Source: Antedon mediterranea
Lineage: Eukaryota > Echinodermata > Crinoidea > Comatulida > Antedonidae
Direction: 5' to 3'
Assembly: GCF_964355755.1 (NCBI RefSeq)
Contig: NC_092678.1
Span: forward strand, 15,906,922 to 15,970,921
Length of the DNA: 64,000 bases
Below are positions 1 to 64,000 of the stretch, in pieces (within the stretch, counting starts at the first letter, position 1; the number at the start of each line of letters is the position of its first letter). The notes beneath the pieces are model-generated. The model saw only the letters and a list, made by a program, of their open reading frames with translations, was not told the DNA's origin and searched no databases. The translations under genes were made by a program, and so were the position numbers.

Positions 1-190
1 AATCAAACATCGTATACTCTATCTCTAACAATTATTTCAATCATTTATCGACTAAAGCCGAAGTATTACCACCAGGTAGGCTTACTTCATCAAGGCCTCT
101 ATGAATGGATGACCAGTTGGGAGCAGGAACGCTAGTAGACCAAACCCAGTACCGTTTTGATTACGATCATGCGGGAAATTACATCACGAC
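1..190 (+). repeat. Dispersed repeat X, copy 1
   Basis: This stretch recurs at about 28560-28765 (reverse), 48130-48330 (reverse) and 63885-64000 (forward). All copies share a core reading CTATGAATGGAT, then a G-rich block, then a stretch near CCCAGTACCGTTTTGAT. Part of the core reads openly as YEWM..LGA..LVD.TQY.FDYD in two copies, but no copy has a complete ORF. It runs directly into a receptor-exon remnant here, so the junction is a breakpoint. The element class is not recognised. Confidence 0.6.
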
Positions 191-375
191 GATAATGATG
201 CTGCTTGGCTTAACGTGGATCTTTGGCTTTTTCGCGATAGGTTCTTCTAAGACTGTTTGTGATTTGTTCAAATTGTTCTGCTTGTGCAATTCGTTGTAAG
301 GATTCTTAATATTCTTATTATTTTGTGTTCGTTGTAAGAATGTCCGAGATGTATGGGCTTATAGCTGATGTGGTT
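187..375 (+). pseudogene. Remnant last exon of an adhesion GPCR paralog (TM6-TM7)
   Basis: The translation reads MMLLGLTWIFGFFAIGSS, then a stop after CLCNSL, then GFLIFLLFCVRCKNVRDVWA. It aligns residue by residue with TM6-TM7 of the intact last exon at 37046-37499 (MMLLGLTWIFGYFSIQSS and FVFLCIRRKDVRDAWA). A TAA replaces the codon after the NSL motif, and the frame ends after VRDVWAYS. Nothing upstream of TM6 is present; repeat X abuts it. This is a truncated, dead copy of the same receptor family and suggests the family is arranged in tandem here. Confidence 0.8.
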
Positions 376-1900
376 TCGGTAGAAAACCTGGATTATACAC
401 CACAACGACGTCACTACAACGCTATGTCACAGATAAGGTCAGAACTGTGTCAGGTCACTCGGCCAACCGAAACAAAGCGTTAAATAACAGGGCGCCACCT
501 ATACTTTACACAAAAATATTTATTTTAGTTGCGAACATTCTTGAAAATTCTTCTTTTGTTGTTCAAATACGTAGATACGCGGTTTCAGGGTGAGGCTTAT
601 TAGATTACATAACTGATTGTTTAGAATTGTTTGTTTCGGAAATAAATTTAATCATCTGGTTTTTAAAACCAAACCCATTTTCAGAACTAGCTATAATTAA
701 TAATAGCACACAATACTGTCCTTTGTTTTCTGGTTAACCAAAGGTCATTTATTCAACAACCATTTCAATATTATTTTGCCAACAGCAAAAAAATATATTT
801 GCAATATTTACAATACAGTACTACAATTATTCTATAAAAAAAACCAATACGTTTTATTTCAACATTTCAAACGAAACAAGATTGTATCCGATTGTCTTTA
901 GACCAAACCTATTCCTAGGACTACAGCATCCAGCAGAAACCATTCTATCGACAATAAGCAGTATGTATTAGACTTTTCAGACCAAAGCTATTGTTAGAAC
1001 TACGCCTGAAATCATACTATCGACAATACAAAAACGGTATAACAATTTTCAAACTAAAATCATTTTGGTAAACTGTAGCAAATGGTGTAATAATAATAGC
1101 TATATAATCTGTAAATGTGTGTAGGCATCTCATTTGTTTTTCCCTTTTTTTATTCAAGTAATAAGTATCAAAGTGATATGAACGTTTAATGTACAGTGAT
1201 CAAACAATATTAAAAACTATATATTATTAATTCCATTTTTTAAAAGTAAATAATTAATTTGGTAAATGCTGTATTTTTCACAATTATGTAACTAATCTAA
1301 CTGAATATAATTGTGTTAATCAAATTAGCTAGATATATATATATATATTTAATAACATATTAATTTTTTTTCTCTCTTTAACATAATAATAATAAATAGT
1401 ACACATATACATACTTTAAACTTTTATTAGTAACATTCCACCTTTTACAATATACAGATAGTAATCATAAAATGCGCTTTTTGTAGTTACAATTAATGTG
1501 CACCAAATTAGTGAATGCGAGATGTTACTTTAAGTACTTTACTCGTTTTTGCCATACAAAATTCGAACCAATGCATGCGCTCATATATTTTGCGATCGAT
1601 TTGCTCTGTTTCTGGCTAAATCCCAGTAACCCCTATACCTAGTAGACTATGTAGCCTACATATAACATTATAATGGCGTGATCATTATGGACGCTTATTA
1701 AATGTACTTGTCCTCGTTTATATAATGCAGTCAGTTTCTTCAAGTTGTACTGTTACATAATGCATAATGTTTCTGCCCGTGTTAGCTTTCTGTAAGTTTG
1801 TTTATATAATTGTTCTCATCCCGACACTGTTACTGTTGTAACAAATGAAACAATATCTAGAGTTTAATTCTCTTTTTTTATGAAGCTTGGTTCTCGTAGA
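376..1900. other. AT-rich intergenic stretch, no gene seen
   Basis: There are stop codons in all frames and only short runs such as (TA)n near 1331-1350. I see no coding, RNA or clear mobile element here. Confidence 0.5.
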
Positions 1901-1904
1901 CTCA

Positions 1905-2030
1905 ACAAAGGACGTAGACGCAACACAAGCGATATGACCAATCACAAGCGACAGTTCGGATGATTCGTCAATTGTGATTGGTCAAATATGTTGGGCTTAC
2001 GTTCTTGCGTTGCGTCTCTGTGCAATCTAA
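1905..2030. repeat. Foldback (MITE-like) element A, copy 1
   Basis: This is an imperfect palindrome of about 110 bp. The inner arms are ACCAATCACAA and TTGTGATTGGT; the outer arms carry AGACGCAAC and GTTGCGTCT. Related copies lie at 55165-55320 and, more diverged, at 60655-60760. It has no coding capacity. The structure fits a non-autonomous inverted-repeat element, class unknown. Confidence 0.5.
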
Positions 2031-2735
2031 GTATTGAGGAACTACAGCGTAAAAAAACTTTAATTGTCTTTTTACTCGCTATATTTGTTAAACTTGTTTC
2101 ATTAGGAAGTTATTTAGATCTCCACCTTCAACCACTTCATAAGGAAATAAGTAAAGTTTGGAAAGATCAAAGAATTGCTGTAACCACTAAAACACGTACA
2201 TATTGTCTGTTTACTCTACTTATACAAGGAAGATGAAATAACAATTTTAGAAAGACATTAAATATTAAATTTATATGAATATAAAGAACTTAACCTAAAG
2301 AAAATGAAAATAATTATTTCTTTGTTCTGACTTTAAATTTTATCATCTGTTTTGGATTATAAATTAACAATACAAGTAAGTGTGCAAAATATAAAACATT
2401 GCGAATTAAAAAAAAAAGTTTAATTAAACAAGAAATAAACGTTTTTTTGTGTTTATTTTTTCTATTTTCTTTGTATGAACAATATCCAAATTAGTGATGT
2501 AATTCTGTTGTATTTACTTCATTCATTCAAGTTAACATTTATTTAGTACCCAAAACAGTATGGACCTTAAACAAAAGGGCATTTTTCTGTAGTTGTAAGT
2601 ATAGCTTTACAAATAAAAAATTAAAATGTAGATTATATAGGCTTATTTTTTGGCGTCAAAATGAAACTATTTTAAAGAAACATGTTTTGTTTAACCATAT
2701 ACCTAATAACTCTGCCTTACTGAAATTAGGCGATT

Positions 2736-4592
2736 ACACGGTTTTAAAACGGTATCTTTGTAAAATATGAATACAAAATTACTAGATTTTGTGTTAGATG
2801 TTTAAATTGTCTTGCTTCGTCAGTTGACACTCTTCACAATCTGTAGTTTGTCCTAATATATGTCACGCCAGGACGGACATAAATATGCCAAGTTGACACT
2901 CGTCGCAAGAAAAAATTGCCAAGAAAAATACATTTGTAGCCAAAGGCTGAATTGCTGCATTTTTTACAATATGTTTTAATAAAATTAGATTAGTTTTGCG
3001 AACGTATTACTTAAATAGACATTATAGACAAATAGTTGCATAATTTAATTATACGAATCGAAGTTTTTTTAAAAGAGAGACATAGGTTAAAATATCTGAA
3101 TAAGAAATGTAAGCATTGCTTAAAATGCATTAACACACTCTTTTCTGGATTCTGTCTAAATCATTGCTATTATCTTCGGTTAAACCTGAATTCAAAAGGG
3201 AAAAATTATATTCCAGGCATGGACGGAATGTCGGAATTTTACTTTTAGTTTAACATGATAATCATAATAATTATATATTTAGTTATTTTGATTTTCTCCA
3301 GTCAGTAAAGTTTGAATATAACATGAACTTGTCTATGTTTAAATTTAAACGTTAGTGTTATTTTTTCCTGTGAATATATTACTTTGTGATTAGACCTATT
3401 ATTTTGCATCGTTGAGATTGTAGTAAACAGAACAGATATTATTTGTTTGTAAAATTATTTATAATTGAAAATAAAAAAAAAACAAACAAAACAAGACAAA
3501 ATCAATAGGCTTAGTAACATTAAAATATTGTTTAAATAGATACTTTATTGTAATTAATGTAGACATAATAACCATATTACAACATCGCCGCTTATATTTG
3601 AATGTGTTTTGTTCTTGTTTGTTTTGTTGTTTTTTTTTAAATTTGTTTATTTATCGTTATATTTCTGAAATGTGTTAATATAATAATTATTTTTTATCGA
3701 CTCTGTTTGACTGGCAAAAATATTAATAAAAATAAAACAATACCTAAATAGTGTTTAGTATGTTAAGTTCATCATATTATAAGGAACTATAAAATAAAAA
3801 CACACCCTGTGTTGTCTCTTACTTGCTATATTTAACTAAAACCAATTTATAAGGAAACGACAAAGGTTTGGACAATTCAAAGAATTGCTATAATCACTAA
3901 AACAAGTGATATGGTTGGTTCAATATCCTTACAAGGAATAAAATGTTATGATACTTTGATTTTAGAAAATAAAAATATATTTCATCATATAAAAAAAAGA
4001 AAATAATTTAAAAACATAGGACTGAACAACAAAAAAACCTCAACACAATTCCCAAATTGTATCCTCTTTATTGTTTATAAATGGACACTTAAAAAGGGCA
4101 CATTAGTTGCGAAATACAAAAACTTTTGTGTAATAACTACTTTAAAATGATGCAATATTAATAAAGAATCGTTTCTTTTGATTTAAGTAAAAGTTAATAA
4201 TTGTTAAGTGTTTGTATGGAAAATTAAAATCAGTAATTTTATTATTCCTTTGTATTAAAAAAAAAGAAACATCAATCATTTGTAGGTATATTTTTGTTTG
4301 TTTTGTTTTCCACTCTTTCCATTATTGTCGAGCAAATATAGACAAGGTTTATCTGCGCTATATAAATCTATCTATTATTATTATTATTTTAAATTGGTGA
4401 CGTTTGATAACAATTATCATCAATACGTCAAATGAAATAATTTTATAGAAACACTGATTTTCTAAACCATTGTGGTAGAATTATTTCTAAACTTTCTTAG
4501 GCCTACAAAAAGTGAGGGATTACACGTTTTTAAAACTGAATCTTAATAGAATATGAGAATATAAATCACTGTACATGTGCTAGTATGTTAAG
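2736..4592. repeat. Unit A of a ~1.9 kb tandem duplication
   Basis: The unit starts GCGATTACACGGTTTT and is followed by a second copy from 4593 (GCGATTAAACGGTTTT) that keeps the same order of landmarks: a GGACGGACATAA block, TTTGTAGCCAAAGGCTG, ATCGCCGCTTATATTTG, and a terminal (ATT)n after GCGCTATATAAATCTATC. Part of it (3800-3960) also resembles 2060-2240, so an older partial copy lies upstream. The short ORFs inside are matched between units only because of the duplication. Confidence 0.7.
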
Positions 4593-6610
4593 CGATTAAA
4601 CGGTTTTAAAACGGTATCTTTGTAAAATATGAATACAAAATTACTAGATTTTGTGTTAGATTTTTTAATTTTCTTGCTTTGTCAATTGGCACTCGTCGCA
4701 ATCTGTAGTTTGGCCAGGACGGACATAACTATGCCAAGTTGACACTCATCGCAAGAAAAATTGCCAAAAAAAAATACATTTGTAGCCAAAGGCTGAATTG
4801 CTGCATTTTTTACAATATTTTTCAATAAAATTAGATTAGTTTTACAATTGATTCATTAGATAGACAAATGAATAGACAAATATTTGCATAATTTAATTAT
4901 TCGAATTCGAATCAAAGTGTTTTTAAAAGGGAGACAGAGGTCAAATCATTTGAATAAGAAATGTAAGCATTGGTGTAAGATGCATTTACACACTATTTTG
5001 ATTCTTTCTAAATTATTGCTATCATCTTCGGTTAAACCAGAATTCAAAAGGGGAGAAGCATATTCCAAGCATGGACGCAAGCAACTTGTATATAAAATCA
5101 TATTATTTTTTTTTTTCTGTTTTGACGGAATGTTTTACTCCTATGAGTTTAACATGATACTCATAATATTATATATTTAGGTATTTTGATTTTCACCAGT
5201 CAGTAAAGTGTGACAAACTTGAACTTTTATTTTCTATGTTTAAATATAAACGTTAGTTATATTTTTCCTCTGAATATATTACCTTGTAATAACGCCTATT
5301 ATTTTGCATCGTTGAGGTTGATGTAAACAGAGCAGAGATCATTTGTTTAAAAAATTATTTATAATTGAAAATAAGACAAAAAAAAAAAAAAAAAAAAATC
5401 AATAGGCTTAATAATAACAAAAACAAATGTCATTAAAATATTGTTTAAATATATACGTTATTTTAATTACTGTAGGCCTAATAACCATATTATAACATCG
5501 CCGCTTATATTTGAATGTGTTTCGTTCGTTTGTTTTGTTGTTTTTTTATTTGTTTATTTATCGTTATATTTCTGAAATGTGTTAATATAACAATTTATTA
5601 TTTATCGACTCTTTATTGTTTTTTTTTTGTCTTGTGTGAGTTCATCTCACGTTTATTTAAATTGTCATTGGTGAATATATTATATACGTATAAGTACATT
5701 TGTGACAATTAAAAGTAAGTGTTTTTAAAAAGTAGTTAAAATACAGGTATATTTACATAATAAGATGCTTGAATTCAGTATTAACCATATTTGTTTTCAT
5801 TAAAATTTTAGATACGATGTTAATTAATGTAAAAATGAAAAATGGCGGTAAAATACATGATTAAAATTTTCTTGTTAAACTATCTTATTTGTGATCTTAT
5901 TTGTGTTCGAATAGAGAGGCTATAAACTCAGGGGAGGAAAATGTAGTATCCTTCCTTTTAACCAAGATAAAAAGGATGAAATGAAAAAAAAGGAATGCAA
6001 AAGTTTGAAAGTTAGATATTTAGAATGATAGCATGCAATGATATATTTAATGAAAACCGTAAGATTAGAGTCCATACACTGTGCAAGACCAAGATGTGAT
6101 TTTGGCTCTTTATTGTTTATAAATTTAAAAACAAATTTAAAAAGGGCACATTAGTTGCGAAATACAAACACTTTTGTGTAATAACTACATTAAAATGATT
6201 CAATATTAAAAAAGAATCGTTTCTTTTGATTTAAGTAAAAGTTAATAATTTCTATGTGTTTGTATGGAAAATTAAAATCAATGATTTTATTATTCCTGTG
6301 TATTAAAAAAAAAGAAACATCAATCATTTGTAGGTATATTTTTGTTTGTTTTGTTTTCCACTCTTTTCATTATTGTCGAGCAAATATAGACAAGGTTTAT
6401 CTGCGCTATATAAATCTATCTATTATTATTATTAATATTTTAAATTGGTGATGTTTGATAATACGTCAAATGAAATGATTTTATAGAAACACTGATTTTC
6501 TAAACCATTGAGGTAGGTATTTCTAAGCTTTCTTAGGCCTACTAAAAGTGAGGGATTACACGTTTTAAAAATTGAATCTTAATAGAATATGAGATTATAA
6601 ATCACTGCAT
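4593..6610. repeat. Unit B of the ~1.9 kb tandem duplication
   Basis: This is the second direct copy of the unit at 2736-4592, with local insertions around 5640-6060 that make it longer. It ends just before the Helitron-like element at 6626. The shared (ATT)n tail after a GCGCTATATAAATC motif (6398-6433) resembles the 3' end of a SINE or LINE. Confidence 0.7.
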
Positions 6611-6625
6611 ATGTGCCAGTTTGTA

Positions 6626-8094
6626 TCTATATATAAATTTACGTAAGGGCAAAATTCGGTAAATCGCGCGTTATTTCTAGAATGTTTACTCGATGGTATA
6701 TAAAGTTGGTTCGTACTTTCGGTACTGATTTTAACCACCTGATGTAACCCTGTTTACTAATTAAATTGAGTTCGATAATTAGTTATTGACAATTAAAACG
6801 AATTTTGGTTCAACGATTTGCCCCAAATAGGGGTGTTTTTCGATCGTGGTATACACTGTCTAATGGATGTCCGTCTTGAAAAATACCCGCAGACAATAAT
6901 ACGAGGATGCTTCGCATTTTCCTATCTCCTCCTGCGATAATTGTTTTTCATGGCTGAAAACCGGTTGAACAGCTCGAGTACAGCATCATAATGTTGAAGA
7001 CAGGCCGATTTTCTTTAAAAAATACTATTTTCATAGATTTAATATACGTTTATACAAATGTATTGATTTGCGATGAATGGAACATTCCATTCTCTGTTCC
7101 ACAAGTGTCTATTCCCTCAGGCGTCGTAAAGGCAAGTACTGTATACTCATAACAGAAATTCGATCCATTTTTTTTTCAACCAACTCCACCATTTCAATCT
7201 GTGCTGCAGAGGTTGGATATACATTTTTTTTAAACGGATAATGAGCTAGCGTTTTCACTCGCCGTATATTATGTACACATCTTTAATATTTCAGTTAAAC
7301 CACCCACATCACCACCCTTCCCTCACTGGCATGAGTAGCGTTGTAAAACCAGTAGAGGATGGGCCTACGGTACATCACATGCCCTAAACGCAGAACAACT
7401 TTAGTGGGTAGGGTAGGAACCAACTTAAGTATGAATTGGCTATAAGAAACAATTGAAAACCATTAGGCCTACTAATTAAGTTGAGTTAGATAATTTAATA
7501 TTTATTGACGATTAAATCGAATTTATGATTTTCCCCGAATAGAGGTGGTTATGATAACACAAATTGTTTTATATTATATAAACATAGGCCTATACACGTC
7601 GTAGTGATGTATCGTTACATGTACTGTACTATTTCAATCGACTATGACAGCGATAGTTTCAACAAAGTATTAAATCGCAATGTTTTACTGTGTGTAGTGG
7701 TATATTATTTGTAAAACATGAAAACAATTAATATTTCGTTACTAAATGGATAAAGAATATATTTAAAAATCGTTCCTCTTTGCACCCATCCTCTTCCCCA
7801 TCCCTCAACCCTAATGTTACATACAAAACACAAATTAAGTTTGTTTAAATGTAAACAATTGGTCTCATTTTGTGACAAGTTTCTCTTTTTGAAGTAATTC
7901 ACAGGGTGCTAAATTTAGTTGAGTACATAAATCACAGTGTCTATTTATTCGTTCCTGTAAACGACATGTATTATTGTCCTGCGGTACGTACATTTGAAAT
8001 CGCCAGTTTTTTAACGCTGAAATTATTATGTGTTCGAGAACCATCTGTGGGCACGACCTAGATGGTACGCGAGCGAAGCGAGCGTACCATCTAG
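6626..8094 (+). mobile_element. Non-autonomous Helitron-like element, copy 1 (1469 bp)
   Basis: The element begins TCTATATATAAATTTACG and ends CCATCTAG, flanked by A on the left (6625) and T on the right (8095), with no target duplication. These are the established hallmarks of Helitrons (5' TC, 3' CTRR, insertion between A and T). The last 37 bp form a hairpin with 13-bp arms CTAGATGGTACGC and GCGTACCATCTAG. Two further copies share both ends (53537-54976 and 30262-32807). No Rep/helicase coding sequence is present. The hairpin runs to the terminus rather than sitting about 10 bp inside it, which is atypical. Confidence 0.8.
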
Positions 8095-8499
8095 TTCCTT
8101 TAATTAAACTATCTTGATTCTTCATATTGGCGCGCGTCGCAATTTGTATTTCTTATTTTGTCCGAATTGTTCAGAAAATTCCATGCAAACGATACAGCTT
8201 GCGTGCGTATGTAGGTTTGAAGAGTAGAGTGCTGACTCTTCCGCGGTGAATTCAAACATGTTTGTAACATTGAAGTGCGTCAAAAGCATTATGTTGTCAG
8301 CACTATAGCACTAAATGCAGGTAAACATGCATGTGCAGTCATTGTACACGTCATCATAATTTCAACTATTGTATTATAGACGAACCAAAATAGTTTTTGC
8401 TGACTCTCGATTGTTTCGAAGTAAAATCGACGATGTAAGTAATATAACATATTCAATTTCTTGAAACAATTCTGTCGCGGAGAACAACTTACACCACCA

Positions 8500-8990
8500 C
8501 CATGTAAATGAAATATACACCATGTTATATATAACAAGATACATGTAAATGAAATAATATCATACTACAGTGTGTTATAGAATAACATGATTCATGTAAA
8601 TGATATAACACCATGTTATATATAACAAGATACATGTAAATGAAATATAAAGTATGTTATATATAACAAGATACATGTAAATGAAATATAAAGTATGTTA
8701 TATATAACAAGATACATGTAAATGAAATATACAGTATGTTATATATAACAAGATACATGTAAATGAAATATACATCTTACAACAGTATGTCATAATATAA
8801 CATGATTCATGTAAATGCAAAAAATACTATGTTATATATAAAAAGATTCATGTAAATACACACACTGTGTTATAATTTAACATTATTTATGTAAATAAAA
8901 TATACACCACTGTACGTTAAATAAATATGTAACGCGATGCATAAAAATGAAATATGCATCATGCTGTATTATATAGCATGATGCATATAA
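8500..8990. repeat. 41-bp AT-rich satellite
   Basis: Direct repeats of about 41 bp are built from TGTTATATATAACA followed by AGATACATGTAAATGAAA. Four central units (about 8610-8770) are nearly identical and the flanking ones are diverged. The TGTTATATATAACA part is a perfect palindrome, so each unit can form a hairpin. The array ends about 200 bp upstream of the start codon at 9192. Confidence 0.8.
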
Positions 8991-9098
8991 ATGAATTCAC
9001 TTTTTAAATTCTGGAATTAGTATACTTGTAGATTTGTATAATAATTGGGCAGAAACCCCACACATGCGCATATATGTTATATGTATTATGGTTCCGCA

Positions 9099-9106
9099 TA
9101 TAAATA
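9099..9106 (+). promoter_or_regulatory. Candidate TATA box of the adhesion GPCR gene
   Basis: TATAAATA lies 93 bp upstream of the signal-peptide ATG, between the 41-bp satellite and exon 1. Position and sequence fit a core promoter, but many TATA-like words occur in this AT-rich DNA. Confidence 0.35.
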
Positions 9107-9191
9107 GCAGATAATAGTCGTACTGTAGTTCATTGTTGGACAGTGCATGTAAGATTGACTTCATTCGTGAATATAGTGATAGGCCTACATA

Positions 9192-9246
9192 ATGAAAAAC
9201 GTAAAACAACTGGTATTTCTATTTGTATACATTGTACATTGCACAG
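9192..9246 (+). CDS. Exon 1: signal peptide
   Basis: The exon encodes MKNVKQLVFLFVYIVHCT, a short basic start followed by a hydrophobic core, and then GTAAGA. It ends in phase 1 and joins exon 2 to make a glycine codon. No in-frame ATG upstream fits better, and the candidate TATA box lies 93 bp before it. Confidence 0.7.
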
Positions 9247-9468
9247 GTAAGACAGTTTCTTCTATTAGAGTATTCGTTGCATATGCGATATGTAATTCTT
9301 GTCTCCTTTTTGGGGGATGGTAAAGTATGTATAACGTATTTATTCGAATAAATACCCACGTAAAACGTAAAATAATTAATGATTTAAAAATGATTAGAAT
9401 GCTAATGTATAATTGTGTCATTAATTTTCTTTAGATAGTTCATTTAATTAAAAGTGTTTGTTTTACAG

Positions 9469-9708
9469 GTGATGTTATATTTGTGGCCAATGAACAAAAT
9501 CCTCCTGGAATGTTCATGTCAGATATAAGTTCCGGTGACACAGATTTAAGATTTTCTGAAGCAATGCAGAATGTTAAATTACGTAGACCATTCGCTGTTG
9601 ATTATGATATTAGTGCATCAACATTATACTGGTCTGACTTGACCAAGGCAACTATTGAACGTTATTCATTTGTCACCAACCAACATGAAGTTCTTTTGTC
9701 ATCAGTTG
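9469..9708 (+). CDS. Exon 2: start of the YWTD propeller
   Basis: It encodes a strand DVIFVANEQ, then LRRPFAVDYD and STLYWSDLTKATIERYSF. In the LDL receptor family the first blade likewise has a hydrophobic strand and then an R(I/L)YWSD motif, so this is the N-terminal blade. The borders are TTTTACAG and GTAAGT, with phase 1 at both ends. Confidence 0.85.
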
Positions 9709-10284
9709 GTAAGTAAAACAAATATTATTCTAAATTTTATTTCTTCAGTTTTTTTTTTATTAGGAATAACAACAGAGTTTTCATTTAATTATTATTTGTT
9801 ATCGTTTGTCGGAATACTGTAGGCCTACTTTCCATAATTGTTTCCTTGTTAAACTTCTTACATTTTATTCATTCATAATGCCTTCGGTCTAAATAATAAT
9901 AAACGTAACATATAATATACGTACACAATCAGTTAAACAACATCCTAAACATTGTTTTTTTTAATAACCAGTATCCACTTTTGGTGCATACTAAGTCAGG
10001 TCGTGTCGTTAGTAATGTGTATAGTCTAAGTTGTAACACTTTGTGCATAGTTTTAGAGAATAAGCACAAACAATAAATAAATCCGTCTGATTTTTATAAA
10101 CATTTTACCTAAACAATAGGACCGAGTAATGATTCCTGAAGCAATTGCAATAAATGCGAGAGTAGCCCAATAGTCCAAATTTACATCAGCGATTATACCA
10201 AAATATGGCCTACAGCAGTTTATATAATTCGTACCATGAATCGTAGTCCAGGTTCTTTCTACAAAACTGTGTTTAGCATTCATA

Positions 10285-10503
10285 AACCGACTCTAGTACT
10301 CAAGCTCTACAAAGTCTAAATTGGATGAACTTAGATGAAAGATTATATATAAATGAAGCTATTGTTATGTTTAAGATTATGGACAACCTTGCACCTCCAT
10401 ATTTATTAAATAAGTTCAATATCAAAAACAATTACTATAATATTAGAACTAAGCCAAATTCAATAGTACCAAAACCAAACACAAACTACAAAAAACGTTT
10501 CAT
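10285..10503 (+). mobile_element. C-terminal fragment of a CR1/L2-like LINE
   Basis: The translation LQSLNWMNLDERLYINEAI, then VMFKIMDNLAPPYLLNKFN, matches the C-terminal region after the reverse transcriptase in CR1/L2-type elements (NLAPPYL is diagnostic). It stops being alignable where a different LINE begins at about 10504. It lies in intron 2 of the adhesion GPCR gene. Confidence 0.65.
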
Positions 10504-11905
10504 TTGTGAACTGGGTAAAAGCACTGTATTACAAAACAAATTGTATATTCACAATTAATGGTTGGCAATCAGAAAGTTTTGCAATGCACCAAGGTATTAG
10601 ACAAGGATGTCCCTTGTCTGCTCTATTGTTTATTTTAGTAGCTGAAGTCCTAGCTACGAAAATAAGAGCATGTGATATGGTCAAAGGCCTGATTGTTCCT
10701 GCAGGCAATGGTATATTTAAAGATATTTAAGATTGCACAGCTAGCAGATGACACTGTGCTTTTTCTAAAGGATATAAATAGTATAGATAACAGCATAAGT
10801 ATTATTGAAAAGTTTGGAGAGGTTTCTGGATTAAAATTAAATAAGAATAAAACAAATGCTTTTTGGCTTGGCAGTTTAAAAGACTGCAAGGACACACCTG
10901 GTAATATTTCTTGGACATCCACACCAATTCGGATATTAGGTATCTATGTTGGACATGATAAGGAATATTGTTATCAAAAGAACTGGAAAGGAAAAATAGA
11001 CGCATTAGAAAATACCCTAAAAACATGGGAGAAAAGAAACCTCACTTTTTTTGGAAGAATTACTATTGTAAAAACATTAGCGCTCTCAAAAATTATATAC
11101 AATTCCAGCATTTTGCTAGTACCAGAAAAAGTAATAAAAGAGGTGGATAAATTAATGTTTAAATTCATTTGGGAAACTAAGAAAGAGAAAATAAAAAGAA
11201 AAACCATGTGTGCCAATTACAGTCAAGGTGGTCTAAAAATGGTAGAATTCAGATCTCAGATAATATCTTTCCAAGTTAAATGGTACAGGAGAATGTATGA
11301 AATCGATGATGCCAAATGGAAATATTTACCTACATTTTATATAGAAAAAAATAGGCCCAAAATCATTAACCTCACATTTATCAAAAGTTTCGTGTAATAT
11401 ATCCGTACCACCATTTTACCTCTCAGTTATTAAGTCAATAGCAGTAGCTAATGCTTGTAATAATAGACTAATTAAGGAACCAATAAGCTATGATGACATT
11501 ATTAATCAATCATTATGGTGTAATGAGTTTATATGTATTAAAAAGAAGCCGTTATATAACTGTAACTCGATTAGATCAGGGTTTTTAAAAATATATAATA
11601 AATAATAATGTGTTTAAGCCTGCGATAGAGATAAAAAGAAGGTTAAGATGTACACAAAATTGGATCAGTGAATATTCTTGTATATTGAAAGCCATTCCAA
11701 AAGAATGGAAATGTATTTTAAAATCAACACATGACATTAATGTAAATGATATACCTATTACAAACAATAAGGTCTTAAATATGACGTCTGGACAATTATA
11801 TAGATTCATAATAGATGCTCAATATATTACACCTACGGCACAGGTTAAGTGGGAATCCATATTTGGTAATATGCCATGGACAAAAATATGGGTTAAGAAA
11901 GTTTC
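10504..11905 (+). mobile_element. Tx1/L1-like LINE, 5' part, interrupted
   Basis: Reverse-transcriptase motifs are readable: RQGCPLSALLFILVAEVLAT, then ADDTVLF after a frameshift near 10728, then SGLKLNKNKT and GGLKMVEF. After a stop at 11395 the frame shifts to CNISVPPFYLSVIKSIAVAN and LWCNEFICIKKK, and shifts again from 11610. The 5' part (endonuclease, early RT) is absent. The order of motifs fits Tx1/L1-clade LINEs. A CR1-like element interrupts it at about 11905, and its coding sequence resumes near 13831. Confidence 0.75.
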
Positions 11906-13830
11906 TGGTCTTAATGTTTTTATCACGGAGAGAAAGAGAAGCGAAAAGATATACAGAAGCAAATCAAGCGGAAAATTATTGAATGCAAAAAGGAATATAA
12001 AAATAAAATTGAAAGGTCCTTCCGAAATCGTGACTCATCTCAGGTTTGGCAAGGTTTGCAGAATATTACTGGTTATAAACCGAAGGCAAAGGGTGTTGTT
12101 GTTGACAAAGAAAAGAAATATGCAAATGATTTAAATGCCTTCTACAACATATTTGATAAAGTGGACGTTGGCTTGAACATGAGGGAAACAACAAAACGCG
12201 TTGATGAACTGCCGGTACTCCCGGAACATTTTCAAATCACTGTGGACGAAGTGAACTTATTATTTAAAAAACTTAACCCACGTAAGGCAAAAGGTCCCGA
12301 TAATATTAGTTGTAAGACTCTTAAAATGTGTGCCGATCAGTTGGCCATTCCTTTTTGTAAACTTTTTCAATCCTCTGTAAATGACTCAATAGTTCCAATG
12401 TTGTGGAAAAAATCAACAATCATGCCCATTCCCAAAAAACCAAATCCCAAGAAAATGAATGACCTTAGACCTGTGGCCCTTACATGTGTACCAATGAAGT
12501 GTTTAGAAAAAAAAAAACAAAAAAAAAAAAAAAAAAAAATTGTTAAAAGTAAGCTAGTTGCCTCAGTGGAGAATCTGCTAGATATAAATCAATTTGCATA
12601 TCGTCCAAACAGGTGTGTTGATGATGCAGTGCTTCTGCTCCTTAATAATGTTTCTGAGCACCTAGAGAAAAAAGGTTGCTTTGCGAGAATTCTTTTTGTT
12701 GATTTCTCTAGTGCATTCAATAATATTCAACCATATGTTCTGGCTAATAAGCTTATCGATTTAGAAGTTAACCCACTGATTATAAAATGGCGTTGTTGAA
12801 AGTTAACACGGGTGTTCCACAAGGTTGTGTGTTATCACCTTTATTATACAATATACACAAATGATTGTAAGTCAAATAATACAAAAACTGAGATTATTAA
12901 ATATGCAGACGACACTGCTCTGATTGGTTATCTGGATTCAAAAAATGATTCAATGACAGGCTTCTTAGACAGTATTAATATTTTTCACAAATGGTGTAAA
13001 GATAATTTTTTAGATCTAAATATAAATAAAACTAAATAGATAGTTTTTGATTTTCGGAAGAAGATAAACTACCTTCCCAAGATCAAAATCAATGGTGAGA
13101 CCATTCCGGAAGTTAAAACTTACAAATATTTAGGGGTTGAAATTGATAATAAACTTAAATTTGATGCAAATAGTAGGTGCATATACAATAAATTACAAAA
13201 ACGTCTCTTCTTTCTACGCAAATTAAACTCTTTTAAGATTGACCGTACTATTTTACAACTTTTTTATACTTCTATCTTAAACTGTGCACTTAGTTTTTGC
13301 CTAATATGTTATTATGGTAATTCACGTTTTAAAGATAGACTTTTACTTAATAAAATAGTTAAACAAGGCAGTAGAATAGTAGGCTCTGAACAAATTCAAC
13401 CTGAAGTTTTATATAAGGAATTAGTAATTAAAAAATTGAAAATTATTTTAAAAGACCACGCTCATCCTCTGCACTATAAATTTAACAAAAGTCAACGTTG
13501 TGACAGACTCCTTCAAAGAAAAATTAAAACAAATAGATATGGCAATTCATTCGTCCCTGCCGCTATACGATTATATAATGAATGATAATATCATTCATTA
13601 TATAATCGTATAATCGTATTTTATGCGCTAAATTTATTTTTTGTAGTATTTTAAATCGACTTTTTAGGATTTTATATGTATATTTTGTATGGCTTTTTTT
13701 TTTATCGTATTTTATATTTATGTACTGTATCCATTTTATATTTGTATGTACTGTACTTTTGAAAAGGCCAACAGAGTTTCCCCATGGGGATAATAAAGTT
13801 TTAATTGAATTGAATTGAATTGAATTAAAG
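11906..13830 (+). mobile_element. CR1/L2/Rex-like LINE inserted inside the Tx1-like element
   Basis: Readable parts in order: VWQGLQNITGYKPKAKG, NPRKAKGPDNISCKTLK, QFAYRPNRCVDDAV, ILFVDFSSAFNNIQP, GVPQGCVLSPLLY (after a frameshift near 12795), YADDTALIG, WCKDNFLDLNINKTK, then a stop (13039) and KTYKYLGVEIDNKLKFD. The 3' end has GGGGATAATAAAG and a pentanucleotide tail of about four AATTG units, as expected for CR1/L2-type tails. An A-rich run at 12509-12538 interrupts the RT. It is 5'-truncated and inactive. Confidence 0.8.
13565..13611. repeat. Perfect hairpin, 22-bp arms with 3-bp loop
   Basis: The left arm (13565-13586) begins ATACGATTATATAATG; the right arm (13590-13611) is its exact reverse complement; the loop is AAT. 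It begins at the end of the LINE reading frame (AAIRLYNE), so the right arm is an inverted copy of the final codons. This is most simply a snap-back duplication. Confidence 0.9.
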
Positions 13831-14200
13831 AAAAAAAACTGGCACATTTTAATTTTAAATTGTTGCACAGAATATTGCCAACAAATGAAAGATTACATAG
13901 GTAGAGACTTGTAAATTCCCCATTTTGTGACACATGCAATGTTATTGAGAATGATAAACATATTATGTTAGTAGAGTGCATAACAGTAAAATGTTTATAT
14001 GGGAGAGAGATAAACGAAATAATTAGAGCAGTAAGCATACATATTCCTGTTTTTTTCTTTCAAAAGACTTTTATTTGAAACTGACAATAATTACGTGATA
14101 AATTTACACTTTAGGAGCATTTTGTATTTATAAAGTAAAGATATTAAGTTTATTGGAAAAAGAAAAAAAAATCAATCTCCTACAAATGTTTAAATCTGAA
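13831..14200 (+). mobile_element. Tx1/L1-like LINE, 3' coding part resumed
   Basis: Immediately after the AATTG tail of the inserted element the reading resumes with HFNFKLLHRILPTNERLHR, then PFCDTCNVIENDKHIML and VEC. The C-x2-C...H...C spacing is the C-terminal zinc-knuckle region of Tx1/L1-type LINEs, so 10504-11905 and this segment were one element. The end is not sharply defined. Confidence 0.7.
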
Positions 14201-14494
14201 AAAAAAGATAAGAAATATGTAAATCTGCAGGTATACTGTATATGCTCAACCAGATTAAGGAAGAAAATATGTAAATGAGATACCATGTATGATGAATCTA
14301 TTATGTTTGTTTTTTTTTTTTTTTTTTCTTGCTACTATATTGTATGTTTTGTAAATATGTATACCTTGATGATTTGAAAACAAAAAGACAAAATGTGAAA
14401 AGCTTTTTATAGATTGATGATACAAAAATGATGAAGGATAAGAAGGTTTAGGTTTAAGTGGTGAAGTGTCTTCATCAAAGCTTTCATATTATAG

Positions 14495-14522
14495 GTATAT
14501 ATATATATATATATATATATAT
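14495..14522. repeat. (TA)n microsatellite
   Basis: An uninterrupted TA dinucleotide run in intron 2. Confidence 0.9.
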
Positions 14523-14619
14523 GTAATATGCACATTCTTACTGCAGGTGGAATTTTGAAATGATAAAATGGTTAAAAAGAAAAAAAAATTCTAATTTTTT
14601 TAATGGATCATTAAACATA

Positions 14620-15190
14620 AATGTTGTTAAATGATAATGTATGTATAAAAAAATAATAGAATAAATAATAAGTAAAAGAAAAATTGAATGAACCCACATA
14701 AGAAAAAAAAAGGTAAATGAAACTTTGATGGGTTATACTGTAGATGCAAAAAAAGATAATCTGTTGGTAATGAATTTTGTAAACATTTAAAGATAAAAAA
14801 AAATCAATGTTAAAGGATGAGGAAAATATAATGTTAACAGTAAAAAGTTAGTAAGTAATTAGTATAACAGAGAATATGCATTGTTTAAATGAAAATATGT
14901 TTGCATAGATAAATCCAAAGAAAAATAAAATAGGGCAAACCCATGGGATGGATTTAGTAAACATAAACGTATTAGGCCTATAATTGTATGAAATAAATAT
15001 GCATGTAGATGAAAAAAAACAACAAAAACAACTATGTAAGAAAAAATAAGCTTTGTTAATGAAAATGTGTTATAGATAATATGTATAAAAAGAGGAAATT
15101 ATTTAATCAATGTGGTTAAATGATAATGTATGTATAAACAAAATAATATATGGAAATAGTGGGATGAACCCACATAAGATAAAAAAAACT
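14620..15190. repeat. Direct repeats of an A-rich ~80-bp block
   Basis: AAATGATAATGTATGTATAA followed by GAACCCACATAAGA occurs at about 14628-14705 and again at 15118-15182, with related words such as GGGCAAACCCATGGGATGG between them. It is non-coding and of unknown origin, perhaps from the 3' untranslated part of the neighbouring LINE. Confidence 0.5.
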
Positions 15191-15194
15191 AAAA

Positions 15195-15577
15195 AAAACG
15201 TAGCTTATCATATAGAGGTGCCAAGGTTTGGAATGAGCTACATGAAGATATTAAAAATGTGAACTCTGTTTCTCTTTTTAAGAAACTGTTAACTGCTAAT
15301 TTCATGTAGCTTTATTTAAATGTTGTGTATTATTTAATTTTATAGTTAGTAAGTGTATCCTTGTTTTATTTCATTGTAATTGTTTTATTATCTGCTTTTT
15401 TTTTACCTTCTGTAATTGTTTTATTATTTTTGATTTGATATCTGCTTTTTACATTTATTTTTGTTGGTGTTTTCCTTTTAGCACGGTCTTACTGAAAAAC
15501 AACTTTTAGTTGAGTTAAGTATCCGTGATTAAATAAAGCTTATTATTATTATTGTTATTATTATTATTATTATTAGA
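15195..15577 (+). mobile_element. 3' end of a CR1/L2-like LINE
   Basis: It encodes SYRGAKVWNELHEDIKNVNS and then VSLFKKLLTANFM with a stop, the usual last residues of CR1/L2-type proteins. An untranslated tail follows, with AATAAAG and (ATT)n at 15541-15577. Only the last about 40 codons remain. Confidence 0.75.
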
Positions 15578-16209
15578 AAAAAGTTAATATTTTTGCACAT
15601 ATGGCGTTTCTTACGTATAACACTTGAGGTCAAATTTTCCAGACAAAAATCGAAATGTCGACTGGTTAACTAGTAAAAAGAAAATATACAGACTTGGGGT
15701 ATGTCTACATAAATCGTTTACTTTCACATTATCTATCCTGCTTTCATAAAAAACAACCCTTGTGTAATGTTGTGTTCTGTGCATCGTTAATTACTTATTC
15801 ATGTAGGCCTATTGTATTTAAACGGGATGCGATGATTCGAATAATACACATTCAAGCGTCTCTCTAAAACCGACATATCCTGTAAAGAACTTAGGCCAAA
15901 CATGTATCAATCTACACATGATATTATTCTATCAAAAATAGTGTGATATGAAATAATTTGTAACTGTACTTACAGCAACGCATGGAGCGTGCGCACCCAG
16001 CGTTGTATTCTGGATCTGCCTCTGCCAAATAATGTCTATGGTGTTGTTATTTTATACTGCTAGTAAGGTATTTTTCAAATGTTCATACCATCAGACAATA
16101 CAATAAAGGTTACAGATGTATGAATTTATATTGGATATGTCTTTTTAGTGGTTATTGAACATTAAGATTGAGAAAACTAGACATAAACGTCTATAAAGAT
16201 CTGCAATTT

Positions 16210-16380
16210 TTTTTGTATGACTACAGTCTGTAATGCCGTATTTATTCAAGTGCGGTTTTATGGCGCGTGTAATTGAGGGTAAAATCACCATGGCGTTTAT
16301 TTGAAGGATTGGGGAGAGGGGGTGGAGTTTATTCCAAAGTATTTTAAAATTATGGGAGGAGGCGTTTATTTATTATTTAT
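16210..16380. repeat. Possible MITE-like GGCGTTTATT repeats
   Basis: Recurring words of the type GGCGTTTATTTGAAGG and GGAGTTTATTCC, with AGGCGTTTATTT, are spaced about 50 bp apart. The pattern is loose and I cannot define ends. Confidence 0.3.
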
Positions 16381-16466
16381 GATTTAAGATGTTACATTAT
16401 GTTTAAACTACTAGTTTTTATAACATTTATGTACGTATAAGATTCCACAGTATGTGATTACAACAT

Positions 16467-16910
16467 TATGATTATTATTATTATTACATTTATTTACCGA
16501 GGGTAGCCCAAACAGTTAAAAACTGGTTTCCATTGGGCCTTGCATTTCACGTTATTTGAGGGTAACGTAGCTCCTCTCATTTTGAACACAGTAAGGTGTT
16601 AATTGTACATTGTATCAAACAAATTGGATTTAAAAACACTTACAGAAGTCTCGGTTCTCATGATGTCAATATGCAAATTGTTCCATATATTTTTCCCACT
16701 TACACAAAAACTCGTGAGGTAAATTTCCTTTGTCGCAAAAGGGATCTTCAACTTCATAACTTTTGACTGCCTTGTTTCACGAGTTTGAGGTAATGGATTG
16801 AATAGGTTTATCATGCCTGGGGGTGCCAGATTGTTGAGACATTTAAAAACGAGTATGGCTTTTATATATGTGACTTTTTTGGAAAACGGGAGCCAGTTCA
16901 CATTGTTTTA
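16467..16910 (-). mobile_element. 3' end of a CR1/L2-like LINE, antisense
   Basis: The minus strand reads NWLPFSKKVTYIKAILVFKC, then LNNLAPPGMINLFN and GKNIWNNLHIDIMRTETSVS, typical of the C-terminus of CR1/L2-type proteins. The tail ends in (AAT)n on that strand. Its truncated end lies about 20 bp from the exon 3 splice acceptor of the adhesion GPCR gene. Confidence 0.75.
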
Positions 16911-16929
16911 TTGCTCATCATTATTTAAG

Positions 16930-17092
16930 ATTCGTATGGTTTAGCCGTTGATGGAACTGGAAAGAAACTTTATTGGACAGATAATGACAAAGCTCGAATT
17001 GAAGTAATAAATGTGGATGGAACGAACAGACAAATTCTGATTAACACAGGATTAAGCACCCCATATGCAATTGCGTTAGACACAACTAATGG
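16930..17092 (+). CDS. Exon 3: YWTD blade
   Basis: With the last base of exon 2 it reads DSYGLAVDGTGKKLYWTD, then ARIEVINVDGTNRQILI and TPYAIALDTTNG. GLAVD...LYWTD followed by DGTNR is the standard LDLR class-B repeat. The acceptor is TTATTTAAG, with a weak pyrimidine tract next to a LINE insertion. The exon enters in phase 1 and leaves in phase 2. Confidence 0.85.
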
Positions 17093-17369
17093 GTATGTCA
17101 CTATCTATATTGTTTACAGTACCGTGTGTCTTCTTTCAATCTCAATTACCTTCACATCTAATATTTGATTGAGAAAAATATTAAAATGCTATAAAACCAT
17201 TTGTACCTTTTAAATAATCAATGAGGAAAGTAATAGAGAATACGAAATGAAAACTTAACTCAGGTTTTAGTCATTTTATAAGATATCATACTTAGCTCTG
17301 CTTTCATTAGTTAATCTAAATTTTAAAAGACTGTGAACCACTATATTAACAGACATTGTACCTACTTAG

Positions 17370-17501
17370 ATACATATACTGGACTGATTATGGAAACAAA
17401 CAATTAAATAGAGCGAGTGAAGTTAAATGACTTGAGTATAAGAACTGCCTTAGTAACAACAGGACTTATAAGGTCATACGGACTTGTTTTAGCAGTTCCA
17501 G
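17370..17501 (+). pseudogene. Exon 4: YWTD blade with a frameshift
   Basis: It starts YIYWTDYGNKQLNRAS and then hits TGA in the expected frame. One base later the frame reads DLSIRTALVTTGLIRSYGLV and joins exon 5 correctly. The exon is 132 bp where the flanking phases require 131, so one extra base lies near the AGTGAAGTTAAATGAC segment. The lesion disables the receptor unless it is an assembly error. Confidence 0.8.
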
Positions 17502-18399
17502 GTAAGTTTATGAGACATGATTTATATCAATTGTACAAACTAGTACTAGTAAATAATACTACAAAGTTCAAAGTCGTTAATTGAGGACGCATCCCGAATT
17601 TCTGAAAAAAATCAGACCAATATGCGTGTATTAAAGTTCTGTTGGTCGGCAGTCACTGATTATGTACATAGTCAGACCTGACAATTACAATACAACTTGT
17701 GAAAGTTGTATTGTAGTTTTCAGATCAGAAAATAATATTTTGTTGCCGCTGTAAATAAAACTTTATTTTATGTATCTTGGTATTTAGCCTATGTCTATGT
17801 TATAGTTATATAGCGATTAATGCATTGTTTGGTAGATACTAAATGTTAAAATTATCCATTTATTGTTTTATAACGCAATACGTTTACATTATTACCATTA
17901 CAAAATAATCCAATTTTAACAGCAATTTTAGATCAGTCAAAAATTGCCTTTTTATTACTAGACTGTTTTAAAACTGCTCGCGTATAATGCTATAGGAGAT
18001 AAGCAGTCTTAACAAGCCCGCCCTGAAACTCAAATTTTATTTGAACAATGCTCTTAAGCTCTGTCTACATTAATATTAATAGTTGTGCCCACATTATGGT
18101 AGTAATATTCACACATATGTTACTGATATGACATCATCATCCTAAAAGGTCTAACATTCACAAAAATAATTACAAAAATAAATTACAATAATTTAATAAA
18201 TTAAACGAGTAGAGAGTAAATACAAAATACAATTTAAATATTTACAGCCAGTACTTAGCTCAAAGTGGAGAATTTTACAAGACTACTGTTTCAGATATTG
18301 ACAGTTTATACCATAATTTAGTAATTTTACCAACTTTCAAACAATTTCGACTTAAAATCACGTCATACGATCTTCATGGTGAAGTTTATTTTTATTACA

Positions 18400-19030
18400 T
18401 ATTCTGGAAGTTGGTGAGTTGTTAATATCGGATCATGCATCAATATGGCTAACCGGACATTGTGACTTCATTGTATGGCTACTCGAATATAAAATATAGG
18501 ATTTTTGTCTCTTTCGTCATAGCTCATCACATTAAATAGAGCGCATCTCCACTTTTCCGTATTCCATTTCCCCCCATGTTTTTTTAATTATTGTCTGTGT
18601 CAATCAATTATCTTTCGCAAGATTTATCATTTTTTTAAATGTGATGACGTTATCATGTTCAAAAGCGTGAATAACTTGGGTCACTTCTTTAAATAATAAT
18701 GATAATAAGATTTATACAGCGCACATATCCACTTAAGTGCTCAAGGTGCTTGTAAAAACCATGAAACAATTTAACCATAAACATAAATACTACTTTCATC
18801 ATTCCATTAATTTAAATATGCTATAGCTCCTCAGAATGTAAAGTGAGACTAATGATTAAACAAATTTTCTGGAAGCTGTTGAATTTTAGATGCGAATTCA
18901 TGTACAAATATTGTGCATCGGCTGTTGTGACGTCATCATAAATTATAAAAAGTCGTATTTTCATATTTTGCTTCATAGCTCATGACATTTAAAAGAGCGC
19001 GCGTCCGTATTCTACGTAATCAAATTTGTT
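18400..19030. repeat. Dispersed repeat blocks (CATAGCTCA...GAGCGC type)
   Basis: Two blocks, about 18400-18560 and 18830-19020, share CATAGCTCA(T/C)..CACATTTAAA and AGAGCGC words. A third block, at 23075-23300, shares TATAGCTCCTCAGAATG and the following sequence. They flank the 4 kb between them in the intron. The class is not recognised. Confidence 0.5.
18695..18760 (-). mobile_element. 3' end of a SINE/LINE (GCGC...ATT tail), antisense
   Basis: On the minus strand the sequence reads GCACCTTGAGCACTT, then GTGCGCTGTATAAATC and a (TTA)n-type tail. The same end occurs at 42795-42880. Such CGCTATANAAATC plus trinucleotide tails are common retroposon 3' ends in invertebrates. Confidence 0.5.
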
Positions 19031-20439
19031 CAACACGTTAAGAGCAATTGTCTGTAAGAATCAAAGAAATATCAAAAAGAGTGGCAGACTCAAAAAAATG
19101 GATTTCTTTCAAATTTTACACATGGCTATATATGTGTTGAGAGAAATCAAATATGAAGTATTTTTTATTTCACACGTATATTTGCATGGCAACGGCCAAA
19201 TTTGTATTTTTGACAAATTTTGTCCTTTTTTAAGGTTTTTTAAAATGGATATTGGTACTACTTTGATGAACGATATTTTTGTTTTGTTCATTTAATTATA
19301 AAAAAATAATTAGTGTATGTACCTGTTTCGAATTTGTTTATTTTTTTTAATTTCATACTTTGAGAGATACCATTTATTTAAAAAGGGGAGTTTTTCACTT
19401 TTTTTAAATTGTTCAATGCAACTAAACTTTACTTCACCATAACGCCCAAAGTGGTTTTTTTTTTAGCTGATTTATTACAAATAGGTAGTTATAATGTTTA
19501 ATAATTGATTTCTAAAATAAAATACTGGGGTAAATTTAAAATCTACAAGCAGTGTTGCGAGAAACATAGGCATTTTTATAAAAAAAAACATGGTATATTA
19601 GTAAAAACATTTTATTTTCTTTGATTAGTTGATTTGAAACTCATCGGTCAGAAAAATTCTTAATGTTTTATATAGTTCTAGTTGTGTTGTGAGAAAAACA
19701 ATTAATTTTTAATTATAGATTCTGTAATTCTCAGTTTTAATGTCATTTTATAGGTTATATCCTCTGGAAATTTGAATAAATTATCAGATTGTTGTGAATT
19801 TTAATCTTTGCAACAGATTACTCCTCTCTTATTTTGAAGCTCCTCTTTCATTTGTTTACTTCTTTTATTTGCTAACCTAAGCAGATCCCACATGCCCATC
19901 CACCACCACTTTCAACTACCACCCCCCCCCCCCCCACACCCACCCCGACTATAACCACAAAAAGATAAACTGCAACACTTTGGTCAATCATCCACTATAG
20001 AGTGTCAAATGCATGCATTCAAGCACCACCCACACTGCCGCTACCGCGACGGATTCAAACTCCTCCATCCCACCCCCTCCCCCTTTCTCCAAGTCCACAC
20101 CCACACCAAGTTAAAAATTGCAATGCAAAAGATTGGACATAAAGTTAAGTTTTTAGACCCTCACCTTCAACCCCCTAACTATTTAAAAGTCCTGGATCTA
20201 CCACTTTCCCCTCCACAAAATAAAACCAATCAAAAGTCAATGGTATACTCAGGTATGTTAATGCTACATAACAAATATTGAAGCCCTGATTTGAAATTTC
20301 ATTTCATTTAAGGTCAGCATGTAAAATATCACACTTTATTATTAAATATTTGTTTTAAATTCTATATTTTTTTTACTGTGATGGTTGGATTCAGTATTAA
20401 TTATTAATTAACAATTATCTGATAATTATTTAATTTCCC

Positions 20440-21960
20440 TTAGTTATGGATAGCAACAGTTACTATGGTAATTAAAAATGAGATATTCTTTATATTTTGC
20501 ATATTTATCTCATATAAATTTAAATTTGTAGATTATTAGCAGGCATGCCTTATTTGCATTTTCAAATTACCGTTTCACAAGGTCATATTTGTAAGCACTT
20601 TCTTCTGTGATTATTTTTATTCATGAAAACCCCATATTTTATTTACAGCGGCCACCTCCCTTAACGGACGCACTTTGAAAAGCCTGTTTGTTCTTCCTAT
20701 CTAATTAGTGCATTTGGTGCTTACCGTAAGCAGCTGCGGGCACCTTTTTATACTAAAAATGAGATTTTTTGTAAGCGGCCAATCGAAAAATTTGATACTT
20801 ATTGCATGGACCTTTGAATTAGAGGTGCATGTTTATTGTATTTCTTTATATATTAGCTTCATTTTGAAGAGGTTATAAAAACATTACTGTGAAGAGATGA
20901 GAAAACTACATAGATTTTGACCGACCATTTTTGATATGATAAAAGTTGTTAAAATTTGTCTGAAAATGCTAAAAAATACTAAACCACCTGATTATAAATA
21001 ATAATAGGCCTACAATTAGCTGGAAAATTGAGAAGTTAAGTGATCTTAGCTTGAGTGATCTTGGCCCTTTATCGGCCGAACGGGGGGTAAGGGGTCACCG
21101 CCCGTAAGCGGCCACTTTTCCAGGTCCCGAGGGTGGCCACTTACCGGATGTTCAACTGTATTTAAAAAAACAATTATCCTTAGTTATGCAGAGAAACAGG
21201 TTCTAAGATAACATAAATAATACATTTTGACATAACTTGACATAGCTTGACCCAACAAATGACCCTTTCACAAGGTCAGACATTTTCTGGCATTCAGTAG
21301 ATAAGTAAATTTGGGAAAAGTTAGTAAAGCTATGTAATCTATTGTTTGTAGTCATGAAACCCCATATTAAAAAAATTGTACTTAGTTACGTATAGAAACA
21401 GTTGCTACAATACACTTTATGTAAAATGTTTATGTCATTTGACCTCATATGTAAATTTTTTTTTTTTTCATGAAACTCCATATTTAATTTTTTTTTTTTA
21501 AATATCATTTGCTACGTAAACAGGTTTAAGATAACACTAAAGGTCATTTTTTTTACCTTTATTCAGATTCGTCAAGACTGTACTTTCTTTCTGAGATTAT
21601 TAGGATTCAGTATTTAAAGTAAATTTGGCAAAAAGTAGAAATGTAAAACTATGTAGAAAACATTTTTTGTATTTATGAAAAACCCCTTATTTTTTTAAAA
21701 TTTTCGCATAGAAACAGTTACTATGGTAAAATTTTGACCTCAAAATGAATGAATTTACAAGGTCAAGTTTGTCATTAATGGAATGCAGTAGAAGTAAAAT
21801 GGAGAAAAATTACAAATGCAATCAATTCTTTGTATTTATAAAAACGCCATTTTTTACGTTTTTTTTAAAATTACTTTCCTTAGTTACACATAGAAATGGT
21901 TGCTAGAGTAACACTATAGGTAAAATATGAAAATTGTTGAGAATCGTTATGAACTATCTT
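20440..21960. repeat. Diverged tandem repeats in intron 4
   Basis: Units of about 125-200 bp each contain a word like CTTAGTTAYGNATAGAAACA, then an ACAAGGTCA block, then CATGAAACCCCATATT. Starts are seen near 20440, 21180, 21381, 21505, 21700 and 21870. An unrelated segment (20645-21160) splits the array between the first two. Confidence 0.5.
20645..21160. mobile_element. MITE-like insertion with GGCCACC ends
   Basis: The left edge reads CAGCGGCCACCTCCC and the right edge GAGGGTGGCCACTTACC. The ends are inverted versions of one another over a GGCCACC(C)TC core. GTAAGCGGCCA words recur internally (20774, 21105). It interrupts the diverged tandem repeats. It has no ORF; the superfamily is not determined. 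Confidence 0.45.
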
Positions 21961-23074
21961 GTAAATTTTGATCAAACATTAATAGTTGTAGTAAAGTGGG
22001 GACCTGTCCTGTTTTGCATTCTGACCCCTTTTTACCTCAAATGACCTATTTACAAGGTCAGATTTTTTGGGAGGTCTTTCTGTATTTCTTTACACAAAAT
22101 AGATTTAGAAATTTATAAAAACCATTGACGCAATTATTTCCAAGTTTAACATTATTTTCCATCAACTAAATATTTCAATGAAAAATACTGTTTTTCTGGC
22201 AATTAATTGAAATAAACCTGGCAACAGATTCTCATATTGTATTTAAACTATTCGTATGACTCTAGTAGAATTATGGCAAGCCAAATATAGATTTTATTAT
22301 TGGATTAGCCATATTTAAATTGTGTTTCATGTGTTTTGTTTGTTGATATTTTGTTATATTTTTTGTATTTTTCGTATTTTCTTGGCAACACAAAACCTAT
22401 GTACAAAATTTACCCCAGTGGTTTTTTTTTGTGATTATTGTTGACAAACATATTGACTATCAAATTAAAAAACCTCATTGATTTAAAAACACCACTTTGG
22501 AAGTTATAGGTACGTTTATGAGGTATACTTTAATAAAAAAAATATTTTTTAAAAACACCCCTTTTTAAAATAATGGTATCAACCAAACTCAATTTTGTAA
22601 TTTTTTTTTTCTACATTAAATGGAACTCAATACATGTTGTTTACACTGCTATAAACAAAAACTGTATACTGTAAGTATTTTTGGTTAAAATAAGTATACA
22701 AGTTTGTACTTTTTCACTATAGAAAATCGGTGAAAAATGGCAAAAACATCAAAATTTGGATAATTGACCGTTTTCATGGCAACGGAAGCTAAAAATTAAA
22801 ATGAATGTTGTAGATATTCTTTTTATTGAAATGTCTATTCATGGTAACAATTTGTGAAATCCATTTTTTAAAATCTGCCACCAAATCTTTGATTTTTACA
22901 GACAATGGCTCTTAATATGTTGTTACTCAGATAATTCCTTTCCAAAATTGATATCTACGTGTTTCATTTTGATAAACGTCATCATGTTAAAAATTGGAAT
23001 AAAAGGCGGGTCCCGTTATTTTCACCTATTCCAGAATAAACGTGACCTACTTAATTTCTTATATACAGTATATT

Positions 23075-23300
23075 TAAATTTGTTATAGCTCCTCAGAATG
23101 AAAAGTGACTCGCATGATTATAACTTATTATGGAAGCTTTTGAATTGTGAATTCTTATAAAAATGTTGTCTATCTGATGTCATAACGTCATGGCCAGTTG
23201 AATTCAAAAGTGAGATTTTCATCTCTTTCGTAAACATTCACCTCATTTAAAAAAGCCCGCTGTTTCGTGTCTAAAATTCTTCAAATTTTCATTAATGTAA
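23075..23300. repeat. Dispersed repeat block related to 18830-19020
   Basis: It shares TATAGCTCCTCAGAATG, AAAGTGA and the AAAAGCCCGC/AGAGCGC ending with the earlier block in the same intron and orientation. Confidence 0.5.
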
Positions 23301-23635
23301 TTATTTAGATAATTAATTATCTTCTAAAATGTCTATCTTTATACCACATGCTGATGATGTCGTAATGTCATCTTTGCTACACTGTATATAACATAGACCT
23401 ATACAGATTATTCCGTAAATACTATCATGCTTTATGACACAAACTAGGTACAATTCAACAATGTAAACATATTTAATTCATGTCATAGGATGGCGTAATA
23501 ATTGTCGGCGTTTATTATAATATATGTGGTGCATGTTGTGTTTGCGTGGACCGCGGATAACAAAAACTCGTCAAAGTGACGACTTCAAATCTAGTTTAAG
23601 TTTACTTATAGTTCTCTCATTGTTTTCACTATAAG

Positions 23636-23884
23636 ATGGAAAAATGTATTGGTATGATGAAGGAACTAAAGTAATTGAAGAATCTAACCTTGACGGAACT
23701 AACAGAAGAACGATTGCAACTGGGCTGAATTACGCGTCTGGAGTTGATATTTATGGAAACTATCTGTACTGGACAGACACATCGGATGGTGGCATATATC
23801 GAGTTGATAGAACAACTGGAGTATCATCAAATGAAAGTAGAGATAGTCGACTTAATAGACCAAGAGGATTATACATTTTAAAAA
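23636..23884 (+). CDS. Exon 5: last two YWTD-type blades
   Basis: It reads (D)GKMYWYDEGTKVIEESNLDG, then GVDIYGNYLYWTDTSDGGIY and RPRGLYILK. The first motif is YWYD rather than YWTD; the second is canonical. The closing PRGLYIL strand precedes the EGF domain, as in LDLR-family propellers. Borders are CACTATAAG and GTAAAT; it enters and leaves in phase 1. Confidence 0.85.
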
Positions 23885-23959
23885 GTAAATATTCTATATT
23901 GTATTTAAATAAAATTACTCTTTTAAGAGTAATTTTAATAATTTTAGTATTTTTTTATT

Positions 23960-25160
23960 TGTAATTTATTTTCTAATGGATGGATGGATGTGGGTGCTAA
24001 TGAAACAATAAATATCGTTCCATAAAAGTTATAAAAAATATTACAATTTATTAACGATGGTCACACATTGAGTAGTAAACCATTTTTAGACAAAAACTAT
24101 TTGTAAGACGAAACAGGACGATATTCTTTCCTGCGAAATCCAAAAACCGGGTTAAAGAGATATATAACATTATTCATACATACATCTTGGAATCTATTCG
24201 TGCTTCAAATGTATAGAGACGGAAAGTTCATACGCGTCTCATTTATTGGTCAAATGAGTCGATTCCTTAACCTTGTAACTGAACCGGTACACAGATGAAA
24301 GATTCTTTTAAAGTTAATTTTTTACTATACTATTATATGATTCTATGCCTTGAAATGATGTGAAATCACATAATATTAACCCTGTACATTTTACTACAAA
24401 ATGTTTCAGTCAAAGATAAACGTTTCACTTACGAATAATTATTGTTTCAATTCCATTTTAAATTTAGATTGTTAGGAGTATGGTTATATTCTTGTGATTT
24501 TTACGATCAAATTTTGATGAGTTAAAGAGGCAAATGTTATGTCATTAAGGCTCAAAACCATTTTATCGGCATAGTAAAATACTATATGTCACCTAAACTC
24601 CTTGCATATAAATTAATCATAAGCAGCATATCGACAAACCCACTATTATTACGTTTCGATAACATTTTAAATGCTCTCTCTGACTGAAAAAAAATGAATG
24701 TACAACAAAACTAGGTGTAATTTCCTGTTTTATCCAATTCATGTGTACAGTATTTAAAAAATGTAAAGGGTTTTCTTTAAAGAAGTATAGGCCTAACTTT
24801 CGTAAACTTTCGTAGATTATGTGTCGAATTTACATTCTTAAAATATCTAATGTGACATCAATGTTTACCTTTTACATTTTAAAGTTGTCGATACTGTTTG
24901 TAAAACCTAATAACTGGTGCATTATTATTATTATTATTGTTACCTATATTATTTTTTTCTTTTATTTCTGTCCACCCAGGCAGCACTTGTCAGCTTTATA
25001 CTATGAAGTTATCCAAATTCCTTCACTTGCACTGATGAAGGTCTAGTGTGGCCCGGAAGCTCTGCTAACTTTTCTGGCTGTTTTACTTCTCGTTTTGGTT
25101 TAGCTTTTCGCTTCTATTTTGTATCTCCATTGAGATCCAGCCACTGATACCCACAGCATT
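23960..25160. other. Intron 5, no further gene seen
   Basis: AT-rich intron sequence with only short ORFs and an (ATT)n run at about 24920. I see no element with defined ends. Confidence 0.4.
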
Positions 25161-25293
25161 ATCATTTTTTTCAGTAATTTGCCTTTGGATTTATATATAT
25201 TATATATAAAGAGTGCGGCCAGCTACATGCTGGTCGTACGAAACAAATTTGTAGTTATTAAAACAATGAAGTAACCAAGTTTTCTGCTGTTAT

Positions 25294-25299
<6 letters not shown>

Positions 25300-25366
<67 letters not shown>
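25300..25366. repeat. (AT)n microsatellite, ~65 bp
   Basis: A nearly pure AT dinucleotide run within the inverted-repeat element. Confidence 0.9.
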
Positions 25367-25368
<2 letters not shown>

Positions 25369-25477
25369 ACAACAGGCATAGAAATAAATTCCAAACCGCT
25401 CGGTGATACACTGAAAATTATTTAATTAATTTTTGAAACGATAAAGATGAGGAAATCTGGGAGAATGAGAAAAAGTC

Positions 25478-25548
25478 GCCCCAACCGAGAGTCGAACTCG
25501 GACCGTCTGCTTGATATGCAGTTGCCCTAACCATTAGACCACTGGGGC
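25478..25548 (-). tRNA. tRNA-like sequence, anticodon-loop ATATCAA; probable pseudo-tRNA
   Basis: The minus strand folds as a cloverleaf: acceptor GCCCCAG with TTGGGGC, a D-arm containing TGGTCTAATGGTTA (box A), a 4-bp CTGC/GCAG anticodon stem, and CCGAG/CTCGG enclosing TTCGACT (box B). The loop places ATC at positions 34-36, which would read GAT (Asp). Eukaryotic Asp tRNAs use GTC, and the body looks Glu/Asp-like, so a tRNA-derived repeat is more likely than a working tRNA. Confidence 0.45.
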
Positions 25549-25689
25549 TTTCATGGTATTGTTCTTTAACTCGATCGGATAACGACCCTTTAACATTCTC
25601 GGCGTGGTACGGTTGGAACACAACTAATCCACAGTTGTACGCACGCGCACCAGAATCCAAAGGCAAATTACAGAAAAAATATATAAATA

Positions 25690-27035
25690 TTATATTGTAT
25701 ATATATGCATATTCCAAAAATATGTCACGATATACACATTCTAATGCAACCACTTTAAGAGGTTCGAATAAGTTATTTTCACTCACGTTGCAGAGGAGAA
25801 ATGTTGACTATTATAACCACTATCTAAAAACACACATACATATAAATGAAATGTATTAATTGTAATTGTTCTTGTTATCCTAGTAATACCCTAGTGAGTG
25901 TATACATCAATGGTTCTCGAAAGCATGTCCACGCCCCTGTAAATCAGAGACCCCGGGCAATACATAGACCTCATAAATACTGAATTATGCACCTTTTTCT
26001 GTAATGTTTCATGCGGGTTCTCCAACATATCGTACAACATCCAAAATATAGCGATCCGGGCAATTGGCTAGTGTGATTATTTAGAAGTAACAGAGTTGAG
26101 GTTGGTAACTCTTTCTTTGGCATAGTATAATCAGCGATATTACGGAAAGTATGAATAGGAGAAAAAAAAATGTTTCAGATTTAAACCACAGAACGGAGCC
26201 TGCTATCGTGAATGAAAGCATGACTCCGTAAAAACGTCAGAAAAAAAAAATGAATATAATGAATGAATTTATATACATTAATTAATTGTGTCTCATATCA
26301 GTAATTATGTGTAGAACACTTTTCAGCAGTTGCACTGACCACACTTGCCATAAGAATATAATTTTAAGTTAAGGGTTGATGTGTGACATGAAATGTATTT
26401 ACTTTATCAGTACACAGGAGGCGTCAACTGTGGGTCATATCACTAAAACAGTCTACACACCAATAGACCAAAAGCATGTTTATCAACTGAAAGTGGTTGA
26501 CAGTCCTGTCAAAGCTGTTTAGTTCGGAACCACGATAATCAAATAGCAACTTTAATAATATTAATAACGTCGTGTTGTATTGTAGACACAATTTATAACC
26601 GTATTAAACATAGGAAGCATTTCATCATTAACTTTTAAACAGTAATATATTAAGTAGGTAAACATAAGGCTTGTCACATCATTATACTTCTACAGTATAG
26701 TTAATAATTCAAAGTTTATTTTGTCATTTTTAGAGAGATGGAATAACTTTTTTATCATATCAGCTACCCGTCGCGTTCACATCAGGGACAGCTACATGCG
26801 TTTTACCGTGTGTCTACCTATTCCAGAATTAAGCATACTTTATATCATAGAAGCAATATTAGCACTGCTTTACATAATGAAGGGTGTTTTTTAGATGTTA
26901 ATCGTACTGTAGTTTTGGGTTTATTTGTATGTTAACCCTACTATTTATATTTTATTTATTGCAGATTCTGTACCGTAGTTTATTGCGGAGTAATTAGTTT
27001 TCATTATATTGATGAATTATAATGACCTAATTCTT
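25690..27035. other. Intron 5, 3' part, nothing recognised
   Basis: This stretch has no ORF, repeat family or RNA that I can support. Confidence 0.4.
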
Positions 27036-27039
27036 ACAG

Positions 27040-27165
27040 GTTTAACTAACTGCTCTTCTAATCAATGTTCAACAAATGGGTTGTGTTATAATCCAAGTTC
27101 TACCCACTCGTGTGAATGTGATACACAGTTTTTTCGTGAAGTCGGTTGAGGTAGAGGTTGTACAG
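27040..27165 (+). pseudogene. Exon 6: EGF-like domain with in-frame TGA
   Basis: It reads LTNCSSNQCSTNGLCYNP, then THSCECDTQFFREVG, then TGA at 27147-27149, then GRGCT. Six cysteines fall in EGF spacing, and an EGF domain after a YWTD propeller is the LDLR-family order. The stop sits between the fifth and sixth cysteines, where TGG or CGA would fit. Borders are TTCTTACAG and GTAAGT, phase 1 on both sides. Confidence 0.8.
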
Positions 27166-27704
27166 GTAAGTTTTTGTAAAGAAACCAAAGCTATAGCGTG
27201 TGCCCCGTGAGAACGAAGGAAATCCATCGTCCCTTAACATACACCGTGCGAGAAATGTACATAGTACGGTACTGTCTGTATTTGTTAGACCAAAATAAGT
27301 TTACGAGTAACTATCTTGGCAAAGCGAGCTCAGTGTCCTGTTGTTAGATTGACCATGGTTGAATCTGGATTTCCACATTCAATGTTTAGTAATCGGTATT
27401 AATATCAATTTTTTTTACCATTTATCATTTCAAGTTCATAAAAGATAAATAAAAAATGCTGGTATGGATTACCATAAGAGCAAAGCTCGTTTAACTGGTC
27501 AAATCAAATCATTAGTAAAAATAATTATATGTAAAATTTTAAAATAAAATGATGAGAAGGGTGGTCTCAGAAAACCAGGAAGGTTTGTATGAAAGGGACC
27601 TCAGATAACATGAATATTCTACGAATGATGTAGCCACTTATTAATAGGCGTGAAGTTCCTATTGTTATTGATTATTAATTCAATGCTGTAATATTTCCTT
27701 ATAG

Positions 27705-27812
27705 AAGGTTGCCCTCATGATGTTGTAATGGTGAAAAATGTAAACTATACATTTGAATATACTCTGGCGGAAATGTTTGCAAATTCCATAGAATTGTGTG
27801 GCACGGGTAACA
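27705..27812 (+). CDS. Exon 7: first half of a HormR-like domain
   Basis: It reads EGCPHDVVMVKNVNYTFEYT, then LAEMFANSIELCGTGN. Conserved cysteines and the length suit the first half of the hormone-receptor-like domain that precedes GAIN in many adhesion GPCRs. The assignment rests on exon 8. Phase 1 on both sides. Confidence 0.65.
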
Positions 27813-28559
27813 GTAAGTATAAATGCCTTAATTACTTTGTCTTTACATTTTATATTAAACGCACTCTAAATTTGTCGAATGAAATGTACATTACAATGAG
27901 CTAACCGATTACTAGTTCGTGTTCTAGATTTACCGTATACAATATACTTTAAAATAAAATGTTTTGTTTCGTAAATATTTATATATATTTATAATTGTAC
28001 AATAAAGTAAAATACTTTGTTTCGCCATGTACCCTTTAGTACTTACCAAGTACTTATATCTACATATAGCTTTAATAGTTTATCAAAAACAAATACACTA
28101 ACATTTGTCATGCTATGTATTTAATAAGTACGGTTACCCGTTACTGTCAAGCAGGTTGACACACAAATACGAGTATTTTCGAATTAAAGAACATCGCTGA
28201 ACTAAAAACTACAACATTCAAAAAGCTCGCATAATTAGAGAATTATGCAGAAAACAAATGCAAATATCTCCTAGCACAATTATTATATTTGCAATGTTAT
28301 TAGAATAATAACTTATAAATAGGCCTAAAATAACTAAACACAAATTTTAATTTTCATTTTTCTGTGAAATAATTAAAAATAAATCTATACTATCAATCAA
28401 AACACAATAAAAGAAAACAAATGTTTACCTCCGAAATTTAAACTTTTAAATATTTGCAATATTCTTTTGTATCCCGCTTGACAGTAACCAATACGGCTAC
28501 TGTAATATTGTATATAATTTATAAACAAATACCATAGATCGTACCTACCATACTTCGTG

Positions 28560-28765
28560 AGGTAAATTCCCGATTGATCGTAATCAAAATGGTACTGGGT
28601 ATGGTCTACTAGATTTTCTGCTCCCAACCAGTACATCCATTCATAGAAGCTTTAATGAAGTAAGCCTACCTGGTGGTAACCATAGAACGGTTCCGAGATA
28701 ACGACTATACTTCGGCTTTAGTCGATAGAAGATTGAATAAATTGTTAGAGATAGAGTATACGATG
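28560..28765 (-). repeat. Dispersed repeat X, copy 2
   Basis: The reverse complement gives GGTTACCACCAGGTAGGC, TTCTATGAATGGATG, then GGTTGGGAGCA and CCCAGTACCATTTTGATT, matching 1-190. A further partial piece (ACCATAGATCGTACGTAC) follows at about 28870. It lies in intron 7. Confidence 0.65.
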
Positions 28766-29010
28766 TTATGATTATGTGTAGATATGTGATTTGTTCTTTT
28801 TATTCAAATGATGTTGAGTATTTAATAAATTTGTTATATCAATTAATTCAATTATCGTAGATTGCATATTACCATAGATCGTACGTACAATACTTTACAA
28901 ATTCACGAAGTTCACATATCATGATGAATAAAAGAAATAAATGGCTGCTGGTATGATTAGTAATTATTATAATATAAATAGCAACTATTACCGTGTAGAT
29001 TTGTTATTAG

Positions 29011-29117
29011 GTTCATTAGCAGAGCGCATGTGTAATCTAAATGGAGGAAGAGGAGGCACCTGGGGAGAAATTAAATTAAATCTATGCGTAAACTATACCA
29101 TTGCTGAGTTGGCTGAG
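29011..29117 (+). CDS. Exon 8: second half of the HormR-like domain
   Basis: It reads SLAERMCNLNGGRGGTWGEI, then KLNLCVNYTIAELAE. The pattern A-x-R-x-C...G-x-W...C is the signature of the C-terminal half of HormR domains. It enters in phase 1, making AGT with exon 7, and leaves in phase 0 at GAG|GTAAGA. Confidence 0.75.
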
Positions 29118-29715
29118 GTAAGAGGCGCCTACAATTTTACATGCTAAGATCAAATTCAATATATTTTTAAAATCATTATGACACATTATAACACATACAA
29201 ATTGATACATTAGTTACTAGCATTACAAATAAATACATTTAGGCCTAGTATAAAAGATTTTCCAGATAGCCCAACAAACGTATATTATATAATTATGGTT
29301 AGAAGGCAGTGATTACATAATTATAGTATCAACAATTTCGTATAGCGAAATGTAGTCTTGAGTCAAGTACATTACCTTAGGTGGTAACCTAAACTACAGC
29401 TTCCCTTTAGATTCATGTTGATGTACTAACAAATAAACAGATATTTCTAAAAATGACGATAATGTAATCTTAATAAAATCCTATTTTCCCATTTCATAAT
29501 TATTTTAAACATTTTTTAATCAATTTTTTTTTTTAATAAAGTTAAATAACAAAAAAAGCAAACAATTATAAATAGGCCTAGCTGCATAAGTTTTTTTTTT
29601 CAATCTTAAATTCTTTTTAATAAATGAATCGGTTTGTGTTCCACAATGTACTCACATGATGCTAGAGTAGAGGAGTTATCGAAATGGAGCTAGTGATTTT
29701 TGTTTGTATTTATAG

Positions 29716-29862
29716 ATAAGGGTGACCAAAGAAACCGCTGAAGCAGTTGCTGAGCAGTTATCAGCCAATACTATTGAAAACAATTGGGACACAAACGTTA
29801 CTATTGATGTCATTGCCTCGATTCTAGAAAGGTTAACTGACGTAGGCGCGGGAAATGAAAGA
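29716..29862 (+). CDS. Exon 9: helical start of the GAIN domain
   Basis: It reads TKETAEAVAEQLSANTI and then DVIASILERLTDVGAGNER, amphipathic helices with the VA..L...T...IA.IL..L spacing of GAIN subdomain A. The donor is AGA|GTGCGT, and the phase is 0 at both ends. The intron that follows (29863-34057) holds the second Helitron-like copy and the tRNA-like array. Confidence 0.75.
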
Positions 29863-30261
29863 GTGCGTTTGTTTATCTTATATTTTTTAATTGTTTATTT
29901 ATTTTATTTATTTATTTATTTTTATTGTTTATTTTTTAATTGTTTATTTGGACAAGACAGAAAGAAAATGTATTTCGTTTTATGTCATTGTTTTAAGAAT
30001 CGAGTAAAGATGATCCATTAGACCTTCGAGAGAGAAAGAGAGCAAACAATTTACAAACCGTAATTATTTTTATAAAGTTCTTTTTATATTTTCCTAATCA
30101 TAGTATTGGGTTATAAATTAAACTATGAAATAATACACCACCGATTAATACAAGTTTGTCTCTATTTTTCGCATCACAATAAACTCTAGTTCAAACTCCC
30201 TCGCTTCATACCCACCACATTATTTGGATTTGGATGAGCACTGTTTCTATAATTTACAGTA

Positions 30262-32807
30262 CTAGATGGCACGCTCGCTTCGCTCGCGTACCATCTAGGG
30301 GTGCTCACAGATGGTTCTCGAATACAGTAGAATCCACGGACGGGGACTTTTTTGGGACACTAAACAAAAATGGAAGTGTCTCCCTAATTGGGGTATTCAG
30401 AAATAGAGACAACAAAACCAATACTGGATTCCACAAAGGACAATTAATTTATGTGGATTAAAGAAATTAGGGAGAAATGGAAATGTATGTACGGGAATTG
30501 GGCGGCGGCACGTGGTGGTGGTGATGGAACCGCAGTAATAAAGTTGATTGTATTTATATATTATAAGAACCAAACTAAATAATAGACATTCTGCGAAATG
30601 GAAATCGGAAATTCAAGCTCCTATTCAGTAAAAAATTAAACTGTAGTCTACCTAAATATTTAGGGCAAATCATCGGTTGTGGTGTTGAACTTCCTGTAAA
30701 CATTTGTGTGAACCAAACTGGGTCGAATTTCTGTCATGAGTACTGATTTGTTGGCCTGTGATTTATGACGCCTAAGGGATCTATCTAGACTTATTTTTTA
30801 GAATAATGTACGTACCTGTCAGATACAATTGTCTTGTGTCGTATAATAAATAAGTACTGTAATAGTTACTGAAGTTACTATTACAATCTCGTCAATGAAA
30901 ACACGAAAATGTATATGCACTTACTTATGAAAACGTATACAGTATTATACTCAGTTATTGAAACAGTAGGTTTAAAAAAGTTTCGTTTGTCTGTAAAATG
31001 ATGTAATCAAGCTGTTTACATGAGTCTTAATTTATAAGCACATCAATAATAAAATAGTTTATCTATCCTGTAATTGGCGAGATTATGGTCGCTGTTGAAT
31101 GAAATAAAGCCAATCGGTATCATATTTGTACAGAAACGTTTTCGCGGCCGAAGGGTGTAACCTAAATTCGTTGTATTATCGTCAAGAACTAACTGTAACT
31201 AAACTTACATAGAAAGTAGGGTATCATAAATTTGACCTTAGCACTCGGGGGAGTGGCTAAGATGAAGTCCGTGGGACTACTAAATATAAATTGTAATGAA
31301 CCTCGAGGGACATAAATAGGAATATTTCATGTTTCATTATCAATGTATAATAAATGGAAACTGTTTACCGATTCAAATAATAGAAATTGGTTTTTAACAT
31401 TTTCCGAACCTATTGCAAGTTTATTCTCAAAGGGCACATATTATATTTACCTACCGTATGTGTTAAACCAAGGGCTCATAAATTTACCTACAGTACTTGT
31501 GTTAAACCAAACTGGATGTTCCATTCATCGCAAATCAATACATTTGTATAATCGTATATTAAATCTATCAAAATAGTATTTTTTAAAGAAAATCGGCCTG
31601 TCTTCAACATTATGATGGTGTACTCTAGCAATCTATCAAAATAGTATTTTTTAAAGAAAATCGGCCTGTCTTCAACATTATGATAGTGTACTCTAGCTGT
31701 TCAACCGGTTTTCAGCAGCTATTAAAAACAATTATCGTAGGAGGAGATAGGAAAATGCGAAGCCTCCTCGCTATGTAACATTAGGGTTGAGGGATGGGAA
31801 AGCGGATAGGTACAAAGAGGAACAATTTTTAAATATATTCTTTATCCACTGAGTAACGAAATATTTTGTTCATGTTTTATAGGCCTATAAATAATATACC
31901 TCTAAATACAGTAGGCCTAAAACATTTGCGATTTAATACTTTGTTAAAACTGTCACTGTCATAATCGATTGAAATATTAAAGTACATGTCACGATACACC
32001 ACTACGACGTTTATATTTTTGGTAATTATTAATTAATACAAACGTTGAGAAGGAACCGTCAGTATAAAGTTTATTTGTATATCTAACAGTAGAGCCTATC
32101 CACAGTCTCAGTAATAAAGTTTATTTGTATATATTTTTATATTACATCTAACAGTACGAACATTCACAGTAAGAAATGTTCGATTCAAATGAAAAATAGT
32201 TAATAGGTATTTACAGTATTGTCAAATTATTGCAAGTTTATTCTCAAAGGGCCCATATATTTACCTACCGTATGTGTTAAACCAAGGGCTCATAAATTTA
32301 CCTACAGTACTTGTGTTAAACCAAACTCTGGCAGACTGAGAGATTGGGATGTTCCATTCATCGCAAATCAATACATTTGTATAATCGTATATTAAATCTA
32401 TCAAAATAGTATTTTTTAAAGAAAATCGGCCTGTCTTCAACATTATGATGGTGTACTCTAGCTGTTCAACCGGTTTTCAGCTATTAGAAACAATTATCGT
32501 AGGAGGAGATAGAAAAATGCGAAGCCTCCTCGCATTTTTTTGGCGGGTATTTTTCAAGATGGACATCCATTAGACAGTGTATACCACGATCGGAAAACAC
32601 CCCTATTTGGGGCAAATCTTTGAACCTAAATTCGTTTTAATCGTCAATAACTAATTATCTAACTCAATTTAATTAGTAAACAGGGTTACATCAGGCGGTT
32701 AAAATCAGTACCGAAAGTACGAACCAACTTTACATACCATCGAGTGAAAATTCTAGAAGTAAGGCGCGATTTACCGAATTTTGCCCTTACGTAAATTTAT
32801 ATATAGA
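30262..32807 (-). mobile_element. Helitron-like element, copy 2 (antisense, internally rearranged, 2546 bp)
   Basis: On the minus strand it begins TCTATATATAAATTTACG (32807 downward) and ends CCATCTAG (30262), with A and T flanks. Its two flanks together read ACAGTA plus TGATTT, and this joined sequence exists uninterrupted at the borders of the neighbouring 367-bp units (33170-33181, with close variants at 33537 and 33903), so an empty site is visible. The element is longer than its relatives because of internal duplications: 31419-31640 repeats at 32226-32462, and a block of about 60 bp is doubled at 31560-31690. It has no Rep/helicase. Confidence 0.8.
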
Positions 32808-32997
32808 TGATTTATATATAATTTACACAGTGCTACGCAACATCATTGATTTACATTATGCACAATATTATTTAAAAAACCGCTGCGAATTAAAGTTGGA
32901 ATTTATTCTGACTTGTTAAGCCTCCACTGATTGTGAGGGCGTTTGTTGTATGAGAGAATGTATCTGGTGGGTGAAAATCTGTGATAATACCATACAT

Positions 32998-33068
32998 GGC
33001 TCTGTGGTCTAGTGGTATGATACTCGCCCTGTAAGCGAGAGGTTGCAGGTTCGAATCCAGCCAGAGAC
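32998..33068 (+). tRNA. tRNA-like sequence, unit 1 (Pro-like body, TGT anticodon); probable pseudo-tRNA
   Basis: A 71-nt cloverleaf: GGCTCTG, box A TGGTCTAGTGG, anticodon stem CTCGC/GCGAG with loop CCTGTAA, and box B GGTTCGAATCC. The anticodon would be TGT (Thr). Oddities are C instead of the near-universal T at position 33, an A51-A63 mismatch in the T stem and a G2-A71 mismatch in the acceptor. The body resembles tRNA-Pro. Both pol III promoter boxes look intact, so it may be transcribed even if it is not a working tRNA. Confidence 0.5.
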
Positions 33069-33364
33069 ATTTTTTCATACAACTAAAAAATATGGAACTT
33101 TCGCCAATGAGCTATGCTCGACGCGATTATGAGATCATGTTCCGAATATGAGCACCGTTTCTATAATTTACAGTATGATTTATATATAATTTACACAGTG
33201 CTACGCAACATCATTGATTTACATATACACAATATTATTTTAAAAACCGTTGCGAATTAAAGTTGGAATTTATTCTGACTTGTTAAGCCTCCACTGATTG
33301 TGAGGGCGTTTGTTGTATGAGAGAATGTATCTGGTGGGTGAAAATCTGTGCTAATACCATACAT

Positions 33365-33435
33365 GGCTCTGTGGTCTAGTGGTATGATACTCGCCCTGTA
33401 AGCGAGAGGTTGCAGGTTCGAATCCAGCCAGAGAC
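33365..33435 (+). tRNA. tRNA-like sequence, unit 2
   Basis: Identical in sequence to the unit 1 copy, including C33 and both stem mismatches. Confidence 0.5.
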
Positions 33436-33731
33436 ATTTTTTCATACAACTAAAAAATTTGGAACTTTCGCCAATGAGCTATGCTCGACGCGATTATGAG
33501 ATCATGTTCCGAATATGAGCACTGTTTCTATAATTTGCAGTATGATTTATATATAATTTACACAGTGCTACGCAACATCATTGATTTACATATACACAAT
33601 ATTATTTAAAAAACCGCTGCGAATTAAAGTTGGAATTTATTCTGACTTGTTAAGCCTCCACTGATTGTGAGGGAGTTTGTAGTATGAGAGAATGTATCTG
33701 GTGGGTGAAAATCTGTGCTAATACCATACAT

Positions 33732-33802
33732 GGCTCTGTGGTCTAGTGGTATGATACTCGCCCTGTAAGCGAGAGGTTGCAGGTTCGAATCCAGCAAGAG
33801 AA
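33732..33802 (+). tRNA. tRNA-like sequence, unit 3 (more decayed)
   Basis: Same as units 1 and 2 up to the T arm, but the 3' acceptor strand reads CAAGAGAAA rather than CCAGAGACA, weakening the acceptor stem further. Box A and box B are unchanged. Confidence 0.4.
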
Positions 33803-34057
33803 ATTTTTTCATACAACTAAAAAATACGGAACTTTCGCCAATGAGCTACGCTCGACGCGATTATGAGATCATGTTCCGAATGAGCACTGTTTCTATAATT
33901 TACAGTATGATTTATATATGTATTTAATTTGTTTTTAACACAATATAATTATTAAAATAGAGTAAGAATATTTATTACTTTGTGTAAAGTACAGAATTAT
34001 TAGAGTAGGGCAAACATATGATCATTTAGTAATTATATTTTATTATATATTTTTCAG

Positions 34058-34579
34058 GTAACCGACTTTACAGTCAATATTGTGGGTAACCTACAGAATG
34101 CTGACGATGAGTTGTTTTTAACAGACATAGCTTCCACTTCCAGTATCATACGGTCGCTTGAAGCTCAGCTAGCATCACTGTCAGACTACGAAGCGGTTGA
34201 GAAAAATATAGCTGTACATACCAAACAGTATCTTCATGATGAATTAAGCAAGGGCATTGGATATTTGATTGATGATACTTCTGGAACCGGTTTTCAAAAA
34301 AAGAATATTCACACATATAAAGAAGAATTGGGCACCTTTCAGACGAAGGCATCAATCTTTTTACCTCCTGACATTGTTGAATTAAGTCAAAATCAAACCG
34401 GTATAAACAAGACTCAAGTGAGCTTCGTTGTCTATGGAACGTCTAAGTTATTTACATCTAATCGTCTGAAATCGATTAACGACAGCAGGATTGGAAGTCT
34501 TATAATTTCGGCTACAGTTGAAAACGTTATAGTAGAAGGTCTGCGAGAACCGATCAAAGTCACATATTTACCAGTAGAG
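34058..34579 (+). CDS. Exon 10: main part of the GAIN domain
   Basis: 174 codons in phase 0, from VTDFTVNIVGNLQNADDE through SIIRSLEAQLASLSDYEAVE to PIKVTYLPVE. The pattern of helices followed by beta strands (TKASIFLPPDIV, TQVSFVVYGTSKLF, GSLIISATVE) is that of a GAIN domain. Several N-x-T/S sequons are present. The donor is GAG|GTGAGA. Confidence 0.8.
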
Positions 34580-34846
34580 GTGAGAACTAGGTGACCCAGT
34601 GATTATGTTCACGCTCAGAAGAACCGGGCATGGACATACTGTGATATACACGTACCCCTCTAGGCGTGTGATGATCTTAATTGTGATCTCGTCCACATTT
34701 AACAAGACAAAGATAAATATCATATTATCATGTTAAAATGATGATAAATTTGAGTTTTAGGTAGACATATTATACCAATATATGATCATTGTTCTATCGT
34801 GAAATTAAATAAAAGAAAGCATAACTGTATTTTTTTTTAAACACAG

Positions 34847-34999
34847 GATGAACTTGATAACTCTGAGTGTGTTTTCTGGAACTTTACATTGTAAAACGGA
34901 CATGGTGATTGGTCTAACGAAGGCTGTTACTACAACACAACATCAGACGATCGTATCGTCTGCTTCTGTGACCATTTAACAAACTTTGCAGTCATAATG
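34847..34999 (+). pseudogene. Exon 11: GPS motif with in-frame TAA
   Basis: It reads ELDNSECVFWNFTL, then TAA at 34892-34894, then NGHGDWSNEGCYYN and CFCDHLTNFAVIM. C-x-FW, then GDWS..GC, then C-x-CDHLTNFAV is the GPS of adhesion GPCRs, cleaved between L and T. The stop is one substitution from GAA (Glu), the expected kind of residue there. Phase 0 on both sides. Confidence 0.85.
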
Positions 35000-35454
35000 G
35001 TCAGTATTCTTTTCTGATTATGTATTCGTTATCTTTTCATGATTTTTGGTTATTTATTTGGTATTATGGTGTTTTTTTTAATAACATGCCACGTAACAAC
35101 GAGGCTAGTTGAAAAAAGTCTATAACATTGAATCTTCACACAATGATGGTTCATAGTGGTAGTTGCATGAAAGTAATTGTAATCTTCCAAATATCTTATT
35201 AATAGTGCCATTCGGCCCAAGGTCCTAACTTACCTTCGTCTCAACAACATTTTTGTTTTAATGAAGTTCCTAAAAGCAGTAAATAAATAGATACAATACA
35301 AAAAGCCCCAAAAACCCTACAAAAAATTGTAAGCAATCTTTACATTCAGTGACCTGGTTTTTTTGTATTGACCTGTTCATGTGAATTTGTCTCTGCTATA
35401 TCATGGACGTAATGCATTTGTTTACCATAGTATAAATAATGTGTTTTCTTACAG

Positions 35455-35579
35455 GATTACTCTGGACAAGCCGGCCAAACCACTACATTCGAGGATCTAC
35501 TTACATACATTAGCATCATTGGTTGCGTCATATCTATCATGTGCTTGGTATTTACGATTGTTACATTTACATATTTCAG
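35455..35579 (+). CDS. Exon 12: TM1
   Basis: After a short linker (DYSGQAGQTTTFEDLL) comes the first helix, TYISIIGCVISIMCLVFTIV. The I..IG...S..CL pattern is typical of TM1 in adhesion GPCRs. It leaves in phase 2 and joins exon 13 to restore an arginine codon. Confidence 0.85.
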
Positions 35580-35905
35580 GTAAGATAAAACAAGAAACTA
35601 AATTTGCATACATTACATCACTTGGCTAGTATTATGATTTAATTATTTTCTCTTTCACCATTTCTAATCAAGTGTCTGTAAATGTACTCTAAGCCAATAT
35701 ACAGTATCACAATGATGTAAATGTGCATTGTACAGTAGGTTATCAAGAAATGTATTTATTTCAGTTCCACAATAATATTATATTATATTATTCTCAGCAA
35801 GTTTAGAAGGTCTATAAAACATTTTTATACTTTTATATTAAACACACACTTAAAACTTCATTTATAACAACGTGGTTTTATTATTTTTTTTTTTTATTTA
35901 TCTAG

Positions 35906-36168
35906 AAAATTACGTGGAAAACGTCCCCAACGTATACTGGTCAATCTGTGTTTTTCTCTGATGTTACTATACACTACATTTGTGGTCGGTATTGGCTTAA
36001 CATCGTGTCCCAATTGCTGCATCGTGGTAGCCATTCTTCTACATTACTTTGTTCTCACAACACTTTTCTGGATGCTTGTCGAAGCTGTGAATATGTATCT
36101 GCAATTCGTTTTAGTGTTTTACGATGGAGTACGTTTTTTCGTGTTGAAGTCTGCTTTAGTTGGCTGGG
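35906..36168 (+). CDS. Exon 13: TM2 and TM3
   Basis: It reads RILVNLCFSLMLLYTTFVVG and then LLHYFVLTTLFWMLVEAVNM. LNLC-type TM2 and the HYF.L..FFWML.E sequence of TM3 are hallmarks of family B2 receptors. It enters in phase 2 and leaves in phase 1. Confidence 0.9.
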
Positions 36169-36409
36169 GTAAGTAGATACGTTTAAGCTGCCGTACTATT
36201 AGTACTAAAGCATAGCGCCGTGCCAGTACGCATCCCCAACCCCAACCCCCCGGAGTAGTTCCTATATTGCTTCGTTTCGGACCTTATAGACTCTTCAGTA
36301 AGCTATCCTTCCTTCTTTATTTGCCTAAATATATTAATAACAAAAAAACAATACAAGAATGTACATCGTAAAATAAATATCAATGTGTTGCTTATTTCTT
36401 TTTGAACAG

Positions 36410-36479
36410 TTCTTCCTATCATACCAATTACAATCATTGCTGCTGTGAAGTGTGAAGAAACATATTCTAATGGAGATTA
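36410..36479 (+). CDS. Exon 14: TM4
   Basis: It reads VLPIIPITIIAAVKCEETYS, then NGDY, continuing the GWG..P pattern started at the end of exon 13. 70 bp, entering in phase 1 and leaving in phase 2. Confidence 0.8.
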
Positions 36480-37045
36480 GTAAGTTTCTATGTATTGAGC
36501 AATTTCAAAAAAGTGCAAAACAAGGTTTCAGATAGGCCAACTGGTAGATCGCAGTCGTTGTAGGCCCATAGACAATTGCCGTAACAGTAGACTAATCCTA
36601 ACCAGGAAAGGCTGAGACTTCTCCTTGTCCTTGCCTTACTATTGTTCATTCGGGACTGTTGTGACCCGAGTATTCAGCACTCTGTCTATCAACGATATTG
36701 GCTAAATAATTATTAAACTGTACGATTAAACTAGACATCTATTCAGTGAAAGACCAACACTATTTGATTTACAGTACTTACAATTTACAACACATGCTGT
36801 TGAATCTGCAATAGCTCCATATTATTTAATACTAATGCAACTTGTAGTGCTAATATTGATACTAGTACGGTATTTAAACGCATGCACTATTGACTACTAT
36901 TCAGCAATAAGATAATCAATTATAAAATAGACTTAACAGTTTCACACATTATAAAGTTATACTTTTACGCTTAAGTTTTGCTAAACGTTTATACTTCATG
37001 TATACAATCATTAACAGAAAATTTAACCTTGTTTTGCCCACTCAG

Positions 37046-37499
37046 TTGTTTTATGAAACCTGGAAACCCGATATACTTCGGTTTGTTACTCATCTCATCT
37101 ATCGTCCTCTTCATCAACATGGTCATGTTCGTATTAATTATTCGAGGACTGACTTGCCAACGAACAGTAACGTCGTCAAAACTGAAGGATACAAGTAAAA
37201 TGGACGAGCTGACTACACGCCTACGTCAAGCCATATCGATAATGATGTTGCTTGGCTTAACGTGGATCTTCGGATATTTCTCCATTCAGTCTTCTGACGC
37301 AGTTCGTTTTTCGTTCCAATTGTTGTTCTGCGTATTCAATTCCCTACAAGGATTTGTTATCTTTGTATTTCTCTGTATTCGTCGTAAGGATGTCCGAGAT
37401 GCGTGGGCAAGTTGTTTCTACTGTCTACGGACCGAAGTTACTGGAAGCAGCACTGCCATGTCAAATCCGCGACGTAGGATTGCAAATACCAAACTTTGA
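37046..37499 (+). CDS. Exon 15: TM5-TM7 and C-tail
   Basis: It reads CFMKPGNPIYFGLLLISSIV, then LRQAISIMMLLGLTWIFGYF and FNSLQGFVIFVFLCIRRKDV, then a tail of about 30 residues ending ANTKL and TGA. LLGLTWIFG (TM6) and FNSLQGFFIF (TM7) are signatures of adhesion GPCRs. This exon is undamaged. A dead copy of its second half is at 187-375. Confidence 0.92.
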
Positions 37500-39890
37500 A
37501 ACCACTTTAATACCAAAGTAGGCAAAAGTATTAGCACAAAACAAAGAAATCATGATTTAGAATTTTAGGAGATAATCCGAAATTGGTAAAGAACATTCGG
37601 CATCACCATCGTTATATTATTTTAATGGCAAAATATCTGACCCATCTCACATAAAAATATCTGTACGAAATAAGTAATAGTAACCACCATACGCTAAAAA
37701 AGAGAATTTTTCGTCACAAGAAAGATGAGTTTATGTCGCATGAGGGCGGGCATTTATGTGAATGTGCGATTGCATTCTGGGTAGCGTGGGTAATTTATAG
37801 CTCGCTTAATACATTTGCGTTCTTTCTCTCATTGAACTCCTTTGAAGTAACACGTCTAACGATTGTTGTCCCCGCCATTCTCCCCTGCTTCCGCCTTATA
37901 TTTTCTTGTGCAGCGTGTGCGCCCAGAATATTTGTATTTCTATTCGATTAAGTGTATTAATGTTATATGTTTGTTACAACTCTTTATATAACTTGTATAT
38001 AATTTCAGTTTATTAGATATATTGATCTGGTACGCATGTATTTAATTTATTCAGTATATTTTAATAGGGGCAGCCTTAAGTAAATGATTGTATTAAGCTA
38101 TACCAATACCCTAACATATACTTGGTAGAGGGTGGCTGCCCCAGTATTACACGTTTTTATATATATTTAATGTATACTTAAGTTCGTCATTTAATATTAA
38201 ATGACAATTTCCATCCAGCTCAGTATTATCGTTTCCTTTTGTTGTCCGTTTCTTGCGTCATAAAGGTAGATTTACACTAGGACGATAATGATCGACGATA
38301 AATAAAACAAAAGAAATATAAAACATTTTCATTCTAGAACTATAGAATAACCATCTATCCTTCCTTTGATTACCTCACTGAAAGAGATGTTGTTTCCAAT
38401 TTTTAATCTTTTTATCTTTTCAATTTGTATATTTATGTACCGATCCCTTATTTTCATTTTGAGTCTTAAGATACTTTTTTATAAGCTTCTACACGTGTTT
38501 TACTTGGTGCAATATATTTTGTATTTCGATGTTTTTTTAAGGGCAACTGGCTCTTTGAGTTATAGTAATTGTTTTGCTTTAGTTGATCCTGACCTTTGTG
38601 CTCTGTTTCTATTCTGTTCTGTATCTGTGTATTGGTCGAATAAATAAATGAAATGATGAAAATGATATTTTCACACGTCCAATCAAATGACGTCACGAAT
38701 AGTAAGAGCAATAATATTGTGACAATACAACGATTTTATTGTTTTTATTTATCATGACGTCATTTGATTGAAATTTTTTAAATATTGATATACAGCATAC
38801 ATTATTATCTTGTAGTTCTAGAACGAAAACCTTTCTAATTTCTTTTATTTTATGTAAAAAAATGCATGTATAGTTATCGTCAATCGTTATCGATGGGCCT
38901 TTAAATTATATCGCAGTGTTTGTAACTTAAAGATTTACTTATTCATATACGGCCATCAAGTGGCATAATTCCTTATTATTTTTTTTTGGAAAATAAAATA
39001 ATAGCAAGCGATACATTGCTTTTATTATCTCTTAAATTCTATAATAATTCTAATTATTTTTTTGAAACATAGGAAAACATAATAATATTATTACATTTTT
39101 TTAAGTGACTGAGTAAAAACAAAAAAACATCAGTAGCGGCTCATAGTTTACCCAGTAGTTTCGTTCTTTCCTGTTTTTACCCAAGAAAACAACAGACAAT
39201 AGACACGGATGAATTCGTTCATTGTGTTGCTATCGTCACGATCAAAGGCATTCGATTCTGGAATTACAACGGCGAGCAATTACTTATTACTTGAATTTTA
39301 CCAGTTTCTGAGAATTAAAGCTTTGGAATTGTTAATATCATTAATAATCAATTCCAGGTTGCTGCTCTCTGGAAGTAAGCTTTGTTATTCTTGAGGCTCT
39401 GTTAAGTATAATTATGGTGTCGGTGTTATCCGGATGGTGTTTAGTAGACAACCAGTGGGACATATAGGTAGTATTTATTCATAGTTGGTATTTCTTTTGT
39501 TTGTTCGTTTGTTTGGTCCGCTTGAGTAAACTTGAATATTTTTAGTGGAGTGTAGAGGGTGTCCTTGAAGATGGAAATTATCTGTTTTGTTTGACTGTAT
39601 GCTTTTTATTTGATTGTAGAGCACCACAAACAGTTTGAAAATAAACCAGAATAGAGAAAAACAATCGACATCTGAATCTTAGATGAAACGAACACATATA
39701 TAAACTATAAGCGCTACGCAGTACTGTACTTAACGCAACATATGGCAATTAGTACTAGCGTTGCTTATAAAGCACGCTGAACAGTTCCAACATACTTGAT
39801 AACCTTTATGTAAATTAGCTACTTCACAAAAGTACCTTATAAATGAATATGGTGGCTCATTCAAATCACGTCGAATAGATTTAAAAGAAG
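37500..39890. other. Intergenic stretch between receptor and sulfotransferase genes
   Basis: No gene is seen. It contains a 20-bp palindrome at 38186-38205 (GTCATTTAATATTAAATGAC) and a foldback sequence at 38677-38775. The ORFs at 37733-37951, 38366-38647 and 39209-39394 show no domain pattern. Confidence 0.5.
38677..38775. repeat. Foldback with TGACGTCA arms
   Basis: CAATCAAATGACGTCA and its exact reverse complement TGACGTCATTTGATTG (16 bp) are separated by about 60 bp. Each arm contains the octamer TGACGTCA, which is also the CREB/ATF consensus. It may be a small MITE; no other copy is seen in the window. Confidence 0.5.
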
Positions 39891-39894
39891 AAAG

Positions 39895-42179
39895 ATGAAG
39901 CGCGCACGTACACAGAAATGCGTTATCGTCTGTATAATCACGTGTTTGTTCTTTGCATATTTACTTACTAAAACAACATTTACTTCTTGGAGAAAGGACA
40001 AGAATAGTACATCAAAATTAACACTGTTCAGGTAAGTCGCAATTGACCTACACATTTTTAAATACCACCCGATTTTGTAGCTGTCAACAGATTGATTCTA
40101 ACTGACAATTTCAAGTCAACTAGAAACGAGAATAGCTGTATCAAACTGTATTACATCTATATATAGATTATGGTTAATTCTGACATAGGCGAGCACAATG
40201 CAAAAATTTCGGTACACATCTCCGCCTATGGATACCTACCTTATCTATCTCAGATGTACCGTGAAACATAGATTTGATAACATTAGTTTTTACATCGACG
40301 CTATTGTTCCATATTTCTATCTTAGGAAGATATTAAAGGGTTTTATAAGAAATTTTCGGATTTCAATCGGTAAGTTTTAACTCTACGCGCGGTAATTAAT
40401 TTCCGGGTTCACGGTAAGGTAAGGTGTGTCAATCACCTAGCAAGTTCCCTGCATGGTTGGTTTCAACCAGGGAGTTGTAACCTGTTTCAACTAAGTTGGC
40501 CGTTTGTTTTTTTGTTTATTTTCGGACCGCGCGTGTGAAGGTATAATACTGTAGTACATAAATATCAAATTAAATATATTCATAAAACATAGGAGTAAAT
40601 TGTGGGAAAATAATTATATAAAATTACATCGAGAGAATTGATGATAAGAGCTTTTGTTTGAAATCGAATGAAACCCCGATAGCCGAGTTGTTGAGTAAGC
40701 TGCCAGGACTTTATGTATATATACTATGCGCTATCTGAGTCCTGTCAGGACCCTGGGATACTTCTGCCCATGTTGCAAGCCGTCTAAAACGTCTTCCTTC
40801 TTAGGCCTAAACGCTTTCGTTGGTTGGGTAGTTTAACTTTTATTTTTTATTTTATTTGAACACTTGTCTATAAAAAATACTTTTAGGTTTATATTTGTTT
40901 AATATTTAAAAAAGCGTGTACTTGCATTTTAATAGTTCAATACATTTCTTTTTCACTGTAGTCTATCAAGTTTATAGACTATGTATTTGTTATTACATTC
41001 ATAAGCTCTGATCAGAACCAGTTTAAACAACTGATTTGGTATTTGTACACTTTTTGAAATAAGATATTATGTTAATTAATACTTTCTAATTGTGTGTTTC
41101 ATTTCAGAGAAAATAGTTCTTCGAGAGAAACGCCTAATTCTAAGATGAATACTAACGGTGACAACATAACACAGGAGTGTAATGTAGTAAAGCACATTGT
41201 ATTTGTAAAAACACACAAAACAGCAAGCACTACCATAGCTTCAATCTTTCAGCGGTTTGGTTATTCAAGAAATTTAACATTTGCTATCCCTCAGAAGGGA
41301 CATACTTTTTCTGTCTTAGACTTATTCAAGCGTGAAATGGTATTTTCAGTTTCATCAGGAAATAAAATGCGTAAGCAACCATTAGATAGTTACCATCTCC
41401 TTACCAACCATGCAAGGTACAACCGTAAGGAAATGGATGCGGTCATACATCCTGCAATGTATGTCACAATCATTCGTAAACCAGTAGCAAACTTTGAATC
41501 GACTTTTGGATATTTTGATGCAGAAAAGCTGTTAAAAGTACCGCAAAATATAAATTCTTTAGAAATATTTTTTTTAAATCCAAATAAGTTTGTAGCGCGA
41601 ACATTCTTTGGTTGGCAAAGAGCTAGAAACGGCCAGTTGTTTGACCTTGGGTTAAGTCACGAAGACTATGACGATCAGGTCAAAGTTCAGAACAAAATCA
41701 AACATCTAGACTCGGAATTTGATTTAGTTCTTATCACAGAATACTTTGATGAATCTTTGATATTATTGAAGAAGTTGATGTGTTGGAGTTTCGAAGATAT
41801 TCTCTACGTTTCTAAAGGAATACGAAGTGCTAGTCATCGATACGCCCTCAACGATGAACTTCAAGCAAAAATACGCGAATGGAACCATGCTGACGTCATG
41901 TTGTATAACCACTTTAATAAGACGTTTTGGAGAAAAATTAAAGAATATGGAGACAGTTTTCAAAAAGATCTTTCTGAATTCAGGAACAAACAGCGAACAG
42001 TGTTGAGTCATTGTGTTGATGACCGGAATGTCGATGATTCGGATAGACGAGAGAACAAGTTCATTCTGAAATCAGACGCAATTGTTCGCGTTTTTTGTAA
42101 AGCACTGCTAAGAGGTTATGTTGAATACACTCGATTTATTCGAAATACCATGGTTAATAGAGATATGGGTAGCTTGTAA
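39895..42179 (+). CDS. Galactose-3-O-sulfotransferase-like (GAL3ST family) enzyme, 2 exons, intact
   Basis: Exons 39895-40031 and 41108-42179 join in phase 2 (CAG|GTAAGT to TTTCAG) and encode about 402 residues, the usual GAL3ST length. Residues about 8-24 (KCVIVCIITCLFFAYLL) form a type II signal anchor for the Golgi. The PAPS 5'-phosphosulfate loop is FVKTHKTASTT (about 78-88); the 3'-phosphate site is YVTIIRKPVANFESTFGYF (about 164-182). GAL3ST enzymes transfer sulfate from PAPS to the 3-OH of terminal galactose on glycolipids or glycans; the acceptor cannot be told from sequence. Exon 1 is chosen because it supplies the anchor and splices in frame. A related, broken copy lies downstream (46618-50987), so this is a tandem family. 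Confidence 0.88.
40660..40860 (+). mobile_element. Possible tRNA-derived SINE
   Basis: The stretch GATAGCCGAGTTGTTGAGTA resembles the D-arm/box A of Leu/Ser-type tRNAs and is followed by a non-tRNA body ending in a T-rich tail. No clear box B is seen. It lies in the intron of the intact sulfotransferase gene. Confidence 0.35.
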
Positions 42180-42349
42180 AGAATGTGATCAGCAGACAGT
42201 AGGTCACAATACCTGGATAGTCGATGACTGATGACTCTCAGTTAGATTGACAAAGAAAAAGTGACATTACACTCTATATCCCTCACTATACTTGAAACAT
42301 GCAAGCCACCATTGTCAACATTATTGTATAAATAAGCAGACTACAGAGT

Positions 42350-42355
42350 AATAAA
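42350..42355 (+). terminator. Polyadenylation signal of the intact sulfotransferase gene
   Basis: AATAAA lies 171 bp after the stop codon, followed by a T-rich stretch. Confidence 0.5.
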
Positions 42356-42511
42356 AGTCTTTTATTTATCTGAAACTTGATACATGTCGTGTTTGTGATA
42401 ATTTGGATAGCATACCAGTAGGCCTATGCTTTGATTATACAGGAATTATACAACTAAAATTAAGTAGGCCATTTGTTTGAGTTTGAGAATGAAACTAGAT
42501 CTTGAAATCTA

Positions 42512-42533
42512 AGTTTTCTAGATCTAGAAAACT
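42512..42533. repeat. 22-bp perfect palindrome
   Basis: It is centred on TCTAGATCTAGA with AGTTT/AAACT outer ends. Partial repeats of the arm flank it (AGATCTTGAAATCTAAG before, GAGATCTGAGTTTTCTA after). Confidence 0.8.
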
Positions 42534-42794
42534 CGGATATATCTGAGATCTGAGTTTTCTAAACACCCATCTTATAGCATTTAATGATTTCTAGTAACCA
42601 GAAGTACAATCAGAAATGTGACCTATTGTAACAACAAAAAGTTTTACCTGAATTCTAGTATATTTTATCGTTCAATAATATTTATCGAAACTACACCTTT
42701 ACAGCGGTGGCGGCACACGTTCGTACAAGGTGTATTCTTAAAATACATAGACAAAAAACAAAAATACCAAATCAATTAAAAAAAAAATAAATAA

Positions 42795-42880
42795 ACCCAC
42801 CGACATAATAACATAATAACATAATAACAAGATTTGTATAGCGCACATACCACTCAAGAGTGCTCAAGGCGCATAATACA
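42795..42880 (-). mobile_element. 3' end of a SINE/LINE, antisense
   Basis: The minus strand reads GCGCCTTGAGCACTCTTGAG, then GTGCGCTATACAAATC and a tail of (TTATTATG)n. It has the same type of end as 18695-18760. Confidence 0.55.
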
Positions 42881-43519
42881 TGATCGCTGTCGGTCACTGA
42901 AATGTTCAAATTACAAAAATTAAGTAGTAATAACTAAACATAATATTTTGACAATAGCAATAGTGAAGAACTAAAAATAATTCTATACATATAACAACAG
43001 TAAATAATATAATATAACTGAGAATAACAATTGAAAATATATACTGTACTGCCCTCTATACCACAACAAGACAAACATTAACGTGAAAATGACACAAAGA
43101 GCAAACTCCAGTTGCACTTTGTGTGCTCTTGTACTTGGCTAATATATTGAAATACGAGAAGTATTTGTACACACTGTACGATGAATGCTTCTACATACTG
43201 TGCATAGTTTATAGAAGTTTATAAAGACTACGGAGAATGTTGTTAGTTCAATATTTTAGAATAAATAACACTTTTTGTATGTCTATTGTGATTGTTATGG
43301 GAGTTCATTTTTCTCCGGCGTACTGCTTTTATTCGGTGCATATGCCTAAGGTTAATATTTCCTAGGTCTTTGTATTGCATATAAAGGATCGGATTGGCCT
43401 ATATTTAAGTTAAAAGATCATGATTTTGTTAAAGTCTTTCTTCTCTTTGATTTCTAATTTTCACGCAATTTGGCCTGTATTTATTTTTGAAATAAAGAAA
43501 AATATATGTTTTATATATT

Positions 43520-43720
43520 ATAAACACATCAGGCACCGAACATGAATTTTAAGCCGCCCGGTGAAATACTAAATTGAATTAATTTTAAACGATAAAGATG
43601 AGGAGAATGAGAACGAGTCCGCCCCAACCGAGATTCGAACCAGGAACATTCAGCTTGATATGCAGATGTCATAACCATTATACCACTGGGACTTTCATGG
43701 TATTTTTCAAACTCGAATTA
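43520..43720 (-). mobile_element. Second copy of the tRNA-like dispersed element
   Basis: The flanks AAACGATAAAGATGAGGA and TTTCATGGTATT match those around the tRNA-like sequence at 25478-25548, so the repeat is larger than the tRNA. A sequence like one of that element's inverted ends (TTTTTCAGCTACTTGCC) lies at about 44346. Confidence 0.55.
43621..43692 (-). tRNA. tRNA-like sequence, diverged copy; pseudo-tRNA
   Basis: The minus strand keeps box A (TGGTATAATGG) and box B (GGTTCGAATCT) and the same loop TGCATATCAAGC as 25478-25548. However, the anticodon stem (TCTGC/GCTGA) and T stem are mispaired. It is a decayed tRNA-derived repeat. Confidence 0.4.
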
Positions 43721-43724
43721 CTTT

Positions 43725-45960
43725 GATGAATACAAATCTCCTAATGTTCGTGTTTACAGTATATGCAATAAGTGACTAACAATGGCTAAATAACTTGGTA
43801 GCAATGGGTTGGCCTACGGCAAACAATTTAGAATCCGCAATTGTAAGACGTTTACAGTGCCATTATCGACGGAACAAAGTTCGGGACTAGTTTCCAATTT
43901 ATGCATATTAATACCACTAGATTCTTAATGTAAGGAAGCTACACGTTTGTACGAGCAAACTCGAGTTACCGGGTGTTGTATGCACTTTTTTCTTGGTTAA
44001 TATTTTGAAATAAAAGAAGTATTTTTATGTGCGATTCGAAAAGTTCTTCCAACTGATGTTTCCAACATAACGAGGTATGTAATTCTTTTATTTGTTGGTA
44101 TTACTTGGAAATATGTTTCGTCTGTCGAGTAGGTAATGTTCGATGGCTGCAATAAATGAGCTTGTTATAGTAATAATTACCGAATTAATACTAGACATAC
44201 ACCCCAAGTATAATTCCCGATAGTGTACATTAAATGAAATAACTGTTTTTTTTCTGAGTGTTTTACTTTATTGTTTTGATTGTAGGTTATTTTTTGTGTA
44301 TGTCCATTGCCATTCATCCACTGATACAAATAGCACTGTCATTTTTCAGCTACTTGCCATTGGATTTATATATTTTATATACATAGAAGAAAAAAATAGA
44401 ATTCATAGTTTTATTTTTTATATAATTATTTCATGGTAATAGTACGTGTAGACCTAGAGATTGAAAACAATTATAATTGTATTTTTTCTGAATATTATAC
44501 CATTATTGCATGTAGTAATATTCTGAAGTACAGTACTACTTTAATTTTTAGCTAATATTAATGATATACTTTTGTAATATTTGACGAAATGAAATGCCAT
44601 CTAAAAGGTGTCAAAATGATCGTATGGGCTATCACACTCGTTATGTTAGTCAACTTAAATACTAAGAAACCTTAGACCCAAACAACGCCTAAATATATAT
44701 TTTACTATAGTTACCCACATCTTTATCAGTTTAGATGTTGATGTATAACAAACTGTTAACAAACGTTATTGTAAATTATATTTATTTTAGTTTCTCTCAA
44801 GTTATGTATTAATCCAAAGCCTAAAGCCTTATTCATATTGAAATAAATTGCTCGAGTAAGAAAAAGAGAAATGAACAATAAAACATGTATATTAAATATT
44901 GAAATAAGTTTCATTGTCCATTGTTGTTGTGCGCCACTCGAATAAACTCGACGGAAACAATTTCAAACTTGGAAATAATATGATTTTTTGATAATATCAA
45001 ACAGCAGTTTCACAATAATGACACGCACCCGCACATTCTTAGCAAACGGAGGGATATTAAACTACGCGTGCGTGCTAATTGCTCGAATTAACCGGCCACT
45101 GACCAATGAAAATGCGATGCGTTATTCTACTAATTTTCTTTAATTCAGTACCCCTAAATTAAGTTCCTAGTTGTTATTTATTATTAGTTTGTGCATTCCA
45201 AACATCTTTCACCAGGTGTCATGTTTAGCAGGTACATTTTAGTCAATGATAATTTGCATATTCACGTACACGTTTTCCCATTCATTTGTGATAATATCTC
45301 AGTTGTATGGGGTTACCCGTTCCGGCGTTGATACTATATAGTCTGGTCTTGTACTGGATTATGTGATGATGTAAGTTTATACAAATGAATATACACTGCA
45401 ATGGAATCGGTGCAATACTTCTAGACATGTATCACATTATTATGCTGTTTTTGGACCCTCTTTGATTTAAAATGAATATTGGAATTCTATCTAAGATAAG
45501 CGTATGCAAGTCACTGTTTTTTTAATAGTTCGCGTAATACATCGTGTGATTGGTGGTCAAATTACTTAATCATTGCGTTTTTACTACGTGGCAATTAAGC
45601 TTTAAACTACTTTAATACGTTGTGTTACGTCGTTTTGATACATCCTAGTGGAAATCAAGGTTTGGATTCCACGCAGGCAGATTAAAAAAACAGTCTAGTT
45701 AAATTTGCTGATTCTGTTCTATATCATTTTTATTAGGATTTTCTCAACACCCCCCCCCCCCCGTTTCCCGGTTCAACATACAGGCAGACGATGACAATGT
45801 GTCGTGTACATTTCGTATTAAGTCTATTGAACAGTAGCGTGGTGCTAATTACTAAATAAACAATCCTATCAGCATTATACCCATCGTCCTAAATGAATAG
45901 TACTGTAGCATATCGATCAATATTGCTTTTATTTTTAGTCGCGTGGAAGCAACTCTATAG
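43725..45960. other. Intergenic stretch, no gene seen
   Basis: It contains diverged repeats (43080-43330 resembles 43930-44330 around TACGAG...GAAGTATTTTTATGTG words) and a C-run at about 45751-45763. I see no coding region. Confidence 0.4.
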
Positions 45961-45964
45961 TTCA

Positions 45965-46049
45965 CTATGTCGGTATGTCGGTATGTCGGTCTGTCGGTCT
46001 GTCGGTCTGTCGGTCTGTCGGTCTGTCGGTCTGTCGGTCTGTCGGTCCG
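45965..46049. repeat. 8-bp microsatellite (TCTGTCGG)n
   Basis: About ten octamers in a row, the first two or three reading TATGTCGG and the rest TCTGTCGG. Confidence 0.92.
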
Positions 46050-46831
46050 GTATCACTATGCGTTTTATCGCTTTCTGACCTTATCTTATTATCAGTTTAA
46101 TCTAACTATATATTATGGCAATACAATTACGTGCGTAGCGCATGTAACGCATGCGTACGCGCGCTTAAAATTTTCAAAATTTATTTTCGATGAAATAAGA
46201 GTACGTTTCAGGCAATTTTAAGCGTTTACAACATTGCCATGAGTGCGCAGATTTTTGCGCACGCACTGCACGTTAATTGTTATTGCGCACTCTTTTTGCC
46301 CGATTTCTGTTTTCTTGACTTACTTTTCAACTCGAAATTACGTTATACGAGCACGTCAAAAGTGACAGGCTACGCACGTGTAAATTAAAAAAGTATAACT
46401 GTTTTTAAACATTTCAACATTTTTAAACATGTTCAGTCATTTCGGTCAGTTGGTAGGTTGGTCGGGCGGTCGGTAAACACTAAGCACGCGACTGCAGCCA
46501 TCTATATGGCCTTGTTTAAATAAGAATCTGTAGTATGTGCGCCTATTTCTCACTGTCGAATTCATTGCTCATTTCTTCACGTCTTCTTGGATTATTCTTT
46601 TCAGATACCAGGTAATAATGGCGCGAGGTGTGTTGGTTCATCGATCAAAGGATACTATTTTTACGACATTACTGTTCCTTTGTTTATTAGTGAGTCTTCT
46701 ATGCTTGTTTTCATTACAAATTAGCGTTCTAAGCGGCCACGAAGAAAACCTCGGAAACAAAGGAAAGTCTTTGTCTTGGACATATGGGTAAGCTTACAAC
46801 GTATTCATTTATTAATAATGTTTGGTGGATA

Positions 46832-49486
46832 CACTGTAAAAATAGTTTCTAGATCTTAAACACGTTTATCTTTTAAACACGAGTTACATGTTTAGCGTAT
46901 TTAAACCTAAACGTGTTTATAGCTACCTCCATTGGTTTAGCAGTCAACATGTCACTATTATGTTCAGTCAACATGCTTAGGTATGTGCTTAGCGTTGCAG
47001 GCATATGATTTTACTGTGGCGGAAAAAAGCTCCACAAATGAACCCCACACATGACAAATTAAACACGTTTAAAACCTAAACGAGTCTTTACACATTGCTC
47101 CACATGTTTAACCATCAACACGTCACTGATGTGTTGAGTTGGATACAGACTACATGTTTACAATGTATTTAGAACCTGATCAATCACGGCTGTTTCAGAG
47201 CGACATAAAGTAGTGAGCCCTTTATCGGTAAAAGTTAAATATTTTCAAAATTGAGGGCGCTATACAAACGCGGAAACGATTTGTTTTTATTTAGCGAAAA
47301 TAATTACATCATATTTAATCAACGAATCAGAAGCCTTTGGTTGTTGAAATCGGTGAGATTTCTGATGAATATTCATTAGGAATGTCCTGGTTGTTGTGGG
47401 GATCGATTTTGAGACACGAAGCTTGAATACTTTGGTCGTGGTGAGTAGTTGAAATAATGAGATATTTTAATAGTGTTTTTGTTGCTTTTTGTTATGATTA
47501 CGGCAAAAATTGCACCACGTGTCTGTTGAATTTAAAAAAAAACCAAAATAAACATTTTTGGGTACTTAAATAGTTGTTGAACCTCTAGAATTAAAATTGT
47601 TTTAACGGCAGATCTAGGCCCAGTTTACCACTCATTCAAAGTTTCATGGCTAAACCCACGTGTTTTACGTAGGTGGGTGGGCTTTAAACACACTAGAGCC
47701 TATACTCGGGGGACTGTTGTATCTAGTTACTATGGCCAGGATCTGTTAATTAAATAAGTTCAGGCTTTTGGTGTTCAAGAAAAATAAAAGATTTCTATTT
47801 ATAATAATATACAGGCCTAGAAGCGTACTTAACAATAATTAATACATTTATTGAGCCTATATGGTACGATACGAGGCCTATATAGGTACATACTATAGAG
47901 TAGCGCCATATATTATATAGACATCGACTCAAGACTTGGCCTATTTATGTCATGATTTATAGTCGACAAAGGCAAGGCAAAATCAATATTTTTTTTATTT
48001 TTGCATCACGCATGTTGACCCCTTGTATGCATATTCCAGCACCATCACTGCTTGCGAATTATTTATTAGTTTCAATTGATTGCGTACAATTTTTTTTATA
48101 GGATGAAAACCTTTATTCCTTGGACGTGTGACTTCACTTCACCTTTCACGAATGATTGCAAACTCAAAATGGAACTGTTTTATCAACTGGTGTTCATGCT
48201 TCCAATTACTAATCCATTCATAGAAGAAAGTTCCAATGAAGTCAATAGTGACTGAAAATAGACACGAGACCGGACATATTTCGACTTTAGTCCATCGAAT
48301 TATGTAAATTTATCTAAGAAAAGATTTACGTTAAAATATAAATATTAATATTTTGAAGCTAATCTAGATTGTGATAACATTTTATAATTATTGTTGTAGG
48401 CCTATTGTTTTTTAGTTTTAACACAAAATATTAAATTATATTTTTATTAGACTAGAGTAAATATATTGTATAAAGTGATATATGTAATTTAAAATATACA
48501 ATCAACTGGATATTGAATCAATGTTTTTGTTTTTTCCAAGTCTATATCTACTTAGTATCATGCCTATCAGCCTAGGCCCATTATCTATATAAATATAGGG
48601 ACATACATAGTAGGTATACTGATACTGTACTTGATGCCTAAACAATAAATTAATTTCTATTATAAATAGGTCTAGCCATACATTTCCTAAAAAATATGGC
48701 ATGTTACAAATTGTAATAATAATGAAAATAAGTATAAGACCTACTTTTATGTTCAAAACACAATTTTTGTATGTAGGCCTAATTAACAAAATGTAGGCCT
48801 ACTTCACTACTATTACTAGCCTAGGTAGGCTACTGTGACCGTGTAAGTCCACCCACCAAGCCTATCAGACCTACACAGTAGGCCTAAGAATCACAAATTG
48901 ATTAAAATAGCCATTTTATATGCTTAATTTTAACATAGTTGCAGGTTTGCCGTTAAACTGGGATTTTGCAGGTTGATAACTAAATAGTTTAAGATTACTA
49001 TTTTCTTAACAAATCTCCGAAAAAAAATTCGACGGACGAACGAGAAGACGATAAATCTGACGAAATTTCTGTCGTAAATTGAGGGCGCTTTAAATATTAA
49101 TTTCGTCGATTGTTTTGTATTGCAAGGCCTTCAATAAAGTAGCGATATTTTTATCTACAAACACAAATTTCGTAATATGTTTATTATTTTATGTTCTTGA
49201 AAACTTAGTAAAACAAATAATATCAACAATATTAGACATTTTATTATTTATTTTAGAATTCCATGTATAAATATAAAAGCATTATTATGCATTAAGGAAG
49301 TAAACGAACTATGCAGCGTTGCTAAGTATCGGCGGTGCATGGAAACAATGAAAAAGTGTTCGAGAACACGCGGCTAGCGAATAAAAGGAAAAGCGCGTTG
49401 TAAACACTTAATGTCGCGCATTACATGCGTTGAAAAAGTAGAAAAAGTACAAAATACATCTAAATCTAAACACTATTTTTACAGTG
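46832..49486. mobile_element. 2.65-kb element with CACTGTAAAAATAGT terminal inverted repeats
   Basis: The left end reads CACTGTAAAAATAGT and the right end ACTATTTTTACAGTG, exact inverses over 15 bp with weaker matching inwards (TAGAT). TA flanks both sides, fitting a TA target duplication. No transposase ORF is seen. A copy of repeat X is nested inside (48130-48330). It may be a non-autonomous DNA transposon; the superfamily is uncertain. Confidence 0.5.
48130..48330 (-). repeat. Dispersed repeat X, copy 3 (diverged)
   Basis: The reverse complement contains CGATGGACTAAAGTCGAAAT, TGACTTCATTGGAAC, TTCTATGAATGGATTAG and GGAAGCATGAACACCAGTTG, in the same order as 1-190. Confidence 0.55.
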
Positions 49487-51426
49487 TAGATAATTACTAA
49501 TCAATATCATACTTCATATTTCCTAAATCACTGACAAATAAACAAATACCCATTGCTTTGTTCTTAGAAGTCAACCTTCGATCGTCCCAGCTTAATTAAG
49601 TATGGAAACACGCGCATGCGTATTAAGCTTTTACACAGATAGTTATCTGAATTCATGAGTTCGATTGTTGTTGCAGTTTCATCTATTAATTACCTTCAAT
49701 TTGTTTTTGCTTGAGTTAGACGAATCTTTTTTTTTTTTAGAGATGATGTTTACGTGAACCACCATCCAGACACGTTATCTACACAAACGAGGAATAACGA
49801 TCGAGTCAACACGGTTATTCCTAGGCCTACAGCAAAACGTGAATATTGCAACGAATCACGAAATATTGTATTTGTTAAAACTCATAAGACAGCCAGTACA
49901 ACGCTAGAATCGATTTTACAAAGATTTGGTTACACAAGAAATTTGCTATTTACACTTGGAAAACGTGGTCACGTGTTGCCGAGTACACACTTGTTCAATC
50001 GCAAAATGATACCGTCTCTTCCGCCAAACGTAAAGCTCTTCAATAAATCTCTAACCGGCTATAACCTACTCACTAATCACGTGAGATACAACCGGCAAGA
50101 AATGGATGCTGTCGTTCAAAATGCAAAGTATATTACGATTATTCGGGAACCTCCTGCGCACTTTTGAGTCTTGTTTTGGATATTTTGAAATGGCGAAACG
50201 GTTAAAATTAACAAACTTTAGTAACCCGATTGAAATGTTCATGAAAACACCAAGTAGGTTCTTGGCAAAGAAGTTCTATATGTGGCAGAGAGCCAAAAAT
50301 GGTCAATTGTATGACTTAGGCCTGGATCACGAAAATCACGGCGACTTCTTTACAGTCAAGTACAAAATCAAACAATTAGACTCGGAATTCGATTTAATGT
50401 TATTGTCTGAATACTTTGACGAATCATTGATATTACTGAAAAAGTTGATGTGTTAAAGTTTTGATGATATTTTGTATATTTCGAACGGAATACGAAGTCA
50501 TAGTCATCGTTACGTCATCAACGATCAACTGCGTACTCGAATACGTAAGTGGAGCAGCGCTGACGTCATGATGTACAACCATTTCAACAAAACATTGTGG
50601 AGGAAAGTTAAAGAATATGGAGAGACTTTTAATGCTGATCTTGCTGAATTTCGGCAATAAGAACACCAGGCTATACAGAAATGTATTGACGAACAGCGGA
50701 CGAATAAACGGGATAGAAGGGAGGAAAAGTTTGTTTTGAAAAGAAATATGACTGGTTCTGTTTTCTGTGAAAATTTACTAAGAGGCGATGTCCAGTAAAC
50801 CGGCTTGATTAGATGTTTTATGCAGAAACAAGGATTGCATCCGACGTCTGCTCCAGTCAAGGACAACGTGCCTAGAGAAAAGGCATCTCGAGGAACAAAA
50901 TCTAAAAAGTCTTTACCGAAAAACCAACAAGTTGTAAATAAAACAGAAACCAAATCAAAAGTGAATAAAGTGAATAAAAAATCTTAGAATTTGCAGATCA
51001 TATAAGCAGTTTCGGCATTTAATTTTCTAATAAGCATCAGGTGAACTCTCGCACATCTTCCGGTTTAAATGGACAACATGCATGAACTGTGCATGTAATT
51101 GAATACTTTGGTTAATTTAAACTGTTTACTATCGTTAATATGTGCTATTTTATACATGTTCTATTAGGGAAAACAAAACGATGCCCGGATGTCCAAAATC
51201 GATGAAAACTGAGGCTGTTTTATATTGCGTAATTTAAGATTATATGCAATTTAAACTGTGTTATCTTTATATTGATATTCTGAACGTTTACAGTTAAAGC
51301 AAAGAAAATACAGAAAGAAATATAGAATGACAAATCCTTGATTATACTTAAACAACAGAATGAAGGAGTTTTAAATAATCATCCATGGTAATAATATGCT
51401 TTCCCACAGAGCCAAATTATGGCTTA

Positions 51427-51766
51427 GGTTTGTCATGAGTAGGGCTAGCTCCACATACGTCAAGATTGTCATGGGGTAGGGCTAGCTCCACATACGTCAG
51501 ATTTGTCATGGGTTAGGACTAGCTTCACATACGTCAGGTTTGTCATGGGGTAGGGCTAGCTCCACATACGTCAGGTTTGTCATGGGGTAGGGCTAGCTCC
51601 GCATACGTCAGGATTGTCATGGGGTAGGGCTAGCTCTACATACGTCAGGTTTGTCATAGGGTAAGGCTAGCTCCACATACGTCAGGTTTGTCATGGGGTA
51701 AGGCTAGCTCCGCATATACGTCAGGTTTTTCATGGGGTAAGGCTAGTTCCGCATACGTCAGGATTT
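51427..51766. repeat. 37-bp minisatellite, 9 copies
   Basis: Each unit is of the form GTCATGGGGTAGGGCTAGCT followed by CCACATACGTCAGGTTT. The nine copies differ by a few bases (A/G in GGGTAAGG, CGCATA for CACATA), and one has a 2-bp insertion. It is more GC-rich than its surroundings and begins about 440 bp after the pseudogene. Confidence 0.95.
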
Positions 51767-51769
51767 ATA

Positions 51770-53220
51770 GATAAACTGTTTGTTTGTAATGCATGCTTGA
51801 TTTTTTAGGACACTGTACAAAAGTTTGAACACAAAAAAAATAAAATATTATAATTTCAGTTTATGTAATGGGACGTTTTGGTAATGTTTGTATTTAATTT
51901 ATAAAGTATACTATCCCGGTCGCTGTTATTGATTCTCAAATTTCTAATGCAAAAATCGCGGATTGCTCATTCTTCAGATAATGATATTCATTTGGTTACT
52001 GTGATTTAAGTTAGACAACTTGTAAAAATGTTATTCAATAGTTATTGTAGTTTTAATTTTATGAAATCCCAGTTGTATTTTCCTTCACTGTTAGATAATT
52101 TTCATTCCAATAATGTATATGTTTAAGTTAACGAATGGGCTCGGCCTTTTCTGTAAATCCCGGATGATACATAGAACGCCATAGTTAAGTATGGAACGCC
52201 ATATTTAAGTAAATAACAACCCTTTTAGAGAGTTATCTATAGAGACTAATAAAATATTTATACATTTGTTAAGTGTATTATTTCTACGGTAAAGTTTATA
52301 AGCTAAATTCGGTGTATTTTGATAACGGTCATGGTTAACTCCATTTTCTTAGCGTCTGGGCGGGCTAGACTAGTTTAGTGTTTGTACCGGGTACGGCACT
52401 TCTTCTTCACAAACGAGTCTGATTTAACTGTAACGTTGTACATGCATACCGGTACCCATTTCTGTCAACTGAGTTGGGAGGAGCAAGTTGGATACATATT
52501 CTTTCTCAAGAACCCGGCAACCTGATGACCGGATCGGAGCTTGGACCAAAAGTCATCTAACCATTGCGCCACAAAATACAGTGCAATGGTACAAATAATT
52601 GTATAAGGTTACAATAGAATAATTTATTTTTCACCGTTATTTGGGTATTATGAGTACCATTGAATGGACGAATATAAAACATTTGTGTTTATAAATCACC
52701 TACTTTTAACAAGAGGCCTAAACAATTCGATAAGGACAGTACTATACGTACTTTTGAATATGGAGTAGAGCAATCAACACACAGGGTGTGTTAACACAAC
52801 AATCAACTACAGAAAGATTTTGAACAGCCTTGTGTCGAGAACATTATTATAACGAAATTCAACAGTATAGCGATATTCAACGATGACATACAAAATTGTA
52901 CGATTGATGATGTAATTGTCTTGAAGTTGTTTGCATGAGACCGACAACTCTCCAATCAAATGAAAAGAATCTACTAGGTGTGTTTTAATAATATTAAACG
53001 ATATGATAAAGATACACTATCACTTATAACAAAGTTATCATTATTTCAAATATTGAGTCGGGCTGAAATCAAGATAATACGATATAAGGTTTTGTCAAAT
53101 TTCCAGATTTTCCACATTTCCCAACCACAACACTCGTTCATTCACGAGGTCACATTTATCCCTAATAACTAATAACTATTGTGTACATTATGCATTAATT
53201 TTAATGATATGCAAGAAAAG
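51770..53220. other. Intergenic stretch with a possible tRNA-derived remnant
   Basis: No gene is seen. At about 52480-52575 the minus strand reads GTGGCGCAATGGTTAGATGA, resembling a tRNA D-arm/box A, but no complete fold follows. Confidence 0.3.
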
Positions 53221-53224
53221 TTAC

Positions 53225-53320
53225 CACCGGAACGAGCAGAAAACTTGGTTACTTCATTATTTTAATCATTACAAATTTGTTTCGTATGACCAGCATGTAG
53301 CTGGCCGCACTCTTCAGGTG
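53225..53320 (-). repeat. Copy of the GGCCAGCTACATGCTGGTC block
   Basis: This is the reverse complement of 25205-25290 with few differences, including the hairpin and the AACAAATTTGTA and ACCAAGTTTTCTGCT words. Confidence 0.75.
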
Positions 53321-53536
53321 AAATAAAAAACATATTTGACACAGTTATATCACAGGGCTTAATTGAAGTGAGTTATCAGGAAGTCGAATACAATAGCCTA
53401 TTGTTTCAATTAGATAAATTATTTGGATCTGCAATTTTAGTAAGAACTTTTTCTTATGTCTGCAAGTAGAAATTAACTCGTTCTTACGGTTCAATGAGCA
53501 TAGCTCTGGTTGACATATAATAAAATACTTTTCATA

Positions 53537-54976
53537 TCTATATATAAATTTACGTAAGGGCAAAATTCGGTAAATCGCGCGTTATTTCTAGAATGTTTAC
53601 TCGATGGAATATAAAGTTGGTTAGAATCTCGGTACTGATTTTAACCACCTTATGTAACCCTGTTTACTAATTAAATTGAGTTAGATAATTAGTTATTGAC
53701 AATTAAAACGAATTTAGGTTCAACGATTTGCCCCAAATAGGGGTGTTTTTCGATCGTGGTATACACTGTCTAATGGATGTCCGTCTTGAAAAATACCCAC
53801 AGACAATAATACGAGGATGCTTCGCATTTTCCTATCTCCTCCTACGATAAATGTTTTTAATGGCTGAAAACCGGTTGAACAGCTCGAGTACAGCATCATA
53901 ATGTTGAAGACAGGCCGCTTTTCTTTAAAAAATACTATTTTGATAGATTTAATATACGTTTATACAAATGTATTGATTTGCGATGAATGGAACATTCCAA
54001 TCTCTGTTCCACAAGTGTCTATTCCCTCAGGCGTCGTAAAGGAAAGTACTGTATACTCATAATAGAAATTTGATCCATTTTTTTTCTCAATCTGTGCTGC
54101 AGAGGTTGGATATAATTTTTTTAAACGGATAATGAGCTAGCGTTTTCAGTCGCAGTATATTATGTAAAAATCTTTATTATTGCATTTAAACTACCCACAT
54201 CATCACCCTTCCCTCACTGGCATGAGTAGCGTTGTAAAGCCAGTACAGGATAGGCCTCGGTGCATCACATCCCCTAAACGCAGAACAACTTTGGTGGGTA
54301 GGGTAAGAACCAACTTAAGTATGAATTGGCTCTAAGAAACAATTGAAAACCATTAGGCCTACTAATTAAGTTGAGTTAGATAATTTAATATTTATTGACG
54401 ATTAAATCGAATTTATGATTTTCCTCGAATAGAGGTGGTTTTCACAAATTGTTTTACATTATATAAACATACACGTCGTAGTGATGTGTCGTTACATGTA
54501 CTGTACTATTCCAATCGACTAGGACGGTGATAGTTTCAACAAAGTATTACATAGCAATGTTTTACTGTGTTTAGTGGTATATTATTTGTAAAACATGAAA
54601 AAAAAATAATATTTCGTTACTAAATGGATAAAGAATATATTTAATATATTTAAAAATTGTTCCTCTTTGCACCCATCCTCTTCGCCATTCCTCACCCCTA
54701 ATGTTACATACAAAACACAAATTAAGTTTGTTTAAATTTGACTTAAACAATTGGTCTCATTTTGTGACAAGTTTCTCTTTCGGAAGTAATTCTCAGGGTG
54801 CTAATTTTAGTTGAGTACATAAATCATTGTCTATTTATTCGTTCCTGTAAACGATATGTATTATTGTACGTACATTTGAAATCGCCAGTTTTTTAACGCT
54901 GAAATTATTATGTATTCGAGAACCATCTGTGGGCACGATCTAGATGGTACGCGAGCGAAGCGAGCCTACCATCTAG
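53537..54976 (+). mobile_element. Non-autonomous Helitron-like element, copy 3 (1440 bp)
   Basis: It starts TCTATATATAAATTTACG after A (53536) and ends CCATCTAG before T (54977). It is closely similar to 6626-8094 along its length. The terminal hairpin has one arm change (AGCCTACC for AGCGTACC). No coding capacity. Confidence 0.82.
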
Positions 54977-55164
54977 TATACATAAATTACATCTTTTGTT
55001 AATATATGAGTAAGGTTTGCATTTCTTTATAATTTTCAATTAAATTGAGTAATTTGTTTTAGAGTCTTTAAGTGTCCATATATGTTTACTGAGTTCCGTT
55101 GCGTTTAACTGAACTAACTGAAAACCAGTTTAAAACCAGATACAGAAAACATACGTCTTCATTC

Positions 55165-55320
55165 CGGAACGAAAAACTAAGAAACACAACACAAGGAAGT
55201 AAACACAACGTAAACGAGTTAACCAATCACACACGACAGTTGGATTAATACATCGCTTGTGATTGGGCGCTAACGTTTGCGCTCTGTGCATTGCGTCTCT
55301 CTAGTTGAACCAATCGTTAG
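55165..55320. repeat. Foldback element A, copy 2
   Basis: AACCAATCACACACGACAGT and CGCTTGTGATTGGGCG are the inner arms, with GCATTGCGTCTCTCTAG at the right edge, as in 1905-2030. Confidence 0.5.
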
Positions 55321-55324
55321 TAAT

Positions 55325-56230
55325 ATACCAAATATGCAGTAATACTTTTTTTCACCAGACTATACATTGATACGGTACTCATAATCAATAAAAAACATGA
55401 TAAAGTTAACAAAATTACAGACCGGAGTTGATGTAATTATATTTTTCTGTTGAGGGCCCCGTTGTGTACAGAAAACCCCTAGGCCTATATGAACAAATAA
55501 AGTCCATTACTCCCATGACGCTATAATATAATTGGATAGGTTCACCAACCCTATTGAAATTATATTATTACATTAAATAAAATAAAAACTAATATGGTAT
55601 ATGTATAACAATGAAGTTCACAAAAAATGATATGAAGTATATGAAATAAGTATTTAACTTTTTAAAGTTCTTTTTCTGTTTTTTTTTTCTAAGGAAATAA
55701 TTAGATGAGAATAAACGCGGTCACTTATAGTCGACCTACCACAATGTACACAGCAAGGAAAAAATAATATCAAACCAACTTGATATCATACCGTTTGGCT
55801 ATGCATCATAATCCGATATATTGTGGTACCAACAAAGTTAAACTAACGATAGAGGCCATGGGTCAATTATCATTAAATTCTTGTATAAATTTCCACTATG
55901 ATAATATATATCTTATCAGCCAAACAAATCTTTAACCATGTTTCTGTTCATGTTAACACATTCGTTATATGCCTACAGTATTATCAATTAACACTTATTT
56001 ATCGCACATTTCTATGAAAAGCACATAATCAGCTACTGTCACAACATTGGTTGAATTAAAAAGTCTTTATTTACGGATACATTATAGTTAACCGGCAAAT
56101 TGCAACTGAAAACGAGCGGTCAACAAATGTCTTCGCATAACATCCGTTGCTCTGCAAAACCGACTCTCTAGAAAAAGAAGCCTAAACTATCTTAAAAAGA
56201 AGTCAGATAATCATAGGGGGATTTTTCCAA
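55325..56230. other. Intergenic stretch, no gene seen
   Basis: AT-rich sequence with stops in all frames and no recognised repeat. Confidence 0.4.
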
Positions 56231-56239
56231 TGGGCTTCC

Positions 56240-56360
56240 TTTCGAGATTACTTTTTCAAACTAAGGAGAGGCTTCTTTTTAATGTGTTCTTTTTTTCGAA
56301 GTGGGATTATTTACGAGGTCGGCTTCTTTTTTTAGAAATTCGTTTTCTTTCATATAAAGG
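56240..56360. repeat. GGCTTCTTTT-type repeat cluster (first)
   Basis: Words of the form GGGCTTCCTTTCGAGATTAC, TTTTTCAAACTAAGGAG and GGCTTCTTTTT recur here, at 57560-57650 and at 57895-58045. They bracket the 109-bp satellite. Confidence 0.6.
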
Positions 56361-56439
56361 AATTTCATCAGTGAGGATCAATATGTTAAACAAATAGTAT
56401 TTCTTTTATATGGCCTATGAAATATTCAAATTAATATCT

Positions 56440-57540
56440 TTATATTTATAATAATTACTGAAAAGCGAACATTAATTATAATAATAATCATTATTTATCT
56501 ATAAAATCATACATAAAACTAACAAAACTACATAGATAAATGTATAGATTATATTAATGAAATAAGTCAACATCAATTGAAATAAATACTACGTTTTTTC
56601 TACCAAATCTTACATAAAACTAATACAATCCACCAAACAACATCGATAAATGTATAGGTTATATTAATAAAATAAGCCAACATCAAATGAAATAAATACT
56701 ACATTTTATCTACCAAATCTTACATAAAACTAATACAATCCAACAAACTACATCGATAAATGTATAGGTTATATTAATAAAATAAGCCACAATCAATTGA
56801 AATAAATACTACATTTTATCTACCAAATCTTACATAAAACTTATACAATCCACCAAACAACATCGATAAAAGTATAGGTTATATTAATGAAATAAGTCAA
56901 CATCAATTGAAATAAATACTACATTTTATCTACCAAATCTTTCATAAAACGAATACAATCCACCAAACTACATCGATAAATGTATAGGTTATATGAAATA
57001 AGCCAACATCAATTGAAAGTAATACTACATTTTATCTACCAAATCTTACATAAAACTAATACAATCCACCAAACTACATCGATAAATGAATATGTTATAT
57101 TAATGAAATAAGCCAACATCAATTGAAATACTACATTGTATCTACTAAATCTTACTTAACACTAATACAATCCACCAAACTACATCGATAAATGTATAGG
57201 TTAAATTAATGAAATAAGCCAACATCAATTGAAATAAATTCTACATTTTATCTACCAAATCTTACATAAAACTAATACAATCCACCAAACTACATCGATA
57301 AATGAATATGTTATATTAATGAAATAAGCCAACATCAATTGAAAAAAATACTACATTTTATCTACCAAATCTTATATAAAACATATCTTACATAAAACAA
57401 TACATTCCACCTTCTGTACATCGATAAATGTAAATGTTATATTAAAGAAAAAGCCAACATATACACTGAAATAAAACAACATTTTATCTACCAAATTGAC
57501 AAAACTACACTGTACATCGATAAGTGACTATACCGTAAAA
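56440..57540. repeat. 109-bp satellite, ~9 copies
   Basis: Units contain TCTACCAAATCTTACATAAA, ACTAATACAATCCACCAAAC, TACATCGATAAATGTATAGG and AAGCCAACATCAATTGAAAT. Unit starts by the first word fall at about 56601, 56710, 56820, 56930, 57036, 57142, 57252 and 57362, so the period is 106-110 bp. Confidence 0.92.
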
Positions 57541-57544
57541 CTTT

Positions 57545-58235
57545 TAAATAAGGCCCGTGGGCATCTTCTTTTTTAGGGCTCTTAGCTGGGTGCCTCTTCG
57601 AGATGTACTTCTTGTCGAGATTACTTTTGAAAACTGAAGAACGGGGCTCAATGAATGCTGTCAATTGCTACACTGTACTACAATATTATTTTTAGACATT
57701 TCCTGCCAATTTTATATTTGCCAAGGGAGCAGACAAGAAGAAGATACAATCAAAGTACCACTTCATCAGATAATTTTAATTATTAAAAGGATTGTAAGGT
57801 CATTAATACATTTATATGATAACACGATCATGCATTTCTATTCCTTTTACATAAATGCAGTATATCTTTAAAAAAAAACCCTGATGCGCTTGATTTTGAG
57901 ATGGGAATTTTTTTGAGATCACTTATGCAAACCACAAAAGGTGCTTCTTTTTGAGATGGGCTTCTTTTCGATATTATTTTTTCAAACTAAGGAGCGGCTT
58001 CTTTAAGAATTGGGCATCTTTTTGAGGTGGGCTTCTTTTCGAGTTCGACATTGTTTTAATATATTTTACGGTATGTCATCAAAACGGACATAGTAGCCCA
58101 CATCAGCAATTCGTTTTTTCTAAAGGAAAAATACAATCATATCGCTCCACTTCATCCGTATTAGGGACCGGGGTGCTAAACAAATATTATTTGTTTGATA
58201 TAGGCCTAACATTCGAAATGTTCACATTAATAATT
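57545..58235. repeat. Spacer with GGCTTCTTTT-type clusters between satellite blocks
   Basis: Two clusters (57560-57650 and 57895-58045) repeat the motifs of 56240-56360. The part between them has no recognised feature. Confidence 0.5.
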
Positions 58236-58239
58236 TTAT

Positions 58240-58590
58240 CTTAATGATTAGTGAAAAGCCAACATTAATTTTAATGATAAAAATACAGTAAACACTTTAT
58301 CTACCAAACCTTACATAAATTCACAAAATCCACCAAACTATATCGGTAAATGTATATGTTATAATTAATGAAAAAAACAACATCAATTGAAATAAAAACT
58401 AAATGTTATATACTAAATCTTACATAAATTGAATACAATCCACCAAATGACATCGATAAATGAATATATATTAATGTAAAAGCCAACATCAATAATTGAA
58501 ATAAAAACTAGACCTACATTTTATCTACCAAATCTTACATAAAACTAATACAATCCACTAAACTACAGCGATAAATGTATATCTAATGTA
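58240..58590. repeat. 109-bp satellite, second block (~3 copies)
   Basis: The same words as in 56440-57540 recur (TCTACCAAACCTTACATAAA, ATCCACCAAACTATATCGGT and later units), more diverged. It ends about 150 bp from the receptor stop codon on the opposite strand. Confidence 0.85.
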
Positions 58591-58733
58591 CTTTTTTACG
58601 TCTTTTATGGGATCGTCCCACTTTTATTTAATTTTCAATAAACACGTTCTCTATAAATTGTTTTGTAGTACAAAACATATTTTATAGCTTCGGACGAAAC
58701 ACTTTTTGTGTGTAACTCAGTGGGAACTTGGGC

Positions 58734-61700
58734 TTACTTATGTTTACATTTGCACATATAGACAATTGTGAAAAGATAAGGGTTGACCGACGAGTTTATC
58801 GGTATAATAAACGTCGCTGCCCACACGTAAATTTCCTCAGGAATATCCCACCACCCCATTTCTGAACAGAAACTCATTAGGATTATCGGGAACCAGCAAC
58901 AGAAATCGGTAAAGACAATGATTCCTAATTTTCGCGCCATTTTCAATTGCTCCTTTCGTTTTCGTCTTCTACAGACGGTGGCTCCTGACCTCTGAACTGA
59001 GAAGAAAATGGTGGCATAACTCACAGCGATGACGATAAAACCTATTCCATTAAACACAACAAATATGGCAACGGCGTACTCCCATCCTGGCCATCGGCTT
59101 CTGGTTAGCGGAAGTGCAAGACATACGCTTTGCTTTCCATAATAATTGTCACCGAAATACGGTATGTCGATGAGGTTTAGTTTGTGCACAACTGGTAGAA
59201 AACTAAGCACAAAGAAAACCAGCCAAGCGATTCCGATGAGAATTCTGCAGTATTTGCGGTTGAGACGTCTGGTGCTAAATGGGTTTACGATGTTAACAGC
59301 GCGATCAACGCTCATAACCATTAAAGTAAACACCGAACATTCACCCGAAAGAGTAGAAACAGCCCCGGAAAAGCTACACAGGAAGCTGTCCTTCCAATCC
59401 TTTGCAACTACCCAGTATCGTCCTCTGTAATAAACATCCGCACTTGCAATTGTTATTAAATAAATAGCCATTAACAGGTCGGACACGGCAAGGTTGGTGA
59501 TCAGTGTGGTTTGAACCTTTTTCGCACTGCTGTTGATATTACCGGTGTTGTCATCCTTTTCATAACATCTTGAAATTATTACTATTACATTTCCAATGAC
59601 GGATGATATCCCAATAAGGAACATCAACACTCGTAAGACTTCTCTTTTTAGTAAGTCTTTGCAAGACGCAAAGACATCGGTCGGCTCGCAGATTTCAATG
59701 TCACCAACAAGGCAGCATATGCGAGGAAAATCCGAGTACCTATTTTGGTGATGTATAAATAAAAACAGTGTTATTTGTAATGTAAATGTGTATATATTGC
59801 ATTATTACGAAATCTTATTCGTCCTCCTGAAAAAGGATTTTTGAATTGTTTTGTTGAATATGCCATTTTGATATCACATGATAGTTATTCACTTTGACCA
59901 TGGATCGAAAAAAAAAATTATATGAAAAAATTGTAAAAATAAAAGTCAGATTTGTGTATATTTTGTCTGTTTTTACTACGGCAATAATACACATTTTTAA
60001 AACTACAAAATAGAATATTAAAAGTCTGGTTTTATTATTTGTTATTGTTTATGTTTGTTTGGTACAATACATTTAATTTAAGTATATACAATTATTATTA
60101 TCGAATTCACTATGTCGAAATGACTTACTATGTCGACATAGTAATTCGATAATATAGTCTTACCTGACTATACACTGATTTTAAGTTACTTATAGATTTA
60201 AGTTACCTTATATTTTATGTGAAATTCAATTTTTTTAAGTTAATTTGATGGAACGAATATCAAAATATAAACTTGACACCGACTTGTAGGTTCATGTTTA
60301 TTCTATCTTTGTTCATGGATTGTGTATATTAAAAAATTGCACACTTTTGACGATGATGTTACCTTTCAAAACTATGTGAATACTTACAATTGGTTTAAGT
60401 TGATCAAGCTTTCAAAAGTACTATCTTTGTAATTTTTTAATCCGTTGTTTTGTATCCACCTTAAAAAAAAAACATTTGAGAATAAAAATAAGTAAAATAT
60501 TCAGTGGTGTTAGGTCATGAAGAAGGCCAAAGTTGAGTTGGGGTTGCTTTGGACATTTCTCATTCTTGGCGAAACCCTGTACGTTAATAACCGTAAGGTG
60601 ATTAAAGAGTTATCTTGGATCCCACTTAACGTAAGGACGTAAAATGAAGTAATTTGACCATACGACATAACATAATAGGTCATCCGAACTGTTGTGATTA
60701 GTCAACTCATTTTCGTTTTGCCTACGTCGTTACATTGCGTCCAAGTTGTGAGAACCTAAATCTGGAGTAGTATATTTTATTCAGTACTTTATTGTTTGCT
60801 ACTCGGCAAGGTAAGCATATACATCTTGTTTTCATTTTTTTTAATTAATTTTAGATGATGTTCATTTGGACAATATCAACCAGACAAACCAAACAAAAAC
60901 TGCTGTTACTATTTGTTATAGGTTCACCCTAATTTTGACTTATTTTTACTGGATTAAATTGAATGACCTCATAAGAATGTTTTAGAAACGTCGTTTTTGT
61001 GACACTGTGTTTAATACAACCGAATGTCATTTTAAACTTGGCTGGTCCAACGTATTTGAAATGAATACAGTGTGTAGAGGTAGGAGGAGAAACTGTTGGC
61101 GTTGTTTATTTCCTATAAACGTCCAACCGTACGAGAATCGGGTGTCCAATGCCAGTGGCCTGAAGCATACGTGTATTTCGAGATAATAAAATGTTTACAG
61201 ATTTTACAGACTATGTCGATACGACAGGCCTACATAGTGTGTTGTATATAAAAATGTATTTGGTAGTCCGATGAATTGTTCAAAGCATATAAACAATTGC
61301 ATGTAGATTAACAGTTACTCAGTTAAGTATTAACTTACAGTTGTAACAGTGACGAAGCAAACGAAGAAAATGCACCTTGCTCTATGGTAGTTATATCGTT
61401 ATCATATAAATATCTGCAAAAAAATCAATATACTGTACACACATTTCCAAGATTTATTGTAAAACTACTATAAAACAATAAAATAACTAGAATAATATTA
61501 GTTACACCCTGCTTGTTCACGAAATACGGGAAATATCAGAATCATATTGCAAATACAATTTCTAAAACAATTGGGATTATAAATAATCTTAAGCACACTT
61601 TTCCCCGGCGTATCCTTCTTTCATTATAATTCTTTAATTTTACCTCATCTTCATTATTGTAACATTATTTGGACTGCTGACTATCCATCTCATCTCGATA

Positions 61701-63334
61701 AACTTAATAAGCTGATTAAGCGTGCTATTAGAAATATTACTTTTACGTCTCACATTACTCCATCTGAACCTTTATTTTATGAACTTAAGTTACTGAAGTT
61801 AGGAGATATACATAAATTGCAAATTGCCTCTTTTGTCTTTCAATATTTTTCTAACACTCTTCTTTCTCCCATGATGAATTTATTTAACACTGCTGATTTC
61901 AACCATGGTCATAAATTAAGAAGTACTGTTAATAAGTTTCAGTTAACTATTCCTTTTTTAAGATTAACTAGTTCTTCCCACTTTATTTATGTTTATGGCC
62001 CTTTAATTTGGAATCAATTAGATACTAGTATTGTTAACTCTTCCTCTCTCCCAACTTTTCGTAAAAAACTTAAAAGTAATTTATTATCATTGTATTCAAA
62101 CTAGACATTCAAACTGTTTTTGTCATGACTTTTTTATTTTATTTAATAATTATATACAAAGGTATTTTTTTTTCTTTTGTTTATGGGTCTTGCGTGATAA
62201 GTAATCTCTTCTTGCAAGATCCTCTATTAATGGTATTTTTTGTATTGTCTCATTATAAATTATCATTCTTTTTTATTGTATTGTTTTACCATTGATAGAA
62301 ACTAATAAATGTTGAATTATTATTATTATTATTATCTACGTTCTGGTTCCATATTCTATGAGGCCAAATGAATACATAAACAACGCGCGCGTAGAAACAT
62401 CAAGGAGGTAATACGGGATATATCACCATTCTGATCCGCTTGACTGAGTAAATGGGCGTAATACGGAATTATATCTCATACATATTGAAAAACGGATTAC
62501 TGTACAGAATTCACGTAAACTAAGAGATAACAATCAAAATTTTAAAATTGTTGTCATCATTTTATGGCCGATTTAGACTTTCTGTGACACACGAATAATT
62601 GACAAAGGCAGGCTAATTATGAGGTGCAAATCTGAGAGAGGGGAAACTATAAAGTATAGGAACAGATATCACCTCACAAGCAAGCTATTACTGAACCATA
62701 CAATGTGAGAAAAAAAATCAAGATTATTTGACTGTGGCTCCTTTATATAAAAAAATTGAAAATCAGAAAAATGGCTAACCTCTGGAAAATGGTATGTTCA
62801 CATTTTAACTTAAGTTAATATTAAGGACGAAGGACGGATAACGTGAATGATGTACGTAGGCTTACAATCCAAATTAGGTCCGATTTGTTCCACGTGCGAA
62901 TGAAGAACCAGTGCTATATACCACCGTCTCTCTCGTCGTTCTACTCATATCTGAGTACTCGTGACCATACTATTCCACCGTACGGAGGGGTAAATAACCG
63001 ACTCCTCTCATAATTACATTATTTTTCATTTAATAATTTTTAAGTGATAATAATAATTTACTGTAAAACTAACGAATCAAAACATTAATACACACAATAC
63101 AACTACAGGAGCCTATGTTAGAATAACGGATACATCAATCAGAATAACAAAATCCAGTATTGCAAAGGATTAGCCTACATATGAATGAATATAAAAAAAA
63201 ATGTATATTACAACGAAAATATACTATTTTCAAACGTATGATAAATAATAGAAAGCACTCACAGTATTGTCAATGATGTCAAACCATCAAACACATTTGC
63301 TGGTATTGTAGTTATTTGGTTACGGGATAAACTC
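58734..63334 (-). CDS. LGR/RXFP-type leucine-rich-repeat GPCR, 3' part (3 LRR exons and hinge+7TM exon)
   Basis: Minus-strand exons: 63334-63263, 61413-61339, 60459-60388, 59739-58734. The first three are 72, 75 and 72 bp and encode one LRR each (SLSRNQITTIPANVFDGLTS; YLYDNDITTIEQGAFSSFAS; WIQNNGLKNYKDSTFESLIN), all in phase 2, as in LGR genes. The last exon gives the hinge SDFPRICCLVGDIEICEP with DVFASCKDLL, then seven helices: NLAVSDLLMAIYLITIASAD (TM2), MSVDRAVNIVNPF (TM3), DFCCWFPIILMSF (TM6), NSSVNPYLFTIVY (TM7). YYRG and YGKQSVCLALPL resemble relaxin-receptor/LGR type C members. The DR-A motif replaces DRY/ERW, and the tail is only about 7 residues; a GTAAGC at the stop could splice to a further exon. 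Upstream exons lie beyond the window. These receptors bind peptide hormones at the plasma membrane; the ligand is unknown. Confidence 0.88.
60096..60155. repeat. Inverted repeat with ACTATGTCGACATAGT core
   Basis: Arms beginning TATTATCGAATT and ending AATTCGATAATA match as inverses with one indel. The right arm contains a perfect 16-bp palindrome. It lies in an intron of the LRR-GPCR gene. Confidence 0.75.
60655..60760. repeat. Foldback element A, copy 3 (diverged)
   Basis: It has TTGTGATTAGTCAACTC, CTACGTCGTTACATTGCGTC and a left-edge ACGTAAAATGAAG, resembling 1905-2030. The palindrome is eroded. Confidence 0.35.
61550..62335 (+). mobile_element. 5'-truncated CR1/L2-like LINE
   Basis: An open frame reads LYNSLILPHLHYCNIIW, then LIKRAIRNITFTSHITPSEP, and SSHFIYVYGPLIWNQLDTSI up to KLKSNLLSLYSN and a stop at 62104. 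This is the C-terminal region of CR1/L2-type reverse transcriptases. A 3' untranslated part follows, ending in (ATT)n at 62316-62335. The frame is unbroken, so the copy is relatively young. It lies in an intron of the LRR-GPCR gene, on the opposite strand. Confidence 0.8.
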
Positions 63335-63884
63335 CTGAAAACCGTAAAAAATACGATAAATAAGTGTACGCAGTAGGACTACCAAAGGATAGTACCTGAA
63401 ACCGTGAACAATGCGTTAAATAATAATTATTACAGTTCCCAGGTACATTACAATCAAGAATTATTTTTTGTATTATTCTTGAAAAAAACAGATAGCTGTA
63501 TTGTGCTAAAAGAAACCAAAGAGCTTCTGTAGCCGATTAGGAATGCCATTCCAACAGTACTTTACAATACTTAGTGTTGTATATTCTGGTACAGCCGCTC
63601 CATGATCTCTTTGCTTTTCTTCCTTATATCTTTACTCTTTTTAAAAGTTTTACTAACGATTTTTATTTTATTTTATTATAGGCTATTTATATTTTTGCTT
63701 TATGTACACGACAACTAACGATAAAATAACAGTTTTTCACATCGCAACTTATACAACGTAATTTTGAAAATTACAACCATTTTTCTATATACATACAACG
63801 TACATTTCTAGTTTAACAAAAACATTTTTCTAAACTTTCTATTATTTAAAAGTCGAAGATAGCCAGGTCTCGGGTCCATTCTAT

Positions 63885-64000
63885 TGTCGCCACAGATTGA
63901 TATCTTCATCTGTACTTCTATGAATGGATGATTAGGTGGGAACACGAACGCTAGTTGATCATACCCAGTACCGTTTGATCGTACGATTAATCGGGAAACC
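63885..64000 (+). repeat. Dispersed repeat X, copy 4 (cut by the window end)
   Basis: It contains CTTCTATGAATGGATGA, a GGTGGGAACACGAACGCTAG block and CCCAGTACCGTTTGAT, in the order of 1-190. It continues past the window. Confidence 0.65.

What the first reader, a model, noticed from the sequence alone, without database searches (positions are those of the whole stretch)
9192..37499. Adhesion GPCR with an LDL-receptor-type six-bladed propeller
The exons splice in phase from a signal peptide through five clear Y-W-(T/S/Y)-D motifs and the closing strand of a complete propeller. They continue into an EGF domain, HormR-like, GAIN/GPS and 7TM. In known vertebrate adhesion GPCRs the only propeller I recall at the N-terminus is the unrelated olfactomedin domain of latrophilins; a YWTD propeller plus EGF on an adhesion 7TM is unusual. 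It suggests a receptor that binds ligands like LRP/nidogen-type proteins and signals directly.
Basis: partly seen in the sequence, partly recalled or inferred. Interest (0 to 1): 0.78.

Follow-up and report, generated by a model that had tools for sequence, protein, structure and literature searches.

The report
Adhesion GPCR with swapped-in LDLR-type propeller
An animal genome carries cell-surface signalling receptors whose outer tip is a borrowed LDL-receptor-style propeller with fast-changing loops; the copy in this window is damaged, but an intact copy lies elsewhere on the same chromosome.

Summary
The architecture is real: signal peptide, YWTD propeller, one EGF-like exon, a short HormR-like segment, GAIN/GPS, 7TM, in 15 exons with canonical splice sites. 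The window copy does not read through: exon 4 breaks frame, and exons 6 and 11 hold in-frame stops. It looks like a recently inactivated member. A paralog on the same contig (locus A, 14.90-14.94 Mb) has all 15 exons in the same phases and one open 976-residue frame; a third (16.76-16.79 Mb) keeps the order but is rearranged. A diverged aGPCR on another contig lies behind the same kind of propeller, joined by EGF and HYR exons. The two-gene reading is therefore unlikely, but no RNA was available. The propeller is a phase-1 exon cassette: four close relatives of the receptor carry an unrelated N-terminal domain instead, and other propeller copies precede lectin-type or single-pass exons. Predicted top-face loops have two to three times the dN/dS of the framework in two sets of loci, which hints at recognition of changing ligands. 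Verdict: a new variant of adhesion GPCR; window copy damaged.

The parts
9192..9246 (+). exon 1: signal peptide (by eye), ends in phase 1
   Evidence: 84% identical exon in locus A
9469..9708 (+). exon 2: closing strand plus first YWSD blade of propeller
16930..17092 (+). exon 3: YWTD blade
17370..17501 (+). exon 4: YWTD blade; reading frame broken inside this exon (around 17400-17410)
   Evidence: keeps phase in both paralogs
23636..23884 (+). exon 5: YWYD and YWTD blades, end of propeller
27040..27165 (+). exon 6: EGF-like; in-frame TGA at 27147-27149
   Evidence: EGF_CA 18.1 bits in locus A, below cut-off
27705..27812 (+). exon 7: HormR-like segment, first half
29011..29117 (+). exon 8: HormR-like segment, second half (start revised from 29023)
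29716..29862 (+). exon 9: GAIN domain, first part
   Evidence: paralog region aligns to ADGRG6
34058..34579 (+). exon 10: GAIN domain, main part
34847..34999 (+). exon 11: GPS with HL/T motif; in-frame TAA at 34892-34894
35455..35579 (+). exon 12: TM1
35906..36168 (+). exon 13: 7TM, following helices
36410..36479 (+). exon 14: 7TM, middle part
37046..37499 (+). exon 15: last TM helices, cytoplasmic tail, stop

Best explanation
The locus is a recently damaged member of a small family of adhesion GPCRs whose N-terminus is an exon-shuffled, LRP-type YWTD propeller plus EGF. SHOWN in sequence: exon order, damage in the window copy, an intact paralog, phase-1 borders of the N-terminal cassette, a different N-terminal domain in four close relatives, and more nonsynonymous change in the predicted top-face loops than in the framework. 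INFERRED: in intact members the top-face loops bind a variable protein or glycan ligand; the GAIN domain cleaves itself at HL/T; ligand binding or pull exposes the tethered agonist (TNFAVIM...), which activates the 7TM and a G protein. The same propeller cassette seems to have been reused on other secreted and membrane proteins in this genome.
For: Window model, 15 canonical exons. Pfam on the window: Ldl_recept_b 40.2 and 30.5, GPS 55.2, 7tm_2 148.3 bits, over cut-off. Paralog A: 2931 nt, 976 aa, no stop before the last codon, same phases; the same three families over cut-off. Propeller-EGF part of A aligns to LRP6 (3sob, E 6.8e-35, residues 61-319), LRP2, LRP4, nidogen; GPCR half aligns to ADGRG6 across GAIN and 7TM (E 1.6e-60). 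Second aGPCR lineage with propeller, six EGF exons, HYR, EGF and Ig before GAIN-GPS-7TM; where borders were found, mostly phase-1 exons. 8 of 54 propeller clusters (8 of 39 with two or more exon matches) have a GPS within 100 kb downstream on the same strand. Cassette swap: four aGPCR genes at 18.60-18.67 Mb have homologous HormR-GAIN-7TM exons but another N-terminal domain; in the one read it sits between phase-1 introns. Loops versus framework dN/dS: 1.07 versus 0.45 over 13 nearest disjoint pairs, 1.05 versus 0.41 over 12 without the window copy; 2.34 versus 0.70 over 4 pairs of a second set.
Against: No transcript or protein evidence. Paralog B has a partly degenerate EGF exon, no exon 1 found and a duplicated GAIN block, so only one fully intact copy of this exact layout was shown. 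EGF, GAIN and HRM models are below cut-off or absent. Loops do not exceed strict neutrality in the first set (one-sided p 0.37, 0.43 without the window copy; 0.11-0.12 for my hand-picked pairs) and do so weakly in the second (0.017; 0.024 hand-picked). Some pairs show no loop excess, such as C3_13.80/C3_13.92 and C1_5.91/C1_7.26. dS is also raised in loops of several pairs, so hypermutation, conversion or codon-path artefacts are possible. Most propeller clusters, 46 of 54, have no listed GPS downstream, though that list scores only the best candidates.
Confidence: 0.72

Rival explanations
1. Two adjacent genes: a secreted propeller-EGF gene followed by a separate adhesion GPCR gene, kept next to each other by block duplication.
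For: Three C9 loci could come from duplicating one block; 46 of 54 propeller clusters have no listed GPS downstream; six short ATG frames lie in the exon 6-7 gap of the window.
Against: Exon 6-7 gap is 539 bases in the window; exon 7 has no start and joins exon 6 in phase in locus A; the one clear signal exon is upstream of the propeller; a diverged aGPCR on C1 is joined to a propeller by EGF and HYR exons, mostly phase 1.
Confidence: 0.08
2. The window copy is intact in the animal; the frame break and the two stops are assembly errors or one bad allele.
For: Exons are otherwise well conserved, and window-specific changes are not much more nonsynonymous than those of paralog B (GPS-7TM 10/8 versus 7/8).
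Against: Three separate lesions in one gene, none in locus A; 95 of 96 propeller exon stretches translated hold no stop, so the assembly does not look generally error-prone.
Confidence: 0.2
3. The propeller binds a conserved LRP/nidogen-type ligand (lipoprotein, laminin, Wnt antagonist).
For: Sequence similarity to LRP6, LRP4 and nidogen propellers.
Against: Residues at the predicted top face differ strongly among copies while the framework is kept.
Confidence: 0.12

Closest known systems
Latrophilins (ADGRL1-3)
   Same: Adhesion GPCR with OLF, HRM, GAIN and 7TM (passages of PMC6422961); OLF is a propeller (recalled).
   Different: The olfactomedin propeller is unrelated to YWTD (recalled). 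PMC6422961 says that echinoderm sequences of this group lack OLF (passage).
ADGRG6 / ADGRG2 / ADGRG7 (GPR128)
   Same: Best sequence matches of the GAIN-7TM half are ADGRG6 and ADGRG2; weak GPR128 domain matches below cut-off.
   Different: I know of no YWTD propeller in these receptors (recalled).
LRP6, LRP4, LRP2 propeller-EGF modules; nidogen
   Same: Same YWTD propeller type; the LRP6 and LRP4 alignments run on into the EGF part.
   Different: Those are single-pass or matrix proteins (recalled); here the module sits on a GPCR, and no LDL class A repeat was found in locus A.
LDL class A GPCRs (Ciona LDLRR-GPCRs, snail GRL101)
   Same: GPCRs with LDL-receptor-derived ectodomain parts (passages of PMC2396169).
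   Different: Class A repeats on rhodopsin-family receptors, not a class B propeller on an adhesion GPCR.

Membership tests
Adhesion GPCR | 7tm_2 domain | tested here: met
   148.3 bits window, 132.5 locus A; cut-off 20.6
Adhesion GPCR | GPS motif with H-L/T cleavage tripeptide and cysteines | tested here: met
   GPS 55.2 / 59.2 bits; CDHLTNFAVIM. The window copy has a stop inside it.
Adhesion GPCR | GAIN domain | tested here: inconclusive
   Only GPR128_GAIN_subdom_B, below cut-off, but ADGRG6 aligns through this region
Adhesion GPCR | Self-cleavage and G-protein signalling | not testable with these tools
   needs expression
YWTD propeller (Ldl_recept_b) | Repeated YWTD blades with a closing strand | tested here: met
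   Five YW[S/T/Y]D motifs; Ldl_recept_b over cut-off; LRP6 alignment. Six blades are inferred, no structure was made.
LDL-receptor family protein | LDL class A repeats | tested here: not met
   None in the Pfam scan of locus A
EGF domain after propeller | Six-cysteine EGF | tested here: inconclusive
   EGF_CA 18.1 and EGF 17.2 bits in A, below cut-off
HormR (HRM) domain | Pfam HRM | tested here: not met
   HRM in 0 of 4 segments at E up to 10, nor
Intact gene (window copy) | Single open frame across exons | tested here: not met
   Frame break in exon 4, stops in exons 6 and 11

The most novel reading that the evidence does not exclude
The YWTD propeller is a germline-diversified recognition cassette of this animal lineage: dozens of copies with highly variable top loops on one conserved frame, plugged by phase-1 exon shuffling onto adhesion GPCRs, lectin-like and single-pass proteins, and used in immune, allogeneic or gamete recognition with direct G-protein output.
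Probability: 0.25. Interest if true: 0.85.

Novelty: new variant of a known kind. Interest (0 to 1): 0.6.

Why it matters
It adds an LRP-type propeller to the ectodomains found on adhesion GPCRs and shows a likely route: a phase-1 exon cassette that also sits before other proteins in the genome. If the fast-changing top face reflects ligand recognition, it is a testable case of a diversified recognition module wired straight to G-protein signalling.

Tried and rejected
Identifying the species: a COX1 family search matched 0 of 1 genomes, and literature searches did not identify the assembly (listings only). G000 has 354 Mb in 18 contigs; the contig lengths shown for C1, C2, C3, C5, C6, C8, C9 and C11 are 22-41 Mb. 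That suggests a crinoid to me, by recall and unverified.

Structure prediction: not run. The tool takes sequences that the DNA gives letter for letter, and a spliced product is not clearly one; the rule was not probed. So propeller fold, top face, HormR and GAIN rest on sequence and general knowledge.

Two-gene model: considered and put aside. HormR by Pfam: no support. The multi-TM ORF behind the propeller at C8 (L017) matched no family above cut-off. The SEA-like stretch of the C1 gene matched none. Homologs in other species: not testable; no animal genome collection was available.

Loop test: the loop classes were set after I had seen a first alignment, so the permutation p values are not independent. 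My 8 hand-picked pairs there gave 1.19 against 0.38 (1.15 against 0.36 without the window copy), out of 16 pairs printed. The second set used the same classes on 9 other loci; my first 4 pairs were picked after all 36 pair values were printed (2.04 against 0.61). I then repeated both with a rule, nearest disjoint pairs by framework (in one search the rule was applied by hand to the values printed); these are the values I rely on. In some searches the site counts are an average of 2.28/0.72 per codon. Of the 54 clusters, 26 copies went into and 9 into; the others were fragments, other YWTD genes or not fetched. Exon 4 was left out in all of them, and exon 2. (8 of 42) used only part of the rows; one search replaces it with all 132 and 139 rows.

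In print: listings for adhesion GPCR with YWTD, class B repeat or propeller terms, or with echinoderm terms, showed nothing relevant among those seen: 20 of 667, 25 of 317, 16 of 16, 12 of 19, 8 of 78, 12 of 14, 12 of 12. Passages only were seen in PMC13197933 (first 300,000 characters held), PMC12716839, PMC2396169, PMC4302439 and PMC6422961. This does not show absence from other literature.
Full report
OBSERVATION. Stop-to-stop frames and splice signals give 15 exons on the + strand between 9192 and 37499, with AG/GT borders apart from the start and the end. They encode a signal peptide, five YW[S/T/Y]D motifs, an EGF-like exon, a short two-exon cysteine segment, GAIN, GPS with CDHLTNFAVIM, and seven TM helices. 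Pfam on the window's exons gives Ldl_recept_b (40.2 and 30.5 bits), GPS (55.2) and 7tm_2 (148.3), over cut-off.

THE WINDOW COPY IS BROKEN. Exon 4 cannot join both neighbours in frame, and its two halves are open in different frames. Exons 6 and 11 hold in-frame stops at 27147-27149 and 34892-34894. Window-specific changes are not much more nonsynonymous than those specific to paralog B (N/S: propeller 29/8 against 26/8, HormR 15/8 against 7/4, GAIN 17/6 against 13/10, GPS-7TM 10/8 against 7/8). That fits recent inactivation, but also an assembly error or a null allele; reads are needed.

AN INTACT RELATIVE. A genome search with the spliced protein (X at the lesions) showed two further loci on the same contig with the propeller upstream of the GPCR exons. 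Locus A (C9 14.8985-14.9360 Mb) has all 15 exons in order with the same phases, 2931 nt, and codes for 976 residues. Pfam is over cut-off for Ldl_recept_b 53.7, GPS 59.2 and 7tm_2 132.5; EGF and GAIN models are below cut-off. Locus B (C9 16.760-16.794 Mb, minus strand) keeps exons 2-15, but half of its EGF exon is degenerate and its GAIN-GPS block is duplicated; exon 1 was not found.

ONE GENE OR TWO. The exon 6-7 gap is 539 bases in the window, about 983 in B and 8506 in A. Exon 7 carries no start and joins exon 6 in phase 1 in A. Six short ATG frames lie in the window's gap; I judged signal peptides by eye only. On C1 (7.2625-7.2995 Mb) a diverged aGPCR (GPS exon 51%, TM exons about 35-64% identical) lies on the same strand downstream of the same kind of four-exon propeller (Ldl_recept_b 86 bits). 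Between them are six EGF exons, several HYR exons, one EGF and one Ig (one HYR, the EGF and the Ig tested by Pfam); where the script found borders, they are mostly phase 1. HYR-like frames also lie upstream of that propeller, so there it may be internal. I did not complete a spliced model of this C1 gene. Over the genome, 8 of 54 propeller clusters (8 of 39 with at least two exon matches) have a GPS within 100 kb downstream on the same strand: 3 on C9, and 5 on C1 that share 4 GPS sites 20-64 kb away; only one of the C1 group was fetched as far as its 7TM.

A SWAPPED CASSETTE. Close relatives of the GPCR half, four genes at C9 18.60-18.67 Mb, have homologous HormR-like, GAIN, GPS and 7TM exons. 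None of the 132 propeller matches listed falls there (130 of 309 candidates were scored). They carry a different N-terminal domain (WIPVFKGVSG in the gene read), whose first exon is found at 4 of 4; no Pfam family matched it. In the one gene read, by eye, this domain follows the signal exon at a phase-1 intron and joins the HormR-like exon at a phase-1 intron. The propeller-EGF cassette sits between the same kinds of intron in the window and in A. Other propeller copies are followed by exons for C-type lectin and other sequence (C9 18.22 Mb, Lectin_C 64.4 bits; C9 16.53 Mb similar by eye), by a probable single-pass TM protein (C6 5.187 Mb, by eye) or by an unassigned multi-TM ORF (C8 3.177 Mb). 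These downstream links were not proven to be single genes.

FAST LOOPS. Among window, A and B the propeller (exons 2, 3, 5) has dN/dS 0.83 (W-A), 1.29 (W-B) and 0.78 (A-B); the other segments have 0.26-0.54. In 26 aligned copies, residues just after each YWTD motif and in the loop before the next blade vary, while the framework is kept. With nearest disjoint pairs taken by rule, dN/dS is 1.07 for these loops and 0.45 for the framework over 13 pairs (Fisher p 4.8e-08), 1.05 and 0.41 over 12 pairs without the window copy. On 9 other loci with the same classes, 4 rule-based pairs give 2.34 against 0.70 (Fisher p 0.0049). Against strict neutrality the loops are not significant in the first set (p 0.37 and 0.43) and p = 0.017 in the second. 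Single pairs differ, and some show no loop excess. dS is also raised in loops of several pairs, so hypermutation or conversion remain possible. So relaxed or diversifying change in the loops is shown; positive selection is only suggested. That these loops form the top face is general knowledge of propellers, not computed here.

HOW IT WORKS (inferred). Sequence matches place the propeller with LRP6, LRP4, LRP2 and nidogen and the receptor half with ADGRG6 and ADGRG2. I expect ligand capture by the variable top face, GAIN self-cleavage at HL/T and activation by the tethered agonist. The changing loops argue for variable partners rather than one conserved LRP ligand.

KNOWN OR NEW. The searches named in Tried and rejected showed no report of a YWTD propeller on an adhesion GPCR in the listings that I saw of the held open-access library; database annotations and subscription papers were not seen. 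The receptor belongs with adhesion GPCRs; it is not an LDL-receptor family member (no class A repeats). I rate it a new variant of a known kind.

Noticed in passing
window 10286-13585, + strand, in intron 2: Broken retroelement remnants with reverse transcriptase (RVT_1 28.1 and 28.8 bits, just below the cut-off of 29.6).
   Followed up: partly
window 32807-33919, in intron 9: Tandem array of about three copies of a 367-base unit, 97% matches.
   Followed up: no
window 41076-42179 and 49715-50456, + strand: Two galactose-3-O-sulfotransferase-like reading frames (Pfam 225.7 and 64.1 bits); the second lies in two overlapping frames and may be disrupted.
   Followed up: partly
window 58734-59801, - strand: Rhodopsin-family GPCR exon (7tm_1 109.6 bits); looks relaxin-receptor/LGR-like to me (recalled).
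   Followed up: partly
G000 C9:16090202-16090654: Stray copy of exon 15, 97% identical to the window's.
   Followed up: no
L017 3433-4563 (C8 3.18 Mb): Single-exon multi-TM reading frame about 570 bases behind a propeller exon; no Pfam family over cut-off.
   Followed up: partly
loci W, A, B: GPS-7TM exons are 93-97% identical in DNA, while GAIN of A is 74% identical to the other two: mosaic history or gene conversion.
   Followed up: no
G000 C9:18.71-19.00 Mb: Nine more GPS matches in an apparent tandem aGPCR cluster whose N-termini were not examined.
   Followed up: no
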